This document shows positions 1-64,000 of a stretch of 64,000 bases of DNA, piece after piece (the first letter of the stretch is position 1; the number at the start of each line of letters is the position of its first letter). The notes beneath the pieces are model-generated. The model had not been told where the DNA came from, made no database searches, and saw nothing but the letters and a program-made list of their open reading frames with translations. Made by a program: the position numbers and the translations under genes. Location: positions 1 through 64,000 of IMG/VR virus record IMGVR_UViG_3300031576_000006; one strand, given 5' to 3'. This DNA is from a virus.

Positions 1-1
1 T

Positions 2-361
2 AAAACCACACAGGATGACACAGATATCCTGCGCAAAACCATCAATACAAAGCAATGGCAGGTAGTTCAAGATTTTGGATTATCCAATGCCTTGTTTAGT
101 TTAAGAAAGGCCTTAGAGGCCGGTACCCCATCGGCTGCTCCGTCTGCATTAGTAGGCGGCGCTGCACTTCAAAGCGAATCTCATCTAACACGTTTAGGAA
201 AGCTTATGAGCAAAAAGCCCATTCGCAGAGATTCTCTCAAGAAGTTATTGCCAAAGGCCACAGATGAGCAACTTGAAAAAGTAGAAGCCTATCTGAAAAA
301 ACTTCGTTTGAAAAAATACGAAGAGGTCGCTCAGATTGCTTTTGAGCAACTGATAAAATAA
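2..361 (+). CDS. C-terminal part of a phage protein carrying a capsid-like peptide
   Basis: The reading frame is open from the left edge of the window, so the true start lies outside; the visible part is 119 codons. I do not recognise the family. Around bases 107-172 it contains the segment KALEAGTPSAAPSALVGGAA, which closely matches residues 10-29 of the major capsid protein at 30043 although the DNA has diverged. The rest is a basic, helical tail rich in Lys, Leu and Glu that ends FEQLIK. A head-associated role is an inference from the shared segment and from the late genes that follow. A TTG at 92 is a possible internal start but has no ribosome site. Confidence 0.75.
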   Translation, partial: KTTQDDTDILRKTINTKQWQVVQDFGLSNALFSLRKALEAGTPSAAPSALVGGAALQSESHLTRLGKLMSKKPIRRDSLKKLLPKATDEQLEKVEAYLKKLRLKKYEEVAQIAFEQLIK

Positions 362-373
362 TTAGGATTCTTA

Positions 374-1816
374 ATGGATGGTCAGCTTAAAAAGCCGCTC
401 AAATTATTACTATTGCTTAGGGCTTTAAAGAAAGCTAATGGCGCAGCTGTAGCCTCACCCGCAATGCCTCCCTCTGAACCTCCCGCTAATCCACCTACTC
501 AAGATACTGTGGATAATACAACTAACATTCGCTGGTTTGGCACTATTTCGCAAAAAAAGAAAAAAAAGAAACGCGATTGGCTCACTACATCTAATGAGCA
601 AAATAAAGAGCTTTACAAATCAGCCATTAAGCGGCATTTTGAAGATATGGGGTATCTTGAAAAAGGATTGCACGGTAATTGGGAAGCTGAAGGTTACAAG
701 ATCAGTCATATTCCAAGAGATAATGGAGTCATGGAAATCCATGCTCATGCGCCGGACGGCAAGCACGTAGGGTATGCAATGATCTACCCTCACGAGACTG
801 AGCCTCATGCACTCATGCCTATGGTAACTTCTATTCGCCCTGAACATCAACGTAAGGGACTTGCCACTGCTATGTATCGCCATGCTGAAAACGTATCTGG
901 AAAAATGGTTTTACCTTCTACAGATCAAAGCCCAGACGCACAAAAATTATGGAATCAACCCAAAAGACCTTCCGGTAAGTCTGAACTTGAAAAAGGTCTT
1001 CATGGTGATTGGCAAAAAGAAGGATATAGAATCTCTCATTCTTTTCCAGAAGATTACTGTAAGGATTGCGCAATTCATAGTGATACTGAAATGAGAGTAT
1101 CCGTTACAAAAGATGGCAGAGAAGTTGCCCATGCTCATATAGGTGGAGGACATGAATCACATGATTTTTTATGGCCAAGGGGTATTAATGTAGACAAAGC
1201 CCATAGGAGAAAAGGGATTGCCAGTGCAATGTATCAACATGCTGAGAATTATTACGGGAAACATATAAAGCCTAGTGATGCTCAATCAGAAGATGCTATA
1301 TATCTTTGGGCTCAACCTAAGCGTCCATTTGGAAAGAATGATTGGCAAAAATCTTATCAGCTTCACAAAGAAGAAGTAAAGCAGCCGGAAATTTTACATC
1401 ATTATAGCCGTCAGGCTGGTCTAAAATCAATTGACCCTCGGCAAATGGGTATGGGTACATCTGGTGATTTTAATAAACGATTTAATCCATCTCAGATTGA
1501 AGATTTTCCACATACGTCCTTTCACTACATTCAAAATCAACCGGAAGATGTAGTTCGTCACGGAGCAGTTTCTAAGTATACCCTCAGGTTAGATCCAGAT
1601 AAGCATAAGCTGTACGACCTTTCTCACGACAAGGAAGGGTTGGTTCGCCAAGCTATTGATGAGAATCAAGGTGCCTGGAACTATGAGAACATGCTCAACA
1701 GGATCAAAGGTGCTGGCCATTACGGCATTTGGTCTAGTGCATCACAAAATCCTATTATAGCTAATACTGTACAATTGTTTCATCAACATCCAATAGAATC
1801 AGAAGAGGTTGCATGA
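374..1816 (+). CDS. Large virion-type protein with two tandem GNAT-like modules
   Basis: 480 residues. After a basic and Pro-rich N-terminus come two similar modules of about 115 residues. Each has a GNAT acetyltransferase-type motif A: HQRKGLATAMYRHAE near residue 160 and AHRRKGIASAMYQHAE near 277. Each module ends with a W-x-QPKRP(S/F)G segment, so the second is a duplication of the first. The C-terminal part (about residues 335-475, beginning LHHYSRQAGLKSIDP) resembles modules seen in other phage multidomain proteins, but I cannot assign its activity. A run of Lys codons near 550-572 lies on long A tracts but the frame stays open. The stop overlaps the next start by four bases (ATGA). The substrate is unknown. 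Confidence 0.7.
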   Translation: MDGQLKKPLKLLLLLRALKKANGAAVASPAMPPSEPPANPPTQDTVDNTTNIRWFGTISQKKKKKKRDWLTTSNEQNKELYKSAIKRHFEDMGYLEKGLHGNWEAEGYKISHIPRDNGVMEIHAHAPDGKHVGYAMIYPHETEPHALMPMVTSIRPEHQRKGLATAMYRHAENVSGKMVLPSTDQSPDAQKLWNQPKRPSGKSELEKGLHGDWQKEGYRISHSFPEDYCKDCAIHSDTEMRVSVTKDGREVAHAHIGGGHESHDFLWPRGINVDKAHRRKGIASAMYQHAENYYGKHIKPSDAQSEDAIYLWAQPKRPFGKNDWQKSYQLHKEEVKQPEILHHYSRQAGLKSIDPRQMGMGTSGDFNKRFNPSQIEDFPHTSFHYIQNQPEDVVRHGAVSKYTLRLDPDKHKLYDLSHDKEGLVRQAIDENQGAWNYENMLNRIKGAGHYGIWSSASQNPIIANTVQLFHQHPIESEEVA

Positions 1817-4743
1817 AGGACGTAATTGGCCAACCACATTTTATATTTTCCGTAGAAAATGCGGCACATCCCCCTAAGGTTGAGTCGCCTACACACGAAG
1901 AGGCTTTGGAATGGTTGAGAAGGCAAGGTGAAGATGCCATTAGTGCTACGGGATATTACGACCGGCCAGAAAGATCTATTATTGTTTGCAATCCTAAAAA
2001 CATAGAAGGCTTGAAACAGCTAGCTCAGGATACTGGTCAAGAATCGGTAATCAACTCTGACGGACACAAACACGAACTACATTTTATAAATGGCGAACAT
2101 CAAGGCAAGGTTGTCCACGGAATCGGATCTGAAGTTTTTCCTCAGATGCCGCAAGGTCCATTTACTTCTTATATTGATGAACATAACGATCCTATATATT
2201 TTCGTCATAATTTTGATTTAGAGTCTATGGAAAAAGCTGAAGGCTTGAAAAAGCGCAAACGAGATCCCGGTCGTAAAGAACCGGCCATGCATGGACATCA
2301 CACCATTCCAGTAAAAGAGAGTGGATTGCCCGGCTTGGAATGGCATCTTAGAAATCTTTGGGAAACCCAAGAAAGCCCCGGAGGCTGGAGATCAATTAAA
2401 GAGATCCCAAGAGAACAGCATATAAAAATTCATGCAGGAAGACGAAGGAAGAAATTAGCAGCCTCTGAAGAACTGGAAAAAGCTCAGGAACCCAACGATC
2501 AGATTAGGCAGGTCGCCGATCAATATACTAAGTCTAAGGGATTACAAATACAACACAATCTTATGCCCATTAAGGCTAATCCTGAAAAATCTATTAGAAT
2601 TGCGCAGGCCTATCATGAAATGCCGCATACCCCAAATGATCCTGCAGTGCAAAGTGCATATGGTCACTTGATCAACGAAACAATGGATCAGTTTCAGCAC
2701 ATCAAAAATGCTGGCCTCAAAATATCTAAGATTCAATCGGGCGCAGAGAATCCATACAAAACCTCTAAAGATCTGTTTCATGATATTAAAAACAATAATC
2801 ACATGTGGTTCTATCCTACCGAAAGCGGATTCGGTACTGAAAATAAAATCACCGATCATCCTATGCTTGCTCCAACAAATGAAACACATGAAGGTAGGCC
2901 GCTATTGGCGAACGATGTGTTTCGAATTGTTCACGACTATTTCGGCCATGCCAAAGAGGGACACGGATTCGGGCCTAACGGTGAGGAGAATGCATGGCAG
3001 AATCATATGCAGATGTATTCTCCTGAAGCTCAAAAAGCTATGACTGCTGAAACAAGAGGTCAGAATAGTTGGGTTAATTTTGGACCACATGCAATACACA
3101 ATCGGGCAAATCCTTCACAGACTATTTATGCCGATCAAAAGGCCGGGTTACTGCCTGAATGGGCACTGTCTAAATCCGAAGATTTGAATAAAGGACCCCT
3201 TCCTTCTCTTGGTTACGACATAGAACGAGCAAAAAAAGAAAGTTTGCCAGACATAGCTCATAATGATGATTATATACACAAGAAATCAGTTAGATTGCCC
3301 AACGGCCTTGAATATCGAAAATACCAACATAAATTTGCACTACCTCATCAAGAAAAATTTGTACATACACTATTCGATCCTTCTGACAAACATGAACCGT
3401 TAGCGTATATGGAAACTTCTCACGATGAAGATGATTCTGGTTTCCATCCACATGCTGTAGATTGGTCTGAAGTGCAACCTCTGCATAGAGGAAAGGGATT
3501 AGGTCGCCAGCTTTATTTGGCTACTTTAGTTCACAGTACCAATAAGCTCACCTCAGATGCCCATATTTCCCCTGAAGCACATAGGATGTGGGAATCGTTA
3601 AAATCATATCCTGGGCTTCGTGCAAAAATACGTCCATATAAACATAAGGCCGATCCTTTTTATCGTCCTCCAATGAAGGATGATAAATTTTCTGAACGCC
3701 ATCACGTATATGTACGAGATCTCAACAAGCTCGATCACGCTAAAATGTTTCCTCCGGTGGATCTTTTCAAACTGGCCGCCTCCGAAAATGAAGAATCTGA
3801 ATTATTAAAGGCAATTGATGAAAAATCCTGGAATAGAATTCTTAAAACTCATAATAAGTCGGTTCGTGAGGACGTTGTTGATTCGGGCGGCCATATACGA
3901 TACTTCAATAATACGCACCCTGAATATCAATCACAGGTGCTCGATAGTAATAAAAAAATGAAATCTGATTCTTCTAGGGGTATGGGTTCGTTCCCTAAAA
4001 TGATTCACACACTCCCATCTCAAGAAGGTGAAATAAAATTTATGGCTAAGCCGTACCATGCTCCAATGGAAAGATGGGCTAAAAGTTGGACTAAACATCC
4101 CATTAAGGGATGGGCTACCTTAACTACTAAGAAGCTATTTGATGCGGCACAAATTCCTGAACTAGCTGAAGACATTTCGGCGCACGTCCATAAAGGTGTT
4201 CCGATTATTGTTAGTAGGTTTCATCCGGAAGCAAAAGAATCTTACAATACGGGTCCGAATAAATATACGCAGCCATTTACCCCTCCAGACGTTGCTAAAA
4301 TTTTAGTTATGGATTTTTTGACCAACAATCAAGATCGACATTCAGGTAATATTATGAGAATAAATGAGCACGAGCCGTTGGCAATTGACCATGAACGAAA
4401 TTTTCAATATTTTCACCGTAAGCCTGGATTTGACCCTAATATATCTCCATATCACGCCTGGTACAATTCAGGGTTTGCTGAACACAATAAACTGCTTCCT
4501 AATCAAATTGATACGTTCTCGGACCATTTAGTTGACTGGTGGGGCAAAGCACGAGATAATGTAAAGAAGGAGATGTATCATAATTTGAAATTTATTAAAG
4601 ATCCAAGCATTAATCGGCATATAGCGGGTAACTTTTATGAGAGGTGGAGATGGATAAATGACAGGATGGAATCAGATCCGTCTTTGATGTTTGACAAAAA
4701 TGTTCCGGGGTCGTATCCTTTGGGATATAGGAAAGATAAGTAA
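1813..4743 (+). CDS. Multidomain virion-type protein with GNAT-like and PI3/4-kinase-like domains
   Basis: 976 residues. An N-terminal region (about 1-140) is unassigned. A central domain (about 250-450) has clustered conserved-looking residues, HDYFGHA near 374-380, GEENAW and ETRGQNSW near 413-420; such His/Asp/Glu clusters suggest a metal site but I do not know the function. A GNAT-like motif PLHRGKGLGRQLYLATL lies near 556-572. The C-terminal third looks like a PI3/4-kinase or HipA-type kinase: D841-R-H-x-G-N846 is the catalytic loop and I858-D859-H the metal-binding DFG equivalent. Start and stop overlap the neighbouring genes, so it is translated in an operon with 374-1816 and 5130-7685. 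Delivery into the host is inferred, not shown. Confidence 0.7.
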   Translation: MKDVIGQPHFIFSVENAAHPPKVESPTHEEALEWLRRQGEDAISATGYYDRPERSIIVCNPKNIEGLKQLAQDTGQESVINSDGHKHELHFINGEHQGKVVHGIGSEVFPQMPQGPFTSYIDEHNDPIYFRHNFDLESMEKAEGLKKRKRDPGRKEPAMHGHHTIPVKESGLPGLEWHLRNLWETQESPGGWRSIKEIPREQHIKIHAGRRRKKLAASEELEKAQEPNDQIRQVADQYTKSKGLQIQHNLMPIKANPEKSIRIAQAYHEMPHTPNDPAVQSAYGHLINETMDQFQHIKNAGLKISKIQSGAENPYKTSKDLFHDIKNNNHMWFYPTESGFGTENKITDHPMLAPTNETHEGRPLLANDVFRIVHDYFGHAKEGHGFGPNGEENAWQNHMQMYSPEAQKAMTAETRGQNSWVNFGPHAIHNRANPSQTIYADQKAGLLPEWALSKSEDLNKGPLPSLGYDIERAKKESLPDIAHNDDYIHKKSVRLPNGLEYRKYQHKFALPHQEKFVHTLFDPSDKHEPLAYMETSHDEDDSGFHPHAVDWSEVQPLHRGKGLGRQLYLATLVHSTNKLTSDAHISPEAHRMWESLKSYPGLRAKIRPYKHKADPFYRPPMKDDKFSERHHVYVRDLNKLDHAKMFPPVDLFKLAASENEESELLKAIDEKSWNRILKTHNKSVREDVVDSGGHIRYFNNTHPEYQSQVLDSNKKMKSDSSRGMGSFPKMIHTLPSQEGEIKFMAKPYHAPMERWAKSWTKHPIKGWATLTTKKLFDAAQIPELAEDISAHVHKGVPIIVSRFHPEAKESYNTGPNKYTQPFTPPDVAKILVMDFLTNNQDRHSGNIMRINEHEPLAIDHERNFQYFHRKPGFDPNISPYHAWYNSGFAEHNKLLPNQIDTFSDHLVDWWGKARDNVKKEMYHNLKFIKDPSINRHIAGNFYERWRWINDRMESDPSLMFDKNVPGSYPLGYRKDK

Positions 4744-5123
4744 TGATTACGATGATTGTCCATAACTTACATACAGGATCTTCAAAGCGATATGACTTTG
4801 AAAAGCTTTATGATTTCGATAAGGTGGTCTCCGATTACGGACCTGTGATCAATTCTATTGTAGGCGATGTCAAAAATTTGCGTACAGCTGTTGATCAAGT
4901 TGCTGAATATTTATCGAACCACCATTTATCTGCTGAAGTAGTAGACCCTGAAGATGCAGAGGAAATTTATGATCCAAATGTTGAAACTTTTACAGAATCA
5001 GATAAGAAGCCAGAGAAGGCCCTTGATCTTAAGGATGTTCTTGAATCTTATAATGAAGTAGAACATATTGATGTGCCGGACATGCACGTACTAGATTCCT
5101 CTACTCACCGATGGAATAAATAA
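4743..5123 (+). CDS. Acidic hypothetical protein
   Basis: 126 residues, strongly acidic after residue 65 (VVDPEDAEEIYDPN and following). No recognised motif. It starts on the last base of the preceding stop codon (TAATG), which implies coupled translation; a second in-frame ATG three codons later is an alternative. It sits between two giant multidomain proteins and could be a partner or chaperone of either, but that is only inferred from position. Confidence 0.65.
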   Translation: MITMIVHNLHTGSSKRYDFEKLYDFDKVVSDYGPVINSIVGDVKNLRTAVDQVAEYLSNHHLSAEVVDPEDAEEIYDPNVETFTESDKKPEKALDLKDVLESYNEVEHIDVPDMHVLDSSTHRWNK

Positions 5124-5129
5124 CTTAAA

Positions 5130-7685
5130 ATGACCAACGATAAAAGAGAAAAACTTATTTTTGATCTCATCAATCAAGGCTCCTGGGATAAGGCCATTGA
5201 ACACGCTAAGGCTATGCCTAACAATTGGGATGTTTGGCAGCGTATGCCTTCTGCCGTTCCATTAGGAATGCCCGATCAAGCAATCAATAAGGTTTTAGAT
5301 CATTTAGGTCCGGAAGGACTGAAGCATTCGGGATTTTTATTTGAGATTGCTTCTAATCTGGGTATAAAACATGACACTGCAACAATTCGCCGCCTTGCTA
5401 ATTTATCAAATGACATTGATTCGTATCACGAAACTCAAAAATTTATCGAACACCCTGATTATGCAAAATCTCCAGAAGAAGAAGGTTTAGCCTATGCAAA
5501 TAATTTATGGAGTGATTATGAGCTTGCAGTAGATCCCGGCCATTTTGCTGCTGTTAAATCTATATACACAAGTAAGCCTGAAATTATTAAACATAGAGGG
5601 TTGGAAGGAAAATCAACGGATTGGAATAAAGCTATTCCACATCTTAGAGATTATGCCGCTAAAGTACAAGAAAAAATTATCAATGATGATAATGTTCGCA
5701 AACGCAATTACAACGGAGAACCATACATAAAGGTACACCGTGGAGTCGGCGGTCACTATTCTAAAATGTTGCGCGATGCAGTTAAATACAATCCTAAAAC
5801 TGGCGAATATGATTCAAAAAATATTACCGTACCCGCGATAGCTTTTTCTTCGTGGACCACCGAGCCGAACATAGCAAAGAATTTTGCCGAGCACCGCAGC
5901 GCGGATCTTTTGCCAGGGCATGGATTGATAATGTCTAAGTGGATGCCGGTTAAAGACATACTTCATTCTGGGTATCATAGAATGCTGCCAGAATTTCCTG
6001 GCAATCACCCCAATGAACAGGAACTTATTTTTGGACACCCAACCGGTCGAATGAAACTTAATCCCAATGAATTTCAATTTCAATATAAAAATAATAATTA
6101 TGATCCAAAGAAAGAGTATGGGTTTACGTCTAAAGGTTATGTGCCTGTAGAACATGAATTTAATTTTGATAAGGGCATTAAGCGAGAAAAAATTTCCAAG
6201 GGTATAAGGGATAAAGCACTACAGCTTGGCATTGCCACTGCCATGTTGGGCATGCCACAACACATGATAGATCAAGGTAAAGATCAATTTATTGAACCAC
6301 AGCAACAAACAGAACAAAAAATAAATCCATTGCCTGGATTAAAATATATTGAGATGGTCGAGAGTTCTGGCAATAAGAACACTAGACATCAACTTGTCAC
6401 CTCTGGAGTTAATGCTGGTACTCGTGCAATAGGCCGATACGGCATTATGCCATTACAGGCCATAGAGACTGTTTCGAAAGACCAGCAGCTTGCTCAACAG
6501 TATCCTGAATTTTTAAATTATCATCACGTCAGAGATCAGGATGCTATTTCTCAAAAAATACTTGGTAGTCGAGATGTAGAAAATTCTATAGCTAACTCAC
6601 ACTGGAAGCGCCTATACGATCGCTTTGATGGAGATGAAAGTAGGATGGCTCATGCTTGGAATAAAGGAATTACTGGCACCTTAAATACAGATCTTGATAG
6701 GCTTATAGATGACGACTATGTTAAAAAATATCACAGATATAAAAAAATGATGAATCTAGAACGCCGACCGGCTGAATTGAAAAAAAATGAATCCAAGCTG
6801 CCTCCTGAGATAACAACCATAAAACAATTTACGTCATTCGACTCCACTATTCCTGATAATCAACTTAAGGAAAAAGAAATCAATCAACTTATTGAAAACA
6901 GAGCATTTCATTCTGTTCCTGGCATGGGCAACTTTACTCACAGCAGTTTTGTGCTTGGTACCAATCACGATAATGCATGGCTTATCAAGGTGGAAGCTGG
7001 AAACCGTCCCGGCATTATATCAGCTAAGTCCGGCTTGCAATCTGTTAAAGAATCTGCATTCTACATAGTCGCAAGGGATATTTTTGGATTAGGTGAGCTA
7101 TTGCCCGAAGTTCTTCTGGGTGAGGTTATTTATGAAAACGATCGGAAACCGGCTGCTGCAATAAAAATGTTACCTAGTAGGTATAAACTTGCAGTGGAAC
7201 AAGAACGGGAGCGACCGGGCTCTATGCCAGCCATACTTAGTAAATATTTGAAATCCGGGCTACTTCATAGGGTTGCATTTATGCTTTATGCTTTGGGAGA
7301 TGGTGATTCTCATGGTCGTAATATAATGACGGATGGTCATTTTGTAAAATTTATAGATCATGGTTCCGGTTTTGCTAATGCAGACTTTAATCCCGCTACG
7401 GATCATAACATTTTTATGCCCTATATATTACGTGCTGGTGTTGTTAAGGAAAATATGTCGCCAGAGGAGAAATTGGATAAAATGCCGAAAATTGAGAATA
7501 TGGAAGTTAGAAAGAACCTAAGTGCTTGGATTTTATCGATTAATTCCCGTAGTTTAGCTCAAAAACTTAATAGTAAAGAGATAGACCCCCTTCCAACTGA
7601 GGGTCGTTTGAAAAAAATACAATCAATGGTAGCAGAGGGCATGGAGCCCGATCAGGCCATTAATCAAGTTTGGGTAAGGGGTTAG
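5130..7685 (+). CDS. Multidomain protein: ADP-ribosyltransferase-like, lytic transglycosylase-like and kinase-like domains
   Basis: 851 residues with three enzyme-like parts. Residues about 195-315 fit an R-S-E type ADP-ribosyltransferase: HR204G, FS240-S241-W-T-T, and E296-x-E298. Residues about 400-530 fit a lytic transglycosylase (SLT) fold: VE411SSG with the catalytic-type Glu, GRYGIMP at 435-441, and AWNKG at 509-513 in place of the usual AYNxG. Residues about 570-790 fit a HipA/PI3-4-kinase-like domain: WLIK620 for ATP, GD726SHGRN731 as catalytic loop and ID743HG as the metal-binding motif. The combination suggests a virion protein that opens peptidoglycan and carries effector enzymes. 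Activities and targets are inferred from motifs only. Confidence 0.75.
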   Translation: MTNDKREKLIFDLINQGSWDKAIEHAKAMPNNWDVWQRMPSAVPLGMPDQAINKVLDHLGPEGLKHSGFLFEIASNLGIKHDTATIRRLANLSNDIDSYHETQKFIEHPDYAKSPEEEGLAYANNLWSDYELAVDPGHFAAVKSIYTSKPEIIKHRGLEGKSTDWNKAIPHLRDYAAKVQEKIINDDNVRKRNYNGEPYIKVHRGVGGHYSKMLRDAVKYNPKTGEYDSKNITVPAIAFSSWTTEPNIAKNFAEHRSADLLPGHGLIMSKWMPVKDILHSGYHRMLPEFPGNHPNEQELIFGHPTGRMKLNPNEFQFQYKNNNYDPKKEYGFTSKGYVPVEHEFNFDKGIKREKISKGIRDKALQLGIATAMLGMPQHMIDQGKDQFIEPQQQTEQKINPLPGLKYIEMVESSGNKNTRHQLVTSGVNAGTRAIGRYGIMPLQAIETVSKDQQLAQQYPEFLNYHHVRDQDAISQKILGSRDVENSIANSHWKRLYDRFDGDESRMAHAWNKGITGTLNTDLDRLIDDDYVKKYHRYKKMMNLERRPAELKKNESKLPPEITTIKQFTSFDSTIPDNQLKEKEINQLIENRAFHSVPGMGNFTHSSFVLGTNHDNAWLIKVEAGNRPGIISAKSGLQSVKESAFYIVARDIFGLGELLPEVLLGEVIYENDRKPAAAIKMLPSRYKLAVEQERERPGSMPAILSKYLKSGLLHRVAFMLYALGDGDSHGRNIMTDGHFVKFIDHGSGFANADFNPATDHNIFMPYILRAGVVKENMSPEEKLDKMPKIENMEVRKNLSAWILSINSRSLAQKLNSKEIDPLPTEGRLKKIQSMVAEGMEPDQAINQVWVRG

Positions 7686-7883
7686 ATGGAAAAAATATGC
7701 AATAATTGCCAACTCCCTAAAGTTCTTAATTATAGTTACACTGGTTGGCACATAGATCACAAAAAAGCTCTTGCAAATTTTGATCTTACCGATCGTGAAC
7801 AATTTTTACAAGCTATGCATTATACCAATTTACAACCTCTGTGGGCAAAAGACAATATTAGTAAATTAAATAGGATTATATAA
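7686..7883 (+). CDS. Shortened HNH endonuclease-type gene (internal deletion)
   Basis: 65 residues starting directly after the preceding stop codon. The first dozen residues (MEKICNNCQLPK) resemble the start of the 248-residue HNH protein at 23823 (MKICRTCNIEK), and the rest (WHIDHKKALANFDL, then HYTNLQPLWAKDN) matches its C-terminal HNH core. About 180 residues between these parts are missing, without a frameshift. The metal-binding His and Asn positions are kept, so a minimal nuclease domain might still fold, but the DNA-recognition part is gone. I read it as a decayed homing endonuclease. Confidence 0.75.
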   Translation: MEKICNNCQLPKVLNYSYTGWHIDHKKALANFDLTDREQFLQAMHYTNLQPLWAKDNISKLNRII

Positions 7884-8426
7884 ATGACAAAAAAAGATGT
7901 TTTAAGTTTGGAAAAAGTAGGCCAGTCTCAAGATGGCAGTGAGATATATCACGTACAGTCAAAAGGCGGGTTACATAAAATGCTCAAGAAGCGAAAGAAG
8001 GGTGACTTCTTTGTTCTTGGAGAAGGCAACCATCGTGCAGTTGCAAGAGTTCTTGCTAACAGAATGGAAAAAAATATACTGTGGCACGAGTCGTTGTTCA
8101 AATCAGAAGACGCCGAATATTTGAAAAAGGCAGAACGTGATAATATTATTCTTCCAGAATCAACTCCGGAAAATCATATTGCACAGGCCGTATGGCATTC
8201 GTACATATATAACAACGGCGATTCATTGAATCGTGTCTACCATAGCATGCAAGCCATAGCGCACTATGAAGCAGCGGGTTTAGACAACAAGCGTGCTCTT
8301 GAGGCAGTCAACACCACACTACAAAAATTGAATAAAAGTTATACTATGGATAAACCTTTCGAAGATACGCTTTTAAAAGTTGCGTGGGAAAAGAAAAACG
8401 GTAAGCCGTTTCCTTCTGGTGAATAA
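7884..8426 (+). CDS. Hypothetical protein in the structural operon
   Basis: 180 residues, mixed charge, with a central FVLGEGNHRAVARVLANRM segment and a helical C-terminus. I recognise no family. It abuts the HNH remnant upstream and the structural gene downstream without spacers, so it is part of the late plus-strand operon. Confidence 0.7.
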   Translation: MTKKDVLSLEKVGQSQDGSEIYHVQSKGGLHKMLKKRKKGDFFVLGEGNHRAVARVLANRMEKNILWHESLFKSEDAEYLKKAERDNIILPESTPENHIAQAVWHSYIYNNGDSLNRVYHSMQAIAHYEAAGLDNKRALEAVNTTLQKLNKSYTMDKPFEDTLLKVAWEKKNGKPFPSGE

Positions 8427-9323
8427 ATGACTGATAGTTTTCAATCCAGCAGCAATAGAGATGGGCAAAAGCCTATTGACATTAAGTACAACGATCCATG
8501 GGAGCAGGTAAACAGTTCCGCTACTGCGTGGAATAATTTTGTTGCTGGCCTTGGATTGCGATTTCAGCACTGGGCATTTACGCCCTACGTTTTAGGCGCT
8601 ACGGATACCGGATCGTTGAGAAATTACGATGAACAGCGTGTAAAAAAATCTGACGATAAAACCGTTTATGATAATAATGGTATGTATCGTTATATGGGTG
8701 ATGTGTTTGTGATTTGGCAATCAAATTCAAAAAGAGAAGCTCAGCTACCTCCTGGGTATTATCCAGATTCAATTGCAACAATCACGCTCAATAGACATTA
8801 TATTGATACAACTGAAATTATTGGATTGAGTGAGTACGATAAATTTATTTTAGTGCTGAGGCCAGAAGACGATCCTCTTGAATTCGCTACGGTTAACTGG
8901 GAAGGGTATCAGCATAATCCTACCGGAATCGATAGATTAATGTTTAAAGCCGTAAGGGTGGATTACATATCAGACGCTAACGGCGTTGAATATATCGATG
9001 GTAAGGATTTTGTTGTTAGCGAGGGTAATATTAAATGGCTTCCAAATGGCACCCGCCCTGGATTCGATAATGCCTCCAGTGAAGGTGTAATTATGTCAGT
9101 AAGATATCGATATATTCCATCTTTTTACATAAAAAATGCCACACATGAACTTAGATCCCATTCGACCGTAAATCCCAATACTGGTACAAAGACGGCAGTT
9201 AGAATGCCGATGACTGCATCTGTTCAAATTGATTGGGTATTTTTACAATCTCTGAAGAATCAAGAAAAAGGCGGCGATTCCAGTAAGAACGTTGGCACTG
9301 GCGGGAACATGGGAAGTCGATAA
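8427..9323 (+). CDS. Putative virion structural protein
   Basis: 298 residues, rich in beta-prone and aromatic segments, with no signal peptide or membrane segment and a Gly/Ser-rich tail ending NVGTGGNMGSR. Position among late genes and composition suggest a head or neck component. I do not recognise a named family. It starts immediately after the previous stop codon and is followed immediately by a GIY-YIG endonuclease gene. Confidence 0.65.
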   Translation: MTDSFQSSSNRDGQKPIDIKYNDPWEQVNSSATAWNNFVAGLGLRFQHWAFTPYVLGATDTGSLRNYDEQRVKKSDDKTVYDNNGMYRYMGDVFVIWQSNSKREAQLPPGYYPDSIATITLNRHYIDTTEIIGLSEYDKFILVLRPEDDPLEFATVNWEGYQHNPTGIDRLMFKAVRVDYISDANGVEYIDGKDFVVSEGNIKWLPNGTRPGFDNASSEGVIMSVRYRYIPSFYIKNATHELRSHSTVNPNTGTKTAVRMPMTASVQIDWVFLQSLKNQEKGGDSSKNVGTGGNMGSR

Positions 9324-9929
9324 ATGTATTTGATTTATATGGCTGTTAATATATTGAATGGTAAAAAATACATTGGCAAAAATAAAGGCACCGTATTTTA
9401 CCGAAAACATGAACACAAACGGGAAGCCTTGAAGAGAAACAGCCAGACTCATTTTCACAATGCAATTCGCAAATACGGTTTCGAATCTTTCAAATGGTAT
9501 CGGTTGGAGCTTTGTCTAAATAACACAGATGCGGTTAAAAGAGAGAGATTTTACATTAATATGCATGATAGCGTAAATAGTGGGTATAATTTATCATTTG
9601 GCGGTGACGGCCCTGAAGGTCACAAACAATCAGAAAAATCTCAACAAAAAAAGCGAAATTCTAATCGCGGAAATTCTAATTCATCCAGGGCAGTAATCAA
9701 TAGTTTGGGTGAAATATTTGAGTCCGTTAGTATGGCCGAGAAACAGTATAAAAATTCCAAAATTAGAGAGGTCTGCTTAGAAAAAAGAAATTCGGCTGCC
9801 GGGCTATCTTGGAAATTTTACACACTTGGAATTGAGAAACCCGAACATCCGCAGGTAAGCAGACGAACGCCCAAAAAATTACTTGAAACTTACCAACATG
9901 CTATACTTAAGCAATTTGGACAAATGTGA
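9324..9929 (+). CDS. GIY-YIG family homing endonuclease
   Basis: 201 residues. The N-terminal nuclease module is visible: LIYMAVNILNGKKYIGK (GIY and YIG strands), then H-x-x-A-I-x-K-Y-G and a downstream acidic stretch KRERFYINMHDSVNSGYNL that supplies the expected Glu. This is followed by GGDGPEG and a C-terminal DNA-binding part (INSLGEIFESVSMAEKQY) of the type found in modular intron and intergenic homing endonucleases. It lies free-standing between two structural genes, directly upstream of a late-promoter element, so it looks like an intergenic insertion. It appears intact. Confidence 0.88.
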   Translation: MYLIYMAVNILNGKKYIGKNKGTVFYRKHEHKREALKRNSQTHFHNAIRKYGFESFKWYRLELCLNNTDAVKRERFYINMHDSVNSGYNLSFGGDGPEGHKQSEKSQQKKRNSNRGNSNSSRAVINSLGEIFESVSMAEKQYKNSKIREVCLEKRNSAAGLSWKFYTLGIEKPEHPQVSRRTPKKLLETYQHAILKQFGQM

Positions 9930-9950
9930 AAAGATTAAAGGTAGTAAAAT

Positions 9951-9978
9951 CAATAAGTTGAGCTAAGAACTTAATATT
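9951..9978 (+). promoter_or_regulatory. Late-promoter-like element A
   Basis: One of eight aligned 28-bp elements. This is the most divergent copy: CAATAAGTTG, then a core AAGAACTTAATATT. It ends 28 bases before the structural gene at 10007, which has an AGAGGA ribosome site. Confidence 0.65.
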
Positions 9979-10006
9979 ACTGAAGAATCTAAAAAAAGAG
10001 GACTAT

Positions 10007-10447
10007 ATGAAAGTTAAACGTACTCCAAAAAACACCGCCGCATTAGGGGCAAATGACATTGCCAGTATAACGGCGAATGCTAGGGCTGGAGCAGTTAAGT
10101 CATTACTGGTTGGTCCTGAGCTAAGGAAAATGCCAGGCCAGACTCCTCCGCAAAATCAAGTTATTGGTTTTACGGCCAACGCTGCTCCGGTAAAGATCCC
10201 ACCAGGAACATCACTTTGGCTGTTTAATAACAGCGCAACCGTTGCGTGGGCTACTATGGCTCCTGCAGATGCAACTATCACGGCACCAACCGGGATCACT
10301 AATGCAATTCCCTTGAAGCCAAATGATTGGACTCGTTTGAATATGGGCGAAAATGCTCAACTTCAAACCAGTGCAGCTACGGTCGGTGTTTATATCGTTG
10401 AAGATGACACCACATTTCAAGTTATTGCCGAAGATCAACAATTCTAA
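10007..10447 (+). CDS. Small virion structural protein
   Basis: 146 residues, Ala/Thr/Pro-rich and beta-prone, with phrases such as IPPGTSLWLFNNSATVAW and GVYIVEDDTTFQVI that are typical of small phage surface or decoration proteins. The C-terminal half of the 57175 protein has the same character. A late-promoter-like element ends 28 bases upstream and the ribosome site AGAGGA precedes the ATG. The exact virion location is unknown. Confidence 0.65.
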   Translation: MKVKRTPKNTAALGANDIASITANARAGAVKSLLVGPELRKMPGQTPPQNQVIGFTANAAPVKIPPGTSLWLFNNSATVAWATMAPADATITAPTGITNAIPLKPNDWTRLNMGENAQLQTSAATVGVYIVEDDTTFQVIAEDQQF

Positions 10448-10455
10448 GGTGCGGT

Positions 10456-11469
10456 ATGTACAGCAACGAGAAATTGGTTAGATCCATTTTAGGTGATCGG
10501 GTTTATGAGGCTTTAAATAAGTCTATCGTAAAGCTTAACACCAAAAGCGTTGTAGATATTTCCGAACTTCACGCGGCTTTAAAAATTGCCCCCAAGTCTG
10601 TAGTTGCTTTTTTAATGAAAGAAACTGAGGATATGAAAAAAGACGGGGCAAAAGAGATTAAATTGCCTTGGGACGGTAACGCTACAATGCTTTTAAATAA
10701 GCTCGATACAGATACATACAAAGGCCATATCTCAAAAGATGGCCGTATTGTCCACGAATTCGATCTATGTTCCATTCCACAATTAGCTGCCCACATCCTT
10801 TCTTTTTTCGAACTATATGATGAAGTTCCTGAACAAGGCGAACCGAAGGAAGAATCTAAACAAGAGCATGAAGATATAGAAAAAATCAAACATCAACTTC
10901 AAACCCTAGAATCTAAACTTAATGCCTTAATTATGCTTGCGGCTGGTCCCAGCCAAGAGCCCGTACAAAAAAGCCAGAAAGACAAACTTACAAAAGCCAT
11001 TACGGCTTTAAAAAAGGCTGGATTGGCACCCACTATGCCTAAGCCGCCAAAGCCTGGAGTTCATTCTGGAAGTCAACAGGGGATTACACAAGCTGGATTT
11101 CATAGTCCCAAAACTACGGAATCTGATTCATCCGTAGGCCGTCAAAAGACAAAAGAAAAAATGAATCCACATTTGAAAACTGGCGATAAGCTGGCTACTC
11201 AAAGTGGATTGCCTCAACCAGCTAAACAACCCAAGCAACCTAAAATGTCCATGGCGTTAAAGTCTGAAAGTATGAGTAGTAAGTGCCTAGATTGCGGAGA
11301 GCCTGATTTTATCAATGGTAAATTTGCTAGATGTGCTTGTTTCAAGGCTATGAGTATGCCCGATATTAAAAAATCTGAAAATGGTTTAACATTTTATTTC
11401 GGAAGTGATTGGGATAGCGACAATAAAATAGCATTATGGCATTCACTTAGGAAGGTAAGACGTGGATAA
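10456..11469 (+). CDS. Hypothetical protein with a C-terminal cysteine cluster
   Basis: 337 residues. A predicted coiled coil (around residues 135-165) follows a folded N-terminal part; the middle is Pro/Lys-rich and low in complexity. Near residue 275 a cysteine cluster C-x-x-C then C-x-C (CLDCGEP, ARCAC) looks like a zinc ribbon. Good ribosome site AAGGTGCGG. It overlaps the next gene by eight bases. No function assigned. Confidence 0.65.
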   Translation: MYSNEKLVRSILGDRVYEALNKSIVKLNTKSVVDISELHAALKIAPKSVVAFLMKETEDMKKDGAKEIKLPWDGNATMLLNKLDTDTYKGHISKDGRIVHEFDLCSIPQLAAHILSFFELYDEVPEQGEPKEESKQEHEDIEKIKHQLQTLESKLNALIMLAAGPSQEPVQKSQKDKLTKAITALKKAGLAPTMPKPPKPGVHSGSQQGITQAGFHSPKTTESDSSVGRQKTKEKMNPHLKTGDKLATQSGLPQPAKQPKQPKMSMALKSESMSSKCLDCGEPDFINGKFARCACFKAMSMPDIKKSENGLTFYFGSDWDSDNKIALWHSLRKVRRG

Positions 11470-12397
11470 AATTATTGCCGCTATAAGATTCAAAGAACTC
11501 GATACGTCTGTTGCTTCTGATATTGACATCCTTACAAACTATAATAAACAAAAGAGTGAAGCAAGGCATCATATTGTTTCTATGATCTTATCCGTTGGTG
11601 GTCGAGAAATTGGCGATCATGAATCTGATCTGATTGTTGAAATACCATTAGATTCAGCAAATATTCTGCGTGACGCCCACGCCCGATTGGAACATGAATT
11701 GGAAATTTCTACAACTATTGGCGTAGGGGACGATCTTAAATATGCCAAAATGGCATTAGATTGGGCTGTTGAAAACCGTCCCGGTACTATTAAAGTAATG
11801 GAGCCAGTAATCGAAAAAGAAGCTAAGAAGCTTGATGACAAAGATGACTTTGACCATCTTATGCCTGAAGATGTTGCTATAGATCAAGAAGGTCGCCCCG
11901 AACAACATATAAATAAGGCCGAGGGTGATACTGACGATTGGGCCAATGACAAGGAATCTATTTCTGATGAAATGAGAGCTAAAATTGTTAATATCGTTAA
12001 GATGTTGCAGGGCAATAAGGAACGTCTCAATAGCCTGCGGGAAACTAGTCCAGAAGTATATGCAGGCGTCGTTGGGTTAGTTAATTCTATTTCTGCTATG
12101 GCCCAGAGTGCTAAAGTGGAAGACGCTAAGGCCCATAGCAAGATGATCACTAAAGTATCTAAATACCTTGATCAATCTGAAGAAAAGAATTTGGATGATC
12201 AGGCTGCTTCGGTTATGGAAATGCTAATCGAAGCGATGAAAGAAAAAGAAGAAGAGCATAAGGCAGAAATGCAAACTATGCATCAGGGCGCAGAGCGTAG
12301 ATTTAAAGTTCGCCGTAAGCTTGCTATTGATCATGCCAATAAGACCGGCTCTGATCCGAAGTTTTTACTTAATCTAAATAGAACTATGAGACGTTAA
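11462..12397 (+). CDS. Hypothetical acidic helical protein
   Basis: 311 residues beginning with GTG inside the end of the preceding gene. It is acidic, helical and rich in Glu/Lys/Asp, with a likely coiled coil in the C-terminal third. No recognised motif. The tight overlap indicates coupled expression with the neighbours; a scaffold or structural role is possible but unsupported. Confidence 0.65.
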   Translation: MDKIIAAIRFKELDTSVASDIDILTNYNKQKSEARHHIVSMILSVGGREIGDHESDLIVEIPLDSANILRDAHARLEHELEISTTIGVGDDLKYAKMALDWAVENRPGTIKVMEPVIEKEAKKLDDKDDFDHLMPEDVAIDQEGRPEQHINKAEGDTDDWANDKESISDEMRAKIVNIVKMLQGNKERLNSLRETSPEVYAGVVGLVNSISAMAQSAKVEDAKAHSKMITKVSKYLDQSEEKNLDDQAASVMEMLIEAMKEKEEEHKAEMQTMHQGAERRFKVRRKLAIDHANKTGSDPKFLLNLNRTMRR

Positions 12398-12398
12398 G

Positions 12399-15300
12399 AT
12401 GCCAGAATCTTTGAAACACAGAATTTTAAATCCTACCGGCGAGCACAGTGATTCGTTTTATTTCAGCAGCTATGATAGCAGTAATGAGCACAAAGCCCAA
12501 CTGGAAGATTTGAAAAGAACCATTACCCCTGTTGAATTTATCAATCTCATTGCTGGTAAATATGGACACAGTTCTGTGTATTCGGATGAAATTGCCAAAG
12601 TATTTGAAGGTCATCCGCATAATAATCCAAAAAATGTTGATATCGCTATGAATCAATTATCATCTGATGATGCCTCTTCATCTGCAAGACAGAACCAACA
12701 AGAAAAAATGGTCGCTCTTTTACGCCATTTTCAAGTTTCTCCGAAAATGATAGAAAAAACCATAAGTATGCCTGAAAAATATGGAGGTATGGAGATTATT
12801 AAATCTGGCCGCCTCCCAATTAATAGCACTGCCAAAGTATTGAGCAATCAAAAAGCTCTTACGCCAGATCACATAAAAAAATTATTACAACACGAAAGTC
12901 AATTTCGAATCGAAGCTGGATTACTTCACCACCCTGCGGCCAATTTAGAAATACAAAAAGAAATAGCCCAAACTCCAAATGCCGAATTAGACGCAAATGC
13001 TGCTGAGGTATTAATAAACAATCACGCACTGCACGGAAATTTAGGTCCAAATCCTGATCAAATTTTATCACACCTAATAAGAAACAATCCACATCTCGGC
13101 ACCAATACCTTCGATAAAATTGCAGACCGAATGGACTTCGGTGCAATGGAAAAGTTACATAATGAACTTCTTGGCATTGATGGCGGTAAGCCAAATGATG
13201 GAGAAGATGCCATAAGTCCAGAGACAAATTGGAACAATTGGGAAAACGGTGATAAATTTAGTCATCGACATGAAGACGATTTAGCCGCATCAAGACATCT
13301 CACCCCAACCCAAGCTGAACACATAATGCGTCATGGGGATTTTGACTCTAAATGGAACCTCTTCAATAATAAAAGACTGGGAAGCAAATATGCCGATCAA
13401 ATGTATGAAAAATGGCTAAACGATGACTCTGATCATGGCTATGATTTAGATGCCTTTAAAGAAAAAATTAAAGAAGAGCATCCATTTGAATACGATGACT
13501 GGTACGAAGAGGCGCAACAGGCCGCCGAAGAAGATTATCCTATATCTACATTTATAAGAGATCATTACAACGATGAAGACTTGATGGGCGAACCACAAGA
13601 GGATTGGATTAAAAAACAACTTGAAAAAAATCACGATTGGACCCATAAGCTTGATGACAAACAGTGGCGTAAAAGAATGGCAAACAATGATACCAAAAAT
13701 CAAGATTGGCTTAAAATGCTTGATATGGTTACACCTGGGCTTCTCGGCCACAAAATGGGGAACATAACAAAAAGAGATGTTGAAAGTGCCGGAATTAGTT
13801 TAAATCAATTTCCTTATGATTTCACAGATCACCCAGATGATTCAATATCTTCTGATGATTTAATGGAAGAAATCGAAAAACAACATCCAAAAGAAGTAGA
13901 TTTTGCTGAAGATAACGACATAGAATCTCATCCAGAATATGATGGGCGGCACAAAGAAGAAGAAAATTCCTGGGATGAAGAAGTCAAACGCATATCGGAA
14001 AGAGATATGCCTGATAGTGTTTATGATTCTTACAGTGAATCCATGAGTGAGGATATCCATCAAAGGGCTGATAGGCTTTATAGAGATAAAATGGATAATG
14101 CTCATGAAGATGAAGAATTTTTACCAGATCATCTATCTGCTATAGCAGAAATCAAACGTAAACAGGCGGAAGTCAAAGAAGCGGCTGCATTTAAAGAAGC
14201 TCAAGCTAAAGAGGGTGCCGTTAAAGAAAAACTCGATCAATACATCCCAAACAGACCTAAAGAACATGCATATGGAGAAGGTCAGCATCATATGGAGCTT
14301 GCTAAACAATACTCTGATGCGAATAAGGGATCTATTGATATAGGCCACTTAAATAAAATGTATCCTAATCTTACTGAAAAATGGAAAAAGATTTTTGGCG
14401 GCAAAGGTAAAATATCGTCTGACGAACTTCAGCAAAAAATTGATGCTTTGCCAAAATCAAAGTACAATTTGAGCTATGGCCATTGGGGTCCACAGAATAT
14501 GCAGAACCTTAATGGTCAAGACGAGATGGTCGTTAGGTTAGATCACAGCCCAGAGACCTTAGCTGCTTTAAAAAAAGATCCTGAAGCTCATGATGTTTTT
14601 CAAAAAGTAAATGATGCGTCTCAAAGATCGGGTCACCCCACTAATTATAATACTATTGGTTGGGCTCGTGTAGACTTTACAAATCCTAAACATCCTATGG
14701 TTGATGAACTACAGTCTGACTTCTCATCTGCTGCAAGAGATTATCTTGCTGAACATGGCGAGACTGGTCAAGAAAAGGCTAAGGCTCTGGATAAAATCAT
14801 GCACATTCAAAAGAATTGGCGTGAAATTTTACTTAATGCTGTGACAAAGATCGCCGGAGCCAATGGTGCTGAAAAGCTTTCTACACATAGTCCCGAATCA
14901 AAAGCAGCCCATACAGGTGCAGGCAAGGTCCATTCTGTTTACAAAGATTCTTACGAAAAAATTCCCCGTCAATTAGGATTCAAATCCGCCCCAATGGAAA
15001 CCCTTCCTCTAAACGAAGAGGGTAAGGGTACATTCCTTATGTCTCGGTCTGGCACCCCAACTGAGGATTTATTATCACAACATAAAGAAGGGATGAATAT
15101 GCATGCTAGACTGTGGGATAGACACAAGGATTTGGCCGAAAACCCCGTAGAAATTGATAATGAACCCGTTCATATAGAGAACAGATTATCAAGAATTGCA
15201 GTCCATAAAAATCTTATAGAACATCATGCTTTTCTATATAAGCAGCATCAACAAAGACTATCTCAACTTGATCCTTCTCATGAATTGCGTACCGCAAAGA

Positions 15301-15944
15301 CACCTGGAATGTATGTAGGCACATACAAAGATAATAATCCTGTACCGGGTTTCGATTATATGGGACATGCGATCGATCGCGCTATTAATCATGAAGCTCC
15401 CGTTTTTAGTTTCGATAGTGCCTTAAAACAAGAACCTGCAGTTACTGTAGGGCACACTGGTCATACATTACCACTGGCCGTAAATGCTTTTAAAAAACAT
15501 ATCATGGTTCTTGATCTGCTTCAAAAAGCCCAGATGAAGGATGACGATAAGGTTGCTATTGCTCAAGCTCTTATGAATATTAAATCACAACAAGAAAAAA
15601 TCGAACAATTGAAGGCTCAAAACCCAGAAGCCTACGATACTATTTCTCAATTAACAGAAGTCCTCGTAGATCTTTTTAAGGAATTGAACAACGAGCCTAT
15701 TGAAGCGGTCCAACATCAACTCGAAGCCGAATCAGCTATGGCACCACAAGAACAAGCTACGGCACAAGCCCAAGGACAGGCAGGATTTAAACCTCCACCT
15801 GAAGAAAAACCTATTACCCATGGGCCGAAAACCTTACCTATAGGTGCTGAAAGAACTTATTCTTCTAAAGAAGCCAGGCAAAAAAGCCCAAGTGGTGAAT
15901 GGATATCTGTTCAGGGCGGCAATAAAACGCAGGGTTGGCAGTAA
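12399..15944 (+). CDS. Giant multidomain phage protein with a GWARVD/VDELQSD domain
   Basis: 1181 residues. The N-terminal half carries short repeated-looking helical segments (for example HHPAANLEIQKEIAQTPNAE) and is followed by a very acidic His/Glu/Asp-rich region (about 330-580). Around residue 750 lies TIGWARVDFTNPKHPMVDE followed by LQSD and then YEKIPRQLGF. This combination recurs in large multidomain phage and mobile-element proteins, but its activity is not known to me. The C-terminus is Gln/Ala-rich and partly coiled coil. The stop overlaps the next ATG (TAATG). Probably a virion or injected protein, by position and size. Confidence 0.65.
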   Translation: MPESLKHRILNPTGEHSDSFYFSSYDSSNEHKAQLEDLKRTITPVEFINLIAGKYGHSSVYSDEIAKVFEGHPHNNPKNVDIAMNQLSSDDASSSARQNQQEKMVALLRHFQVSPKMIEKTISMPEKYGGMEIIKSGRLPINSTAKVLSNQKALTPDHIKKLLQHESQFRIEAGLLHHPAANLEIQKEIAQTPNAELDANAAEVLINNHALHGNLGPNPDQILSHLIRNNPHLGTNTFDKIADRMDFGAMEKLHNELLGIDGGKPNDGEDAISPETNWNNWENGDKFSHRHEDDLAASRHLTPTQAEHIMRHGDFDSKWNLFNNKRLGSKYADQMYEKWLNDDSDHGYDLDAFKEKIKEEHPFEYDDWYEEAQQAAEEDYPISTFIRDHYNDEDLMGEPQEDWIKKQLEKNHDWTHKLDDKQWRKRMANNDTKNQDWLKMLDMVTPGLLGHKMGNITKRDVESAGISLNQFPYDFTDHPDDSISSDDLMEEIEKQHPKEVDFAEDNDIESHPEYDGRHKEEENSWDEEVKRISERDMPDSVYDSYSESMSEDIHQRADRLYRDKMDNAHEDEEFLPDHLSAIAEIKRKQAEVKEAAAFKEAQAKEGAVKEKLDQYIPNRPKEHAYGEGQHHMELAKQYSDANKGSIDIGHLNKMYPNLTEKWKKIFGGKGKISSDELQQKIDALPKSKYNLSYGHWGPQNMQNLNGQDEMVVRLDHSPETLAALKKDPEAHDVFQKVNDASQRSGHPTNYNTIGWARVDFTNPKHPMVDELQSDFSSAARDYLAEHGETGQEKAKALDKIMHIQKNWREILLNAVTKIAGANGAEKLSTHSPESKAAHTGAGKVHSVYKDSYEKIPRQLGFKSAPMETLPLNEEGKGTFLMSRSGTPTEDLLSQHKEGMNMHARLWDRHKDLAENPVEIDNEPVHIENRLSRIAVHKNLIEHHAFLYKQHQQRLSQLDPSHELRTAKTPGMYVGTYKDNNPVPGFDYMGHAIDRAINHEAPVFSFDSALKQEPAVTVGHTGHTLPLAVNAFKKHIMVLDLLQKAQMKDDDKVAIAQALMNIKSQQEKIEQLKAQNPEAYDTISQLTEVLVDLFKELNNEPIEAVQHQLEAESAMAPQEQATAQAQGQAGFKPPPEEKPITHGPKTLPIGAERTYSSKEARQKSPSGEWISVQGGNKTQGWQ

Positions 15945-16201
15945 TGTTGACAATAGAAGAAATCAAAAAAAGGATTAATGTGGTGCATCGGGGGCGTGTG
16001 GCGCTCGACATATCTACTTATGTAAAAACTACCATCAAGGCTCGTTTTATAGATTCTGAATACGGTGAATGGTGGGCCAAACCCAATGATATTTTTAATG
16101 GCCACGGGCATCCTAAAAAAGCTATTTATAAAAGAAACGATAAGCATCCTGGATCTGAACTTTGGGATAAAAATAAATTCAAACATCTTGGAATCATATA
16201 A
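15944..16201 (+). CDS. Stand-alone DNA-binding module of homing-nuclease type
   Basis: 85 residues from the ATG that overlaps the preceding stop (TAATG); an upstream in-frame TTG is less likely. The sequence LDISTYVKTTIKARFIDSEY, then GEWWAKP and GHGHPKK, resembles the DUF723-like DNA-binding repeat that I recall from free-standing phage nucleases. No catalytic motif is present. It is either a solo DNA-binding protein or the remnant of a homing endonuclease; family assignment is from memory of the motif. Confidence 0.6.
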   Translation: MLTIEEIKKRINVVHRGRVALDISTYVKTTIKARFIDSEYGEWWAKPNDIFNGHGHPKKAIYKRNDKHPGSELWDKNKFKHLGII

Positions 16202-16963
16202 ATGTTTAAAAAATATGATCTCGAAGAGCAATTAAAAGAATTTGGTTTTAGTATAGCTCAGCTGACAGATGAGATTACGGCTCGCGCTAAGTTGGCCATG
16301 GGCATACTTCAATTAAAAATTCATGCTAAGATTGTAGAAAAGGCACAGGAGAAACTTAAGTCAACTCGCGATATTTATATTGCCAATCTTGGTATGATGA
16401 ACGAGACAGATAATCTCTATGTAGTCTATCTTAAAAAAGAAGCTGCCTGGATTGAAGATGGTATAAAGCCGCATGAAATGATTGATGATCTTACGTCTGG
16501 TCCTAAGGCCAAACATAATACTAAAGACGGATCTCGATACGCCATTATTCCATTTCAGCACAATAAGCCGCCTACACAGACATCTAGAGCGCAAATGCAG
16601 ATTCAAAACGTAGTAAACGATGAACTGAAGAAACGTGGTCTTGATAAGACAATTAAAATAGGCAAGAAGGCTGTTTTAGGTAAGGCTGCTTCTATAAACG
16701 TTACAGACTTTGCTTCATCCGTAATATCTCGCAGATCTTTATTGGCAGGATTGACTATTTATCAGAAAAAGGTAGGGAAGAAGGTTATGAGAGACGTTAT
16801 GACCTTCAGAGTGGTATCTACAAAACAAAAAGGCTCCGGCATGTGGTTCCACCCTGGATCAAAAGGTGTCAACCTCTTCGCCGAAGTTGAAAAAGAGGTC
16901 GATCAAATGTGGGATCAATTGTTTAAAGATGTTGTTGGACAAGTTAAGATTGAGGGCACATAA
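16202..16963 (+). CDS. Neck or tail-completion protein, HK97 gp10-like
   Basis: 253 residues. The C-terminal part contains the phrase GMWFHPGSKGVNLF, characteristic of the HK97 gp10-like family of head-tail joining/tail completion proteins (x-W-x-HPGxxG). The N-terminal half is helical. It follows the previous gene with no spacing and ends on the first base of the next ATG, consistent with a head-tail joining cassette of 16202-17928. Confidence 0.65.
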   Translation: MFKKYDLEEQLKEFGFSIAQLTDEITARAKLAMGILQLKIHAKIVEKAQEKLKSTRDIYIANLGMMNETDNLYVVYLKKEAAWIEDGIKPHEMIDDLTSGPKAKHNTKDGSRYAIIPFQHNKPPTQTSRAQMQIQNVVNDELKKRGLDKTIKIGKKAVLGKAASINVTDFASSVISRRSLLAGLTIYQKKVGKKVMRDVMTFRVVSTKQKGSGMWFHPGSKGVNLFAEVEKEVDQMWDQLFKDVVGQVKIEGT

Positions 16964-17928
16964 TGATTCGCGCCAGTGATCTATATTTTACTCGCGTCAC
17001 ACAGCTTATGCTTAAGGACTTAAGGAAGAATCGTTTCTTGGTAGACGATATTCTTTGTGATGTTACCGGTGATGAACTATTAAAGGATCTTTATGGCGCT
17101 AAAGAAGTCGAAAAATTTAATTTGCTAGTTGACAAAGATATTCAAATTAATGTAGAGCATGCGGTTGATCACGCTAAACTTCCCGCTATTGCTATTCGAG
17201 TCAGCGGCGGTTCTGAAGATACCAGTCGTACTGGGGATGCCCTATCTGACGGTTATCGTACCGACAGGGTTGATGCAAAATCGCTTGGCGGAATTTATAA
17301 AACTCCTAGAATTATTCTAGGCCCCGTCACACCAGAATCATTTGATTATTTAACTGGAAAAATGACCTTTCCTGAGTCTGTAAGTCTTGCTCGTGTTTTT
17401 GATGAGATGATGGTATATGATGAAGTTAATAAAAAGGCCTATCCAATTGTCACCGTAATGAATGATTTTACACTATTCATAGATCCTCCAAAAGAACGTC
17501 CTAATTTGACCGGCATGACTATTCGCGGTAAGGATGAATCTGCAATACATGTCCGTAAGGAATATTTTACAACCGAACAGGTTACATTTATTTGTGCCGC
17601 CAAAGATCCAGTTGAGGTTATATATCTTTATCAGATTATGATGTACCTTATCGGTCGTCACAGGTTGAACTTCTTTGAGACTCGTAATTTTCGCAATACA
17701 ACTTTGCAATACAGCCCTATTTATAAGTTGACCGCCCCAGATGATCCTAATTTTGTTTTCGCCAGAGATATTACATTAAATGGTACTGTTGAACATAATT
17801 ACATCGAAAGCACTTCACGTCCACTTGACGGATCTTCTCCAGATGTAAGAATTGCAGACATGAAAACCCCAGATGCATTAATTGCACAGGCTTCTGGCCA
17901 AGGATGGTCTGGCGAAGAAGATCCATAA
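16963..17928 (+). CDS. Virion structural protein, probably tail-terminator region
   Basis: 321 residues, mixed alpha/beta, no membrane segment. Its start overlaps the stop of the gp10-like gene by one base (TAATG). The order, after a neck protein and a few genes before the sheath, suggests a tail-terminator or neck role. I see no motif that proves this. Confidence 0.6.
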   Translation: MIRASDLYFTRVTQLMLKDLRKNRFLVDDILCDVTGDELLKDLYGAKEVEKFNLLVDKDIQINVEHAVDHAKLPAIAIRVSGGSEDTSRTGDALSDGYRTDRVDAKSLGGIYKTPRIILGPVTPESFDYLTGKMTFPESVSLARVFDEMMVYDEVNKKAYPIVTVMNDFTLFIDPPKERPNLTGMTIRGKDESAIHVRKEYFTTEQVTFICAAKDPVEVIYLYQIMMYLIGRHRLNFFETRNFRNTTLQYSPIYKLTAPDDPNFVFARDITLNGTVEHNYIESTSRPLDGSSPDVRIADMKTPDALIAQASGQGWSGEEDP

Positions 17929-17932
17929 ATTT

Positions 17933-17960
17933 CAATAGGTTAAGTCAAAAACTTAATAAT
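17933..17960 (+). promoter_or_regulatory. Late-promoter-like element B
   Basis: Near-consensus copy: CAATAGGTTAAG then TCAAAAACTTAATAAT. It begins five bases after the 16963-17928 gene stops and ends ten bases before the ATG at 17970, so the transcript would have a very short leader. Confidence 0.75.
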
Positions 17961-17969
17961 GATGTCACT

Positions 17970-18368
17970 ATGTCAAATGATGCCAATTTATACAAAAAAG
18001 TTAGTCAGTTAAAAGATTTACGTTTGGCCATAAAAGAAGTGAAAAAAGTTTCACAACCAGAACCTGTAAAGATTACAAAAGCCCAAGAGCCCATGGAATC
18101 TCAAAAAGAATACCCACTCAAATATTTAGGCCGCAAAAAGATGCTTGGCGGGATCTTATCTCACCTCATTGGCTCCGGCCAGGATGGCGATAATAACTAC
18201 GAGATGAGCGTTAATTTGGAGAAATATAATAAAGGCATGCCATGTGTAATTCTTTCACACATATCTCCTAAGGGTGAAGTTCTTGATCACTCTGATGAAC
18301 ATTATGACGATATGAAAAATGCCATCAAGGCTATTGTAAATCATAAAATGAAAAAGGCTTGGAAATAA
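17970..18368 (+). CDS. Hypothetical late protein
   Basis: 132 residues from the ATG at 17970 (MSNDANLYKK). The frame is open upstream to 17904, but that part lies inside the previous gene and the promoter element, so I chose the internal start. Basic N-terminus, then a compact GGILSHLIGSG and NYEMSVNLEKY region. No family recognised. It ends with TAATG shared with the next gene. Confidence 0.6.
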   Translation: MSNDANLYKKVSQLKDLRLAIKEVKKVSQPEPVKITKAQEPMESQKEYPLKYLGRKKMLGGILSHLIGSGQDGDNNYEMSVNLEKYNKGMPCVILSHISPKGEVLDHSDEHYDDMKNAIKAIVNHKMKKAWK

Positions 18369-19231
18369 TGGCCGATTACGTAAAGGTCCCAGATTCGAAA
18401 AGTAACAAGGAAGATGCCGAGAGGCACTTACGTTCCCTTGTCGATTCTATGAAAAAAAGAACTGCCGATGCCTCACCTGAAAAAGGCATACATCCAACTG
18501 CAAAATTACAAATAGACACTCCAGGTATGAGCATGGCCGGTATCAGTGTTCGGTCTGCACAAGTTAATCGTGAGCAGGGCACCAGCGATTGGCAGAATAC
18601 TAATGAAGCAAAAGATCGTCACAAAAAAGTTATTCGTGAGCTTATATCTATGCCAAAACCTAAACTTACCAAATCAGAAATCGAACAGTTCGATGGCCAA
18701 TTAAAAAAGGCTGGATATTGGTCAAAAAGAATACAGCAAATACGCACACAGAAAGAAACAGACCGTCAACGGGCACTTAAAGAACATTTTGGTGCTCAAA
18801 ACAAACCTGTGCCTCAACATTTAGCTCAACCTCAAAAAGAGGGTAGACTGGATTATAAAAAGATCATTAGGGAATACAAAACTAAAAATAATATTCCTCA
18901 GAAACCAGAAACTCCCGCCGTAGCAGCACCTGAATCTCAACCGGCTGGATATGGTAAATTACACGATCCTAGATTAAGCGGGTTAGCGCCAAAAGTTAAA
19001 AAGGCTGAGCCAAAAGTTAGGGTAGATCCTGTCGATATCTCTGATCCGATAGTTCAAAACCGTACTACAGTTAGTTCTCCTTTGAAGATCAGTGGACCGG
19101 CATCAATGAGTCCTGTACGCGATGAAGGTCTAAAGAAGTGCGGTCGTGTCCTGCGCCATATGATTAATAGTTTACAAAAAATCGATCCAAAAACAAAGTT
19201 GCCGGGCAATTTGATTAACAAGGCTAAGTAA
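18368..19231 (+). CDS. Hypothetical late protein, paralogue of the next gene
   Basis: 287 residues from the ATG overlapping the previous stop. Basic, Pro/Lys-rich and probably largely extended. It contains KLTKSEIEQFDGQLKKAG near residue 100, a motif that appears twice more in the neighbouring 19231-20292 protein (KLTRSELEKFDQDLNKTW and TRSDLEKFDQDLNKSW). This points to duplication and divergence. Function unknown. Confidence 0.62.
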   Translation: MADYVKVPDSKSNKEDAERHLRSLVDSMKKRTADASPEKGIHPTAKLQIDTPGMSMAGISVRSAQVNREQGTSDWQNTNEAKDRHKKVIRELISMPKPKLTKSEIEQFDGQLKKAGYWSKRIQQIRTQKETDRQRALKEHFGAQNKPVPQHLAQPQKEGRLDYKKIIREYKTKNNIPQKPETPAVAAPESQPAGYGKLHDPRLSGLAPKVKKAEPKVRVDPVDISDPIVQNRTTVSSPLKISGPASMSPVRDEGLKKCGRVLRHMINSLQKIDPKTKLPGNLINKAK

Positions 19232-20292
19232 TGAAAAAGAACATGTCTGAAGTTTTAAATCGTATGTGTAAGTCGTTGAGCGCCTCAGAAGGTAAATCTG
19301 TAAAGCAGCATCCGTGGAGAAAAGTTCCAGCAGTTTTTGGCGGTGATCGGGGTGCCAGAACAAGAGCAACAATAGAAGCACAAAAGAAAAAATACGGAAA
19401 AGATGTTGTTCGTGATTCATTTAAAGATAGGCTCGGCGTCGAAAAAGTAGAACCTCTTTCTAAGCCTTACGCCTCTGAAGCTCAACGCGGCAAATTCCAT
19501 GCTATGGAAAATCGTGGCGAAATCAGTCATGCAACTGTAGCTGAATGGGATAAAGAATCAAAGGGCAAAAAATTGCCTGAACGTGTAGCAAAAACCGAAG
19601 GATTGAAGAAATGGAACTTTTCTCATATAAGAGATCAACTTAGAATAGAAGCTAAAAATAAAGAAAAGGGTATCAATAAGCCATTGGCTGGCAAGCCCGG
19701 TCAATCTCATATGGGGTTAGATGTTAGAGGTGCAGCAGTACAAGAAGCGAGGCGTAAAGAAAATCCCATTTTTGATAAATTATCAAGGTTAACAGGTCAA
19801 CCTTCTCATGGGAAAAATATACAAGAAGCTAAGGTAGACGCCAGAAAACAGGCCCACACGGTTTTGAATGAAATTCGAACTATGTCCAGGCCAAAACTCA
19901 CAAGATCTGAATTGGAAAAATTTGATCAGGATCTAAATAAAACCTGGGGATTAAGAAAAGACATCAATTTTAAACTGCAGGCACCGCAAAAACCCAAAGA
20001 TCCAGTTATGAATCCAGCTACCCCACCTAAGCCTGCTAGCGATACTTACAAACAAAAAGCAACCGCTTTTGTTCAGAAACCGCCAGTGAAAAAAAATATA
20101 CCAACACGATCTGATTTAGAGAAGTTTGATCAGGATCTAAATAAATCTTGGGGTAAGGCCGAAGGCGCTCCTGCTCCTGCTTCGAAACCAGCTATGCCAA
20201 AACGGCCTGCGATGCCAAAAATGAAATCAATAAAATCTCCTGTGCCTAAAAAAGCGCCAGATATGCAAATGAATGAAGATAAAAATAAGTAA
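19231..20292 (+). CDS. Hypothetical basic late protein with a repeated FDQDLNK motif
   Basis: 353 residues, very basic and rich in Lys, Pro, Ala and Gln. Two copies of an SELEKFDQDLNK-type motif lie near residues 225 and 290 and match one in the upstream paralogue. Its N-terminal segment and SHMGLDVRGAAVQEARRKE also resemble the upstream protein. It starts on the last base of the preceding stop codon. Could be a DNA-associated or internal virion protein, judged from charge only. Confidence 0.62.
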   Translation: MKKNMSEVLNRMCKSLSASEGKSVKQHPWRKVPAVFGGDRGARTRATIEAQKKKYGKDVVRDSFKDRLGVEKVEPLSKPYASEAQRGKFHAMENRGEISHATVAEWDKESKGKKLPERVAKTEGLKKWNFSHIRDQLRIEAKNKEKGINKPLAGKPGQSHMGLDVRGAAVQEARRKENPIFDKLSRLTGQPSHGKNIQEAKVDARKQAHTVLNEIRTMSRPKLTRSELEKFDQDLNKTWGLRKDINFKLQAPQKPKDPVMNPATPPKPASDTYKQKATAFVQKPPVKKNIPTRSDLEKFDQDLNKSWGKAEGAPAPASKPAMPKRPAMPKMKSIKSPVPKKAPDMQMNEDKNK

Positions 20293-20323
20293 TTGAAATT
20301 TTTACATGGAATTAACAAGACCT

Positions 20324-20578
20324 ATGTCTAACAATAACAATAATAATAAAAATCGACCTAAAAAGGATCAGGATATTACTAGTGACGAAACGGTCCAAAA
20401 TACCGCTCCTGTTTTCGGTTGGTCTTCGTTTGATCATTTTTGGTCTTCTTGTGTAAAAAATGGAACACCGTCTATAAAATCTTCATGTATCGCACACCTC
20501 AAAGCTACTAATCGTTGGCAGGATCAATCTAAATGGGTTGAGGGGTGTACACACTTCGGAATACCAATTGAAAAATAG
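20324..20578 (+). CDS. Small hypothetical protein with Asn-rich N-terminus
   Basis: 84 residues from the ATG at 20324 (MSNNNNNNKNRPKKDQD); an upstream in-frame ATG at 20306 is possible. Neither has a clear ribosome site. The C-terminal half (SSCIAHLKATNRWQDQSKW) is better structured and Trp-rich. No family recognised. It lies just before a late-promoter-like element. Confidence 0.5.
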   Translation: MSNNNNNNKNRPKKDQDITSDETVQNTAPVFGWSSFDHFWSSCVKNGTPSIKSSCIAHLKATNRWQDQSKWVEGCTHFGIPIEK

Positions 20579-20587
20579 TAAGAATTT

Positions 20588-20615
20588 CAATAGGTTGTGT
20601 TACAAACTTAATAAT
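20588..20615 (+). promoter_or_regulatory. Late-promoter-like element C
   Basis: CAATAGGTTGTG then TTACAAACTTAATAAT. Its last bases overlap the first possible ATG (20614) of the GIY-YIG gene. The natural target is presumably the tail sheath gene 400 bases downstream, with the endonuclease gene inserted between promoter and sheath. Confidence 0.72.
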
Positions 20616-21021
20616 GGGTCGTATGGTTATATACAGAATTGTAAATCAAATGAATCAAAAGTGCTATATTGGTCAAACAATTATGGAACCTAAAAAGCGA
20701 TGGAACGCACACAAATACAAGCGTGGTTCATCTGCCATACATTCTGCTATAAAAAAATACGGTATTGAAAATTTTACATTTGATATAATCGACCATACTT
20801 CGTCTTTGAATACAAAAAGTCAAATTCGTTTCTTCAAAAATTCATGCGGAGAAATTATAGAAGTATCGATCTTATCAGATTTTTGTAAAGGCTGTAATTT
20901 AACAGATTACAATATGAGGCGGGTTTTCAACGGAAAGCGCAAATCTCATAAAAATTGGACTCGCCCGTCTGATTTAGAAATAAAATTATTTTTAGAAAAT
21001 AACAGGAGTCACAATGTCTAG
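20614..21021 (+). CDS. Degenerate GIY-YIG endonuclease
   Basis: 135 residues; a start at 20626 (MVIYRIVNQ) is equally possible, because the ATG at 20614 lies within the promoter element. VIYRIVNQMNQKCYIGQT supplies the GIY and YIG strands, with HKYKRGSSAIHSAIKKYG behind them. After HTSSLNTKSQ the usual Glu-containing strand and the G-Y-N-L/GG stretch (present in the 9324 protein) are missing and the sequence jumps to a C-terminal DNA-binding-like part. So it seems to carry an internal in-frame deletion and is probably not an active nuclease. Overlaps the sheath start by eight bases. Confidence 0.72.
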   Translation: MGRMVIYRIVNQMNQKCYIGQTIMEPKKRWNAHKYKRGSSAIHSAIKKYGIENFTFDIIDHTSSLNTKSQIRFFKNSCGEIIEVSILSDFCKGCNLTDYNMRRVFNGKRKSHKNWTRPSDLEIKLFLENNRSHNV

Positions 21022-23821
21022 AACTTTTACTGATAGTAACGGAGTTACGTTAATTATCCCGGATAGTTCAGTAACCACTAACGTAGTTAGCCAGCCTACC
21101 GGTATTGCTACTACTGGAGTTATTGCTTTAGTCGGTGAGGCCGATCAAGGTTCACACTGGTCAGAAGAAGAAAAATTATCAGATAATAGCTTTGGTCCGC
21201 TCGACCTAGCGCGTGTTGTTTCTAAATACGGCTCAGGCCGACTTGTTGATGGATTCCGAGGTCTTATAGGTGCCTCATCTGGTCCAAGAATCCAAGGTTC
21301 TTTCAGTAGAGCTATTCTTGTAAAGCCTAACCTTGGCAATAAGGCTTCTAAGGCCACTGACGATGGTCACGGCACACTTAAGGCAAAATTAGCCGGTGCC
21401 CCTGGAAATAATATTAAAGAAACTATCTCTGCTGATACAGCAGAGGCCGCTCCTACTACTGGAAGCTTCTCTTATGTACCAAGTGCAAGTTCGTCTTCAT
21501 TGGCTGCCCGTGTAAACGGTGGAGCTAAGCAGACACTCGCAATATCCGCAGATCAAACACCTGCGTCTTTAGCCAGTGCCATCACCGGCTTAGCCAATCT
21601 TAATGCTGTTGGAGGAGTCGATCGAGTAATCACTTCCGGTCTTTCAATCGCAAACAGCGTTGCTGTTGCAGTAGTTTCAGGACAAAACGTAACTATTACA
21701 CTTACCGCTCCTGCAGTTTGGGGTGCTTCACCACAGGTTGGTGACACCGTTCGTATTCCACTCGGTTCTGTGATTGCCGGTGTCGCTAATGCCAACGTAG
21801 GTTGGTACTTAGTTACCGCATCATCTAACACTGCTACTCTCGCTCAGATTTCTGCAAAGAAAATCACAGCTGGTGCTCCAGTTGCCGTTTCAGCAGTTGC
21901 ATTCTCAGCTACTCCAGCAAGCGATATTGTAGATTACAGTTACATGAGAATTGACAACATGTCTGGCCGTAACAGAGATATTCTCTCTGCTTTAGTCGGT
22001 CAAAGTGCCGCTGTTACCGTAGCAGCTTCAGCCCTTACATTTACTTTGGTCGGTTCAAATGTTTTCAGCACTAAACCACGAGTCGGAGATATCGTATATA
22101 TCCCGTCAGGTTCGGCTTTCGCAGGCGCTGGTTCTGCAAACGTTGGATGGTATCAAATTACCGCTTCCAGCAATTTTGCAACTGCCGCATTCTTCACAGC
22201 TTCTCGTCTTTCTAACGGTTCACCTGTTGCCGTAGCCTCTACACCTATCGTAGCGACTACCGATATTCAAGACTACGATCGTCAGATCCGTGGTTCCGGT
22301 AAGGCATTGGAATTATATGACAACGCCGGTACTGTAAATGTTAATACAGTCCTCAAACAATTGGGTGCAGATTCTGCAGCTAGTTGGCTTGAAGTATTGA
22401 CTACCTCTTCCGCAGAACTCAAAAAACGAATTGATCTTTCTAAGCCAAATCCACTTGTTACCGAATCCTTTATTCACGGCGGAAATATCGTCCTTCAATT
22501 GGGATATAAAGGTACAACTGCAATTGCTACAGTAATCACTAGCTCTGGAATTAAAAAACTTCAAACTACCGTTACTGGTGGAGTCGGAGCCAATCTCGAT
22601 ATTACCTTGTCGAATTATAATTCAATCAGTGATTTGGTTGATTTTCTTAATCTACAGCCTGGATATAATGCAGCTGCACATTCTTCTCAAGAAGCTCAGC
22701 GCAATCCTTCTCAGGTACTTGATGAGGTTTCTGCAATCGGAATCGATTCAGATCTTTCCAATCGCCCAGGACGTATCAAAAGAGACATCTATGATATGAC
22801 TGCAGGTCTTGGAAACATCGCCCAAAATTCAGTATTAGTTACTTACGTAAATATTCTCAAAGCTGGTCTTCCGGAAGATGAAGGTCCTGCCTTCTTGTCT
22901 GGTGGAGCTAAAGGTGCGACTACTGGTTTGGCGTTTAGCCAAGCTATTGATGCATTGGCTAACGTCCGATGTAACTTCGTAGTTCCTCTTGCTAGCCGAG
23001 ACGCATCTGTTGACTCTGCTAACAATGAAACGGATGCCGCTTCAACATATACCGTTGATGCTATCAATGCCGCAGTGAAAACTCACTGTATTAATATGTC
23101 TACCCCTAAGGTTAAACGTCATCGCATTGGTTTCGTTTCTAAGAAAGGTACTTTCTCAGAAGCAAAAGCCTCTGCACAAACTATGGCGTCTTTCCGTATC
23201 GCTCACACTTTTGAAGATGCTAAGGATTTGGATAGTAATGCTAATATCTCTACCTTCCAACCTTGGATGGCTTCTTGTAAAGCTGCCGGTATGCAAGCCG
23301 CAGGATTTTACAGATCAATATTCAATAAGGCAATCAACATTTCTGGCATTGTTAATCCTTCAGGCTTTGACGATCAATCGCAGTCTCTTTGCGAAGATGC
23401 AGTTTCTGCAGGACTTCTTGTCATTCAACGTCAAGAAGATGGTACTTTTACTTTCTTGAGTGACCAATTGACTTATGGATTGGATAACAATTTCGTATAC
23501 AATTCTATTCAGGCTGTTTACGTTGCAGACATTATCTCATTGACTCTCGCCGAATCACTTAAGAAGGCTTTTGTCGGTGAATCAGTTGCTGACGTTACGC
23601 CGTCTGTTGCGATCTCATTCACCAAAGGTAAAATGGCAGAATTCTTGGATAAAAAACTCATCGTTGGAAGTTCTAAATTCCCATCTGGATGGAAAAATAT
23701 TCAAGTTACCATCGCCGATGGTGTTATGGCCGTTCGATGTGTCGTCATCGAAGCTACTTCAATTTACTTCATACCAATCAACGTTGATATCGAAGGTTTA
23801 CGTGACAGCGCAGCTGCTTAA
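21014..23821 (+). CDS. Contractile tail sheath protein
   Basis: 935 residues, longer than typical sheath proteins. N-terminal TGVIALVGEADQGSHW and GNKASKATDDGHGTLKAKLAG, then PGNNI, are sheath hallmarks. The C-terminal third (from about residue 560: DIYDMTAGLGNIAQNSVLVT, GGAKGATTGLAFSQAIDAL) is the conserved sheath core, and the end has the usual VVIEATSIYFIPINVDIEGL. Two related inserted domains occupy roughly residues 205-310 and 325-425; both contain GDxVxIPxGSxxAG and ANVGWYxxTASSN. Ribosome site ACAGGAG. Polymerises around the tail tube and contracts during infection. Downstream come an HNH gene and the tube. Confidence 0.92.
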   Translation: MSRTFTDSNGVTLIIPDSSVTTNVVSQPTGIATTGVIALVGEADQGSHWSEEEKLSDNSFGPLDLARVVSKYGSGRLVDGFRGLIGASSGPRIQGSFSRAILVKPNLGNKASKATDDGHGTLKAKLAGAPGNNIKETISADTAEAAPTTGSFSYVPSASSSSLAARVNGGAKQTLAISADQTPASLASAITGLANLNAVGGVDRVITSGLSIANSVAVAVVSGQNVTITLTAPAVWGASPQVGDTVRIPLGSVIAGVANANVGWYLVTASSNTATLAQISAKKITAGAPVAVSAVAFSATPASDIVDYSYMRIDNMSGRNRDILSALVGQSAAVTVAASALTFTLVGSNVFSTKPRVGDIVYIPSGSAFAGAGSANVGWYQITASSNFATAAFFTASRLSNGSPVAVASTPIVATTDIQDYDRQIRGSGKALELYDNAGTVNVNTVLKQLGADSAASWLEVLTTSSAELKKRIDLSKPNPLVTESFIHGGNIVLQLGYKGTTAIATVITSSGIKKLQTTVTGGVGANLDITLSNYNSISDLVDFLNLQPGYNAAAHSSQEAQRNPSQVLDEVSAIGIDSDLSNRPGRIKRDIYDMTAGLGNIAQNSVLVTYVNILKAGLPEDEGPAFLSGGAKGATTGLAFSQAIDALANVRCNFVVPLASRDASVDSANNETDAASTYTVDAINAAVKTHCINMSTPKVKRHRIGFVSKKGTFSEAKASAQTMASFRIAHTFEDAKDLDSNANISTFQPWMASCKAAGMQAAGFYRSIFNKAINISGIVNPSGFDDQSQSLCEDAVSAGLLVIQRQEDGTFTFLSDQLTYGLDNNFVYNSIQAVYVADIISLTLAESLKKAFVGESVADVTPSVAISFTKGKMAEFLDKKLIVGSSKFPSGWKNIQVTIADGVMAVRCVVIEATSIYFIPINVDIEGLRDSAAA

Positions 23822-23822
23822 T

Positions 23823-24569
23823 ATGAAGATATGTAGAACTTGCAATATCGAAAAAGATTTTCCTTGCTTTACTAAACATAAAGGCAGGAAAGATGGACAT
23901 TTGGAAATCTGCAAAGATTGTCGTAAGTTATCGCGCAAAGATAAAACATCGCCAGAAGTGAATCGGGCTAAATATCTTAAAAATAAAGAAAGATATTTGG
24001 CGAAGCAGAAAGAATACCATTTAGCCAATCGAGAAGAACGGTGCGCTAAAATGAAAGAATACAATCAACGCACCGAGTATAGCAAAAACCACTATGCGGC
24101 CAATAAAGAAATTGTGGATGCAAAATGGAAGACGTATTACGAGAAAAATAAAAAAGTATTGCAGGCTAAAAATTTGCAATACAGAAAAGAAAGACTCAAG
24201 GTTGACCCTGGCTATAGAATACTTAATTCATGTAGACGCAGGTTGCGTAGAGCATTAAAGGGCGAAAGAAAACTTTATAATTTCATGAAAAATGTAGGAT
24301 GTTCTGCGGATCAACTGAAGTCATATCTCGAATCACAGTTCCAACCAGGGATGACTTGGCAAAATTATAGCAATAGAGGATGGCACATTGATCACATTAA
24401 ACCTCTGAGCAAGTTTGACTTAACAAAAGAAGATCAATTTCATCAAGCCATCCATTACACAAATCTTCAACCGTTATGGGCTGGAGATAATTTAAAAAAA
24501 TCTAACAAATTAGTTTGTGCTAATTTATCACCGGGAGGTGATTTATCGGAAGCCCTCACGTTATATTAA
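23823..24569 (+). CDS. HNH homing endonuclease between sheath and tube genes
   Basis: 248 residues from the ATG two bases after the sheath stop; the open frame continues upstream inside the sheath gene but that is a shadow. MKICRTCNIEKDFPCF with a second C-x-x-C (CKDCRK) forms a zinc-finger-like N-terminus; a long basic helical linker follows; the C-terminus has the HNH core GWHIDHIKPLSKFDL and HYTNLQPLWAGDN. The last residues (CANLSPGGDLSEALTLY) are read from the ribosome site and start of the tube gene, so the two overlap. It is inserted precisely in the sheath-tube junction. Confidence 0.85.
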   Translation: MKICRTCNIEKDFPCFTKHKGRKDGHLEICKDCRKLSRKDKTSPEVNRAKYLKNKERYLAKQKEYHLANREERCAKMKEYNQRTEYSKNHYAANKEIVDAKWKTYYEKNKKVLQAKNLQYRKERLKVDPGYRILNSCRRRLRRALKGERKLYNFMKNVGCSADQLKSYLESQFQPGMTWQNYSNRGWHIDHIKPLSKFDLTKEDQFHQAIHYTNLQPLWAGDNLKKSNKLVCANLSPGGDLSEALTLY

Positions 24570-25012
24570 CGGGCGCTCGTGCCCAATTGATAATCGACGG
24601 TAAAATCGTCGGATTGTTTACAAGTTGTTCCTATAATATCACCTATGATGCAAATCCTGCATTTATCTTGGGACGTTACAGCGCAGCTGAAATTACTTAC
24701 ACTGCTCAAGATGTTATCTCGGTAGATGCAACTGGATTTCGCGTCATTGACGCCGGTCCACATGCCGTTGCCTCAGTTCCTAAGCTTCAAGATCTTTTGA
24801 ATCACGAAGACGTTGCATTATCATTGATAGACCGTAAAACCGGCAAGAACTTTATGACTGTCGTTGGCGTTCGCCCAATGGGATATAGTTCAAACGTGAC
24901 CGCTCGTGGCGTTGTGGAAATTTCTGCACGATTTATGGGACTTCGGGCTGAGGATGAAAGCGGCACGCAAAACGAATCTGGTGGAGCTTCATCTCTACTT
25001 AGCGGAACATAA
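24545..25012 (+). CDS. Tail tube protein with apparent ATC start
   Basis: 155 residues if started at ATC 24545. The first ordinary start is TTG 24587, but it has no ribosome site and would cut off the segment GSPHVILTGARAQLIIDGK, of which GARAxLxIDG is typical of tube proteins. The frame is open only back to a stop at 24539-24541, and the only plausible initiator after it is ATC, six bases downstream of a perfect GGAGG (24534-24538). Features of tubes: VGLFTSCSYNITYD, PAFILGRYSAAEITYT and TARGVVEISARFMGLRAEDE. Probably forms the inner tube within the sheath. Confidence 0.8.
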   Translation: MGSPHVILTGARAQLIIDGKIVGLFTSCSYNITYDANPAFILGRYSAAEITYTAQDVISVDATGFRVIDAGPHAVASVPKLQDLLNHEDVALSLIDRKTGKNFMTVVGVRPMGYSSNVTARGVVEISARFMGLRAEDESGTQNESGGASSLLSGT

Positions 25013-25047
25013 CAGTTTTGCTATAAAAATTATAACAAGTTTGCTAG

Positions 25048-25080
25048 AAACCTAGGCCTAAAAACCTGGGTTTTTTATTT
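25048..25080 (+). terminator. Rho-independent terminator after tail tube
   Basis: Stem AAACCTAGG (25048-25056) with CCTGGGTTT (25065-25073), one G-T pair, followed by a T-rich run. It ends the late block and overlaps the end of the convergent small gene at 25075. Confidence 0.8.
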
Positions 25081-25194
25081 TGTCCACACCTCATACACCA
25101 TTCTGGCAGTGCATGATGTCATTAGGGCAGCAATACAATGGAACAACAAGAATCCTAAAGGATTTGATTTAAACCATTCCCAGTAGTGCTTCAT
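25075..25194 (-). CDS. 39-residue membrane microprotein
   Basis: MKHYWEWFKS start, then one hydrophobic segment (NPLGFLLFHCIAALMTSCTA) long enough to cross the membrane, and a charged end. Its ATG shares one base with the stop codon of the ParB-like gene (TAATG), so translation is coupled. Too short for normal ORF thresholds. The 3' end overlaps the late terminator. Function unknown. Confidence 0.6.
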   Translation of the reverse strand: MKHYWEWFKSNPLGFLLFHCIAALMTSCTARMVYEVWTK

Positions 25195-26258
25195 TACTCT
25201 AAACCTAGCACATTGGTTTCTTTAGTTCTAATAATTCTAAAGAAAAATTGAAACGCTTCACTGTATTTTTTTGCAGACATTAATGATGCGGCGATAGAAG
25301 AATCAGAAAGTTTGTCAGAAAATTTTTTCGCTATCGTTTTTGGATCTAACTGACCAAATACATGCCTACCGGTATATTTATCCCATACTATGGCTGCGAA
25401 TAGCATCCCGTTAGCTGTTAAATTCTGTGCCTGGGAATTTAATTTTGCGCTCAGCTTACTTCCCTGATTTAAGTCTTGAAGTTGTACAAATCTTTTTAAG
25501 ACGGCTACTCCGAAATCAATAGCTTCTACTAAATCAGTTGTTGATTTAGCTTGCAACCTAAGTCCAAATTCTTCCGGTAATTCATTCGCTAAAATTTTTA
25601 TTCTTTTCGAAGAAGACCTGATCATTTTTTCAAAGTCCATATCCTTGTGCCCAGGCATTTCAGAAATGGCAATAACTATTTGACCTATTAAGGTTTTTTT
25701 ACCATCATCAATTATGGTAACCCCTAGAGCAGGTGATAGATCTGCTTGGGTTAATGTCTTTTTAATCAACCTACCTAAACCCAAATCTTCATTTGTGATC
25801 TTATCTTTGAGTGAATGAGATCGAACATTGTTTAGATTAGCATAGGCTCGCATTTTTTCAGATTCAGGTACGATGCGTATGGAAATTTTTACATCTTTAT
25901 AAGAATCTAGGGAGCCAGATTTGAATAGATCTATTAAAGCATAAATTCTATGGTGCCCATCTCTAATTTGGTATTGGTTATTCCCAAAATCTACCAAGGT
26001 TAATTGGCCAATATCATCGATATTGAATTTTTGTACAATCTCAGCTACTCTGGTAAAATTAATTTTTCCAGAACCTCTATTGCGAGCATATGGTGCTACC
26101 CTGCCGGTCATAATCGCATTCACTAAATCAATGGGGGTAGTTACGGCAAGATCTGATTTTTCTCCCACATCACTTAATTTAGTTAAAAAATTTACAGCCG
26201 TCGTTGCCCTTTTGACGCCCTTTTCAAAATCTGTTTGGTAGCCCTGTAGATCACCCAT
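25194..26258 (-). CDS. ParB/DndB-like DGxHR domain protein
   Basis: 354 residues. The motif QYQIRDGHHRIYALIDLF at about residues 95-112 is the DGxHR signature of the ParB-like (Srx/ParB nuclease fold) superfamily, which includes DndB/DGQHR proteins and phage ParB-like proteins. Residues 55-90 (APYARNRGSGKINFTRVAEI) are the usual lead-in. The larger C-terminal part is helical and unassigned. Ribosome site AAGGAGATG. It is in an operon behind a Fis-like regulator, overlapping it by eight bases. Possible roles are DNA binding, nuclease activity or control of host DNA processes; none is proven. Confidence 0.75.
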   Translation of the reverse strand: MGDLQGYQTDFEKGVKRATTAVNFLTKLSDVGEKSDLAVTTPIDLVNAIMTGRVAPYARNRGSGKINFTRVAEIVQKFNIDDIGQLTLVDFGNNQYQIRDGHHRIYALIDLFKSGSLDSYKDVKISIRIVPESEKMRAYANLNNVRSHSLKDKITNEDLGLGRLIKKTLTQADLSPALGVTIIDDGKKTLIGQIVIAISEMPGHKDMDFEKMIRSSSKRIKILANELPEEFGLRLQAKSTTDLVEAIDFGVAVLKRFVQLQDLNQGSKLSAKLNSQAQNLTANGMLFAAIVWDKYTGRHVFGQLDPKTIAKKFSDKLSDSSIAASLMSAKKYSEAFQFFFRIIRTKETNVLGLE

Positions 26259-26466
26259 TTACATCTCCTTGTTTTGTTTCATTATAGTATTCATTGATTT
26301 TATTGTAAACACTTTTAATCGTGATACCCAACATTTTTGCGACTTTAGTTTTATTGCCCCCGGCTAATTTCATAGCCTTAAAAAAATGCTCCCTATTCAA
26401 TTCTTCAAAGGTTTGGAAATTCTCCACTGTAGAATTTTTTTCTGCTAGATTATCGGGTGTACTCAT
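26251..26466 (-). CDS. Small Fis/NtrC-type helix-turn-helix protein
   Basis: 71 residues. The C-terminal half GGNKTKVAKMLGITIKSVYN is a classical Fis-family (HTH_8) helix-turn-helix as found at the ends of NtrC-type activators and in Fis. A short acidic N-terminus precedes it. A second protein of this kind, at 28143-28373, begins the same operon. Probable DNA-binding regulator of phage or host genes. Confidence 0.82.
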   Translation of the reverse strand: MSTPDNLAEKNSTVENFQTFEELNREHFFKAMKLAGGNKTKVAKMLGITIKSVYNKINEYYNETKQGDVNG

Positions 26467-26474
26467 ATAATCTC

Positions 26475-26897
26475 CTATTTCGGCTCCTTAAGTTCTTTGA
26501 TTTCAATAATAGGCCAATCCCACCAACCATTGGCCGCTTCCCCTTTGACAAGATCCCAAACTTCAACTTCGGAATGGCCACGTCGTAACCCCGGCACATA
26601 GAGATATTTGTTTCCCAAAGATCCATCACTGCAAACCAGTCTGAATGTAAAAGCTTTCCCACTTTCAACGTCGCGAAGATAAGTCTCGTCAAGTTTTCGG
26701 ATGATTTCCTTAGCACCCTCTTCAAGGGAAAATTTACTATTTGGCCTAACGCAGCTATCACAAAGAAGCCAGTGCTGGCCGTTGCCTGAATAAATTAATC
26801 GAGCAGCAGTTCGCGGTCGTTGCTGACAGCTTTGACAAAGCTTATTGATTTTCAGGCTCTCTACTTGTCCAGCAGATGAATGAAGATACAGTGACAT
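26475..26897 (-). CDS. Hypothetical protein with zinc-ribbon cysteines
   Basis: 140 residues from ATG 26897, which directly follows the stop of the upstream gene; a longer frame inside that gene is a shadow. CQSCQ and CDSC spaced by about 24 residues look like a zinc ribbon (around residues 24-55). The C-terminus is Trp-rich (NGWWDWPIIEI). Function unknown. Confidence 0.7.
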   Translation of the reverse strand: MSLYLHSSAGQVESLKINKLCQSCQQRPRTAARLIYSGNGQHWLLCDSCVRPNSKFSLEEGAKEIIRKLDETYLRDVESGKAFTFRLVCSDGSLGNKYLYVPGLRRGHSEVEVWDLVKGEAANGWWDWPIIEIKELKEPK

Positions 26898-26898
26898 A

Positions 26899-27939
26899 TT
26901 AGAAAATCCTGTCAATGATTGAGGTAACGTAATTATTCTCCACTTTAAAGTCCTGATCTTTCTCTTGTTTAGTTCGTAGGGCTTCAATGAGAACCATGAA
27001 GTAGGCAGAATCTACACCAACAAGCTGATCTTCCAGAACGTCAATATTCGTTAGATCCAGCTGTGACAGCTGGAAGCACATTTTCAAATACTGACCAGCG
27101 TTGATATGGAATCCACGTTTAATGAACTTGCGTGTACGAATTACAGAGCAGAGTGGATACTTGCTGCCTTGATACTTAAGCTCTTTGGCCATCAAAGACT
27201 CAAGAGCCTCTGGCCGGAGAACCAATTCATCCTTACCGTAATCATAGTAATTTGTGCAATGAACGAAGTCGTAATTTTCATGGATCTGATCTGCTTCCCC
27301 GTAGAAACGGATCACGACCTGGATTTTATCAGAAAGAGTAATTGCATTACTGCTGAGGAATACTGGACGGTAGTCGTCTTGTTTCATAGCTTCACTGCCG
27401 GAACCTTCCAGCTTGTCGGCTCCTACTTGATCGGCTGTATCTAAAACATCAACCACGTCTTCAAATGGCTCATTCAGGATATTGTCATCCTCTGCTGCTA
27501 CGCCGTCCGAGCGAACAATAATTTTCACTCTGTCTGGTGTGCAACCAGCGATCATCCGAGTGAGGATCTTACCCTGATTAGTAAATTCTTTGTAAAGGTC
27601 ACTGGACGTTTTGATGCTGACCAAATTATCCATACGGTCAAGATCGGCTTCACCATCTAGGACGTAAGCCTTGGCACTTCCGCCTAGGCGATTTTTCTTA
27701 TCCTTATGTCTTTCATTGAATTGATTCACGTAATATCGAGAGACTGCAACGGTAGTTTCCTTGTCTTTGAAGTATATGTCGTAGTCTTTAACCTCTTCAC
27801 CAATAAGAAGGTTAGCGATTGAACCTCCAGTTAGGATAGTATTTTTTTCAACTAACTTTCGAACTTTTTCGTCAGTGATACTTTTCATCCATTTTGTAAG
27901 CTTTGACTTACAGATAGTTTTAATTGTTTTTCTGTTCAT
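26899..27939 (-). CDS. Pol-beta-type nucleotidyltransferase
   Basis: 346 residues from ATG 27939 behind a strong GAGGAGG ribosome site. ILTGGSIANLLIGEEVKDYD followed by IYF shows the GGS and D-x-D metal-binding signature of the DNA polymerase beta-like nucleotidyltransferase superfamily (residues about 35-57). The remainder is unassigned, with RFYGEADQIHENYDFVHC and a helical end. Substrate is unknown; tRNA or another nucleic acid end is one possibility. An extended -10 promoter lies 50 bases upstream, inside the preceding gene. Confidence 0.78.
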   Translation of the reverse strand: MNRKTIKTICKSKLTKWMKSITDEKVRKLVEKNTILTGGSIANLLIGEEVKDYDIYFKDKETTVAVSRYYVNQFNERHKDKKNRLGGSAKAYVLDGEADLDRMDNLVSIKTSSDLYKEFTNQGKILTRMIAGCTPDRVKIIVRSDGVAAEDDNILNEPFEDVVDVLDTADQVGADKLEGSGSEAMKQDDYRPVFLSSNAITLSDKIQVVIRFYGEADQIHENYDFVHCTNYYDYGKDELVLRPEALESLMAKELKYQGSKYPLCSVIRTRKFIKRGFHINAGQYLKMCFQLSQLDLTNIDVLEDQLVGVDSAYFMVLIEALRTKQEKDQDFKVENNYVTSIIDRIF

Positions 27940-28141
27940 TTTGAGCCTCCTCGACTGATTGTAAAAATTTTCGAATGTAACGCATAAACAGTATAGCACG
28001 ATCTTCGTTCAGAAATGTAGCATTTCCAATGTCGCCTATGGGAACCGGGAAGACCAGACCGGTTTCCGTTTTGTAGTAAAGATTACCATCTCTGTAAAAT
28101 TGAAATTTTACAAGACCTTCAATGTGTTTTTTCAAGTCCAT
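27920..28141 (-). CDS. Small conserved-type phage hypothetical protein
   Basis: 73 residues from ATG 28141, just after the stop of the Fis-like gene. FQFYRDGNLYYKTETGLVFP followed by VPIGDIG resembles a small family seen in early regions of many phages. Its end overlaps the next gene by 20 bases. Function unknown. Confidence 0.7.
   Translation of the reverse strand: MDLKKHIEGLVKFQFYRDGNLYYKTETGLVFPVPIGDIGNATFLNEDRAILFMRYIRKFLQSVEEAQNEQKNN
27990..27998 (-). promoter_or_regulatory. Extended -10 promoter for the nucleotidyltransferase gene
   Basis: On the minus strand TGC-TATACT (TG at 27997-27998, -10 box 27990-27995) with no convincing -35. The TATACTGT octamer is shared with the promoters at 37273 and 41190. 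Confidence 0.5.
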
Positions 28142-28142
28142 G

Positions 28143-28373
28143 TTAGCTCTGTGCGTATCGCGCAAGTTTATTGTAAACTGTTTTAGTGCTGACGCCAAGG
28201 ACCTTAGCAGCTTTTTCCTTACTGCCGCCAACCTTTTCAAGTACCTGCAAAACGTACTCTTTTTCAATTTGAGCTAGTGTTGGCATGTTCAAGGCCTGAT
28301 TCGTTTGGCCTGTGGGCAGTTCTGTAGAATTTACAGCAGCCTGCTCCGTGGTAGTATCATTTACATTATCCAT
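28143..28373 (-). CDS. Second Fis-type helix-turn-helix protein
   Basis: 76 residues. KEYVLQVLEKVGGSKEKAAK followed by VLGVSTKTVYNKL is a Fis/NtrC-type HTH. It is the first gene of the minus-strand operon 28373-25075 and is paralogous in its C-terminus to the 26251 protein. A Thr/Gln-rich N-terminus precedes it. Likely an early DNA-binding regulator. Confidence 0.82.
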   Translation of the reverse strand: MDNVNDTTTEQAAVNSTELPTGQTNQALNMPTLAQIEKEYVLQVLEKVGGSKEKAAKVLGVSTKTVYNKLARYAQS

Positions 28374-28409
28374 TAGACCCTCCCAGAGTCGTTTTTATCA
28401 TCTTTTCTC

Positions 28410-28438
28410 ATACTAATACATGTCTCAAAATAATGCAA
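28410..28438 (-). promoter_or_regulatory. Sigma70-like promoter of the Fis-like/ParB-like operon
   Basis: Minus strand TTGCAT (28433-28438), 17-base spacer, TAGTAT (28410-28415), leading into the operon that starts at 28373. Divergent from late element D. Confidence 0.6.
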
Positions 28439-28482
28439 GTTTTTCTTAAGAATGTTTTTCATTGTAAAAAGTCCAGTAATTC

Positions 28483-28510
28483 CTCTAACTTAGGCCAAAA
28501 ACTTAATGGT
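28483..28510 (+). promoter_or_regulatory. Late-promoter-like element D
   Basis: CTCTAACTTAGG then CCAAAAACTTAATGGT. It precedes the head block (28587 onward). The last bases differ from consensus (GGT instead of AAT). Confidence 0.72.
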
Positions 28511-28586
28511 ATCTATGTTAAACGGTGGATACTATTCACCTAAGTCTAATTTCGAAGTTAATTAACAGGACAAAAGGAGTTTTTCA

Positions 28587-29060
28587 ATGTCTACAATTGC
28601 TAAATCGCAAGCTATCATGCGAGATTTGAAGGATCGTCTTCAAAAGAAAATGCCGTCAACGTATGTATTTTCTGAATCTTTTGATGCTCAAGGCGCTCGC
28701 CTCTTGATTTCTGCTGATGCCTCACCAGCCGCTGGTGAACAGGTCATCGCAATCCGTATTGAAGGTGAATCTACTGCACATAAAGATGTGCTTGGAAGCG
28801 CACAAAGAGTCTACGCTCCCCTTAAAGCTCAAGTAATCGAAGAAGCTTCTACCATTTCTGGTGTCTCTTTGATTACCCTAGTTAACCGTTTGATGGTTGA
28901 CCTTGAATTGGCTCGTATGGGACTTAAACAAGATCGTTATATGAATGCTAATACTGTTGTTCCTGCAGTTTCTCAATTTGCAGCTGATGGAAGCGTTTCC
29001 AGTTCTAGTCTTATTGCATCATTGCCGTTCGATATGTACTGGCCTCTTTCTGGACAATAA
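28587..29060 (+). CDS. Virion structural protein upstream of scaffold
   Basis: 157 residues, helical/beta mixture, Ser/Ala-rich; it ends SSSLIASLPFDMYWPLSGQ. Strong ribosome site AAAGGAG. First gene of the block structural protein - scaffold - capsid, transcribed from late element D. No family recognised. Confidence 0.65.
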   Translation: MSTIAKSQAIMRDLKDRLQKKMPSTYVFSESFDAQGARLLISADASPAAGEQVIAIRIEGESTAHKDVLGSAQRVYAPLKAQVIEEASTISGVSLITLVNRLMVDLELARMGLKQDRYMNANTVVPAVSQFAADGSVSSSSLIASLPFDMYWPLSGQ

Positions 29061-29095
29061 TAAACGTCAAGTACTTAACCCTAAAGGAGTTAATA

Positions 29096-30031
29096 ATGGG
29101 CTTAGATATTAATAAGCTGCTTGACGAGGTGGAAGCAGAAGTAAAAACACTGCTTAAGTCAGCACAAGATGATGCTGCCAATCTATCTAAAAAAGCAGAT
29201 GAAAAAACCGCTGGAACTAAGGTTGCTAAAGCCGAAGAGTCTAGCAAAGAAGAATCATCTAAAGAAAAGTCAAAAAGCGAAATGGAAAAAGCTTTACCAA
29301 ATGAAGTTTCCGCTAAAGAAGGCTCTGGTTATGAAAACCAAGCCCCTGAAGCTTCAGGTTCTGCCTCTCCCGCTGATGCTTCTGCACCCGCTCCGGACGC
29401 CTCTGCGTCTGCTCCTGATGCTTCCGCTCCTCCTGCACCCGGTGCAGAAGATCCACAAGCTCAGGAAGAAGATGCTGCAGCTATGCTACAAGGTCTTGAC
29501 GACGATATGCTCCATGAGCTTTATCAAAAAATCAAGATGGAACTTATGGCTAGAATGCAAGCTCAAGAAGGTTCTGCTTCCGCGTCTGCTCCTGCTCCTC
29601 AAGCCGCTCCTGCCGATGCTTCTGCATCAGCCGCCGCTGCTCCTGAAGCAATGATCAGATCTGAAAAAGAAGCTGGTGAAAAACTTGCAAAAGCTCAATC
29701 TGAGGCGAAAGCTAAAGATGAAGAAATTGCAACTTTAAAGAAAGCTGTCGCCGAGCGCGATGCTGGTATCGGTGAATTTGCTGATATCGTGAAAATACTT
29801 GTAGAACGTCCTGTCGTTCGTGCGGTAACTGATGTACAATTTGTTCCTAAAACGGACGACTTGAAAAAAGCAGAAGATAAAACTCCTGAGGACATCAAAA
29901 AAGCCGTTGACGCCATTTCTGGAGATCGAAGGAAGCTTGCTTCTCTTACGAAATCAGAAGTCGATACTTTGCAAGATTTTTACAGTGGTCACTATAATAA
30001 AGAAAAAGTTCTTAAGGTCATTAATAAATAA
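29096..30031 (+). CDS. Putative capsid scaffold (prohead core) protein
   Basis: 311 residues, acidic, with long Ala/Ser/Pro/Asp low-complexity stretches in the middle (residues about 80-190) between helical, coiled-coil-like ends. Such a disordered, charged protein placed twelve bases upstream of the major capsid gene is the usual position and composition of a scaffolding protein. Good ribosome site AAAGGAG. I see no protease motif. An open frame in another frame (29169-29654) is a by-product of the repetitive codons. Confidence 0.65.
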   Translation: MGLDINKLLDEVEAEVKTLLKSAQDDAANLSKKADEKTAGTKVAKAEESSKEESSKEKSKSEMEKALPNEVSAKEGSGYENQAPEASGSASPADASAPAPDASASAPDASAPPAPGAEDPQAQEEDAAAMLQGLDDDMLHELYQKIKMELMARMQAQEGSASASAPAPQAAPADASASAAAAPEAMIRSEKEAGEKLAKAQSEAKAKDEEIATLKKAVAERDAGIGEFADIVKILVERPVVRAVTDVQFVPKTDDLKKAEDKTPEDIKKAVDAISGDRRKLASLTKSEVDTLQDFYSGHYNKEKVLKVINK

Positions 30032-30042
30032 AGGAGAATGCC

Positions 30043-31425
30043 GTGTTAGAAAAAATTCAAGATTTAAAGAAAGCGTTAGAAGCAGGCTATCCCAGTGCCG
30101 CTCCTGGTGCTTTAACCCAAGGTGCCTCTCTTCAAGAGCCGGACCTGTCCAACATTATGAATGTTGCGACATTCCAAGACAGCGCAATTAAGTTGCAGAA
30201 AGAATTCAAAGTTGTTCCCGCTAAAGGAACTCTTGTGCAATTCAATCGCCAACTTGATTACGGTATTTTTGGGGGTTCCGCAGTACTAGAAGGTGCTGTC
30301 GGTCAAGAAGAAACCAGTAACTACGTTCGTGTGGTTGTTCCTATGGCTTACTACGTACATGTTAGACGTGTAACGTTGCAAGCTGAAATGGTATCCACAT
30401 TTGACGGTGTAAAAGCCGAAGATCGAGTTGCCGCCGATGCAGCTATTAAACTCGCTGCTGACATCGAATTTCATCTATTCCGAGGTCGCGCAAGCTACTC
30501 GAATGCTGGATTGTTCGATGGTAACCCTCTTGCCGCTGCTGATAATGAGCCGGGCATGCATGGATTGGATATGCAAATTCGTCAATCTGATGGACAAGCA
30601 AATACTCAGGATCTTATGTTGAATGAGTATGGCGCTGATAGTTCAGTTTCCATCAATCAAAACGGTATACTTGCACAATCAACCATGGAAGATATTTACA
30701 GTCGTGCCCAAATGCACAACGGTAATCCCGAAAAATTTTATCTCGATCCTTTGACTCATAGTGCATACAATAAAATTGCACATGGCAAAGAGCGTATCGT
30801 TCTTGCTGGTTCACCCCAACAAGCTACAGGCGCTCAATTGAAAGAACAATGGGTTGCTGGTGGAGCTATTTCCATCGAATCTAGCCGATTCCTTTCTGGT
30901 AAGACTGCTCCTGCACGTCCCCGATTGAACACCCCTTCTGCTCCTTCACAAACTGCCGCTGAGTTTGCTGGAACTACTAGCTTTCAAGCTGGTGAATCTT
31001 ATAGCTTTTCTTGTACTGCCGCTAACGAAGTTGGAGAATCTACTGCATCCACAGCTACTTCTCAAGCTATCAGCGTAAACGGTAACTATATTGCTGTAAC
31101 TATCACCCCTGCTGCTGGTATCGCTGCCCTTTACTTCAACGTTTACCGTTCAGTATCTGGAAGCCTCGTTAAACGCTACATTGGTCGTGTTAAGAATTCT
31201 GGCGCAGCCACTACTATTTTCACCGATCTTAATGGTCGTTCCCCTGCATTCGTCACTGGCTTTGCCCTTGATATGCGTGGAATCGAAATGAACGAACTTA
31301 GCCCATTTAAACAAGCTGAGTTGGCAAAAACCGATCTTAGTACTCCAAAAGCGTATTACAGATTCTGTTCTTTGGCAGTTAAACTTCCTCGCTTCAACAT
31401 CCTTGTTGATAACTTGAGCCAGTAA
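30043..31425 (+). CDS. Major capsid protein
   Basis: 460 residues, GTG start with AAGGAGAATGCC in front. It has the layout of HK97-fold capsid proteins of large myoviruses: an N-terminal KKALEAGYPSAAPGALTQGA segment, then LVQFNRQLDYGIFGGSAVLE, VRRVTLQAEMVST, AADIEFHLFRGR, and a C-terminal KAYYRFCSLAVKLPRFNILV. Residues about 297-400 (SAPSQTAAEFAGTTSFQAGE to the TDLNGRSP region) form an Ig/fibronectin-like insertion that would project on the capsid surface. The N-terminal segment recurs in the protein at the left edge of the window. A terminator follows. Confidence 0.88.
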   Translation: MLEKIQDLKKALEAGYPSAAPGALTQGASLQEPDLSNIMNVATFQDSAIKLQKEFKVVPAKGTLVQFNRQLDYGIFGGSAVLEGAVGQEETSNYVRVVVPMAYYVHVRRVTLQAEMVSTFDGVKAEDRVAADAAIKLAADIEFHLFRGRASYSNAGLFDGNPLAAADNEPGMHGLDMQIRQSDGQANTQDLMLNEYGADSSVSINQNGILAQSTMEDIYSRAQMHNGNPEKFYLDPLTHSAYNKIAHGKERIVLAGSPQQATGAQLKEQWVAGGAISIESSRFLSGKTAPARPRLNTPSAPSQTAAEFAGTTSFQAGESYSFSCTAANEVGESTASTATSQAISVNGNYIAVTITPAAGIAALYFNVYRSVSGSLVKRYIGRVKNSGAATTIFTDLNGRSPAFVTGFALDMRGIEMNELSPFKQAELAKTDLSTPKAYYRFCSLAVKLPRFNILVDNLSQ

Positions 31426-31442
31426 TTATTCCAAAACTTACG

Positions 31443-31469
31443 AGAGCCATTAATAGGGCTCTTTTTTTG
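31443..31469 (+). terminator. Terminator after major capsid gene
   Basis: Stem AGAGCC (31443-31448) with GGCTCT (31457-31462) and a seven-T run. The next gene (31495) could still be read through at a lower level. Confidence 0.8.
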
Positions 31470-31494
31470 TCACAATTTTTAAATAGGAGTTAAA

Positions 31495-31839
31495 ATGTCC
31501 GCACTTTCCTCTGACTCAGCAAAAAGCTTAGCTCATGCGCTTACATCGCCTAGTAGAGCTAATGAAGCTGCTGATGCGTTGAATAAAGCCGATGCGTTAT
31601 GGTCTCAGTCTGCTAAATTAATGGCTGCTGCTATCGTTGCCACAGCTACAAGCACCACTACTGATTTCGGTGCTCTTCGGGTCGGCGATTTGCTTATCTC
31701 GATCCCTGCCGTTGCAGGCAATGCAATATTCGAAACTGTCGCAGTTATCGGAACTAAACCTTCCGCTGCTGTAATTGGTGATTTGTACCTTGCACTCCGC
31801 GCTAAATCAGCACCTGCTGCTTCTGCAATTATTCTGTAA
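31495..31839 (+). CDS. Small Ala-rich virion protein
   Basis: 114 residues, rich in Ala/Ser, with a helical N-terminus and a beta-prone C-terminus (DFGALRVGDLLISIPAVAGN). Ribosome site ATAGGAG. Its place just behind the capsid terminator fits a head decoration or minor structural protein, but no homologue is recognised. Confidence 0.62.
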   Translation: MSALSSDSAKSLAHALTSPSRANEAADALNKADALWSQSAKLMAAAIVATATSTTTDFGALRVGDLLISIPAVAGNAIFETVAVIGTKPSAAVIGDLYLALRAKSAPAASAIIL

Positions 31840-31862
31840 TTTTTGACCTTAAAGAATCCATC

Positions 31863-32342
31863 TTAACCCCATAAGCGAAATCTTATGGGGTTTTTCTTTT
31901 TTTGGGCCTTGAAGGCTAGATCCCAGCCTTTGTAGAAGCCGAAGTGGTATCCATACAGGAAGCCCCTTGAATAGCTCTTACCGACCTGATAGAAGGCTTT
32001 GTACTTGAATCTTGGGAAGAACATCTTCATTAACTCGGCACCGCGCTTATCGGTATAGATCTCAGCCCTGTGACTGTAGCTTATGGATTGATTGAAAGTT
32101 TTAAAGTGGTCTTGGTAAGTAGGAGTCTGACTGTGCATGAGCGGATATTTTCCTTCTCGCCAATTCAGATAGTGACCCATCTCATGGCAAAAAACATTTG
32201 CTACCATGCGTTCGCCTCCACCGGCACCAACGGAAATAACTTCGCCATGGTTCCAATAACCGCCCTGGTTACCTTCTAACCATTCAATCCTAGCACCAAA
32301 CATTGTTGCAATGTCTTCACAATATCTGTGCAGTTCAGTCAT
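31863..32342 (-). CDS. Small zinc metallopeptidase-like protein (HExxH)
   Basis: 159 residues from ATG 32342, which overlaps the preceding stop (ATGA). VFCH53EMGH57YLNW is a zinc-peptidase HExxH motif within a compact protein with little else recognisable; a third zinc ligand may lie in the Tyr/Asp-rich region behind. The C-terminus is Tyr/Lys-rich. It could be an early protein acting on host proteins or a SprT-like/anti-restriction type protein, but this is not decided by the sequence. Confidence 0.68.
   Translation of the reverse strand: MTELHRYCEDIATMFGARIEWLEGNQGGYWNHGEVISVGAGGGERMVANVFCHEMGHYLNWREGKYPLMHSQTPTYQDHFKTFNQSISYSHRAEIYTDKRGAELMKMFFPRFKYKAFYQVGKSYSRGFLYGYHFGFYKGWDLAFKAQKKKNPIRFRLWG
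31865..31903 (+). terminator. Strong terminator at convergent gene ends
   Basis: Perfect 11-bp stem AACCCCATAAG (31865-31875) with CTTATGGGGTT (31882-31892), then T-rich. It ends plus-strand head-gene transcription and covers the last codons of the minus gene at 31863. Confidence 0.85.
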
Positions 32343-32707
32343 TTTATATCCAACGCTTTCAATGCTGCCAGGCAAATGGCATGAGGCAGGGTTTCCGCCT
32401 TCTCTTCCCATTCTTTATTAATCAAGTCACTATTGCGGAATTTTACCGTGTAATATCGATCTCCACAATATTGCCAATTCATGATGGTGACCATAATTCC
32501 CTTCAAGGCTAACTTCTCTACGATTTTAAAAGCCTCTTCGGCTGAATCCGTATAGAAAGGGATCTCATTCATTAGAGTGCTGCCTTCGAACCTTATCCAA
32601 TCCCAATCCGCAGGTCCATCACTTAGGGTTCTACCTTCGCTGGAAAAAACAGGATTGAGATTGAAGATATGTTTCGCAATGAGGGCGTCAATCTTTCTGT
32701 CGATCAT
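32339..32707 (-). CDS. Phage ABA-sandwich-like hypothetical protein
   Basis: 122 residues from ATG 32707 (ATGA overlap with the upstream gene). The pattern DWDWIRFEGS, then PFYTDSAEEAFKIVEKLALK and a C-terminal LPHAICLAALKALD resembles the small phage family sometimes called phage ABA sandwich domain. Function unknown. Confidence 0.68.
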   Translation of the reverse strand: MIDRKIDALIAKHIFNLNPVFSSEGRTLSDGPADWDWIRFEGSTLMNEIPFYTDSAEEAFKIVEKLALKGIMVTIMNWQYCGDRYYTVKFRNSDLINKEWEEKAETLPHAICLAALKALDIK

Positions 32708-33003
32708 AGTTTCCCCAATCTTCTCAGTGCTTCTCCTTTTGCACTGTGCCATTTTTTCCAGCCTTCTGTATTTTTTTGGTTTGGTTCTACGATTCCCATC
32801 ATATAAAGGAATTCTACTTGAGCCCGGCGACCGGCACCGGCAGCACGTCTAACAACGGTGTGTTGGTGTCTACCGATGGGCCGTCTTATATGACCATCAA
32901 TTTGATCTGCAGTTTGATGATAGACCATCCAAGCTTTTACGTAGGCTTCATACTCGTGATCAATCATAGGTTCAGATAGATATTCTTGTTTGAAATCACT
33001 CAT
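32704..33003 (-). CDS. Hypothetical early protein
   Basis: 99 residues from ATG 33003 with an ATGA overlap at each end. It is basic in the middle (RRPIGRHQHTVVRRAAGAGR) and ends with a helical KKWHSAKGEALRRLGKL. No family recognised. Confidence 0.65.
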   Translation of the reverse strand: MSDFKQEYLSEPMIDHEYEAYVKAWMVYHQTADQIDGHIRRPIGRHQHTVVRRAAGAGRRAQVEFLYMMGIVEPNQKNTEGWKKWHSAKGEALRRLGKL

Positions 33004-33479
33004 ATATTTGGCCCAATAATTCCAAAGTGTGCATTCAAGGCTTTGAAAAATCCAGCCAACTCCGGAGCACGCCAAGCATGGTCAACGTATGTATGGGCGT
33101 TGTCAGAGTAGTGATAGTGATTTATTTCTAAATGGCGTTTGGCGTCGTCCTCAGTAAGAAATAAGCCTTTCTGCTCCCATCGCTTCTTGATGCCATATTC
33201 GTGCGCTTCTTTCATTTGCTCTTCGATGTCGTCGGCGTATCCAAGCTCTACCATCATATTTTCCATGGCCTTCTTGGAGTGAAATGATGAGTCATTCCAG
33301 TACCATTTAGTAAAGTCACAGTTTTCAATGGGTGCCGGATCTTCAACTTCAGTTCTAATGACATAGAAAAATGGGGATGCTGTACCTCTGTTGTTCTGAG
33401 TGGCCATCTTTGTGAGAAAGTTTTTTATAATTTCTTCGTTAGTGATGGTTGGTTCGGTGGTTGTAATATTTTTATCCAT
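33000..33479 (-). CDS. Hypothetical early protein
   Basis: 159 residues, Thr-rich N-terminus, then an aromatic- and charge-rich domain with DFTKWYWNDSSFHSKKAMEN. Overlaps neighbours at both ends. No family recognised. Confidence 0.65.
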   Translation of the reverse strand: MDKNITTTEPTITNEEIIKNFLTKMATQNNRGTASPFFYVIRTEVEDPAPIENCDFTKWYWNDSSFHSKKAMENMMVELGYADDIEEQMKEAHEYGIKKRWEQKGLFLTEDDAKRHLEINHYHYSDNAHTYVDHAWRAPELAGFFKALNAHFGIIGPNI

Positions 33480-33663
33480 TGATTGAAATCTCCTTCGATT
33501 CTTTATAAATCGTAAATTCTCCCTTGCAGATACGGCCTAAGGCACTATCGTATTTTACCTCATAGTCATCAAATTCTGAAGGAAGTTTATCCAACATTTC
33601 TTTAAGAATTTTTACAGTAATTTGTTTACCGCAGTCTGGATCGTTTTCAAATGGCTGCTCCAT
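33472..33663 (-). CDS. Small acidic hypothetical protein
   Basis: 63 residues with LKEMLDKLPSEFDDYEVKY, a pattern met in small phage proteins with a short helix followed by beta strands. Ribosome site AAAAGGAG lies at the end of the preceding microgene. Function unknown. Confidence 0.65.
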   Translation of the reverse strand: MEQPFENDPDCGKQITVKILKEMLDKLPSEFDDYEVKYDSALGRICKGEFTIYKESKEISING

Positions 33664-33666
33664 TAA

Positions 33667-33774
33667 TCATCTCCTTTTTATAGAACTGCAAATTTCTTGC
33701 ATAATAAAGCTCAATCTGCTGAGTAGATCTTCCAGTTTCTCTATATTAGCCTTAAGCTCTTTAAGTTCTTGCAT
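33667..33774 (-). CDS. 35-residue coiled-coil microprotein
   Basis: MQELKELKANIEKLEDLLSR, then LSFIMQEICSSIKRR. Heptad-like Leu/Ile spacing suggests a short coiled coil. The ATG has an AAGGTG ribosome site two codons after the stop of the upstream gene, and its own end carries the ribosome site of the next gene. Below usual length cut-offs. Confidence 0.55.
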   Translation of the reverse strand: MQELKELKANIEKLEDLLSRLSFIMQEICSSIKRR

Positions 33775-33776
33775 TG

Positions 33777-34355
33777 TCACCTTATGATCATTTTAGGCAG
33801 GTTTGCCTTTTTTAGCAACAAATCTTCCATATTTTCAAAAGAAAGATCACAACAATCCTCTGTATTGCATTTGGGGCAAATATTAGACCGTCCTATACAG
33901 TTACCTTCGTAGTCATAATCACTTTCATCTTTAAGATCGGGGTGAAGGAATTTTTTACCACAATGGCAACATTTAACCTTAGTCTTCTTGTGTTTAAAGA
34001 AATATGGAGGTTCTGGTTCCATAAAGTTTAAGTGATCATAATTGTTGGTGACCGTGTACTTTAGACGATTTTTGAAGCGTTTCATGAGCTTCTCGATTAA
34101 AATGTCTACTTTTTCGGGATAATCGATAAGTAAATAATGAGTTTCGTAATAAATTTCTTCTGAGGACATTTTACTACTGGAGCCAGTCATCCTAACCTTA
34201 TCATTTTCCAACGATCTGTGTTTGCCCCTTACTGTAAATTCGCAGGTGGAATTAATAAGAATGTGAGCTTCGGTTTCTCCGGCATTAGGATTGCGTTCGA
34301 TCGACTTTGGATCTATTTCCACAAAAAATAATTGAGGTTCCTTATTTCTTTTCAT
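33777..34355 (-). CDS. Hypothetical protein with zinc-ribbon-like cysteines
   Basis: 192 residues. Two cysteine pairs, CCHCGKKF near residue 131 and CPKCNTEDCC near 162, suggest a zinc ribbon interrupted by an acidic loop. The N-terminal part contains ETEAHILINSTCEFTVRGKH. No function assigned. Confidence 0.66.
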   Translation of the reverse strand: MKRNKEPQLFFVEIDPKSIERNPNAGETEAHILINSTCEFTVRGKHRSLENDKVRMTGSSSKMSSEEIYYETHYLLIDYPEKVDILIEKLMKRFKNRLKYTVTNNYDHLNFMEPEPPYFFKHKKTKVKCCHCGKKFLHPDLKDESDYDYEGNCIGRSNICPKCNTEDCCDLSFENMEDLLLKKANLPKMIIR

Positions 34356-34364
34356 ATAATCTCT

Positions 34365-34613
34365 TCATGGTTTATGTGTTTTATTTTTATTAATGTCAAC
34401 TGAGAATAATCTCCCTTCCTGATACTGTTGTCGTACACGTAGGCGGTCAATATCTACGCCCTTAGAGATTATCCTATCTGAAACTGGAACCTGAGCGCCA
34501 AACGTTTTAGTATAAGCTATACATTCACCATCGGCATCCAGGTGTCTTTTTTGAACCAACTCTACAGCACTGTTAATAAATAATGCTCTATTTCGCTTCG
34601 GTTTTAGGTCCAC
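34365..34613 (-). CDS. Hypothetical early protein
   Basis: 82 residues, basic, beginning MDLKPKRNRALFINSAVELV. Overlaps the end of the next upstream gene by 26 bases. No family recognised. Confidence 0.6.
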   Translation of the reverse strand: MDLKPKRNRALFINSAVELVQKRHLDADGECIAYTKTFGAQVPVSDRIISKGVDIDRLRVRQQYQEGRLFSVDINKNKTHKP

Positions 34614-35076
34614 TAGCAGTCCCTCCTATGTTAATGGAGGTTCCCCTAATTCTCCAGTGGCAATATCGCATGCGCTGATCTTCACCATTGGCTGTCATAA
34701 ATCGATCTAAGTAAGTGTTGTCCACCAAATACTGATATTTGCCGAAATTCAATAGTTTATAATTGACCTGACTAGTTACCTTGTTTTTAATAAGCCTGAG
34801 AATTTGTTTGACGATGAACGATGATTGTGTGTCTCCCGACATGCCCTGTGGGACATCAATCCAGGCCGCATCTACATCGCGGCGATCTAAGTAGTTTGGG
34901 ATATCGAGATCTGGACTTATAAAAACAGTAGCGCCCTTCGTAAGGGCGTTTTCAATCCAAACTTCATCAGACTCGCTTCGAGCGTGATAAACTATATCAT
35001 AACCGGCTTCCCGGATCTCCTGAGCCGCTTTGCGGGAAATTTGATTGTCAAGAGCCAGCTTGATTAGGATTAGCAC
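34588..35076 (-). CDS. PIN-like (DUF5615-type) protein
   Basis: 162 residues. The N-terminal half LALDNQISRKAAQEIREAGY, then ESDEVWIENALTKGATVFIS and PDLDIPNYL, has the acidic-residue order of PIN-like/Mut7-C-type small domains (D near the N-terminus, central E/D, then SPDLD). This would suggest a nuclease-like fold, but whether it is active is unclear. The C-terminal half is basic and unassigned. Confidence 0.58.
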   Translation of the reverse strand: MLILIKLALDNQISRKAAQEIREAGYDIVYHARSESDEVWIENALTKGATVFISPDLDIPNYLDRRDVDAAWIDVPQGMSGDTQSSFIVKQILRLIKNKVTSQVNYKLLNFGKYQYLVDNTYLDRFMTANGEDQRMRYCHWRIRGTSINIGGTASGPKTEAK

Positions 35077-35291
35077 TAGGACAACCTTTCCCTCAGAGTT
35101 TCACGCTCTTTTTCATGAAGCGCACGCTTTTTTCTAAGAAAAGAAATCATCTCTCTATCTCCCGATTGATTTCCTTCAGAATTTTCGAGTAGAAATTTTT
35201 GATATATTTCAATTTCGGTACTAATTTTCGCGATGATGGCCGCCTTGCCATCCAGAGCTTTTTGTTTACGTCTTCTTTGATATACGGTCAT
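35076..35291 (-). CDS. Small basic coiled-coil protein
   Basis: 71 residues, mostly Lys/Arg/Glu/Leu with coiled-coil character (FLRKKRALHEKERETLRERL). One-base and four-base overlaps with its neighbours mark it as an operon member. Function unknown. Confidence 0.65.
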   Translation of the reverse strand: MTVYQRRRKQKALDGKAAIIAKISTEIEIYQKFLLENSEGNQSGDREMISFLRKKRALHEKERETLRERLS

Positions 35292-35605
35292 ACCTCCTCC
35301 TTAATAGGATCATCAATAAGATAAATGGTTACCGGCATCTCCCTGAATGATTCAGATACCATAACTCCATCCAGCTGCTTTTTATCTTCACTATCAAGGT
35401 TGCGCCACTTAGCAATATCAGCATTTTTGGCAATGCCGATAGGTGCGCCTCTTTCCATAGATCCAGTATCAAATCTATGTTCTTTCAGCCAAGTAGTGGC
35501 TTCACTGTAAGCCGAGAAATTGTCATTAGGTGTACCGTTGAATGTTTTAGTGAATCCCAACTCTTTACCGATAAACCCCTTCACTTGTTCCTTTGTATAG
35601 AGCAT
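35288..35605 (-). CDS. Hypothetical early protein
   Basis: 105 residues from ATG 35605, chosen for the AGGAGG ribosome site; the longer frame lacks one. Contains FTKTFNGTPNDNFSAYSEAT. No family recognised. First gene after the terminator at 35630. Confidence 0.65.
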   Translation of the reverse strand: MLYTKEQVKGFIGKELGFTKTFNGTPNDNFSAYSEATTWLKEHRFDTGSMERGAPIGIAKNADIAKWRNLDSEDKKQLDGVMVSESFREMPVTIYLIDDPIKEEV

Positions 35606-35629
35606 AAAACCTCCTAGATTTAGTTTACC

Positions 35630-35664
35630 ACAAGAAAACACCGCCGTCCAACATTGAACGGCGG
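35630..35664 (-). terminator. Minus-strand terminator
   Basis: Stem CCGCCGT/ACGGCGG (35641-35647 with 35658-35664) followed on the minus strand by TGTTTTCTTG. It separates the secreted-protein genes 36758-35675 from the genes downstream. Confidence 0.7.
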
Positions 35665-35674
35665 CTAATATTAT

Positions 35675-36127
35675 TTAGTAATCGTAACCGACGCCGAGCA
35701 TGAACGTGCCGTTCGTCAAGACTTGTCCGTTTCCAGACCATCGTTCGTCTAACATATGATCAAGGCCAAATCCGAGAACTGCATCGTTCTTAGTTCGAAC
35801 CGTCATAGTTGAGCCATTGACTTCTTTGTCAATCTTATTGCTGGGTCCTACACCGCCCATCAATCTTACCCGGTTCAATCTTTGAACCGGAACTTCAACA
35901 ACTTGCGTTTGAACTGCAACCTGCTGTTCAGCTGCGGCTGCAGCTTCACCGATCTTCACAACTTTGTATTCAGCGCGGCTCATATCGCCGATTTTTTTAC
36001 CTGAAGGTTGGTGAATCACAAGGATTCGGTATTCAGCCAGTTGTTCTTTGGTCATATCATCGAACATACTTTCTGCGCTGGCTACTGCCGCTACGAACAT
36101 AATTAAGAAAATAATTAATTGTTTCAT
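35675..36127 (-). CDS. Secreted protein with N-terminal signal peptide
   Basis: 150 residues. MKQLIIFLIMFVAAVASAES is a typical Sec signal peptide with an AxA cleavage site. The mature part has an Ala/Gln/Val-rich linker and a C-terminal beta-rich segment that ends LGVGYDY, similar to the last strand of outer-membrane beta barrels. A phage-encoded envelope protein is likely; superinfection exclusion or surface change is one possible role. Confidence 0.72.
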   Translation of the reverse strand: MKQLIIFLIMFVAAVASAESMFDDMTKEQLAEYRILVIHQPSGKKIGDMSRAEYKVVKIGEAAAAAEQQVAVQTQVVEVPVQRLNRVRLMGGVGPSNKIDKEVNGSTMTVRTKNDAVLGFGLDHMLDERWSGNGQVLTNGTFMLGVGYDY

Positions 36128-36137
36128 TTTTCCCGCC

Positions 36138-36758
36138 TTAGTTAAATTCTATCAGCTTCGCATCATTTGGCTCTGCGAAGGTTAAGAGTTTGCCGTTGAT
36201 CCAGAACATTGGACTTGAGTTTTGCAGTGTTGCTTTTTTGGTTGAACTGTGGCAAGAATTGTTATTGTACACATTATATTCATTTGATGAGCTTTTGCCA
36301 TAATATCCATCAGCGATTGCATGGCATGAACTTGAGGTGAAAGTTGTGATAGTTACCGACCCCGAAGATTCTCCTGGAGGACCCTGAGGACCATCATTAC
36401 CATCTTCACCGTCTGATCCATCTTCACCGTCTGATCCATCTTCACCGTCTGATCCATCTTCACCGTCTGATCCATCTTCACCGTCTGATCCATCTTCACC
36501 GTCTGATCCGGCTGGGCCGCGAGGAATGGTGATAGATCCAGCGTAAGTATCGAGTTCTGACACTGAATTGGATTCATCTGAATCGACATAGAAATCGACC
36601 TGGATACCTTCTTCAACTGTAGTAGAAGTAAAAAGAAGTTTCTGGACTTTGCCAGGCGCTCCGCCATCACCCTTGTCGCCCTTGTAGGCGCTGATCTCGG
36701 CTGTCTGAGCACATCCGGCAACCAATGCCATTAAAATAATACCTTTCAAAAATTTCAT
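36138..36758 (-). CDS. Collagen-like lipoprotein
   Basis: 206 residues. MKFLKGIILMALVAGC carries a lipobox (LVAGC), so Cys16 is probably lipidated. The mature protein has a GDKGDGGAPGK segment, a beta-rich part, then a collagen-like G-x-y run PRGPAGSDGEDGSDGED continuing to GNDGPQGPPGE, and a C-terminal domain with two cysteines. Six exact copies of an 18-base unit encode the repeats. It is followed by another secreted protein, so the pair probably changes the host surface. Confidence 0.82.
   Translation of the reverse strand: MKFLKGIILMALVAGCAQTAEISAYKGDKGDGGAPGKVQKLLFTSTTVEEGIQVDFYVDSDESNSVSELDTYAGSITIPRGPAGSDGEDGSDGEDGSDGEDGSDGEDGSDGEDGSDGEDGNDGPQGPPGESSGSVTITTFTSSSCHAIADGYYGKSSSNEYNVYNNNSCHSSTKKATLQNSSPMFWINGKLLTFAEPNDAKLIEFN
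36401..36508 (-). repeat. Six tandem copies of an 18-base unit (GSDGED codons)
   Basis: Exact plus-strand repeats of CATCTTCACCGTCTGATC, coding Gly-Ser-Asp-Gly-Glu-Asp on the minus strand inside the collagen-like lipoprotein. Copy number could vary by slippage or recombination. Confidence 0.95.
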
Positions 36759-36985
36759 ACCCCGTCCCCTTCGTTTTGGCCGTTATTGGCCGTTTTTAAG
36801 TTTCCTTTTTTTAATTCTGGATTAAAGAAAAGTTCAAGAATAACTTCGCGGACGAATTGTTCGCCCATGGTCGCCATCATATTGCGCATATGGACGCAAA
36901 TAATATAGGCGTCCGGCGCAGCCTCCAGGCTAAATTCACGCTTCTTTGACTTTATTAAATTATTTTTTGGTTGTTCGTCGCTCAT
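36755..36985 (-). CDS. Hypothetical early protein
   Basis: 76 residues, helical middle (MATMGEQFVREVILELFF). Overlaps its neighbours by four bases each. No family recognised. Confidence 0.65.
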   Translation of the reverse strand: MSDEQPKNNLIKSKKREFSLEAAPDAYIICVHMRNMMATMGEQFVREVILELFFNPELKKGNLKTANNGQNEGDGV

Positions 36986-37251
36986 TCGTGCCTCCCTTGA
37001 GCATCTTTTTTAGCCAAACGTGCGTCGATAATCACCTTGGCATCATTCATGATTTGGTAGGCCAACTCAAAGTATCCGGCGAGGCTTGCTTCCTGAGCGT
37101 CTGAGAGCATAGACATGACGTACAAAGAAGCAGGCATGGTAGAATTGTCACATCGCTCCAAGGCATCCTTACGATCTTGCTCCATTTTAGTCTTTATGGT
37201 AGCGATCCTGACCTCTTCCTGAACTATTCCGTTTTTACATACTAATCCCAT
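36982..37251 (-). CDS. Hypothetical early protein
   Basis: 89 residues from ATG 37251, with GGGAGGAAG in front. The longer open frame reaches 37323 but a sigma70-like promoter (37273-37300) lies inside it, so the shorter start is right. Helical protein with LSDAQEASLAGYFELAYQIM. Function unknown. Confidence 0.65.
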   Translation of the reverse strand: MGLVCKNGIVQEEVRIATIKTKMEQDRKDALERCDNSTMPASLYVMSMLSDAQEASLAGYFELAYQIMNDAKVIIDARLAKKDAQGRHE

Positions 37252-37272
37252 AGACTTCCTCCCTATAGATAC

Positions 37273-37300
37273 AGTATATCGCAGTAAGTAAAAAATACAA
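37273..37300 (-). promoter_or_regulatory. Sigma70-like promoter upstream of 37251 gene
   Basis: Minus strand TTGTAT (37295-37300), 16-base spacer, TATACT (37273-37278). TATACTGT is shared with the 27990 and 41190 promoters. Confidence 0.65.
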
Positions 37301-37319
37301 TCTTTCATCTGAAAAAGTT

Positions 37320-37517
37320 TCATTTTGAAACAACCTCGAACCCATCTTTCATATATTTTACGTACCGCTCAGCCTCAGATTGATATATGAAGCACATATC
37401 TCCCCCAAAATCCTTTTCATCTAGATCTTCGGGCCTTTGTATCGTTCTCCAAAAGAACCAAAGAAATCTGATTTGAATTTTATAAAATCCTCCCTGTAAT
37501 ATAATGCGTGTTTTCAT
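37320..37517 (-). CDS. Small hypothetical protein
   Basis: 65 residues, aromatic-rich N-terminus (KIQIRFLWFFWRTIQRPEDL). ATGA overlap with the upstream gene. No family recognised. Confidence 0.58.
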   Translation of the reverse strand: MKTRIILQGGFYKIQIRFLWFFWRTIQRPEDLDEKDFGGDMCFIYQSEAERYVKYMKDGFEVVSK

Positions 37518-37717
37518 TCTTCCTCCTCATAATAAATTTCTACATGGTTAGCTGCCCACTCGTTGACTTCCTCTTCTTTTTCGTCCTCGGTTAATGCCAA
37601 CCATTCTTCTTTGGTATAGCCAAGGCTCTTTTGTCCTTTTTCTGTATTAAGATCAAAAGTCACTGATTTGCATGAGTGTATATTTGCACAAGAATCTAGA
37701 TTAAATGTTACTTTCAT
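37514..37717 (-). CDS. Small acidic hypothetical protein
   Basis: 67 residues from ATG 37717, which overlaps the stop of the membrane gene; a TTG twelve bases upstream is unlikely. Very acidic C-terminus ending VEIYYEEEE. No function assigned. Confidence 0.6.
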   Translation of the reverse strand: MKVTFNLDSCANIHSCKSVTFDLNTEKGQKSLGYTKEEWLALTEDEKEEEVNEWAANHVEIYYEEEE

Positions 37718-38178
37718 AATAAACACCAAATGATAAAATAATTAGTTAAGTGATGGGCCATTTGATCTGCGCCCAGACTCCACCAGAATAGAGTATTTGA
37801 ACGTAATTGAGCTTTAGCTTTATTATTGAAAGATAATTGTTTTATCACTGGAATAAACTCAGCTTTACTTAAAGCTTCATAACGTCCTAATAAATTCGGA
37901 CTAGCTTTAATCCGATCCACCACAAAATGAACGCTAAAGTCAAAGACAGCTAATCCTAATGCCATAGGCCACATGAAAAAGTGGTGTGTGTAGTAAAAAT
38001 AATACAACAATACAATAATAAAAGTGAAGAATGCATGAACTCCACAATGAGCAGCTAGAGGTAATGCCCAGTCTTTAGATTTGAATTTACCCATCATATA
38101 TTTTCCCTGGAGTGGGAAGTCTGCCAAGAAGTGTTTGATTTGATAAACAGTCAGCAATATAAAAATTTCTGTAATCAT
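37714..38178 (-). CDS. DUF3307-like membrane protein
   Basis: 154 residues from ATG 38178 (ATGA overlap). YQIKHFLADFPLQGKYM near the start, followed by H-x-x-V-H and two or three hydrophobic helices, fits the DUF3307 membrane family common in phages. Role unknown. Confidence 0.75.
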   Translation of the reverse strand: MITEIFILLTVYQIKHFLADFPLQGKYMMGKFKSKDWALPLAAHCGVHAFFTFIIVLLYYFYYTHHFFMWPMALGLAVFDFSVHFVVDRIKASPNLLGRYEALSKAEFIPVIKQLSFNNKAKAQLRSNTLFWWSLGADQMAHHLTNYFIIWCLL

Positions 38179-38582
38179 AATTCCCCCCAATAACTCATCG
38201 TTGTTCTTGCATATTCAATACCGTCTTTGTAAAAGAACGAATTTTGACTGTTTAAATACATATCGGCAATCCATAATTTACCAGTTCTCTGACTTTCCTT
38301 GATGGCTGCGAGTGAAATAAGCTCTTTAGCTGATTCTTTACGGTCTTGATTCCCTTTAGGTAATTTTATTATTAATTCTTTCGTGTGTTTTTGTTTACCT
38401 ACTTTCTCTAGGTGTTCCACTTCCATATCAATTGGTCTTTCGGCCAGCCCCATTATGCCTTGCATAAAATCCTCATGAGTCATTCTAATCTCGATGAATC
38501 TTGCCCCTGAGACTTCATCTTTCATCCGTATACTGACTAGGCCGTCAGATGGGTTTGATATCGTAATTCTACCTTTGATCAT
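38175..38582 (-). CDS. Hypothetical early protein
   Basis: 135 residues, beta-rich N-terminus (GRITISNPSDGLVSIRM) and helical middle. Overlaps both neighbours by four bases. No function assigned. Confidence 0.66.
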   Translation of the reverse strand: MIKGRITISNPSDGLVSIRMKDEVSGARFIEIRMTHEDFMQGIMGLAERPIDMEVEHLEKVGKQKHTKELIIKLPKGNQDRKESAKELISLAAIKESQRTGKLWIADMYLNSQNSFFYKDGIEYARTTMSYWGEL

Positions 38583-38812
38583 AATTCCTCCTTATGCCCC
38601 TTACAGTCAGGACTGTCGCAAACATGATTAGGGTCTGTTTCAGTAGCAGCAGCCGTTTCTGCTAAAGCACCGCGCATGAATTTTTGTTTGAGGGCTTCAA
38701 CTACTACATCAGCCGCTATCGCACCATCTCTGAGGCCATCATGTCGCCAAGCAGTTGCCAGGCGTTCGACTTCTTGTATTACTTCGTTTAAATTGGCATT
38801 TTTCTTGCTCAT
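38579..38812 (-). CDS. Small hypothetical protein with a Cys/His tail
   Basis: 77 residues from ATG 38812, which shares one base with the preceding stop (TAATG). Helical body and a C-terminal CDSPDCKGH that could bind zinc. No function assigned. Confidence 0.62.
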   Translation of the reverse strand: MSKKNANLNEVIQEVERLATAWRHDGLRDGAIAADVVVEALKQKFMRGALAETAAATETDPNHVCDSPDCKGHKEEL

Positions 38813-39264
38813 TATTTCCAACTTTTGTGAAAGATTAAATACGCTTCTGCGATCGGGTAGTTTATAAACTCCATAGAATCGAAACTGTCAATGTCGCCGG
38901 AGTGAGCAATGTTGTTATTGTAAATGACCGACCATGTGCTCTCTTCTTTATAGCAGTGTTGGTTGATCAGTAATACATTCATCGTGTTGATATCCGGCTT
39001 TCCTCTCTTGACACTATGAGCCTCCACCACATTACCGAGAGTTACTGGTATGATTTCGAATCCGCGCTTTTTCAAAAATGAGAACATCATAGAGTTTGGC
39101 CAGTGCCCCTTTCTGGACATTTTTATAATTTTTTCGTATGGCAGTTTGGTTAAAGTGTAAAGTGCATATGCGCCGCATTCCGCAGACATCATTTCCTGGG
39201 CGAAGCGAAAATGAGGAGTGCGATATTCTTTCCAGTTTATTAATTTTGGTATGCCGATTCTCAT
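38812..39264 (-). CDS. C39/papain-like fold protein, probably inactive
   Basis: 150 residues from ATG 39264 (ATGA overlap). EC30GAYALYTLTKLPYE resembles the Cys-containing helix of C39-type peptidase-like domains, and NVLLINQHCYKEESTWSVIY resembles the strand that normally carries the catalytic His, but here TW replaces the expected H-W. It may be a binding or pseudo-enzyme relative. The 46140 protein has the complete triad order. Confidence 0.5.
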   Translation of the reverse strand: MRIGIPKLINWKEYRTPHFRFAQEMMSAECGAYALYTLTKLPYEKIIKMSRKGHWPNSMMFSFLKKRGFEIIPVTLGNVVEAHSVKRGKPDINTMNVLLINQHCYKEESTWSVIYNNNIAHSGDIDSFDSMEFINYPIAEAYLIFHKSWK

Positions 39265-39713
39265 TTTTTCTTCTCCCCGCACGAGGCGCAGTATTCGTAA
39301 GTTTCGATTAGGCCGACATAAGGAACAAGCTGATGCTGATTATAGGCGTTAAAATAAACACATACTGATTTTGGTACGACCGTGAATCCGCGTGACTCTG
39401 GAAAATTTTCAATATACTCTGGCATACCAAGGAAATCTGAAGGTTGGATTTTACCGGCATATGGCTTAAGTTTCGTTACCAGAGGATTGACCGCTGCACC
39501 CCATAGAGCCTGATTTACAGCAACTCCATTTACGGCCCTAAGCATATAGTCAAGGGAGGCAACATTCCAACTGTATCTTTTTCCATCGTCTTCTTTTATT
39601 TCATATTTTTGATATGCAACTGCCACAGTGAAAATTGCTATCACCTCTCCATAGAAAAATACACTTGCTTTAGCTGCAAATCTATCTCCAACTTTCATCA
39701 TCGGTTTACTCAT
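39261..39713 (-). CDS. Hypothetical protein with N-terminal beta domain
   Basis: 150 residues from ATG 39713, preceded by GAGGGAG. N-terminal VGDRFAAKASVFFYGEVIAI pattern; C-terminal CASCGEKKK. Overlaps neighbours. No family recognised. Confidence 0.65.
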   Translation of the reverse strand: MSKPMMKVGDRFAAKASVFFYGEVIAIFTVAVAYQKYEIKEDDGKRYSWNVASLDYMLRAVNGVAVNQALWGAAVNPLVTKLKPYAGKIQPSDFLGMPEYIENFPESRGFTVVPKSVCVYFNAYNQHQLVPYVGLIETYEYCASCGEKKK

Positions 39714-39931
39714 AAAACTCCCTCGGATTTCCATGTTTCTAGCACCTTCAACGCATCAAGCCCATAGACTGTAGTTTCTCCGATAGGTCCACCCCATTCA
39801 TCATCCTGATTCAACTTAGCTGCTTCTTTAGTTTTGAAGGGGCCGACAGTTATGCCTGAATATCTAGGTTCGTATGAAAAATACGTGGCTTTCAGGGTAC
39901 TTAGAGGTCCGAATGCGGTTGAATAATCCAT
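39710..39931 (-). CDS. Hypothetical early protein
   Basis: 73 residues from ATG 39931 (shares a base with the stop of the 51-residue gene upstream). Contains YSGITVGPFKTKEAAKLNQD. Ribosome site GGGGAG. Confidence 0.62.
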   Translation of the reverse strand: MDYSTAFGPLSTLKATYFSYEPRYSGITVGPFKTKEAAKLNQDDEWGGPIGETTVYGLDALKVLETWKSEGVL

Positions 39932-40086
39932 TAGACTTCTCCCCAATATTGCCAAGTACCTTGACCTTTGCGATTCCAGTCATTGAGCATTAAAAGAAAT
40001 GTGAGGGTTGACATTTCACCCACCGTCCGTTTTTTAAAAACAACGCCAGTTGGGACATAGAATGCAAAATAAGTTCGTTCTTCCAT
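39931..40086 (-). CDS. 51-residue phage microprotein
   Basis: MEERTYFAFYVPTGVVFKKR, then VGEMSTLTFLLMLNDWNRKG and a WQYWGEV end. Ribosome site GAGGGAAAG. Linked to the next gene by a TAATG overlap. The soluble, aromatic-rich composition and perfect junctions support a real gene although it is under 60 codons. Confidence 0.7.
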   Translation of the reverse strand: MEERTYFAFYVPTGVVFKKRTVGEMSTLTFLLMLNDWNRKGQGTWQYWGEV

Positions 40087-40094
40087 ACTTTCCC

Positions 40095-40229
40095 TCAATT
40101 CAAATAAGATCGAACGTCATCGAATCTGTGTTTTCGAATCAAAAAGTTACCTTTGTAAAAAACTGTATAGGTCTGCTTCGTGCAACTCCAAACCACTGTA
40201 AAGTTTTCGTTCTTTCTGGTGAATGTCAT
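40095..40229 (-). CDS. 44-residue phage microprotein
   Basis: MTFTRKNENFTVVWSCTKQT start and RKHRFDDVRSYLN end; basic with beta-prone middle. The ATG overlaps the upstream stop (ATGA), with GAAGGGTG in front. Fills a gap that otherwise would be empty in a fully overlapped operon. Confidence 0.62.
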   Translation of the reverse strand: MTFTRKNENFTVVWSCTKQTYTVFYKGNFLIRKHRFDDVRSYLN

Positions 40230-40462
40230 AATTCACCCTTCGCCTGAGCCTTGCCAAGCTCGAAATCGTTAACGGCGTGAGTCTCGCACTCAATTTTGCC
40301 ACAAGTCGCTTCGAAGCCAACCATAGGTTCATTGGTTTGGAAATGATGGAACGGAGCAGCTTTTGCTGGTGCATCACAGTAGTTGCAAAGGATTAGCAGT
40401 TGATTCATTTCACCCCTTGGGAGGGTTACCGCTGGGCCACTGTATCTTACCGTTAATTCCAT
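40226..40462 (-). CDS. Small hypothetical protein with cysteine pairs
   Basis: 78 residues with CNYC and CGKIEC, a possible zinc knuckle. Followed by an ATGA-coupled microgene. No function assigned. Confidence 0.6.
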   Translation of the reverse strand: MELTVRYSGPAVTLPRGEMNQLLILCNYCDAPAKAAPFHHFQTNEPMVGFEATCGKIECETHAVNDFELGKAQAKGEL

Positions 40463-40473
40463 AAGTACTCCTA

Positions 40474-40875
40474 TTAGGCCGAAGCTTCAAATATAGCATC
40501 TTGACACCGTTTTACAAAATCATTTGCGAGTTTAAGCTGGCGCTCAATAACTTCGTTCGGATCTTCTGAATGAAAGTTTTCGCTCCAAAATGATTCACCA
40601 CCAATACCGTCATCAGCACTGAAAAGAACGCTGTATTCGAGTTTGCCAATAGTGTATTCGTGTATGTAAATTTTCATGCCGCCTTTTTGTATTGAAGTGT
40701 GCCAGCCGCAATTTTCCCATACTGCCACTTTCCAACCGGTTTTGTTTTTGAGGAGCTTTAAGGCCGCCCTAGCCTTTGCTCTGGCCTTAAGATAAGCCTT
40801 ATGGGTACATTCAAAGCCGCAAGCCGGAGCACAATAGATCTTTTCTTTTCTAACTGCTTTCCAACTTAATCCCAT
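40474..40875 (-). CDS. Hypothetical early protein
   Basis: 133 residues. Basic Ala/Lys-rich helix (KAYLKARAKARAALKLLKNK) after a cysteine-containing N-terminus, then a domain with WENCGWHTSIQKGGMKIYIH. No family recognised. Confidence 0.63.
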   Translation of the reverse strand: MGLSWKAVRKEKIYCAPACGFECTHKAYLKARAKARAALKLLKNKTGWKVAVWENCGWHTSIQKGGMKIYIHEYTIGKLEYSVLFSADDGIGGESFWSENFHSEDPNEVIERQLKLANDFVKRCQDAIFEASA

Positions 40876-41160
40876 TTATACCCCCTTCGCTTTGGCGATT
40901 GCACTTTTTACGATCGCCCTTAAGCCTTCAATGTCCACCTTGCCGTCATTATTCGTAACGTCATCGGTCAAGCCAAAAAGCACGGTCTCAAGTGCTGACA
41001 ACATTTCGGGCGCGGCAGCTAGGACTTTGGCATTATCTGCATACGGCAATTCTACTTCAACTGAACCAATATAGGTTTGCTCTTCCACAAGAGCGATTCT
41101 GGTTCTACCAGCTGCAATTATTTTTCCATCAGCTTTCCATGGACCTTGTGTATGGCTCAT
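40876..41160 (-). CDS. Small phage protein of the HTPGPW type
   Basis: 94 residues from ATG 41160 with AAAGGATGGG in front; the longer frame to 41217 covers the promoter. MSHTQGPWKADGK, IALVEEQT and NAKVLAAAPEMLSALE are the hallmarks of a widespread small phage and prophage family of unknown function. First gene of the long minus-strand operon 41160-35675. Confidence 0.75.
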   Translation of the reverse strand: MSHTQGPWKADGKIIAAGRTRIALVEEQTYIGSVEVELPYADNAKVLAAAPEMLSALETVLFGLTDDVTNNDGKVDIEGLRAIVKSAIAKAKGV

Positions 41161-41189
41161 TTCCCATCCTTTGTAAACGTTACAAATAC

Positions 41190-41217
41190 AGTATATCAAA
41201 ATAGGGATTGCAATCAA
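41190..41217 (-). promoter_or_regulatory. Sigma70-like promoter of the long minus-strand operon
   Basis: Minus strand TTGATT (41212-41217), 16-base spacer, TATACT (41190-41195), with AT-rich sequence upstream. TSS would be about 25 bases before the ATG at 41160. Confidence 0.65.
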
Positions 41218-41238
41218 TAAAAAATTGATTTAGTATCA

Positions 41239-41417
41239 TTATGTGACATGCGGCGTGGGAAGCTGTGGGGATATTACCTCTAGGTGTGTGGACGCAAGTC
41301 CTGCCCTGGATTTTAGAAAGACCACTGGAGACACGTTCGGATAATATTACCCTAACGAATAGCACGGATGGGCATTACCGTGCATTGGTCGGAGTCGCGT
41401 CCGGCCATGTCACATAA
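41239..41417 (+). ncRNA. Candidate structured RNA, about 179 nt
   Basis: TTATGTGACATG (41239-41250) pairs perfectly with CATGTCACATAA (41406-41417), a 12-bp closing stem. Inside are hairpins GGAC-GCAA-GTCC (GNRA loop, about 41290-41301), GCACGG/CCGTGC (about 41362-41383) and GGTCGGA/TCCGGCC (about 41388-41406). The GNRA loop orients it on the plus strand. The stem end touches the AAGGAG ribosome site of the gene at 41427, so it may be a leader or a separate RNA. No open frame of note lies within it and I match it to no known class. Confidence 0.6.
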
Positions 41418-41426
41418 GGAGAATCA

Positions 41427-41660
41427 ATGAAACCAAGTTTTAAAATAATTACAGGTTTAAAAAAGGCTACAGGGGTGTCAGATTTTGAGATTAAGCTTAT
41501 AGTTCGAGATTTTATCAAGGCCACGAGTAAGCATAAGAAAAAAATTCCACAGTCAGTTGTAGATGCTGCTTTTAATTTCTTTCTTGCTGGTAATTTAAAC
41601 GCTACGGCCCATAACACTTGCTTTGGGAAATACATGTCACCATTTCTTAGGGAAAAATGA
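41427..41660 (+). CDS. Small basic protein downstream of structured RNA
   Basis: 77 residues, helical, basic in the middle (SKHKKKIPQSVV). Ribosome site AAGGAG immediately after the RNA stem. Overlaps the HNH gene by four bases. ITGLKKATGVSDFEIKLIVR hints at a small DNA- or RNA-binding helical domain, but this is unproven. Confidence 0.65.
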   Translation: MKPSFKIITGLKKATGVSDFEIKLIVRDFIKATSKHKKKIPQSVVDAAFNFFLAGNLNATAHNTCFGKYMSPFLREK

Positions 41661-42085
41661 AACCTAATTCCAGCTGCTTTATCTGTAGCAGAAAATTCTA
41701 TAGAATCCCCTCTAGAAAGCAGGAAAGAAATTTTTGCTCTTATTCTTGTCGTAATAAATATTTTTCCAAAGAAAAGAGTTTTGTTTGGAAGGGCGGCAAG
41801 CGAAATCAAGCTAAGGCTTATTCGGATGCCAGACTAAGAAGGGTTAAATATAAACAAATCGTAGTTAATTTGATGGGCGGCAGATGTCAGAATTGTCATT
41901 ACAATAAGTGCCTATCAGCTTTAGAATTTCACCATACCGATGACAATAAAGATCGCAATGTAAGGGATTTCGTAAGAGGAAGCTTAAGTAAAGCTATAAA
42001 AGAGGCTAAAAAATGTATACTTCTGTGCGCTAATTGTCACAGAGAAGAACACGAAAGGTTAAAGGAAAATGAAAAAAGAACTTGA
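41657..42085 (+). CDS. HNH endonuclease
   Basis: 142 residues. N-terminal zinc finger CFICSRKF with CSYSCRNK; a basic linker; second cysteine pair CQNC; HNH core LEFHHTDDNKD and ILLCANCHREEH. This is the common free-standing phage HNH form with zinc. Overlaps both neighbours, which may mean it entered within an operon or brought its RNA leader along. Confidence 0.85.
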   Translation: MKPNSSCFICSRKFYRIPSRKQERNFCSYSCRNKYFSKEKSFVWKGGKRNQAKAYSDARLRRVKYKQIVVNLMGGRCQNCHYNKCLSALEFHHTDDNKDRNVRDFVRGSLSKAIKEAKKCILLCANCHREEHERLKENEKRT

Positions 42086-42650
42086 TGAGAGGTTGTGTAA
42101 AGAATTCCCCAATCTCTTTGCGGATCGCAATGGGGATATGATGTCTACCTGCATGGTTTGGGGTTTCGAACATAGCGATGGCTGGTTTGATATCATATAT
42201 GAAGCAGCTTCAAAGATTGAGCCGCTTATTGTCGCCATGAAAAAGGAACATCCAAATCTTGAATGGTACCCCAGAGCTTCTCAGGTCAAGGAAAAATACG
42301 GAACCTTGAGGTTCTACATGTCTTCCGAAACTGATGAAATGAGTAAGATTATTCAAGAAGCTGAAGATAAGAGCGAAGTAACCTGCGAAATATGTGGGCA
42401 ACCCGGAAAAACTCGCGGCATTGGATGGCTCAGCACCAACTGTTTAGAACACACAAGTAAGGAAGCTTTGGAATCTATGTATGAATATGTTTGTAAATAT
42501 AAAAAAGAGAACGACGAACGTCACGAAAAAATCATGTCTGACTTAGTAAAAAGCGGCCTTATTCCTAGAGAAGCCTTGAAGAAAATCACCGGACTCAGCG
42601 ATTGGTCTATCGATTCATACTTGGAAGGCTGTAAATCTGATAATGGTTGA
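42069..42650 (+). CDS. Phage hypothetical protein with a cysteine motif
   Basis: 193 residues. SDGWFDIIYEAASKIEPLIV, ASQVKEKYGTLRFYM and CEICGQPGKTRGIGWLSTNC are the features of a small family often seen in phages (DGWFxLI, QVKEKFGTLRFY, CExCGxPG). The cysteines probably bind zinc. Role unknown. Overlaps the next gene by eight bases. Confidence 0.75.
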   Translation: MKKELDERLCKEFPNLFADRNGDMMSTCMVWGFEHSDGWFDIIYEAASKIEPLIVAMKKEHPNLEWYPRASQVKEKYGTLRFYMSSETDEMSKIIQEAEDKSEVTCEICGQPGKTRGIGWLSTNCLEHTSKEALESMYEYVCKYKKENDERHEKIMSDLVKSGLIPREALKKITGLSDWSIDSYLEGCKSDNG

Positions 42651-43176
42651 AATATTTACTTTCATAGATTTAGAACTGGCTCAGCCGTCAAGAAAACTTA
42701 TTCAGTTGGGCGCTGTGGTGGGAAATATTAAAACCGGCCAGGTTTTAGAACGTTTATCTGTTTTTGTTAATCCCCACGAACAGTTAAGTGAATTTATAAT
42801 TAATCTTACCGGTATTACCCAGGAGCAAGTTGATACGGGAACAACCCTTGAAAAAATGTATGAACAACTTTGCTCATTACATAAAAAGCATGGAAGCTAT
42901 CGTAATTTTGTTCAATGGGGCAGCGGTGATTCTGAGTGTATTAGAGAACAGATGGGATTAAATGGAGAAGTTTTTATTGGAGGTAGACGCACCATTGATG
43001 TAAAAACTATTTTTATTGCATGGCGATTATCTCAGGGCGAAAAACTTCAAAGTGGATTAGCAAAATCTTTGGTAAAATTGGGGTTAAAATTTGAAGGTAC
43101 CAAGCATAATGCTCTTTCGGACGCCGAAAATACTTTTAGGATTTTTATGGCACTTCAGAAAAAATTTAGAGCATGA
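42643..43176 (+). CDS. DEDD-type 3'-5' exonuclease
   Basis: 177 residues. TFIDLELAQ carries the D-x-E of exonuclease motif I; a Gly/Asp-containing motif II lies near WGSGDSECIREQ; HNALSDAENTFRIF is the H-x4-D motif III of the DEDDh class (DnaQ/RNase T like). Likely degrades single-stranded DNA or RNA. Last gene of the plus block that starts at 41427. Confidence 0.8.
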   Translation: MVEIFTFIDLELAQPSRKLIQLGAVVGNIKTGQVLERLSVFVNPHEQLSEFIINLTGITQEQVDTGTTLEKMYEQLCSLHKKHGSYRNFVQWGSGDSECIREQMGLNGEVFIGGRRTIDVKTIFIAWRLSQGEKLQSGLAKSLVKLGLKFEGTKHNALSDAENTFRIFMALQKKFRA

Positions 43177-43257
43177 TTAAATAGCCTCTTCGTCGTTGCG
43201 ATTGATTAATGGTCCTATAGCATATGGCACTGCATCCGCTGCATGATTCACATCGTC

Positions 43258-45018
43258 CTAATTTATTACATTAACTCCATTGATTCGAACTGGTCGAATT
43301 GGAGGTTGTATATCGCCAGCATCTAAAGCTCTTCGTAATTCACTCAAAGCACTAATTAAATCTCGCTCTTTGGCTAACTCTTTTTCAGCCAAAAATTTGA
43401 GCACCGTAACTTTATCTTGCAGATCTGCAGGGCTATTGCGATATGAATAAAACTGATGAATTTCTTTGTTGTATACCTCTATATTGTATTTTAGCGCCCC
43501 GTCTTTGTGAACCCCCAACAACCACTGTCTTCCATCGGAGTTGTTTACTTGACGGCCATACGAGCCAATACAATTGCTCATTTTTTGGCCCCATAAGATA
43601 AGTTCAATATTTGTTTTTGGGATGATAAGCTTAAGCCCTCCTTCTAGTTCTATGCCGTCTATTGCCACCACCTCATCTTTGAATTTTAGGTCAAAATTAT
43701 CCGTGGATAGTTTTCTGTATTCAATCGTAACGTAGTCATGCAAAGCTTCTAAGGTTCGTAAGTCGCTTGGTATTAATATTTTGTCTGGCTTTTCATTCCA
43801 TTGATTGGCCGTATCTCGTAGATAATTAAATTTGTGGGATACTAATCCAGCTTCCAAGCTCGCTACGTCCCAAATATCTTTTAGGACCCTTTCCGTTCTT
43901 GATTCCCCAATATGCTTGAAAAATTTATCTATTTTTTGCTTTGCGAATACAAGACCACCAATTGCTGGTAATAAATCCTGACGGCCAACTAGGGTTTTTG
44001 TACGGGCAGTGCGTTCAATTTCAAGAAAAATATCTTGAACTTTGTCGAGGTTGATATACTCCTTCAAGAATTTACCTAAAGTGAAAACTGACAAATCAAA
44101 CATTCCTAAGGTTCTTAAAAAAGTGAATGTTTGATAATTACCGGGTCGTACAGTTATATTTATAGGGTTCTCTGCATTGAAGTTTATTAAATTTTCATTA
44201 TTGACAGGAATATATTTTTCTATCGATTTGGCTTCCGCGATTCTATATATCAGTCTTGCTTGGACTGCACGCCTTAAGTACTTGGCATTTTTGCCGAAAA
44301 CCTTTTTGCAGATTTTTTCCAGGGAATTGTGCTTGCGTAGTAGTTTGAATATTGCAAAATTTTCTTTATCGCCCTGTTCAAATCTAATCGTTTCTATATC
44401 ATTGTTCGATTTAATGAAGTAGTAAATATTATTGCACAAAAATTCAGACCCTATAGATAGTCGTAATAAATTTAATCCTGTTTTTCGTGCGCAATTCTTG
44501 TTGAGCTTACCAGTAAACAAACCTTCTTTCTTTGCCTTCCATAAAATAAGCTCAGACATACGCCTGTCAAATGCCAGTCTAGTCTTGGCTACAGATATCG
44601 TAGTGCCCTTGACTTGTTTGATATTTTTGGATTGAATGGTTTTCATTATAATTTCATCCCACCGGGTTGACTTATAAGTACCATTGGTGAATATTTTACC
44701 TTTTGCGTCCCACGGTGAATTATTCAAAAGCAGCATCACGCTTTTCTTTTTAAACAAGAATGTGGCCATCCATTTATACTCGTATTTTTGTTTTGTATGG
44801 TTGCCAATAACATACATAAGCACGAGTTTGCCGGGCTTTTCAAAACATTTTATACCAGCTATACCTTTGACTTGGTTGTCGCTTTCAGGTTTGCTTGTAT
44901 TTATGCCGTTAGGATAATGAGCTTTATTGAGATTTTGACGTTCGATTAAAACTGCAGCCGGAACTCTATATATGTCCCAGTATTTATTTCCATTTTTAGC
45001 TACGCCGTCAGGTTTCAA
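43258..45018 (-). CDS. PcfJ-like protein
   Basis: 586 residues. The C-terminal part has LILWGQKMSNCIGSYG, then WLLGVHKDGALKYNIEVYNK and QFYSYRN, which matches the PcfJ-like domain known from plasmid and phage proteins of unclear function. The first half is basic and unassigned. The start is a TTG (45018) overlapping the upstream gene; initiation is therefore uncertain. The stop is TAG and the frame continues open for 26 codons after it. No enzymatic role is known to me. Confidence 0.68.
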   Translation of the reverse strand: MKPDGVAKNGNKYWDIYRVPAAVLIERQNLNKAHYPNGINTSKPESDNQVKGIAGIKCFEKPGKLVLMYVIGNHTKQKYEYKWMATFLFKKKSVMLLLNNSPWDAKGKIFTNGTYKSTRWDEIIMKTIQSKNIKQVKGTTISVAKTRLAFDRRMSELILWKAKKEGLFTGKLNKNCARKTGLNLLRLSIGSEFLCNNIYYFIKSNNDIETIRFEQGDKENFAIFKLLRKHNSLEKICKKVFGKNAKYLRRAVQARLIYRIAEAKSIEKYIPVNNENLINFNAENPINITVRPGNYQTFTFLRTLGMFDLSVFTLGKFLKEYINLDKVQDIFLEIERTARTKTLVGRQDLLPAIGGLVFAKQKIDKFFKHIGESRTERVLKDIWDVASLEAGLVSHKFNYLRDTANQWNEKPDKILIPSDLRTLEALHDYVTIEYRKLSTDNFDLKFKDEVVAIDGIELEGGLKLIIPKTNIELILWGQKMSNCIGSYGRQVNNSDGRQWLLGVHKDGALKYNIEVYNKEIHQFYSYRNSPADLQDKVTVLKFLAEKELAKERDLISALSELRRALDAGDIQPPIRPVRINGVNVIN

Positions 45019-45733
45019 GTTCGTAATCCAAAATAGTTACAGGGTTAAGAGGTCCGCCAATCCAAGTGCAAATAGCTACATTATAAAAGCTTATACCTTC
45101 TTGATGTTTTTGCCCGTGGCCCTGATGTATGTGTCCAAAAAAATGGAGATCAGGTCTGATGCGCTCAACGGCATCACGAAGATCGGCACACCCTAAAAAT
45201 TGTCCTAATGGTGTTCCTTGGAAGGTTGTTAATTCATCAAGGATATATAGCGGAGGTCCGTGAGTAATAAGTACATTGATGTCTTCAGGCATCGTAGCCC
45301 AATCATCCTTAATCCATGGAATCCGGCGAAGCATACTCTCTGAAAGCGTCCGGGCTCTGTTGAATGCGTAGTCGTTATACCATGGAGTATACGGAGATCC
45401 GAAGAACTTGATACCCTCAAGCGTAATTGCTTCATGGTTGAGTAGGATCACATTATTATCTTCACACATTTTTCTTGCGTCCGTTGGGTTCTGTTCGAAG
45501 TATCGATCGTGGTTGCCTGGCGTAAAAATAATGTGCTTGAAGTTTAATTCGCCATACCATTTGAGAAACGTTTCCGTTTCTTTCATGTCTCCCCAGAAAG
45601 TGGCATCTCCGGCATGGATAAGAATATCGCCGCTTAACGGCTCTTTATCTTCGCCCAAAGAGTTGATTTCTTTGAATTCTGGTATGAGGTAGTGGTAGTT
45701 ATGTGTGTCCGATATTGCAGCTATTTTTAACAT
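45008..45733 (-). CDS. Calcineurin-type metallophosphoesterase
   Basis: 241 residues. All core motifs are present: SD9TH, GDATFWGD, GNHDRYF, THGPP and GHIHQGHG, in the order of the calcineurin-like metallophosphoesterase fold. The substrate may be a nucleotide or phosphoester. Overlaps the PcfJ-like gene by eleven bases. Confidence 0.88.
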   Translation of the reverse strand: MLKIAAISDTHNYHYLIPEFKEINSLGEDKEPLSGDILIHAGDATFWGDMKETETFLKWYGELNFKHIIFTPGNHDRYFEQNPTDARKMCEDNNVILLNHEAITLEGIKFFGSPYTPWYNDYAFNRARTLSESMLRRIPWIKDDWATMPEDINVLITHGPPLYILDELTTFQGTPLGQFLGCADLRDAVERIRPDLHFFGHIHQGHGQKHQEGISFYNVAICTWIGGPLNPVTILDYELET

Positions 45734-45734
45734 A

Positions 45735-45917
45735 TTAACTCTCTTGGTGATTTATCCATCCACCGTTTTTTACAAGATCTCCTATTCTATAGGCACATAT
45801 GGCACCGCCGAAATGATCCCAGCTGACCCTAAACCATCCATCTTTCATAATTTCTGTGATTGCTCCAACCCACTTGCGATGTCCGAAATCGACAATTACG
45901 GTATCCCCAATTTTCAC
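45735..45917 (-). CDS. Small beta-barrel-like protein
   Basis: 60 residues; KIGDTVIVDFGHRKWVGAIT and WFRVSWD look like a small SH3-type barrel. One base between its stop and the phosphoesterase gene. Function unknown. Confidence 0.65.
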   Translation of the reverse strand: MKIGDTVIVDFGHRKWVGAITEIMKDGWFRVSWDHFGGAICAYRIGDLVKNGGWINHQES

Positions 45918-45918
45918 G

Positions 45919-46143
45919 TTAATCCTTAATTGTATTTTTCGACCACTCTTCGTATGCTGACATAGGTATCATTCTACCCGACCTTGATCCCCCTACAAAG
46001 CTAAATTTTGCCAAAATAAGATAATCGTCTTGATCCGTTGTTTTGTTCGTTCTAAAGCAGGTTGCATAAAACTTATACACTGCCGTCAGTAGTAATAGGC
46101 CGACCAATATGGCTGGATGATAATTCAAGAAAAATGTAATCAT
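45919..46143 (-). CDS. Small single-span membrane protein
   Basis: 74 residues with one membrane segment (AILVGLLLLTAVYKFYATCF) near the N-terminus and a charged tail. ATGA overlap with the upstream gene. Function unknown. Confidence 0.66.
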   Translation of the reverse strand: MITFFLNYHPAILVGLLLLTAVYKFYATCFRTNKTTDQDDYLILAKFSFVGGSRSGRMIPMSAYEEWSKNTIKD

Positions 46144-46760
46144 AACTTGACTCCCATTAATTGATTCGTAAATTCATCCTGCTCTGCTTGCTCCGAATCC
46201 GACATCAGTCTTAAAAAACTTCTAGATGGCAACGTCCAGGGTGCCCACTCTGTACTCCACCATTTACGGTCCTTATAGCCCCAATTTGGATCTAAAATTT
46301 GTTGGCCGTCCCATGTGACCACATGTTGAGCATTTAATACGTTTAGGCTCTTAAGGGTTACGAGGCATGGTTTGCCGGTCGGCCTGTTCGTATAGACTAG
46401 ATCTCTACCGAACATTTTGGCAACCTTCAGCGTCCAGACATCATTAATGCCATTCTCGTCATTATTCCACCCTAACTTGGCATAAGCTCTCTTTACGGCG
46501 ATCAGTGGCTCTTGTAGGAGCATCGCAAGTGCGGCGGGACCACATTCATACTTGCCCTGCCTGACAATATTGACTCTTGGTTCTTGTCTGTTGACAATAT
46601 TACAGTGCAATTCAACATGGCTGGGAGATGTTAGCCTAATCCCTCCTCCGTTGTTTTCTTTTGAATAAATTACAAGCCGCTCGCTATAGTTCATCCCTAC
46701 AGCAAGAATCAGAATGCCATCCTTCTCTGTTATTATTTTGGGAACTCGCAATTTGATCAT
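46140..46760 (-). CDS. C39-like peptidase-fold protein
   Basis: 206 residues. KYEC73GPAALAMLL, QH146VVTWDGQQILD157PN supply the Cys, His and Asp of the C39/papain-like domain. An N-terminal beta-rich extension precedes it. Possibly a cysteine peptidase or amidase acting early in infection; target unknown. Operon partner of a relative at 38812 that lacks the His. Confidence 0.68.
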   Translation of the reverse strand: MIKLRVPKIITEKDGILILAVGMNYSERLVIYSKENNGGGIRLTSPSHVELHCNIVNRQEPRVNIVRQGKYECGPAALAMLLQEPLIAVKRAYAKLGWNNDENGINDVWTLKVAKMFGRDLVYTNRPTGKPCLVTLKSLNVLNAQHVVTWDGQQILDPNWGYKDRKWWSTEWAPWTLPSRSFLRLMSDSEQAEQDEFTNQLMGVKL

Positions 46761-47056
46761 TGCTTAAGTCCTTTAAATTCTGAGAATATAAAGGTGCCGA
46801 ATGTGCCGAAGTGTGCAGTATCGTGATCATTTTGCTCCATTACTTCAAGCCCAATAACAATCTCGTTTTTTTCCACACCCATTTCTTCCAAGTATTCAGC
46901 CATTTCGACCAAAGGTCCAGTCTTTTCAGATAAAGTGCATGGACCATTGACATCCAAAGCCTTAACGATGGCCCTTGCCTTTCTAGCGTCCATATTTTCT
47001 ATGATTAACTGATATCCTATTGCCGGAATCGTCATTTTGCTTGCCTGTGCTTGCAT
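46757..47056 (-). CDS. Hypothetical early protein
   Basis: 99 residues with KARAIVKALDVNGPCTLSEK and an acidic helical C-terminus. Ribosome site GGGAGG from the preceding microgene end. No function assigned. Confidence 0.65.
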   Translation of the reverse strand: MQAQASKMTIPAIGYQLIIENMDARKARAIVKALDVNGPCTLSEKTGPLVEMAEYLEEMGVEKNEIVIGLEVMEQNDHDTAHFGTFGTFIFSEFKGLKQ

Positions 47057-47057
47057 C

Positions 47058-47183
47058 TTAACCTCCCACGTAACTTATAATCCAATATCCCAATTTAATT
47101 TCATAATAATGATCATGATTGAAGTATTTAGGCATCCATTTCCAATTTCGACAGCGATGAATTTCTAATTTTTTAAATTTCAA
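47058..47183 (-). CDS. 41-residue microprotein with TTG start
   Basis: MKFKKLEIHRCRNWKWMPKY followed by FNHDHYYEIKLGYWIISYVG. AAGGAG lies seven bases upstream of TTG 47183 and a sigma70-like promoter lies just before it, so promoter, ribosome site and gene are coherent. Very aromatic. Confidence 0.5.
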   Translation of the reverse strand: MKFKKLEIHRCRNWKWMPKYFNHDHYYEIKLGYWIISYVGG

Positions 47184-47202
47184 GTGTCGCTCCTTAGATA
47201 AT

Positions 47203-47231
47203 AGAATAGTGCAATATTTACACAAACACAA
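47203..47231 (-). promoter_or_regulatory. Sigma70-like promoter for minus genes from 47183
   Basis: Minus strand TTGTGT (47226-47231), 17-base spacer, TATTCT (47203-47208). Confidence 0.55.
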
Positions 47232-47244
47232 GAGAAATAATTGC

Positions 47245-47273
47245 TTGCATTTTGATACGCATCAGATTAAGAT
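47245..47273 (+). promoter_or_regulatory. Sigma70-like promoter predicting a leaderless mRNA
   Basis: TTGCAT (47245-47250), 17-base spacer, TAAGAT (47268-47273), then six bases and the ATG at 47280. Same geometry as 60914 and 62956. Confidence 0.65.
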
Positions 47274-47279
47274 TGTAAT

Positions 47280-47504
47280 ATGGGTCTAATAAGGATTTAT
47301 TTGTGGCTGATGGCCGCCATTATCATTGGAGCAATGCTCAACCGGGCCTACATCGTGATCGGCGTATCATCCTGGAACGAGGGGTGCAAGGAAGCATCTA
47401 TGAAAATGGGCATGGTTTACGGACTGCAATATCAAGGATATTTGGACAAATTTTGTAATGCTAGATTAAATCATATGAATGAAGAATTTCAATTGGAGGA
47501 TTAA
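47280..47504 (+). CDS. Small membrane protein, leaderless
   Basis: 74 residues; one N-terminal membrane span (IYLWLMAAIIIGAML) followed by a soluble part with two cysteines. No ribosome site; the promoter's -10 ends seven bases before the A of ATG. Two in-operon genes follow directly. Confidence 0.66.
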   Translation: MGLIRIYLWLMAAIIIGAMLNRAYIVIGVSSWNEGCKEASMKMGMVYGLQYQGYLDKFCNARLNHMNEEFQLED

Positions 47505-47741
47505 GTGAAAGTTATTGATGTAGAGGCCGTTGAGGCATTGGCTGGGTTGGCTCAATCTCACGGCAAAGAACTGAACATTACTATTAACAACAGTAAAACA
47601 TTTGGAACGAAAATTTCCGTAGGTGATCACGAATATTTCACCGACCGACTAGATAATATGTCAGTGATAGCGGCCCTTACCCATATTGGAAGAGGATTGG
47701 CACTTGAGCAAAAAGATGAGGAAACAAAGAAAGAAGCTTAG
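47505..47741 (+). CDS. Small hypothetical protein
   Basis: 78 residues, GTG start directly after the previous stop, with GGAGGA in front. Contains EALAGLAQSHGKELNITINN and HIGRGLALEQKDEETKKEA. No family recognised. Confidence 0.62.
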   Translation: MKVIDVEAVEALAGLAQSHGKELNITINNSKTFGTKISVGDHEYFTDRLDNMSVIAALTHIGRGLALEQKDEETKKEA

Positions 47742-47928
47742 GCCGGTCGGAGATATTTTATCCGACATGGAAAAGTTTTTATATGAACTTCATGAAGATC
47801 ATGATTTACAGCATGGTGAGGTTCTCTATCTCGTGAACGGATGGCAGAAAATTCATGTACCTGAACACATTGAATCTTACCTAGATGGCACTCATCCCAT
47901 CCTATACGGACCAGGGGAGGATAAATGA
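47716..47928 (+). CDS. Small acidic hypothetical protein
   Basis: 70 residues from ATG 47716 overlapping the end of the previous gene; an ATG at 47767 is a possible alternative. FLYELHEDHDLQHGEVLYLV and WQKIHVPEHIESYLDG. Ends with ATGA shared with the next gene. Confidence 0.52.
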   Translation: MRKQRKKLRPVGDILSDMEKFLYELHEDHDLQHGEVLYLVNGWQKIHVPEHIESYLDGTHPILYGPGEDK

Positions 47929-48137
47929 AGGCTGAATTGATGACCGTGATATCAAAGATCACAAATTCTAAACCGGGCCTTACTAAGGGAAAGAAGTACA
48001 AAGTCATTGAATACGGTTTCAGTATGACCCACGGACCCTGGTACGAGATCAAGAATGATCGAAAGGAATTGATTTCCATCGTCAATGCAAACAAATATTT
48101 GAAGCTGGTAAGTCCAGTCAAAAGGAAGAAGAAGTGA
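47925..48137 (+). CDS. Small SH3-like hypothetical protein
   Basis: 70 residues. LTKGKKYKVIEYG, WYEIKNDRKELI is a pattern met in small beta-barrel phage and bacterial proteins. Basic C-terminus. Overlaps neighbours by four bases. Confidence 0.65.
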   Translation: MKAELMTVISKITNSKPGLTKGKKYKVIEYGFSMTHGPWYEIKNDRKELISIVNANKYLKLVSPVKRKKK

Positions 48138-48352
48138 AAAAAGGATTTTGGTACTATTTTCGGAACATTTATACCGGTGTGGCTATCTGGCAGGTTGCCG
48201 CATTTCTAACAACCTTTGTATTTCATAGTGAACTGGATAGATATATGGCTCTTGCTCGAATTCCAATTATCTTAATTGGGTCGTCTGTTCCAATCATAGT
48301 AAGTTCTTTAATCTTATCAAAGAAGGATAAGAATGCTGGTATCAATAGTTAA
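48134..48352 (+). CDS. Membrane protein with two spans
   Basis: 72 residues, GTG start overlapping the previous stop. Two hydrophobic segments (VAIWQVAAFLTTFVF, IPIILIGSSVPIIVSSLIL). Function unknown; possibly a host-membrane protein or small exclusion factor. Confidence 0.6.
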   Translation: MKKGFWYYFRNIYTGVAIWQVAAFLTTFVFHSELDRYMALARIPIILIGSSVPIIVSSLILSKKDKNAGINS

Positions 48353-48548
48353 AGGGCTGCTGACAGTATTTCTGACTTTCGTTCTGCTTACGGCGGCACC
48401 GGGCCTTCTACTGGGTGCCGGAACATGCCTAGCTCTGATAGGTAAACTTTTAGGTATGCTCCTCAAGGGATCTCCAGTAATATTCTTTATTTTATCTGTA
48501 ATTATTTCAATTCTACATGGACTTAAAGTTTTTCTTACCTCAAAATAA
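48333..48548 (+). CDS. Hydrophobic membrane protein
   Basis: 71 residues, almost entirely hydrophobic (LLTVFLTFVLLTAAPGLLLG, then a second span IFFILSVIISILHGL). Overlaps the previous gene by 20 bases. Function unknown; holin-like properties are possible but not provable. Confidence 0.58.
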   Translation: MLVSIVKGLLTVFLTFVLLTAAPGLLLGAGTCLALIGKLLGMLLKGSPVIFFILSVIISILHGLKVFLTSK

Positions 48549-48558
48549 TCAGCATTAA

Positions 48559-48586
48559 CAATAGGTTACCTCAAAAACTTAATAAT
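48559..48586 (+). promoter_or_regulatory. Late-promoter-like element E
   Basis: CAATAGGTTACC then TCAAAAACTTAATAAT. Leads to the gene at 48614, whose ribosome site TTGAGGTG lies at 48599-48606. Confidence 0.8.
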
Positions 48587-48613
48587 TGAAACGTAAGCTT
48601 GAGGTGTCTAGAA

Positions 48614-48934
48614 ATGGCTAATGAAGATAATAGGCCTAAACCTACAATCAATGATCAAATTGCTTTGTATGTTTTACATGAAAGAGTTAACGAACTCAGA
48701 GAAGCGCATAGGCAGAAGGACGATAGGGATTTGCGGCTGTTTCAACAGCTGGCTGATGCCCAGAAGTCAACGTCTGAGCGTTTGGCGGTAGTCGAGACAA
48801 ATGATATTCATGTATCCCATGCAGTCATTAAACTTCAAAAAGAATCTTCGATACAAACTAAGCTTTTGACTGGTATTTTCCTGTCTGCTATCAGTGCGCT
48901 AATAACAATTATTGTTAAAGCTATTTTGGGGTAA
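48614..48934 (+). CDS. XhlA-like membrane-anchored coiled-coil protein
   Basis: 106 residues from ATG 48614; TTG 48599 is part of the ribosome site, so the longer frame is rejected. A soluble coiled coil (LHERVNELREAHRQKDDRDL, then TSERLAVVETNDIHVSHAVI) is followed by a C-terminal membrane span (LTGIFLSAISALITIIVKAI). Length and topology resemble XhlA-type holin-associated lysis proteins. Expressed late. The lysis role is inferred. Confidence 0.62.
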   Translation: MANEDNRPKPTINDQIALYVLHERVNELREAHRQKDDRDLRLFQQLADAQKSTSERLAVVETNDIHVSHAVIKLQKESSIQTKLLTGIFLSAISALITIIVKAILG

Positions 48935-48936
48935 TC

Positions 48937-49326
48937 ATGAAATTTGGAATCCAGATGTTAGAATCAGAGTCAACTCTCAATAACCTTATTCCTTCTAATC
49001 AGTTGGAGGTTAGCCCTGGTGAAACTGCCACAATAATGTTTCAATTGGTCAATGAAAAGACTGGACAGCGATACATACCTGCGTCTGGTGCGACCATGAC
49101 AGCACGTCTCGTCGCCAGTAATAATGTCAACGTCATAAGCAAGATCCCTACACAGCCCTTTGTTGCGGACGATAGATCTATTTGGTCATTCCCGTTGAGT
49201 GCAGTCGACACAGCTAAGGCGGCTGGAATAAATATAGAAGTTGTTTTGACCGAAGGCGCTAATATCAAAAAAGTTTGGGCTAAATCGGTACTTATCATGT
49301 CTCCCAATTCACCCTTTAAGGCATAA
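48937..49326 (+). CDS. Beta-rich virion protein
   Basis: 129 residues, Ig-like sequence pattern (VSPGETATIMFQLVNEKTGQ, GATMTARLVASNN). Sits between the membrane-anchored protein and a structural protein; probably a virion component. No family recognised. Confidence 0.6.
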   Translation: MKFGIQMLESESTLNNLIPSNQLEVSPGETATIMFQLVNEKTGQRYIPASGATMTARLVASNNVNVISKIPTQPFVADDRSIWSFPLSAVDTAKAAGINIEVVLTEGANIKKVWAKSVLIMSPNSPFKA

Positions 49327-49393
49327 TTATATGGAACTTTATTCAGATAAAAACATTATTCAGTTATCGAAATAACCGATTTGAGAGAATAAT

Positions 49394-50299
49394 ATGAGCG
49401 ATTTTTCAAATAAAAAACCAAATCCCCATGGAGCGTATCCATTAGACCATGAAGCCTTACCGGCAGATAGTACTAATGTGGGCAGTGGATTCACTCGCGT
49501 TGAAGCCTGGATGACCGTTGAGCGGCTTAAGGATGAATATCTATTCGGTATTCCCTTAATGAGTCCTATCACTCAACAGCGCCTCACGGACCCCGTTTTA
49601 AAGAACATTCTAACTAAGTCTGCTGCACGCATAGAGCTTGAGTGTAATATTGATGTATTCCCCCTTGTTCGTGTTGTTAGGCAGCCATTTGATCGCGTTA
49701 AGATGACTCAGGGCTTTAATCAGATCGATACTGGGGTTCGAAGCATTCGTGAACTTCTGGAAGTTTCCATACGTTCGTCTAATTCATCTCACACACAAAA
49801 TAATGTAGATTACCAAACAGACACAACCAATCGTGAAGGGTCTGTTTTGTATAATTTTCCTCTTGAATGGATAGATCCAAGTCTAATGAGAAAAGGTTTA
49901 ATTCATTTTGTTCCACTTCAATCGTCTGCCAATGGCACTATACCGGGCGGATTGATTGGCGGCACTGCCGCACCGTTATTTCAAATTCTTACTCAGTTGA
50001 CTAGTATTCCTGGATATTTCTTTATCCGTTACGCTTCTGGTTGGCAGGAGAATTCTATTCCATCTACAGTTAACGACCTTATTGGCACTTATGCCGCTAT
50101 GGAAGTACTTTCATTACTAGGTCCTACTAATCGATGGAACAGTCAAAATATTGGTATTGATGGAGCCAGTCAGGGTATTTCTGGTCCGGGCAACCAACTT
50201 TTTGCTCTGAGAATGCAAGAATTAACAGCTAAGGCCGATCAATTGAGAGATCTTATTAAGAAGCGTTTTTCAAACGCTATCTTCATGCGGCATATTTAA
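49394..50299 (+). CDS. Virion structural protein, possible head-neck
   Basis: 301 residues. YNFPLEWIDPSLMRKGLIHF, FFIRYASGWQENSIPSTVND and an LIGTYAAMEVLSLLGPT segment look like a large-phage neck or head-completion protein; I recall this composition from cyanophage-type structural proteins but cannot assign a family. Weak ribosome site GAGAGAA. Confidence 0.6.
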   Translation: MSDFSNKKPNPHGAYPLDHEALPADSTNVGSGFTRVEAWMTVERLKDEYLFGIPLMSPITQQRLTDPVLKNILTKSAARIELECNIDVFPLVRVVRQPFDRVKMTQGFNQIDTGVRSIRELLEVSIRSSNSSHTQNNVDYQTDTTNREGSVLYNFPLEWIDPSLMRKGLIHFVPLQSSANGTIPGGLIGGTAAPLFQILTQLTSIPGYFFIRYASGWQENSIPSTVNDLIGTYAAMEVLSLLGPTNRWNSQNIGIDGASQGISGPGNQLFALRMQELTAKADQLRDLIKKRFSNAIFMRHI

Positions 50300-50325
50300 T
50301 AATATCATACACTTACACCACTCTA

Positions 50326-50571
50326 CTAATCTACCAGCCTCAATAAGCATGGTAGATTTCTATCCCAAAATTCTATACCTCTTTCTCTGAAGTATTTATA
50401 CACAAAGGTTGATTTGTCGGAACCCTGTAGGTAGAAGCAAAACACCCTATCTTCTATGATAAATTCTTTATATAGGCTTCCTAAGGCTTGCCTCGGCCCC
50501 TTAAGAATTTGACCGCCTGGCAAGTGATATTCGGCGTTCTTTAAATCAATCACTCCGTAAGTGTATGTCAT
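50326..50571 (-). CDS. Hypothetical early protein
   Basis: 81 residues with FYLQGSDKSTFVYKYFRERG. Overlaps the upstream gene (ATGA). No family recognised. Its end lies in the convergent terminator hairpin. Confidence 0.63.
   Translation of the reverse strand: MTYTYGVIDLKNAEYHLPGGQILKGPRQALGSLYKEFIIEDRVFCFYLQGSDKSTFVYKYFRERGIEFWDRNLPCLLRLVD
50328..50358. terminator. Hairpin between convergent genes
   Basis: Nine-bp perfect stem AATCTACCA (50328-50336) with TGGTAGATT (50350-50358), 13-base loop. Only a short T run follows on the plus side, so termination strength is unclear. Confidence 0.55.
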
Positions 50572-50738
50572 TTTTTAGGTTTCATAAAAATAGTAATGGG
50601 CTGTCTTTGAAACACTTTCGGCCTCATGTTGACATGTATATCTCTGCCATTTACTTTATAATATCGACTATTATTGGCAGGATCAGACACCGAAGTTTCT
50701 GCTTTTTCTTCTTCCTTAACATTTAAATAATAGCCCAT
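50568..50738 (-). CDS. 56-residue microprotein
   Basis: MGYYLNVKEEEKAETSVSDP, then YYKVNGRDIHVNMRPK and PITIFMKPKK. It overlaps the upstream stop by one base (TAATG) and the downstream start by four (ATGA). It fills an otherwise unexplained 165-base gap. Confidence 0.7.
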   Translation of the reverse strand: MGYYLNVKEEEKAETSVSDPANNSRYYKVNGRDIHVNMRPKVFQRQPITIFMKPKK

Positions 50739-50950
50739 TATTGATCATCCACAATGGCGTCTTGTGCGACCGGTGACTCGGTTACATCCCTGAGACCACT
50801 CTGGGCAATAATTTGCCTTAAGCCTAAATTTGCAATATTAAGAACGTCATTTTTGAAAACTTCAACCGTTACCGAAGCTCCATTGGATGCCTTGTAAACT
50901 TTACCGTCTATCTCCACTTGTATATTAACGGTCACCTTGTAATCAGACAT
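50738..50950 (-). CDS. Small hypothetical protein
   Basis: 70 residues: YKVTVNIQVEIDGKVYKASN, then helical NLGLRQIIAQSGL. No family recognised. Confidence 0.63.
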   Translation of the reverse strand: MSDYKVTVNIQVEIDGKVYKASNGASVTVEVFKNDVLNIANLGLRQIIAQSGLRDVTESPVAQDAIVDDQ

Positions 50951-50958
50951 ACCGTCTC

Positions 50959-51867
50959 CTATTTGTGTTCGATTTTTTCGTATTCAATATTTTCAAACGG
51001 CACTTTAAGTTTTGCCTTAAACCCAGATGCTTGCGCATGTCCGCCACCGCCGAACTGTTCCGCTACCTTAGATACATCAAAATTCTTTTTTGATCTCAAG
51101 GAGAACATCCTCACTTCATTTCGAATATCAGAGTATGAGCACGAGAAGTCAACGTCAGGATAGAGATCCAGTAGTTTCATGCCGACTTCTGACCAGTGAC
51201 TGGTTGCGTTAACGACGACGGCCTTGTGCCCCAGGAAGTTATCATCTACTCGTGCATTCTTGCAAATTTTATCTACGATTTGATCTGTCATTCTGGATAG
51301 AGCGGCACCTTCGACGCATTTTAATTCCAATACCGTATTATTCAGTAAATCATTATATAGCCCGAAGTCAAATGGAATAGATAATAGGTAGGAATGGAGA
51401 TTCACAGTCTCCGGATATTTGAAGAGCCAAAGGTCCCTATCTTCAATAAGATTAATTAATTTGGGTCTGTTGGGATTGTCCGCACACGTATGGAAATAAT
51501 CCCAGGCAACACCGGCACCCGATCTGTCCATATCTATGTTAATGAGGCAGTGATCGCCATTAAAACGGTAATTTCTTTCGTCATTAATTCCTTGAGAAAA
51601 CCTGCCCTGATCTTTTATAAAATTTTCATATGCGGTTTTGTGATGGTCCAGCACTATGACTTGTTTATGGTCAATAGAAAGCTGCATTGTAGTCTCAGGA
51701 CTGAAGGCAATATCTAGCATATAGACAGTGCTGCCTGGCTCCATATCTGGAAGTTTTTGACCGTAACCCACAGGAATGTATTTAGCTGAGTTGCTTAAAT
51801 ATTTCCAGGCAGCGAAGGCTGCTCCAAATCCGTCACAACATTGTGCATGATAAAGTACGTAAATCAT
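50959..51867 (-). CDS. DHH-family phosphoesterase
   Basis: 302 residues. HAQCCDGFGAAFAAW, VLDHHKTAYENF, and FGGGGHAQASGF are the DHH and DHHA1 motifs of the DHH phosphoesterase superfamily (NrnA/oligoribonuclease type). It may degrade small oligonucleotides or cyclic dinucleotides; the latter is an interesting but unproven anti-defence role. Confidence 0.85.
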   Translation of the reverse strand: MIYVLYHAQCCDGFGAAFAAWKYLSNSAKYIPVGYGQKLPDMEPGSTVYMLDIAFSPETTMQLSIDHKQVIVLDHHKTAYENFIKDQGRFSQGINDERNYRFNGDHCLINIDMDRSGAGVAWDYFHTCADNPNRPKLINLIEDRDLWLFKYPETVNLHSYLLSIPFDFGLYNDLLNNTVLELKCVEGAALSRMTDQIVDKICKNARVDDNFLGHKAVVVNATSHWSEVGMKLLDLYPDVDFSCSYSDIRNEVRMFSLRSKKNFDVSKVAEQFGGGGHAQASGFKAKLKVPFENIEYEKIEHK

Positions 51868-51871
51868 TTTT

Positions 51872-52525
51872 TTACCTCAACCAATAATCGTGATACATAC
51901 TTTGCACTTGCTTCAGCATAAATTCTACAGACGACGTGTTGTCTATAGTATAATCGAATTTTTCATTGTCTAAGTCTCTCTCTGACGGATCTTCTGAAGG
52001 GGAAGTTGCGAATCGATTAACCCTTAACGTGATAAGTTGATTGCCAAACGCTTCCTTAAGCTGCACTAACTCTGATCTATATCTAAGATCTGTTATGACG
52101 TGTAGTTTCTGCCCATTGGAATTTTTTTCCTGAATTGACCTGATCGCCTGCTTAACCCAAAACGATGGATCTACTGCTCTATTGGTAGAGCCCTTAAGAA
52201 TACACAATGCACGAGGTGTCCAATACATAACTGATTCTAAATTTCCATCGATCTGCGCCTTACCGTTCTGATCTCTGAATTCACGTCGCATGAAATCAGT
52301 AAGCATTGTTGTGAATTTGTCTCTTGGGTCAACCGGAAGGTTCATGAGTGGAGATTCTTTATACTTAGGATCGTCGGCCCAACTTCTAGGAAACCCGTAT
52401 TCTTCTGCTGCCAGGTCCTTCAGTGGATCTGCAAACGCAGTTCTACTAGCATCATATTGTTCTATTAAATAATTAGCGATTGTATCTTTCCCAGATCCCT
52501 TCCATGCACTTATTGCGACAACCAC
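51872..52525 (-). CDS. Deoxynucleoside monophosphate kinase
   Basis: 217 residues. P-loop SAWKGSGKDT; TAFADPLKDLAAEEYGF; CILKGSTNRAVDPSFWVKQ; ITDLRYRSELVQLK; and SERDLDNEKFDYTI follow the order of phage dNMP kinases (T4 gp1 type, CoaE-like fold). Supplies dNDPs for phage DNA synthesis. A near-consensus promoter precedes it. Confidence 0.82.
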   Translation of the reverse strand: MVVAISAWKGSGKDTIANYLIEQYDASRTAFADPLKDLAAEEYGFPRSWADDPKYKESPLMNLPVDPRDKFTTMLTDFMRREFRDQNGKAQIDGNLESVMYWTPRALCILKGSTNRAVDPSFWVKQAIRSIQEKNSNGQKLHVITDLRYRSELVQLKEAFGNQLITLRVNRFATSPSEDPSERDLDNEKFDYTIDNTSSVEFMLKQVQSMYHDYWLR

Positions 52526-52545
52526 CTGATCCTCCTAAAAATCTA

Positions 52546-52573
52546 ATTCTATCATTTTTGGCTGTCGTGTCAA
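52546..52573 (-). promoter_or_regulatory. Strong sigma70-like promoter of dNMP kinase
   Basis: Minus strand TTGACA (52568-52573), 16-base spacer, TAGAAT (52546-52551), 20 bases before the ATG at 52525. Confidence 0.75.
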
Positions 52574-52797
52574 CTTGATTCTATATCTGATTTTATAGAT
52601 GACAAAAAGGCCGCACCTGTTTCCCATATTTTAAAATACGGAATGTGGTCTTCTGGGATATCAATTTCAATAATTTTACTTTGGGATGGGTCCAAGACGT
52701 ATTGCCTGTGGGTCCAGCTATTCGGCTGCCCCAGATCTTGGACCTGGAGCTTCATTGGCCATATTCTGTCATTCACCAGTGCGATCTTAACTTTCAC
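52570..52797 (-). CDS. Small hypothetical protein
   Basis: 75 residues, beta-rich, KVKIALVNDRIWPMKLQVQD. ATGA overlap with the upstream gene. No family recognised. Confidence 0.62.
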   Translation of the reverse strand: MKVKIALVNDRIWPMKLQVQDLGQPNSWTHRQYVLDPSQSKIIEIDIPEDHIPYFKIWETGAAFLSSIKSDIESS

Positions 52798-53342
52798 ACA
52801 ATTCCCATATATTTCAAAAACACGATTGTAATAATGCCATCGAAGAATCCGGCAATCCAGAAGACCGATCGGTTGGACAAAATTTCAATCATTCGCGATC
52901 TGACGGACGAATAATGCACTGCTTCTGTTTCCTCAGACTCATCGCCCATCTCACAGCGACATGAATTCCATGGCAGCAAACAGAATTCACATCCATCAAT
53001 CATTTCACCTTCTTCGCGCTCTTCATCATCTTCACGTTCCTCGGCTTCTTCCGCATCTTCATCAAGTTCAAATTCTTCGTGGAGTTCCTTCACAAATTCT
53101 TCTCCATGAAGTTCTTTAAGCTTTACGGTTACATCGGGTACCGTTTTTGAAATCTCAAGAAGAATATTTTTGAAAGCATCTGTGGTTAAAAACTTGCGTT
53201 CGTGCAGGACTTTTGCTGCCTCAATCTTCCAATAGCCTATAGTATATGGGTCGTTGATGTAGTTGGTTAGGATTTCTTCAGAGGTGGAAGATTCGAAGAC
53301 GCGGCGCATGAGATCTATTTGTTCCGGTGAAATTCTGTACAT
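52794..53342 (-). CDS. Acidic protein with C-terminal membrane anchor
   Basis: 182 residues. Helical N-terminus (QIDLMRRVFESSTSEEILTN), then an acidic run DEDAEEAEEREDDEEREEGE, a C-x-x-C-type segment, and one C-terminal hydrophobic span (VFWIAGFFDGIITIVFLKYM). Tail-anchored membrane protein; function unknown. Confidence 0.65.
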   Translation of the reverse strand: MYRISPEQIDLMRRVFESSTSEEILTNYINDPYTIGYWKIEAAKVLHERKFLTTDAFKNILLEISKTVPDVTVKLKELHGEEFVKELHEEFELDEDAEEAEEREDDEEREEGEMIDGCEFCLLPWNSCRCEMGDESEETEAVHYSSVRSRMIEILSNRSVFWIAGFFDGIITIVFLKYMGIV

Positions 53343-53354
53343 ATGGACCCCCTT

Positions 53355-53383
53355 GTATAACTATAGTATTGCAAATTTTACAA
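53355..53383 (-). promoter_or_regulatory. Sigma70-like promoter of 53342 gene
   Basis: Minus strand TTGTAA (53378-53383), 17-base spacer, TTATAC (53355-53360); an alternative TTGACC/AATACT pairing overlaps it. Confidence 0.5.
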
Positions 53384-53389
53384 GCCAGG

Positions 53390-53614
53390 TCAACAAATTC
53401 CTTCTTTTGCTAGCAAATGAATCCACACAATGTCTCGTTCTGGGGCGATCAACATCTTCTCTATTGTACCAAAGACTCCATTGATTTCAAGCTGTTTACC
53501 TACGTGTAGGTTTCCAAGAACTTCACTAACCTTATCGTACCTTAATGCGAAATTTATAATAGCTCTGCCTGGAGTTGGATCTTGCCCTATTACGGTTGCG
53601 CCCGTGATTGTCAT
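53390..53614 (-). CDS. Small beta-rich hypothetical protein
   Basis: 74 residues, begins MTITGATVIGQDPTPGRAI; beta-prone throughout. ATGA overlap with the upstream gene. No family recognised. Confidence 0.62.
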   Translation of the reverse strand: MTITGATVIGQDPTPGRAIINFALRYDKVSEVLGNLHVGKQLEINGVFGTIEKMLIAPERDIVWIHLLAKEGIC

Positions 53615-54189
53615 TTTTTAAATTGCTCCCAGTTACTTTTCTTCATACGTTTTTGCGGCGTAATGCCAATGGCCGACATTTTTTGTTCCATGGCCTTCAC
53701 TTCAGCGATAGCTTCTTCCGCAGATTTGAATGGGTAATCCTTACGTGCTTCAATCTCGACCCTGCGACCAACTTCCTGCATGTTTTTGTCATAGATTATA
53801 TAATAAACGACATCAATTTTTTCAAAGTAGTAGATGTCACAGTATTTATAAACACGAAAGTTTTCTTTGAACCCCATAAGGCTTACAAATTTCATCACAA
53901 GCCATTCGGGAACGCCTTCTAGCAACGGTAGATCAACTTCTGTACGATGGTTATTATTTTTGTCATCAGTTTTGATTTTGATGGTCAATTCTGGACCTGG
54001 CCCGTTACGGAATCTAACGAATTCGAATGGCAATCCTGAACCGCTGTAGTAGATATCCCAGCTGGCGATTTCCAATCTTTTTTCGGGAGTAGACGCCTCT
54101 GCAAATTTTACGAAGTCAGCCAGCTTAATGTCTTCCGCCGAATACTTAAGCTCTAGCTCTTCGGTTCTAATATCGAATAATTGTTCCAT
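53611..54189 (-). CDS. Hypothetical early protein
   Basis: 192 residues, acidic N-terminus (LELKYSAEDIKLADFVKFAE), beta-rich middle with RVYKYCDIYYFEKIDVVYYI, basic C-terminus. Overlaps neighbouring genes. No family recognised. Confidence 0.64.
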   Translation of the reverse strand: MEQLFDIRTEELELKYSAEDIKLADFVKFAEASTPEKRLEIASWDIYYSGSGLPFEFVRFRNGPGPELTIKIKTDDKNNNHRTEVDLPLLEGVPEWLVMKFVSLMGFKENFRVYKYCDIYYFEKIDVVYYIIYDKNMQEVGRRVEIEARKDYPFKSAEEAIAEVKAMEQKMSAIGITPQKRMKKSNWEQFKK

Positions 54190-54295
54190 ATATCAAACAG
54201 ACGGTGCATACTGCGTAAAACAGTAATATCAGGACTGCCAGTCCCTTCCTTAGTCTATTTTTCAGTCTCCTTCTGTTAAGGTCAATTACTTTCAT
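54167..54295 (-). CDS. 42-residue membrane microprotein
   Basis: Basic N-terminus MKVIDLNRRRLKNRLRKG, one membrane span LAVLILLFYAVCTVCLIYG, short tail. ATG overlaps the upstream stop (ATGA) and the end overlaps the next gene by 23 bases. Positive-inside topology predicts N-in. Function unknown. Confidence 0.62.
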   Translation of the reverse strand: MKVIDLNRRRLKNRLRKGLAVLILLFYAVCTVCLIYGTIIRY

Positions 54296-54477
54296 TTCAA
54301 TGAATCAATAGTCATTTGAGTTCTGTGGATCTCCAAGTTCAACCAATCGAAGTATACTTCCTCTCGTTCCTTATATTTTGCGGGAACTGCCGCCATTAGA
54401 CGATTCTGTAAGACAATCACGTATTTATCTAGACGTAAAATCCTATCTTTGATGTGTTTGTTGTCGATTATTGCCAT
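54292..54477 (-). CDS. Small helical hypothetical protein
   Basis: 61 residues, helical and coiled-coil-like (DRILRLDKYVIVLQNRLMAA). GGGGGTCTC in front of ATG. No function assigned. Confidence 0.6.
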   Translation of the reverse strand: MAIIDNKHIKDRILRLDKYVIVLQNRLMAAVPAKYKEREEVYFDWLNLEIHRTQMTIDSLK

Positions 54478-54496
54478 GAGACCCCCTTATGAGACA

Positions 54497-54525
54497 ATAT
54501 TACCTGCGTTTGGTTTTTTTGTCAA
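54497..54525 (-). promoter_or_regulatory. Near-consensus sigma70 promoter
   Basis: Minus strand TTGACA (54520-54525), 17-base spacer, TAATAT (54497-54502), within the end of the 54500 gene and driving the gene at 54477. Confidence 0.8.
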
Positions 54526-54703
54526 CTCTTGTTTTTTCCCACTCATTTGCCCTTTCTCTAAGCCTCGAAACCTGCTCTCTAAGAAAATCGTGGGCTGTGC
54601 CGGGACGAATAACCCGCGAGGTTAATTGTATCATGAGTTCTAGGCGTGCAATTTCATAATCCGCCTGGTTCTTGAAGGTCTTTTGCCACAGAGGCTTGCT
54701 CAC
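54500..54703 (-). CDS. Small basic hypothetical protein
   Basis: 67 residues, helical and basic, with YEIARLELMIQLTSRVIRPG. ATGA overlap upstream. Its 3' end contains a strong promoter for the next gene. Confidence 0.6.
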   Translation of the reverse strand: MSKPLWQKTFKNQADYEIARLELMIQLTSRVIRPGTAHDFLREQVSRLRERANEWEKTRVDKKTKRR

Positions 54704-54993
54704 GGTTTATACTCCTCATAAATATGTCCTACAATACCGGGCGGCATTTGAAGGGTAGCAAGATATCGAAAGTTAGTATAGTTTTCAAATTCGAATTCCT
54801 GGCCTGTCATAATGACATGGAATGTGCGCGGTTCAATCACAAGAGATTGCGGTAGATGATCTTCGGTGGGTTTTTCAATCCATACTGTTGGTATCCCGTC
54901 CTGTAACTGTACGTCGAGTGCGCTGGCCCCCGCAGGAAGAGCAAAAGTATTTTTCGTTTCGTTTAGTTGATACTTATGGACTACGCTTTTCAT
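54700..54993 (-). CDS. Small beta-rich hypothetical protein
   Basis: 97 residues: KNTFALPAGASALDVQLQDG, HLPQSLVIEPRTFHVIMTGQ. The ribosome site AAGGAGG lies directly behind a hairpin and T run (55005-55044), so expression may be attenuated. A similar short family occurs in phages (KYxLxPG..V..LP..A). Function unknown. Confidence 0.64.
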   Translation of the reverse strand: MKSVVHKYQLNETKNTFALPAGASALDVQLQDGIPTVWIEKPTEDHLPQSLVIEPRTFHVIMTGQEFEFENYTNFRYLATLQMPPGIVGHIYEEYKP

Positions 54994-55004
54994 AAAACCT
55001 CCTT

Positions 55005-55044
55005 AAAAAATGTCCGTCGCGAGGTTTCGAACCGCTCCACGGAC
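55005..55044 (-). terminator. Hairpin plus T run before the 54993 gene
   Basis: GTCCGT (55012-55017) pairs with ACGGAC (55039-55044); inner GGTT/AACC can extend it; the minus strand then reads ATTTTTT before the AAGGAGG ribosome site. Confidence 0.65.
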
Positions 55045-55049
55045 TCTGT

Positions 55050-55172
55050 TTCTGGTGCCGGGCCTCTGAGAAGCCTTCTTCCGTCTATCAGCCGATCATA
55101 CAACTAATTAACCGATCTTCGACTACGAAAACTAGCAGTTAATTAGGACTTAGGGCGGCGGCTTTCGCCGCC
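55050..55172 (-). other. Intergenic region with serial hairpins
   Basis: Between 54993 and 55192 there is no gene. Besides the terminator hairpin, there are GGCCTC/GAAGCC-type pairing near 55060-55075, a perfect CTAATTAAC/GTTAATTAG inverted repeat (55104-55112 with 55138-55146), and GGCGGC-TTTC-GCCGCC (55157-55172; GAAA loop on the minus strand). Could be a small RNA or attenuator. Confidence 0.45.
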
Positions 55173-55191
55173 TTTCCCTACTTATTTTATA

Positions 55192-56184
55192 TCATGCCGC
55201 CCTGGACATTTCAACTGCAGTTTTCAATGCTTTCTTATTCATGGCTGCACCGGTACCAAACCACAATGAATCCAATCGAGTAGATTCATTGGTGCCGCGC
55301 TCATATTGCAAGTATTCAGTTACTGAATTATAAGCTGCCCACATAGTGCCTTTAACACCGGGAAGATCATTGCCACGGCCTTTTTCGAAAAGCTCAGTAA
55401 TCCGGCCCATAACCCGCTTCCCACTGGTCAATTCTTCACCAGTAATAAGAGCTTCCTCTTCTTGCTTCGGAGTGGCAAATACGATTTTAACGTATTTCTC
55501 AAGATCTTTGCGATTGATTTCGCGAGAAGCAAGTATACGAAATTGTTCGGCAGTTGATTCAAAGGATTGATCTGCAATGTTTATCACTTCGCGGATTTCC
55601 TCCAAAGTTTTAACAATGTCACCTGTGTGTTTCACTTTGAGAAGCTGTGAACCGCCATTTTGGATGGCCATGGTCAAAGTGTTGTTGCAAACAACGCGAA
55701 CGGGCGTATAGCCGATGCGGATCGCCAAGGTACCGTCGTGGCTATTCGACATAAGAATGTACTTTTTAATGCGGTCGTCTGACTTTGAGACGATCACTGA
55801 ATCAGGGCGATTCATGGCCGCAAGAATCCAAACCCGGCGACCGTTCATCAAAGAACCGGCTGTTTCGAGAGAGGCTTCTTTTGCGTCCAAGAACGGTTGG
55901 AAGAACTGGAATGCTTCTCTGTTTTGAAGCACTTTGTAGTTTTTACCTACAACGCCAAGAATTGCGCCGTCGTCTTTGCGGTAAGTCGCGACGTGCGTCT
56001 TGATCAATTCGCCGCCGAGTTCTGGAACTACAGCAAGCTCTTTCGTACCAACTTCCCAATTGAGCTTTGCTACCATGATGCCTTCTTCAATGGTAGGAGC
56101 GATTGGGAGAACGGTTCCTAGGCGATGCCAGGGAATTTCGTTCACCGAAAACATTGTATCTTTTTCTTGGATCTCATGTGCCAT
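55192..56184 (-). CDS. DUF932-family phage/plasmid protein
   Basis: 330 residues. MAHEIQEKDTMFSVNEIPWH, then RLGTVLPIAPTIEEGIMVAK with KNYKVLQNREAFQFFQPFLD and IGYTPVRVVCNNTLTMA are standard for the DUF932 (TIGR03299-type) family of phages and plasmids; function is not established. Good ribosome site AAAGGAGG and a TTGCTA/TATTAT promoter with extended TGC. Confidence 0.85.
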   Translation of the reverse strand: MAHEIQEKDTMFSVNEIPWHRLGTVLPIAPTIEEGIMVAKLNWEVGTKELAVVPELGGELIKTHVATYRKDDGAILGVVGKNYKVLQNREAFQFFQPFLDAKEASLETAGSLMNGRRVWILAAMNRPDSVIVSKSDDRIKKYILMSNSHDGTLAIRIGYTPVRVVCNNTLTMAIQNGGSQLLKVKHTGDIVKTLEEIREVINIADQSFESTAEQFRILASREINRKDLEKYVKIVFATPKQEEEALITGEELTSGKRVMGRITELFEKGRGNDLPGVKGTMWAAYNSVTEYLQYERGTNESTRLDSLWFGTGAAMNKKALKTAVEMSRAA

Positions 56185-56208
56185 AACGGCCTCCTTTGTT
56201 ATTAATTA

Positions 56209-56237
56209 ATAATAGCAACGTTCTTATTATTTAGCAA
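56209..56237 (-). promoter_or_regulatory. Sigma70-like promoter of DUF932 gene
   Basis: Minus strand TTGCTA (56232-56237), 17-base spacer ending in TGC, TATTAT (56209-56214). Confidence 0.68.
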
Positions 56238-56282
56238 TAATATAATGCAGAAATCTTTTATTGCTCTATTGGTTAATAATAT

Positions 56283-56310
56283 CAATAACTTATCCTAAAA
56301 ACTTAATAAT
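56283..56310 (+). promoter_or_regulatory. Late-promoter-like element F
   Basis: CAATAACTTATC then CTAAAAACTTAATAAT, 54 bases before the ATG at 56365. Downstream leader contains a small inverted repeat around AGTCTTCGGACT (56335-56346). Confidence 0.78.
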
Positions 56311-56364
56311 TCATATGCTGGCACGGGTCGGTATAGTCTTCGGACTGTGGAATAGGTTAGGGAA

Positions 56365-57096
56365 ATGGCCAATGAAAGAAAATGGTTTGCAGTAACGCAG
56401 GCCTTCACAGCTAACGGTACACTTCAGGGAAAGATCACGGTAGCAGATGTTGCCGGATTATACGTCAAGTCCAAAGTCAGGATTTCCTCCAATACACAAC
56501 CCCCTCAATTACTTGAAATCAAAAGAATAGAAGGCACAACAGTCCTCTTTGTTGGACTGTGCGGTGACAATATCAATGATCGCACTGATATGTCAGCCTA
56601 TCTCGTTATAGATTCTGCTAAAGTAGAGCTTTTTGAACAAAAAATCCCAACAATCAAGCAAGAAGATATAGCTCAGGCTGTCTATGCCAGGGAGCCAATC
56701 TGTGCGATCCGAACTATCGGTGTTGATAAGTATGGTCGATATTATGATGCCAACAACAGGTTTCCGGTCGATGCCACTGTTACCATTGGCGATGTTTTAG
56801 TCAATGTTGAAAATCCTACAATACCGGATATCGCCAATGTCTCGGTCCCGCTGGCTGCCACTGAAGTTTCATTCACTTTCCCACTTAAGACCAAAAGATT
56901 CTTAATGAGAATCCGCGATGGAAGTGCAAATATACAGCTGGCATTCATAGCTGGGCAAAGTGGAACAAATTACACAACAATTTCTAGGGGTTGCAATTAT
57001 GGATCTGGGGATATCGATCCGCCTGATCCATTCAGTATCTATTTCCAATGTGATAAACCTGGCAAAACGGTTGAGATTTTATCCTGGAACAATTAA
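56365..57096 (+). CDS. Virion structural protein
   Basis: 243 residues, beta-rich, with ANGTLQGKITVADVAGLYVK and FPLKTKRFLMRIRDGSANIQ. Single gene between late elements F and G. The C-terminal half resembles small phage structural domains. Exact role unknown. Confidence 0.63.
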   Translation: MANERKWFAVTQAFTANGTLQGKITVADVAGLYVKSKVRISSNTQPPQLLEIKRIEGTTVLFVGLCGDNINDRTDMSAYLVIDSAKVELFEQKIPTIKQEDIAQAVYAREPICAIRTIGVDKYGRYYDANNRFPVDATVTIGDVLVNVENPTIPDIANVSVPLAATEVSFTFPLKTKRFLMRIRDGSANIQLAFIAGQSGTNYTTISRGCNYGSGDIDPPDPFSIYFQCDKPGKTVEILSWNN

Positions 57097-57106
57097 TTAG
57101 TTAAAT

Positions 57107-57134
57107 CGCTAACTTAGGCCAAAAACTTAATAAT
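57107..57134 (+). promoter_or_regulatory. Late-promoter-like element G
   Basis: CGCTAACTTAGG then CCAAAAACTTAATAAT. Starts eleven bases after the stop at 57096 and ends 40 bases before the ATG at 57175 (ribosome site GGAAGG). Confidence 0.8.
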
Positions 57135-57174
57135 TGATTGTAAAATTGTTATTCGATGACCACGGAAGGTAAAA

Positions 57175-57924
57175 ATGGGCGGAATGATAGGAAAAGATAG
57201 ATTGATTTTTGATCCAACGGATACCACTCAAGGTGACAATGTTGGAGCTTTCATACGTGCCAGTGACGGCACCTTGATCACTCATACGGCTGTCGGCCCT
57301 AAAAAGGCTCTTGATGTAAATATCGTCGCGGGTCCCGACGACCCAGTTTATGATGAAGATTCTGCTTCTGCAAATGGCGATAAGCTTATGTCTGTCGGCG
57401 CAGTTAGACAAGATGCTTTGGCATCAAGCGTTGACGCTGACGGCGACTATGCCTGGTTTAAATTAAACAGCCGTGGCGCACTATGGACAGCACCTGTTGG
57501 TACGGTTGCCGATGACGCAGCTGATACTGAAAACCCGGTAAAGATCGGTTCGCGGTCTGTTTCTGGCGCAGCCTTACTCGCTGTTTCATCTAACAATGAC
57601 CGCGCTGATTTGATTTCAGATAAATATCGTAGGATTTATATTAATGACAGCCCAAACATTGGACTGGCATCTGTAGCTGTGCCCGTCGATACCACTGCCG
57701 GTGGGACTGCGATACCAACAACAGCTTTAGCCGGTAGACGACGAATTATGGTTCAGAACCTCGGAACAAAAGATATTTACGTAGGACCTGCAGGTGTAAC
57801 AGATACATCTGGCCTTAGAGTCGCGAATGGTGCAACTCTATCTCTCGAAATTGGCGAAAACATACTCCTTAAAGCCATTGCCGCTTCTGGTTCTCAAGAT
57901 GTTCGAGTGTTCGAATTAGCATAA
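57175..57924 (+). CDS. Virion structural protein
   Basis: 249 residues, Ala/Thr/Asp-rich. The C-terminal part (RRRIMVQNLGTKDIYVGPAG, ATLSLEIGENILLKAIA) resembles small phage surface domains and the character of the 10007 protein. Late gene with three more following in the same operon. Confidence 0.63.
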   Translation: MGGMIGKDRLIFDPTDTTQGDNVGAFIRASDGTLITHTAVGPKKALDVNIVAGPDDPVYDEDSASANGDKLMSVGAVRQDALASSVDADGDYAWFKLNSRGALWTAPVGTVADDAADTENPVKIGSRSVSGAALLAVSSNNDRADLISDKYRRIYINDSPNIGLASVAVPVDTTAGGTAIPTTALAGRRRIMVQNLGTKDIYVGPAGVTDTSGLRVANGATLSLEIGENILLKAIAASGSQDVRVFELA

Positions 57925-57931
57925 GGTAAAA

Positions 57932-58177
57932 ATGCAAATCACCCAGAAAGATAAATCAAATGCTGAAAATTTGTTGCGTGCTTTAAACAAAGCACGCTTC
58001 AATGATATTGAAGGTGTTGAAGTTTTGGCGCTGGCTGATGTTTTCAAATGGGCTTCTGGACTCGTGAAAAGAATTGATGAAGACCTTATACTTCAACAAG
58101 CCCTATCTAAGGCCACGATTCAAACTCCAGATGAATCTATAAAATCTGAAGAAAAATCCCAGCCTCAAACACCATAG
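57932..58177 (+). CDS. Small helical late protein
   Basis: 81 residues; helical N-terminal two thirds (ADVFKWASGLVKRIDEDLIL), flexible Pro/Gln/Lys tail. No family recognised. Confidence 0.62.
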   Translation: MQITQKDKSNAENLLRALNKARFNDIEGVEVLALADVFKWASGLVKRIDEDLILQQALSKATIQTPDESIKSEEKSQPQTP

Positions 58178-58186
58178 AGAGGTTTC

Positions 58187-59680
58187 ATGGGCGGTCTAGA
58201 AAAAGATACAGAATACGGTAAAGCACTATCGGGATCTATCACTGGCGTCGGCCAAAGTGTAGATATTTTTGATTCCAATTCCAATACCAGGACTATTCAG
58301 CTTGCTGGCACATGGTCTGGTACCTTAGTTGTAGAAGCCAGTAATGACAATGTTACCTACACAACTCTCTCAATTTTAAAATTAAGTTCATTTACATTCA
58401 TCGCTTCGTTAACGGTCAGTGGCATGTACATAGTAAATGGAGGTGGATATAGCCATCTTCGTGTAAGATCCACCGCCTGGACGAGCGGCACTGTAGATAT
58501 CTCTGCTCGTGGTACAGATGCAGCTTCCTCGATTCACTCTCAGTCTACCGTCCGAGGATCAGACGGAACCCAAATCGGAAATGCTTTTGACGCTCTTAAA
58601 ATAGGCATACAGGGTAGCGATGGAAATTATGTTGCAGATGTAGAGTTAGTTAATAGCAAGCGAAGACTTCTTACTGATGCCATTGTAACCGTTGAAGAGA
58701 TCTTTGGACAAGATCCCTTCCCAGATACATTTTTTACTATTGTAAATGCTGGCGCTGCTGGAACCACAATAAGAGTACAGGTTGCGGCAACAACTGGAGA
58801 TCCAACGACTCCAGATAGAGATATCGCAGCGGTTGATCTCACTTATACTCTTGTGGCGGCTGACGTTGGTGATGAGATAAAACTCAGAGACAATATTATA
58901 ACCTACCTGAACGCTCAATCTTCATTCAGTGCAAGCCTTAAGGCTCAAAAAGTAAAAGATCTGGCTATTGTTCACATTACCTCCAAGTTTCGTTCGATGA
59001 CTGGAGAATTTTATGAGAGGCCGGGTGTCAACGGTTTTCAGGTCACAACTACCGGAGCTACCTCAGTTCTTGTTGCCTTTGACAATGTAAAATCTCGCGG
59101 TAAGGCAACTTCTCTCGCGAGAGATCCAGATTCGCCGCACAGACTTGGAATTCTTGGTATTTCAGGTTCGGTAACTGTAACTCCCGGTGGAATTTCCGAT
59201 CTATTCATTGACAAACTACTCAATGTTGCCTCACCTGACATGCTTGTAAACGGTTCTGTCACCCCAGTAACTTTTACGCTTCCAACATCCTCACTGAATG
59301 ACAAGTATGTACAAAGACTCAGATTAGTAGCTAACGGTAATGGAATAAAATTTGGTCAATTCCTAAGTCAGAATAGCTCACTAACGACGGGCCTTTTGAT
59401 AGAGATTAAAAGTGACAATATTGTGACGACCTTACCCGTAATAAAATCAACAGACGACCTGAAGCATTTATTTTCCTTTCCCCCTACAGGATTTTCTCTA
59501 CACGTCCAAGCTGGTCGAGATGATCTAACTGCGGAGTTTCAATTTGAAAATCCATTTGTTATCAGACGAACTGGAACCTTTACAACTGATGATTATCTTA
59601 AGGTCACGGTTCGGGACAATTTAACGAACAACATTTTATACCTTGAAAGCATAGCTTTCGGATTTGAAAAGGAGCCTTAA
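58187..59680 (+). CDS. Large beta-rich virion protein
   Basis: 497 residues. The N-terminal quarter (WSGTLVVEASNDNVTYTTLS, GGYSHLRVRSTAWTSGT) looks like a carbohydrate-binding or discoidin-like beta domain; the middle is Ala/Thr-rich and the C-terminus beta-rich. Probably a fibre, decoration or baseplate-associated protein, by composition and position only. Confidence 0.6.
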   Translation: MGGLEKDTEYGKALSGSITGVGQSVDIFDSNSNTRTIQLAGTWSGTLVVEASNDNVTYTTLSILKLSSFTFIASLTVSGMYIVNGGGYSHLRVRSTAWTSGTVDISARGTDAASSIHSQSTVRGSDGTQIGNAFDALKIGIQGSDGNYVADVELVNSKRRLLTDAIVTVEEIFGQDPFPDTFFTIVNAGAAGTTIRVQVAATTGDPTTPDRDIAAVDLTYTLVAADVGDEIKLRDNIITYLNAQSSFSASLKAQKVKDLAIVHITSKFRSMTGEFYERPGVNGFQVTTTGATSVLVAFDNVKSRGKATSLARDPDSPHRLGILGISGSVTVTPGGISDLFIDKLLNVASPDMLVNGSVTPVTFTLPTSSLNDKYVQRLRLVANGNGIKFGQFLSQNSSLTTGLLIEIKSDNIVTTLPVIKSTDDLKHLFSFPPTGFSLHVQAGRDDLTAEFQFENPFVIRRTGTFTTDDYLKVTVRDNLTNNILYLESIAFGFEKEP

Positions 59681-59682
59681 GT

Positions 59683-60147
59683 ATGTGGATTCCAGAGAAA
59701 AATTCTAATGGCATACCCATAAGTGCTCCGACTTTCGAAGATGTTGGCAATCTCACTCCAGTATGGAAGGGTTTTTTGTACGTTGCTGCGCCTATGTCTT
59801 TGAGTATGTTTGATCAAGTTATTACTAGCCAGGAAAGGCTCAGGGAGGGATGGTTCAGGATATTGCTAGATGGACACATTGGAGATTACATAGAATGCTC
59901 TATTGTGGACAAGGATGATGTCTTAGGAATGTTCTCTGCACTGAATTTAGTGGTTGGTGTAGACGTTCTTGAAATAAAAAAATATGTCAAAACAGAATAC
60001 GTAGCCCCTGAAGATAAAGGTAGACAAGAATTCAAATCAAATTCTGTGTCTGAATTGATGCCAGGTCTTTTTTTAAGGGTCAGCTATCTAAATATAGGAT
60101 CGGAGCCGGTAACCTTTACTGTTACTAAGAAATTTTATGAAGCTTAA
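59683..60147 (+). CDS. Virion-associated hypothetical protein
   Basis: 154 residues, mixed alpha/beta, LTPVWKGFLYVAAPMSLSMF near residue 28. Three bases after the preceding stop; overlaps the 54-residue gene. No family recognised. Confidence 0.6.
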   Translation: MWIPEKNSNGIPISAPTFEDVGNLTPVWKGFLYVAAPMSLSMFDQVITSQERLREGWFRILLDGHIGDYIECSIVDKDDVLGMFSALNLVVGVDVLEIKKYVKTEYVAPEDKGRQEFKSNSVSELMPGLFLRVSYLNIGSEPVTFTVTKKFYEA

Positions 60148-60301
60148 TATAAACGGAAAAGAAGTGGATCTAATCATAAATGGCGAAATTCCAGATTTTT
60201 TGGCTAAAAAAGTCAAACTGGCAGATGAAGGATTGACTCCTGATGAAGTGGTACGAAAACGTCGGGAAGAATTGAAGAAATCGGAAGAAAATGAAGAATA
60301 A
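60137..60301 (+). CDS. 54-residue microprotein
   Basis: MKLNINGKEVDLIINGEIPD, then a charged helical tail (VVRKRREELKKSEENEE). Its ATG lies within the end of the previous gene and its stop within the start of the next. Coding-like composition, short of 60 codons. Confidence 0.6.
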   Translation: MKLNINGKEVDLIINGEIPDFLAKKVKLADEGLTPDEVVRKRREELKKSEENEE

Positions 60302-60554
60302 TTGCAGAATTTGTCGATATTTTTGGAACAATCTCATTGCGGTTGATCAATTGGTTAATACCATTTTTGGTGGTGACCCTGATGAAACCATTAGCTCTCG
60401 AATGGGCAAGTGGGGCATTCACTACAAAGACGATCATAATAATTGGCGTCATAAGTTCGCTAAGGGTCTTTGCTGGCTTCTAAATCTCATCGACAAAGAT
60501 CACTGCAATAAATCCATCGAGTCAGATGAAGGCAATAAAGAGGTAATAGAGTAA
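60291..60554 (+). CDS. Phage hypothetical protein of the DETISxR type
   Basis: 87 residues. NLIAVDQLVNTIFGGDPDET followed by ISSRMG resembles a small protein often located beside lysis or late genes in other phages (IDQLxNxxxGGxPDETxSxR). Overlaps both neighbours. Confidence 0.68.
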   Translation: MKNNCRICRYFWNNLIAVDQLVNTIFGGDPDETISSRMGKWGIHYKDDHNNWRHKFAKGLCWLLNLIDKDHCNKSIESDEGNKEVIE

Positions 60555-60907
60555 TGAATCTTAAGCTTTTTGCCGAAAAATGGAAAGATCTAATAGATAA
60601 GGCTAACTCTCGTGGTATTCCACTGCCTATGGTTAGAGATAAAGGCAAGGCTTCGATTACGGCTACACTTGTTGTAATTTCTTCAGGCCTGTGTGGTATT
60701 TCCATACTCATGATGTTGGCAGTATTTATATCCAAAATGACCGCCTTCTTTATGCTCAATGATGCCACTTTCAATATCATGAAAGAAGCATTTAGCTCCT
60801 CATTCCAATTCTTTATTGCATCTCTTGGCGGCTATCTTGGCCGTAAAATGCAGAAAAATGGTAATGATGTTACGCTCGACGAGAAAAAAGATCCCCCTAA
60901 AGAATAA
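60554..60907 (+). CDS. Holin-like membrane protein
   Basis: 117 residues with two hydrophobic spans (TATLVVISSGLCGISILMML, then FQFFIASLGGYLG), a basic N-terminus and a hydrophilic C-terminus. Size and topology fit a class II-type holin or another small inner-membrane protein. It shares a base with the upstream stop. Not proven. Confidence 0.58.
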   Translation: MNLKLFAEKWKDLIDKANSRGIPLPMVRDKGKASITATLVVISSGLCGISILMMLAVFISKMTAFFMLNDATFNIMKEAFSSSFQFFIASLGGYLGRKMQKNGNDVTLDEKKDPPKE

Positions 60908-60913
60908 AAATTC

Positions 60914-60942
60914 TTGTATCTATTAATCAATTGGGTTAGTAT
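60914..60942 (+). promoter_or_regulatory. Sigma70-like promoter predicting a leaderless mRNA
   Basis: TTGTAT (60914-60919), 17-base spacer, TAGTAT (60937-60942), then six bases and ATG 60949. Same geometry as 47245 and 62956. Confidence 0.65.
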
Positions 60943-60948
60943 TGATAC

Positions 60949-61203
60949 ATGATTGATCGTACTAAAAAATACAAAGTCGTAGGATATAATACGCCATGGT
61001 CCCCACCATTACCATCGGTCAACGAATACGACTTAAAATGGGCTCAAGAACTAAAAGACGTATATGGACTCAATCTAGATGTGCAAGTAATTGCATTAAA
61101 CTGGCGAACTTTCTCAAGCGATCTGTATTGTGCCGGATGGGTAGCAGACTCTAAAGAAAGCATCGAACGTTGTTTCGGTGTAGTCCTGGAGGAAATCCAG
61201 TGA
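60949..61203 (+). CDS. Small hypothetical protein, leaderless
   Basis: 84 residues: YKVVGYNTPWSPPLPSVNEY, WAQELKDVYGLNLDVQVIAL. No ribosome site; start at the predicted TSS. First gene of the small block that ends with the aminotransferase. Confidence 0.65.
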   Translation: MIDRTKKYKVVGYNTPWSPPLPSVNEYDLKWAQELKDVYGLNLDVQVIALNWRTFSSDLYCAGWVADSKESIERCFGVVLEEIQ

Positions 61204-61397
61204 GGTTTGATCCAAGATCCACCAAACACCCCGACGAACCTTACGTCTCAAGCCCAGACTGGGCGATTCAAAAGAATAATTTTTTAATCAATAAACAAGA
61301 AGTTAAGGCGTGTAACGCTAAAATGAATGGTAGGTTTCATTGGCCCAAGCGCGAAATACCGCCTGATATGGAGATTACAGATGGTTCTATCCGATAA
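61200..61397 (+). CDS. Small hypothetical protein
   Basis: 65 residues from GTG 61200 overlapping the previous stop (GTGA) behind GGAGGAAA; a longer frame upstream is a shadow. FDPRSTKHPDEPYVSSPDWA and HWPKREIPPDM. No family recognised. Confidence 0.6.
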   Translation: MRFDPRSTKHPDEPYVSSPDWAIQKNNFLINKQEVKACNAKMNGRFHWPKREIPPDMEITDGSIR

Positions 61398-61641
61398 AGA
61401 AGCCAAGTTCATAGCAATTCTTTTGGACATGGCCAAAGATGAGTTCGCAAATCACGGCTGCAATGATCTATCAGACGAACTTAGAAACTTTTTCACAAAA
61501 GAAGAACAGGATAAGCTCAACAGAGATATGCACAATTGGAACGGTGACCCTGAAGAGTACCGTAGGGGTGAACCGCTTATGAATTATGACTGGCTTTGGA
61601 TGTCATTCTTTGCTGGTAAACTAAGAGGAGAAATAAGATGA
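61381..61641 (+). CDS. Small hypothetical protein
   Basis: 86 residues from ATG 61381 (GGAG seven bases ahead), overlapping the previous gene. LSDKEAKFIAILLDMAKDEF, then ANHGCNDL and a Trp-rich end (NYDWLWMSFFAGKL). Overlaps the aminotransferase start by four bases. Confidence 0.62.
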   Translation: MVLSDKEAKFIAILLDMAKDEFANHGCNDLSDELRNFFTKEEQDKLNRDMHNWNGDPEEYRRGEPLMNYDWLWMSFFAGKLRGEIR

Positions 61642-62672
61642 ACTTTAATCGCAGGCCCAGACTAGATATGGGCTATGGCAACCCCGGATTCCTTCAGTCA
61701 TACTGGCAGGAAGTTGGCCTGAGATTTCTTTCCAATCCACTAATAAGTCAAATGAGTTATCCACATAGTAAAGCTACTCTTCCGGAATTAGCTAACTACA
61801 TCCGACTTATCCACAAGAAACATAAGAATGTAAAAATTACTGATAAGTCTCATATTGTAGTGACCAACGGAGCCGTTCAAGCTCTCTCTGCTGCAATGTT
61901 CTATTACCATAGAAAAAAGTACGTAGACTATATGTACGCCCCCATTCCTTATTGGGGTAGGTTCGATGACTTAGCCTCCAATCTACATATCACATTAGTC
62001 AATCAATGGTTAATGGATGACACTAAAACTGATTACCAACAGGCTACTGCAGTTAAGAAAGATAGTGGGGTAATTTCACTTATCACTTCACCCAACAATC
62101 CGGACGGACAGGATACTTCAAAGCTTCCAGCTACAATCAGAGATGCCTGTTATAATTGGTCACATTATACCGATAAGGTCGTCAAGTTCAAAGATGAGGT
62201 TGTAATCTTTTCACTATCTAAATTCTCTGGCCATTCTTCCTCACGTATAGGCTGGGCTATTACTGAAAATCCTGAGATTGCCGAAACTATGCAAAAGTAT
62301 ATAGACACCTTTACTAGTGGAGTCAGTATAGATGCTCAAGTGAAGGCATCCAGAATTTTGTCTTATATGAATTCAAACAATGATTTCGTGTTTGATAGTT
62401 TGGCTGGAATCATAAAGAAAAGAAATTTCATATTAAGAAAGCTTGTAAAACATACACAGCTTCCAATTAAGATCCTATCAAGACAAGGCATGTTTTTATA
62501 TGTCGAATGCGATCCAGACTTAGTTAAAAAGCTTAATGTAGAATGTACAAACGGTAAGTACTTCGGAGACAACGAAGATCGACACAGATTTAATATTGGC
62601 GTCACTGAAGAAGTGTTTGTAGAGTTTGTTTCGAGACTTACACAAGTAAGTAAAGATTACATTAAAACGTAA
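61638..62672 (+). CDS. PLP aminotransferase of alliinase/tryptophan aminotransferase type
   Basis: 344 residues. Features of fold-type I aminotransferases: TNGAVQALSAAMFY (PLP phosphate loop, about 76-89), APIPYWGRF, SPNNPDG (151-157), D169-x-x-Y172, and SLSK195FSGHSSSRIGW (Schiff-base Lys195, Arg203). The stretch DACYNWSHYTDK ... SLSKFSGHSSSRIGWAI ... FTSGVSIDAQVKASRIL parallels the C-terminal domain of plant alliinase and TAA1-like tryptophan aminotransferases (SK-x-x-GHxxSRxGWA, GVSxDxQ). It lacks the N-terminal EGF-like part of alliinase and is shorter than plant members. Coupled by ATGA to three small genes. Substrate unknown. Confidence 0.8.
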   Translation: MNFNRRPRLDMGYGNPGFLQSYWQEVGLRFLSNPLISQMSYPHSKATLPELANYIRLIHKKHKNVKITDKSHIVVTNGAVQALSAAMFYYHRKKYVDYMYAPIPYWGRFDDLASNLHITLVNQWLMDDTKTDYQQATAVKKDSGVISLITSPNNPDGQDTSKLPATIRDACYNWSHYTDKVVKFKDEVVIFSLSKFSGHSSSRIGWAITENPEIAETMQKYIDTFTSGVSIDAQVKASRILSYMNSNNDFVFDSLAGIIKKRNFILRKLVKHTQLPIKILSRQGMFLYVECDPDLVKKLNVECTNGKYFGDNEDRHRFNIGVTEEVFVEFVSRLTQVSKDYIKT

Positions 62673-62949
62673 AGCCAAACATCAATCGACCTTCTTTATT
62701 ATTCCCTTCAATTGATATGTATTTGTTAATCACAGCCCTAGCATTATGACCAGTACTAAAGATGATCAATGGCATAGTGTAAGGAACAAGTACCTCGCTG
62801 ACAAAAGGACCGGCCACTTTCTTAGCCTGCATCTCACCACGCTGTACCATTTCCCTAAACTCCTTATTCTGTGCGTAGTAAGCCTCTGGAGTCTTATTAC
62901 ACTCGTATCCACTGACACACATAGCAATAACGAACGCTTCTAACCACAT
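62662..62949 (-). CDS. Small exported-looking protein, leaderless
   Basis: 95 residues from ATG 62949. MWLEAFVIAMCVSGYEC is hydrophobic at the start, like a signal peptide or membrane anchor; a conserved-looking VPYTMPLIIFSTGHN follows. The longer frames upstream include the promoter. Overlaps the convergent aminotransferase end by eleven bases. Confidence 0.6.
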   Translation of the reverse strand: MWLEAFVIAMCVSGYECNKTPEAYYAQNKEFREMVQRGEMQAKKVAGPFVSEVLVPYTMPLIIFSTGHNARAVINKYISIEGNNKEGRLMFGFTF

Positions 62950-62955
62950 ACTGAC

Positions 62956-62984
62956 AATATACCACATGTCAGCACTTTGTGCAA
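62956..62984 (-). promoter_or_regulatory. Sigma70-like promoter predicting a leaderless mRNA
   Basis: Minus strand TTGCAC (62979-62984), 17-base spacer, TATATT (62956-62961), then six bases and the ATG at 62949. Same geometry as 47245 and 60914. Confidence 0.65.
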
Positions 62985-63007
62985 TTAACACCAATATCCA
63001 ATGATAT

Positions 63008-63035
63008 CGCTAGCTTAGCTCAAAAACTTAATAAT
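63008..63035 (+). promoter_or_regulatory. Late-promoter-like element H
   Basis: CGCTAGCTTAGC then TCAAAAACTTAATAAT, 47 bases before the ATG at 63083. Confidence 0.8.
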
Positions 63036-63082
63036 AAACCGTCCCACTTCCCCGCCTTTCTATCCTTCAATTAGGAAAACCT

Positions 63083-63475
63083 ATGAAAAAGCTGCCGGAC
63101 ATAATTAAATTTGTGTCTCTTGAATCCGTTGGTGAGAACACTGGTCACCGATATGTTGGGTCTTTTCGACTCAAAGTTTTAATAACTCATGATCAACGTT
63201 TTGCCATTGAGCGTACATATAAAGAGATGTTGCCTGATGATGTTGGCGTCATTCAAGAGATTAAAATCAGATGTGGCGCTATAGCCGAGCTTGAGCATCG
63301 TGTCGTTGAAGCTCCATTATGGTGGAGAGATTCACGCAATGGTAGAGACCTTATCGATTCACAGCCCCTATATGACATGATGATCCATATCTCTGAAAAG
63401 TACGAAGAATGGAAATCTGAACTTCAAAAGGAAGTAGCTGAGCCGAATGTACCTACCGAACAATCAAGTTCTTAA
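63083..63475 (+). CDS. Putative tail assembly chaperone
   Basis: 130 residues. GSFRLKVLITHDQRFAIERT, then YKEMLPDD and HRVVEAPLWWRDSRNG match the pattern of myovirus tail assembly chaperones (GxFxxKxxLxxxD...A.K.Y..L, ...R..EAP.WW). First of three genes driven by late element H; the next gene overlaps by 29 bases. Confidence 0.65.
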   Translation: MKKLPDIIKFVSLESVGENTGHRYVGSFRLKVLITHDQRFAIERTYKEMLPDDVGVIQEIKIRCGAIAELEHRVVEAPLWWRDSRNGRDLIDSQPLYDMMIHISEKYEEWKSELQKEVAEPNVPTEQSSS

Positions 63476-63953
63476 ATATATTAGGCTTTTGTCTATTTAT
63501 AATGTCAATAGTAATTCCATTGAGTGGTATGTAGAACAGGCCTATCGATACTATTCCAAGACCTACCATACCCCATTACACGTTGCTCGTAAGAATATGA
63601 TCCCAGCTGAAGTCGTCCAGATCTTTATGGAAGATGAGATGGCCGATATGAATCCTGAAGATGTCACGGCCCTTAAGGATAGACTTGTAAAAGTTCCAAA
63701 ACCTATGCTTAATGTCGAAGACTATCAACCTGAAGAAGACACTGAGCTTTCCGATGAAGAATGGGTTATGCAACAAATGGCTGAAGCTGCTAAGAATGAA
63801 AAGAATACAAAACCAAAGCCTAAGGCCAATCCTGGCCCAAGTATGGGAGATGCCATGTCGGCAGCCCAGAAGGCCGTTCAAAACCTATATTCTCAATTAA
63901 ACAAACCTACGCCTGATAAAGATGAAGGCGAAATCAAGTTCAATAAAGAGTAA
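63447..63953 (+). CDS. Second tail assembly chaperone-like protein
   Basis: 168 residues. SIEWYVEQAYRYYSKTYHTP followed by LHVARKNM has the form of the second chaperone open frame that often overlaps the first in myophages. The middle is acidic (DYQPEEDTELSDEEW) and the end Lys/Pro-rich. No slippery heptamer is seen, so frameshifting is not evident. Tape-measure gene expected next. Confidence 0.62.
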   Translation: MYLPNNQVLKYIRLLSIYNVNSNSIEWYVEQAYRYYSKTYHTPLHVARKNMIPAEVVQIFMEDEMADMNPEDVTALKDRLVKVPKPMLNVEDYQPEEDTELSDEEWVMQQMAEAAKNEKNTKPKPKANPGPSMGDAMSAAQKAVQNLYSQLNKPTPDKDEGEIKFNKE

Positions 63954-63956
63954 TAA

Positions 63957-64000
63957 ATGCAAAGCGACTTAATCAAGCAGATTATCCTCAAATTTAAGAC
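63957..64000 (+). CDS. Start of the next late gene, possibly tape measure
   Basis: Only the first 14 complete codons are in the window (MQSDLIKQIILKFK). It starts three bases after the preceding TAA. Position behind the chaperone pair is where a tape measure protein is expected in contractile phages; the sequence itself is too short to say. Confidence 0.55.
   Translation, partial: MQSDLIKQIILKFK

Follow-up and report, generated by a model that had tools for sequence, protein, structure and literature searches.

An upstream element of about 36 bp as the probable late promoter of an Mx1-like myovirus, with a phage-encoded sigma factor as its presumed reader

Using a combination of approaches (matrix scans, ortholog comparisons, word counts, start-codon geometry, profile searches and structure modelling), we propose with considerable confidence that an element repeated along the first 64 kb (hereafter the window) of a virus contig of 116,231 bases functions as the late promoter of a myovirus related to Mx1, where it would be read by the host core polymerase associated with a sigma factor of phage origin. 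The element very probably serves as the switch that turns on the particle-building genes. We infer its late timing from the virion genes downstream; its recognition by sigma, the leaderless translation and the existence of a reader for its left half are proposed from the sequence comparisons given below. The preliminary description had suggested a late promoter for a phage-altered polymerase specificity, and this suggestion is supported by the strand bias of the element, its location at the heads of late operons, its retention at orthologous genes, its fixed geometry relative to the predicted transcription start (+1) and the finding that its variants follow the sigma phylogeny.

Table 1. Coordinates of the elements and of the genes discussed in the text. 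The 28-mer is the part of the element first described; G numbers designate related contigs.
Feature	Coordinates	Strand	Remarks
Element, ninth copy (missed before)	7539..7574 (28-mer 7547-7574)	+	Within the 3' end of ORF 5244-7685; predicted +1 ~7581; next start 7686; counterpart in G001 at 103350, likewise within the upstream gene
Element	9943..9978 (28-mer 9951-9978)	+	Before ORF 10007; predicted +1 ~9985; kept at the ortholog in G001, G002, G003, G011, G012
Element	17925..17960 (28-mer 17933-17960)	+	Kept in G001, G002, G006, G012
Element	20580..20615 (28-mer 20588-20615)	+	Before an inserted GIY-YIG ORF, then the tail sheath gene
Element	28475..28510 (28-mer 28483-28510)	+	Before ORFs 28587-31425, the last being the major capsid gene
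Element	48551..48586 (28-mer 48559-48586)	+	Before ORFs 48614-50299, the last matching a tail fibre family; kept in G003
Element	56275..56310 (28-mer 56283-56310)	+	Before ORF 56365-57096; kept in G006, G011
Element	57099..57134 (28-mer 57107-57134)	+	Before ORF 57175-57924
Element	63000..63035 (28-mer 63008-63035)	+	Before ORFs 63083 onward; kept in G001, G003, G006, G011, G012; core in Mx1
Tail sheath gene	21014..23821	+	Putatively served by element 20588; phrog_279 E=6.6e-26; 38.7% identity to Mx1 tail sheath
Major capsid gene	30043..31425	+	Putatively served by element 28483; phrog_752 E=9.3e-35; 52% identity to Mx1 major capsid protein
Contig left end	1..361	+	ORF 92-361 matches the Mx1 13002-16721 'prohead protease' gene

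The eight 28-bp copies initially reported are all present on the plus strand where they had been placed (Table 1), and the positions given as invariant (C1, T4, A5, T8, T9, A15, A18, A19, CTTAAT at 20-25 and T28) are so in 8/8 of them and in 11/11 copies of the contig. The count of eight was too low: the window holds a ninth copy at 7547 (26 bits with a matrix built from the eight sites, the next-best match in the window reaching 11), and two more, both on the plus strand, occur at 73554 and 83543, in the remaining 52 kb of the contig. Similarly, the 28-mer is real but the full element extends over about 36 bp, with an invariant A located 8 nt upstream of C1 in 11/11 contig copies and also in most sites of the relatives. 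The loose direct repeat noticed within the element is not conserved, A19 being replaced by T in several relatives (ATCTTAAT), whose left side shows no corresponding change. As to the statement that every copy precedes a late structural gene, it is nearly right, the exceptions being the 20588 and 7547 copies and several downstream genes of unknown function.

Scanning the two strands of the whole contig with a weight matrix placed 11/11 true sites on the late strand, far above the other matches; with the matrix derived from the nine window sites, the true sites scored 32-41 and the best non-site match in the 116-kb contig scored 10. A regular expression for the element matched 11 times on the plus strand and once on the minus strand, the latter being consistent with a weak matrix match at 110016, inside a gene; in simulated genomes it matched once in 40. 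The copies are spaced kilobases apart, on one strand only, and nine of the 11 midpoints are intergenic by mechanical gene calls (the source of all gene starts used here, except where the Mx1 annotation is cited), intergenic DNA representing about 6% of the contig. A tenth midpoint (copy 17933) is intergenic too provided that the following gene begins with ATG 17970, its likely start, in which case the mRNA would be almost leaderless, and the same likely holds for the GIY-YIG ORF following element 20588, with a predicted start at ATG 20623. The aligned elements have no conserved TTGACA-like hexamer at the spacing of host sigma-70 promoters (TTGACA, 16-18 nt, TATAAT). The early genes had been described as sigma70-type blocks, a description that gained no support from a simple scan for sigma-70 promoters in the early region, where matches were at the level of shuffled sequence.

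Two GIY-YIG homing-endonuclease-like ORFs (20614-21021 and 9324-9929) adjoin late-promoter elements. The former separates the element from the tail sheath gene, and in the relatives checked the element stands directly before the sheath gene, which is immediately preceded by a site in 6/6 clade A relatives tested and by the core of the element in Mx1, G019, G025 and G018. In the early region, the minus-strand ORF 36138-36758 shows a short match to collagen-like/tail-fibre families, an odd place for a virion-type protein.

As judged from its sequence, the contig is part of the genome of a phage related to Myxococcus phage Mx1, which is a virulent myovirus of 169.6 kb with a complete record (OR576727.2); closer relatives, with 64-89% capsid identity, occur in IMG/VR. 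Compared to Mx1, the contig starts inside the counterpart of the 'prohead protease' gene, and the section carrying the helicase, sigma, terminase, portal and DNA polymerase genes is absent from it; given this starting point, the terminase, portal and sigma genes are missing from the fragment. No capsid relatives were found in the genome collection, and when the whole collection was scanned with the strict 28-bp pattern, scattered matches appeared in 8 stretches; sigma was sought in two of the contigs concerned and gave no match, so that searching for the exact pattern is a poor route to relatives. Mx1 was reported to be the first phage isolated on Myxococcus xanthus, and its DNA may contain unidentified minor pyrimidines (PMC6070905). 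Such base modification could bear on promoter recognition.

The following lines of evidence show how the element is conserved. First, the close relatives, with genomes of 36 to 54% GC, each carry their own version of the element on the late strand (AAAACTTAAT, AAAATCTTAAT, AAGATCTTAAT etc.). Second, the orthologs of the site-bearing genes of the window possess a site in 31/43 cases, as compared to 11/163 for the other late-strand genes (Fisher P=5e-18, a nominal value as related phages are counted as independent, the contrast being large). Third, unbiased counts of 7-mers upstream of late-strand genes, which made no use of the motif, highlighted [AT]C[CT]TAAT or [CT]AATCTT in 17/21 contigs of 36 to 65% GC, the exceptions being the short contigs G007, G010 and G017, plus G032; the same counts on the opposite strand yielded mainly ribosome-binding-site-like words. 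The word [AT]C[CT]TAAT corresponds to the right half of the element in the subgroup of the window phage (subgroup A), and [CT]AATCTT to Mx1 and subgroup B. The two subgroups share the core Y-A-A-T-N-N-T, to which subgroup A adds conserved upstream blocks, whereas subgroup B has essentially the core alone. A single −10-like element devoid of upstream block is found in the Mx1 subgroup and in G013, where the core resembles that of subgroup A but lacks the left half; the window phage, like its close relatives, departs from this arrangement in having the extra block at −42 to −25. The matrix derived from the window and the close relatives did not work in Mx1, since, as inspection of upstream regions showed, the core alone is present there.

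The distance between the core and the start codons provides what we regard as a sequence-only map of +1, with many predicted leaderless late mRNAs. In subgroup B, 32 ORF-opening ATGs are at a distance of exactly 13 nt from the core, counted from its first base, the mean of the other offsets being 2.7; in subgroup A there are nine such offset-13 ATGs, against a mean of 1.8 at the other offsets. Control patterns produced no ATG excess comparable to that at offset 13. The offset-13 starts include three that were annotated by the depositors of Mx1 (36563, 75289 and 121405). Furthermore, for the protease-like gene, in subgroups A and B alike, the start codon (ATG or GTG) is found at offset 12 or 13 (Mx1, G033, G001, G002, G003, G006, G007 and G011); the Mx1 'prohead protease' was probably annotated with a start (13002) 21 nt upstream of the true one, for which we predict the leaderless ATG 13023. 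At the subgroup B sites with no start codon there, offset 13 is occupied by a purine in 84% of the cases (P=4.5e-9), with a pyrimidine before it. The non-leaderless sites of subgroup A display no purine peak at offset 13 (51%), and the exact +1 in this subgroup thus rests on the nine offset-13 ATGs; in the window itself, the two start codons nearest to elements are at offsets 14 and 16. At other sites, the element and the start codon are as much as about 100 nt apart. Taking offset 13 as +1 would place the core at −13 to −7, the left block of subgroup A at −34 to −25 and the upstream A at −42, which is the standard geometry of a sigma promoter.

A putative sigma factor is annotated in Mx1 (WNM70309.1, 2071-3078), near the terminase and portal genes. 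We found homologs in 7/7 close relatives tested and at 34 IMG/VR loci, and Mx1 was the only one of 50,697 annotated phage records with a detectable homolog. The window contig, an incomplete fragment, has no sigma gene; judging from the relatives, that of the window phage would lie in the missing part of the genome. The alignment of a profile of 29 sequences with RpoD extends from region 2 to the vicinity of residue 571, at the start of region 4 (E=1e-17), and the AlphaFold model of the protein (mean pLDDT 81) matches sigma-70 holoenzyme chains and viral sigma factors. Since 27/28 examined homologs terminate no more than about 30 residues from the LKG[VI] motif conserved in region 4.1, the helix-turn-helix of region 4.2, the part that reads −35 elements, is missing; the phage sigma retains regions 2, 3 and 4.1 in one chain. 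A sigma-70-family protein of this truncated kind is encoded by Mx1 and by the 28 related contigs examined. In line with this truncation, searching 13 records with Sigma70_r4 gave nothing above the cut-off (controls 14/14) and a single weak sub-cut-off match, which contains an internal stop codon.

Upstream of region 2.1, the N-terminal ~130 residues of the sigma form a conserved, confidently predicted helical domain with no sequence match in RpoD, which could take part in promoter reading. In G012 (67598-68884, outside the window) the sigma is fused in frame to a GroES-like small protein, a case met in one of 28 homologs; in most relatives this small protein is encoded by a separate gene after sigma, and this pairing is encountered in subgroups A and B alike. 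We examined the ~95-aa gene adjacent to sigma as a candidate sigma-4 or left-half reader but discarded it, since the fold predicted for its product matches GroES-type co-chaperonins (best E 0.005). A phylogenetic profile for the left-half reader yielded no obvious DNA-binding candidate.

The contigs that possess the complete bipartite element group together in a single clade of the sigma tree (support 100/100), on a long branch, a shared phylogeny that could also arise if sigma and element were both simply following the phage lineage. These data bear on the rival proposal that the element is the promoter for a host alternative sigma or for an activator-remodelled host polymerase, the phage sigma doing something else. 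The upstream block of the bipartite form, which might accommodate an activator or host region 4, and the absence of region 4.2 from the phage sigma would both suit this proposal. We nevertheless regard it as improbable, because the core AAT..T is common to phages of very different GC, the type of element follows the sigma phylogeny, and the sigma occurs in every close relative tested and, in Mx1, near the terminase and portal genes.

Reading of the element by a phage-encoded RNA polymerase, single-subunit or multi-subunit, a possibility left open by the preliminary description, is very improbable. Its length, high conservation and lack of gaps do recall the promoters of phage polymerases, but the core is a −10 element situated at −12 to −7, which is typical of sigma promoters; the left part is dispensable across the family; and no match to the beta-subunit family was found in 13 records (Mx1, which is complete, and fragments), the controls being recovered 14/14. 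As no beta gene was found, the likely enzyme is the host RNA polymerase with the phage sigma. The search for a single-subunit polymerase also gave no match, its controls being uninformative. Finally, although the element is short, repeated and ahead of genes, we give hardly any credit to a non-promoter RNA or DNA signal (translation enhancer, RNA processing site, origin iteron or packaging signal), since the offset-13 ATGs leave too little room for a Shine-Dalgarno leader, the distance to the start codon varies widely elsewhere, the copies are far apart on a single strand, and the offset-13 purine at non-leaderless sites is a signature of +1.

For the sigma-dependent late promoter that we favour, we propose the following mechanism. 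The host core polymerase carrying the phage sigma would melt and read the right part of the element, TAATNNT (positions 22-28), as a −10 element, and would start RNA synthesis about 13 nt downstream of T22, at element position 34-35. At many promoters of the family, +1 would coincide with the first base of the start codon, thereby generating a leaderless late mRNA. In the subgroup of the window phage, the second block, at the −35 location (the A and the C..TA..TTA motif), would add specificity. As the sigma ends short of region 4.2, the block probably has another reader, for which the candidates are a separate phage DNA-binding protein, the C-terminal domain of the polymerase alpha subunit and the remaining surface of sigma. 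More tentatively, and at somewhat less than an even chance, we suggest that the two-part promoter of subgroup A works with a sigma devoid of the −35-reading helix-turn-helix, that the block is read by a second phage protein (a separate 'sigma-4' or MotA-like protein) or by an unusual surface of sigma, and that it was gained after the split from the core-only relatives.

This work offers a testable promoter scheme for the whole Mx1-like family, with a start site predicted to the base; a limited search of the open-access literature found no published promoter or transcription scheme for these phages. If the scheme is true, a large lytic phage would often use leaderless mRNAs for the translation of its protease, baseplate and other late genes.

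Several known systems invite comparison. In phage phiEco32, the sigma gp36 has no region 4 and reads the middle/late promoters, which have a single −10-like element, tAATGTAtA, transcription starting 6-8 bp downstream (PMC8948821). The Mx1-like phages resemble it in having a phage sigma truncated in region 4 and sites ahead of late genes, [CT]AATCTT of the Mx1 subgroup being organised alike; they differ in that phages and sequences are not the same, the sigma here has kept its regions 3 and 4.1, the predicted start of transcription often coincides with the start codon, and the subgroup of the window phage has an upstream block. In Salmonella phage 7-11, SaPh711_gp47 has a homolog of region 4, and the late promoter is bipartite, GTAAtg-16-aCTA (PMC8948821). 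The bipartite late promoter and the use, presumed for the Mx1-like phages, of a phage sigma with the host core polymerase are points of likeness, but the region 4 homolog explains the −35 block of 7-11, whereas the sigma of the window's relatives lacks it, and the sequences and spacing differ. The late promoters of T4 depend on gp55, gp33 and the clamp gp45, the similarity of gp55 to sigma being confined to domain 2 (PMC2988020). T4 and, as proposed here, the Mx1-like phages employ a highly diverged phage protein of the sigma family, a −10-like element and the host RNA polymerase, with no −35 reader, but the likeness of gp55 to sigma is limited to domain 2, as opposed to regions 2, 3 and 4.1 in one chain here. 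An upstream block comparable to that of the window phage is not known from T4 late promoters. T4 middle promoters, which use host sigma-70, have one (the MotA box) at about −30, some 12 bp before the −10 element, with no standard −35; the block of the window's subgroup is similarly placed, its sequence being unrelated. Together, these comparisons suggest that subgroup B fits the phiEco32 pattern, whereas subgroup A would be bipartite despite a sigma lacking region 4.2, a departure from the phiEco32/7-11 pattern, in which a −35 block goes with sigma region 4, that points to a further promoter-reading factor.

Follow-up and report, generated by a model that had tools for sequence, protein, structure and literature searches.

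A phage tail tube gene probably translated from an AUC codon where a homing-endonuclease-like gene has taken the place of its native start region

In the stretch of viral DNA analyzed here (positions 1 to 64,000 of IMG/VR record IMGVR_UViG_3300031576_000006, hereafter the window; the whole virus record has 116,231 bases), the tail tube gene is probably translated from AUC, a very rare start codon, at 24545..24547 with the help of an extended Shine-Dalgarno (SD) sequence, after a cassette carrying an HNH homing endonuclease gene replaced the native ribosome-binding site and ATG. We put the probability of this reading at roughly 0.82. What we observe and build on is the anatomy of the start region, the change from ATG to ATC relative to HNH-free kin, the equivalent junction of a second phage, and the conservation of codons 2-14. 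The sheath, HNH, and tube features described below all lie on the + strand.

The gene (24545..25012, 155 aa) is a genuine tail tube gene, as judged from a profile match, its sheath neighbor, and its fold. Its family profile matches the PDB entry 8q01 "Tail tube protein" (E 8.5e-07), and a Foldseek search with a model of pLDDT 63.5 matched the tube chains of phage 812 (E 3.4e-06) as well as the tube chains of related tails; a deeper model built from 48 rows was poorer (pLDDT 47) and was left unused. The gene also lies directly 3' of the tail sheath gene, as expected of a contractile-tail tube. A second tube-like gene, 32% identical, is present elsewhere in the same virus record (G000:C1:83078-83497), and a scan of genome contigs for tube relatives found none.

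Read directly, the sequence runs from GGAGG (24534-24538) through a TGA that closes the tube frame upstream (24539..24541), TTT, and ATC (24545-24547), continues with GGA AGC CCT CAC GTT ATA TTA ACG GGC GCT CGT GCC CAA to a TTG at 24587..24589, and stays open in the tube frame up to a TAA at 25010-25012. No conventional start codon precedes that TTG, codon 15, in this frame, and the earliest ATG comes only at codon 104. A sequence-only reading had proposed that the frame is open only back to the TGA and that ATC 24545, placed after GGAGG, is the sole plausible initiator, and both points are confirmed. When 17 collinear window genes were compared with those of one relative, the other 16 started with ATG or GTG and no frame breaks were seen. 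We found no tRNA genes within the window, and thus no phage-borne odd initiator tRNA there. The major capsid gene at window position 30043 has a GTG start behind AAGGAG, in the window as in the relative G002.

The SD sequence is longer than the GGAGG first recognized. The segment GGGAGGUGAU (GGGAGGTGAT) at 24533..24542 would form 10 pairs with the 16S 3' tail, with a duplex energy of -16.9 kcal/mol computed on the assumption that the host has the common 16S tail. This is the strongest predicted SD among 91 mechanically called window genes (next -13.3, median -7.3), a comparison that is conservative because the starts of the other genes were picked partly for good SDs. The spacing between GGAGG and ATC is 6 nt. 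Pairing reaches -11.7 in L055, the second phage with an ATC start, and lies mostly between -6.4 and -9.5 in relatives with ATG, two of which reach -11.6 and -11.7. By its sequence, then, with no AUG, GUG, or UUG at the conserved position and with properly spaced pairing, the tube gene would belong to the class of AUN starts accompanied by extended SDs.

RNA folding predicts two hairpins around this site. One, AAATTAG..CTAATTT, lies just upstream of the SD (24507..24526), and the other, AUCACC-GGGA-GGUGAU (24527..24542, -7.3 kcal/mol), holds the SD in its 3' arm and loop; together they have a z of -4.1 against shuffled sequences. Opening the region from -12 to +3 costs about 8.5 kcal/mol in the window versus 2-6 in relatives. 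We saw no clear equivalent of the SD-covering hairpin in L055, and it was dropped as part of the general mechanism and is now regarded as specific to the window.

Upstream lies the tail sheath gene (21014..23821, 935 aa, stop TAA 23819-23821), which matches PHROG 279 tail sheath (E 6.6e-26) and has an orthologue in every relative checked. One nucleotide past the sheath stop begins an HNH homing-endonuclease-like gene (23823..24569, 248 aa), without an SD of its own (energy -0.5) and with its last 25 nt inside the tube gene. Its product matches PHROG 1035 "endonuclease VII" (E 4.7e-17), has relatives in 111 phage records, and contains a readable HNH-type motif (HIDH..NLQPLW..DNLKKSNK); a Pfam search gave no match for it. 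Homologues align to residues ~1-231, and a paralogue at 7686-7883 stops at the matching place, leaving a C-terminal run-on of ~17 codons (24517..24569) that extends beyond the end of the homologues and overlaps the tube start in another frame. The gene is patchily present at a fixed site, occurring in the window and, as a remnant, in L055, and being absent from L004, L005, L021, and others. The motif and homologues, together with this distribution, mark it as a candidate homing endonuclease whose cleavage and copying activities are putative.

Other genes of this kind occur in the window. The 65-aa HNH gene at 7686-7883 has zero gap to both flanking genes; in the relative G002 (L029), which lacks it, the stop and ATG of the flanking genes are directly adjacent. 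Where the ATG of the next gene would be, the window has the endonuclease ATG, and that next gene begins at a new ATG. Two GIY-YIG-like genes (9324-9929 and 20614-21021) are packed against structural genes, and the latter overlaps the start of the sheath gene, which is still ATG.

A survey of relatives places the ATC in context. Searching viral contigs with a profile yielded 80 loci, and 59 junctions were left once duplicate proteins and six rows that were distant or aligned poorly had been taken out; these include the window and Myxococcus phage Mx1, and all but Mx1 are metagenome assemblies. The tube gene starts with ATG at every one of the 51 non-redundant junctions that have no endonuclease gene. 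At the eight with an endonuclease or a remnant, the start is ATG in five, TTG in one (L103), and ATC in two (the window and L055), an association between start codon and endonuclease (Fisher p 0.0017) that is only indicative since the rows are related. Because five of these eight junctions keep ATG, we rejected a general rule by which every inserted endonuclease would weaken the start that follows it. The sheath-tube junction looks like an insertion hot spot. GIY-YIG-like genes are found there in L094, L104, L113, and L117, all of which keep ATG, and in L103 (same contig as L010), with its TTG; the endonuclease leader of L010 resembles the tube leader of Mx1, a likeness we judged ambiguous.

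Comparison with HNH-free relatives had been proposed as a check in the sequence-only reading, and it favors the ATC start: these relatives carry ATG at exactly the same codon. In the closest of them, L004, which is 90% identical, AGGAGATAATA ATG GGT AGC stands against GGAGGTGATTT ATC GGA AGC in the window. The native leader and SD that lie between the sheath stop and the tube ATG are missing in the window, and the HNH gene is there instead. The earlier description of an HNH gene immediately upstream and overlapping the tube start holds, except that "replaced" describes the event better than "inserted". On a tree, the neighbors of the window are L004 and L005, and those of L055 are L021 and others; every one of these neighbors is HNH-free and has ATG, and the combined HNH-ATC state requires at least two changes.

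The second ATC phage, L055 (IMGVR_UViG_3300037349_000377), comes from a different metagenome and has a tube 61% identical to that of the window. Its sheath-tube gap of 134 nt contains a degraded HNH remnant, MKYCKLCESNLDLTAFGKHK, that matches the window HNH protein with E 3e-05 in a single comparison; the first 24 residues match the HNH N terminus, and ENMKKSNKV corresponds to the C-terminal DNLKKSNKL of the window protein. The gap ends in CAGGAGGTAAGTT ATC GGA ACT, with the ATC at L055 3001-3003 and a TAA at the place equivalent to the window's TGA. Nineteen of the last 23 junction bases match those of the window, and the HNH DNA matches moderately outside the junction. No ATG, GTG, or TTG occurs in the first 67 of the 155 codons of the L055 tube, the first being codon 68, and the whole frame is conserved. 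These likenesses in sequence suggest that the window and L055 likely carry the same cassette. The idea that the HNH gene altered the original start region gains support from this second case, in which a similar remnant at the same place is followed by ATC in a nearly identical context.

We propose that an HNH homing-endonuclease cassette displaced the short leader that once separated the sheath stop from tube codon 2, so that the sheath stop is now followed by the ATG of the cassette itself, and that the cassette's 3' end may carry a new SD and AUC, leaving the tube gene rewired instead of broken. The AUC at 24545 would be read as formyl-methionine by the initiator tRNA, and the extended SD would help loading and offset the weak codon; in the window phage, ribosomes finishing the HNH gene may open the SD hairpin. 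Against an AUC start stand two points. The protein yield from AUC is normally much lower than from AUG, an odd feature for a subunit required in many copies, and the window SD is also folded into a hairpin that is costlier to open than in relatives. A broader proposal, for which we see about even chances, is that the cassette brings along a ready-made initiation site, an extended SD with AUC, for the essential gene whose start it takes over, and that it can pass from phage to phage without being lethal; a weak AUC may also alter the cleavage site or restrain tube synthesis, and the SD-AUC would outlive a decayed endonuclease, as in L055.

How the AUC arose is the point on which the closest alternative differs. 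In this variant, whose probability overlaps that of our main reading, the AUC is the start, and ATG changed to ATC by later mutation in each lineage; we regard this as unlikely, if the most serious competitor. A single G-to-C change would be enough, and most tube genes behind GIY-YIG elements at this junction still have ATG, so that insertion alone requires no change of start. On the other hand, the window and L055 share 19 of 23 junction bases and not the codon alone, and the native leader has been replaced in the same way in both phages. Arrival of the ATC with the cassette therefore seems the better account to us.

Far less probable is a sequencing or assembly error at a true ATG. HNH-free relatives do have ATG, and the window derives from a single metagenome assembly for which an exact search found no second contig of the same species. 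Yet L055, a divergent phage from another metagenome, has ATC at the same codon and in the same context, making an error unlikely; moreover, the other collinear genes checked have no frame break, and the strongest SD of the window precedes this very codon.

The ATG of HNH-free relatives together with the ATC of L055 argues not only against error but also against a start at TTG 24587, which we consider slightly less probable still. That TTG, as the first conventional start codon in frame, would give a protein of 141 aa, but its SD is weak (-4.7), and in L055 no conventional start codon comes ahead of codon 68. A TTG start would also remove G10, R12, and A13, which are invariant or nearly invariant in the tube, and would cut a predicted strand (residues 11-17 in a low-confidence model, the first beta strand) that spans codon 15. 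Finally, codons 2-14 are constrained at the protein level. Between the window and L004 they show 10 synonymous and no nonsynonymous codon changes, third positions accounting for 10 of the 11 base changes, and between L055 and L050 seven synonymous and no nonsynonymous changes. With L005 as outgroup, about six of the codon changes fall, by eye, on the window branch, although some of them may predate the loss of ATG. Such synonymous-only change indicates that the part before TTG 24587 is protein-coding in the window lineage.

Two further explanations are very improbable. A -1 ribosomal slip from the HNH frame into the tube frame would yield an HNH-tube fusion, and the two frames do overlap (24542-24569) in the right relative frame; however, reading of the overlap revealed no classical slippery heptamer, an extra 248 aa on a tube subunit would be implausible, and such frameshifting is impossible in L055 because the frames of its HNH remnant end ahead of the point where the tube frame opens. 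The weakest is a self-splicing intron around the HNH gene that joins the tube to an upstream ATG, as HNH genes often are intron-borne and joining 23825 to 24548 would yield ATG GGA AGC, but the HNH ORF fills nearly the whole insert, no Rfam group I/II match was found in 23600-24750 with the E limit relaxed to 5 (nor any intron or known RNA over the whole window), and the 134-nt insert of L055 is too short for such an intron, which rules out splicing there.

If our main reading is true, an AUC start with a strong enough SD can serve even a structural gene that should require high expression, and a free-standing homing endonuclease can occupy the start of an essential gene without destroying it. 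There is also a practical consequence: common gene finders, which accept only ATG, GTG, and TTG, would shorten the window tube, starting it at TTG 24587, and nearly lose that of L055, starting it at codon 68. The motif GGAGGTNANTTATCGG offers a concrete means of searching for further ATC starts. Besides L055, a scan of viral contigs for it returned two ORFs that are closed just upstream and lack conventional starts near their beginning, both with strong SDs by construction because the SD was part of the search pattern. One, a tape-measure-like gene in the unrelated phage contig L146, encodes at least 367 aa, and its relative L180 has an ATG within one residue of the position of the ATC; the other is an 80-aa ORF in L136. 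In L146 the apparent ATC start lies on the minus strand (6891 of the reverse complement); it follows GGAGGTGAC, and there is no endonuclease in its neighborhood.

Both ATC starts and extended SDs have precedents, and in the literature searched, our coverage of which is partial, we found no paper on a homing endonuclease that re-supplies a neighbor with a non-canonical start, or a structural gene with both elements. The T4 gene 60 and mobA bypass cassette is a case in which a host gene survives homing-endonuclease insertion by unusual decoding; there the unusual step is bypassing in elongation, whereas for the window tube it would be initiation. Among bacterial genes, infC, encoding translation factor IF3, starts with ATC in Streptomyces (PMC5472188), ATT in E. 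coli, and AUA in S. aureus (PMC5472188, PMC13009471). It resembles the tube gene in its non-canonical AUN start, accompanied in S. aureus by an extended SD (PMC13009471), but it is a regulatory gene of the host and governs its own expression by discriminating among start codons, while the tube gene is structural, belongs to a phage, and has a homing endonuclease as its neighbor. In S. aureus, AUU and AUA starts are accompanied by extended SDs and reach about 10% of the expression obtained with AUG; cvfC1 (AUU) and ccpN (AUA) likewise combine a weak start codon with an extended SD (PMC13009471), though they are bacterial, have no mobile element, and are not many-copy structural proteins. Free-standing homing endonucleases of T4-like phages (mobE, segC, mobA, and others) show overlapping neighbors, translational coupling, and hairpins that hide ribosome-binding sites (PMC2988022). 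Like the HNH gene of the window, these ORFs abut or overlap their neighbors (PMC2988022), but in T4-like phages the hairpin or overlap controls the endonuclease, whereas in the window the altered start is that of the downstream host gene.
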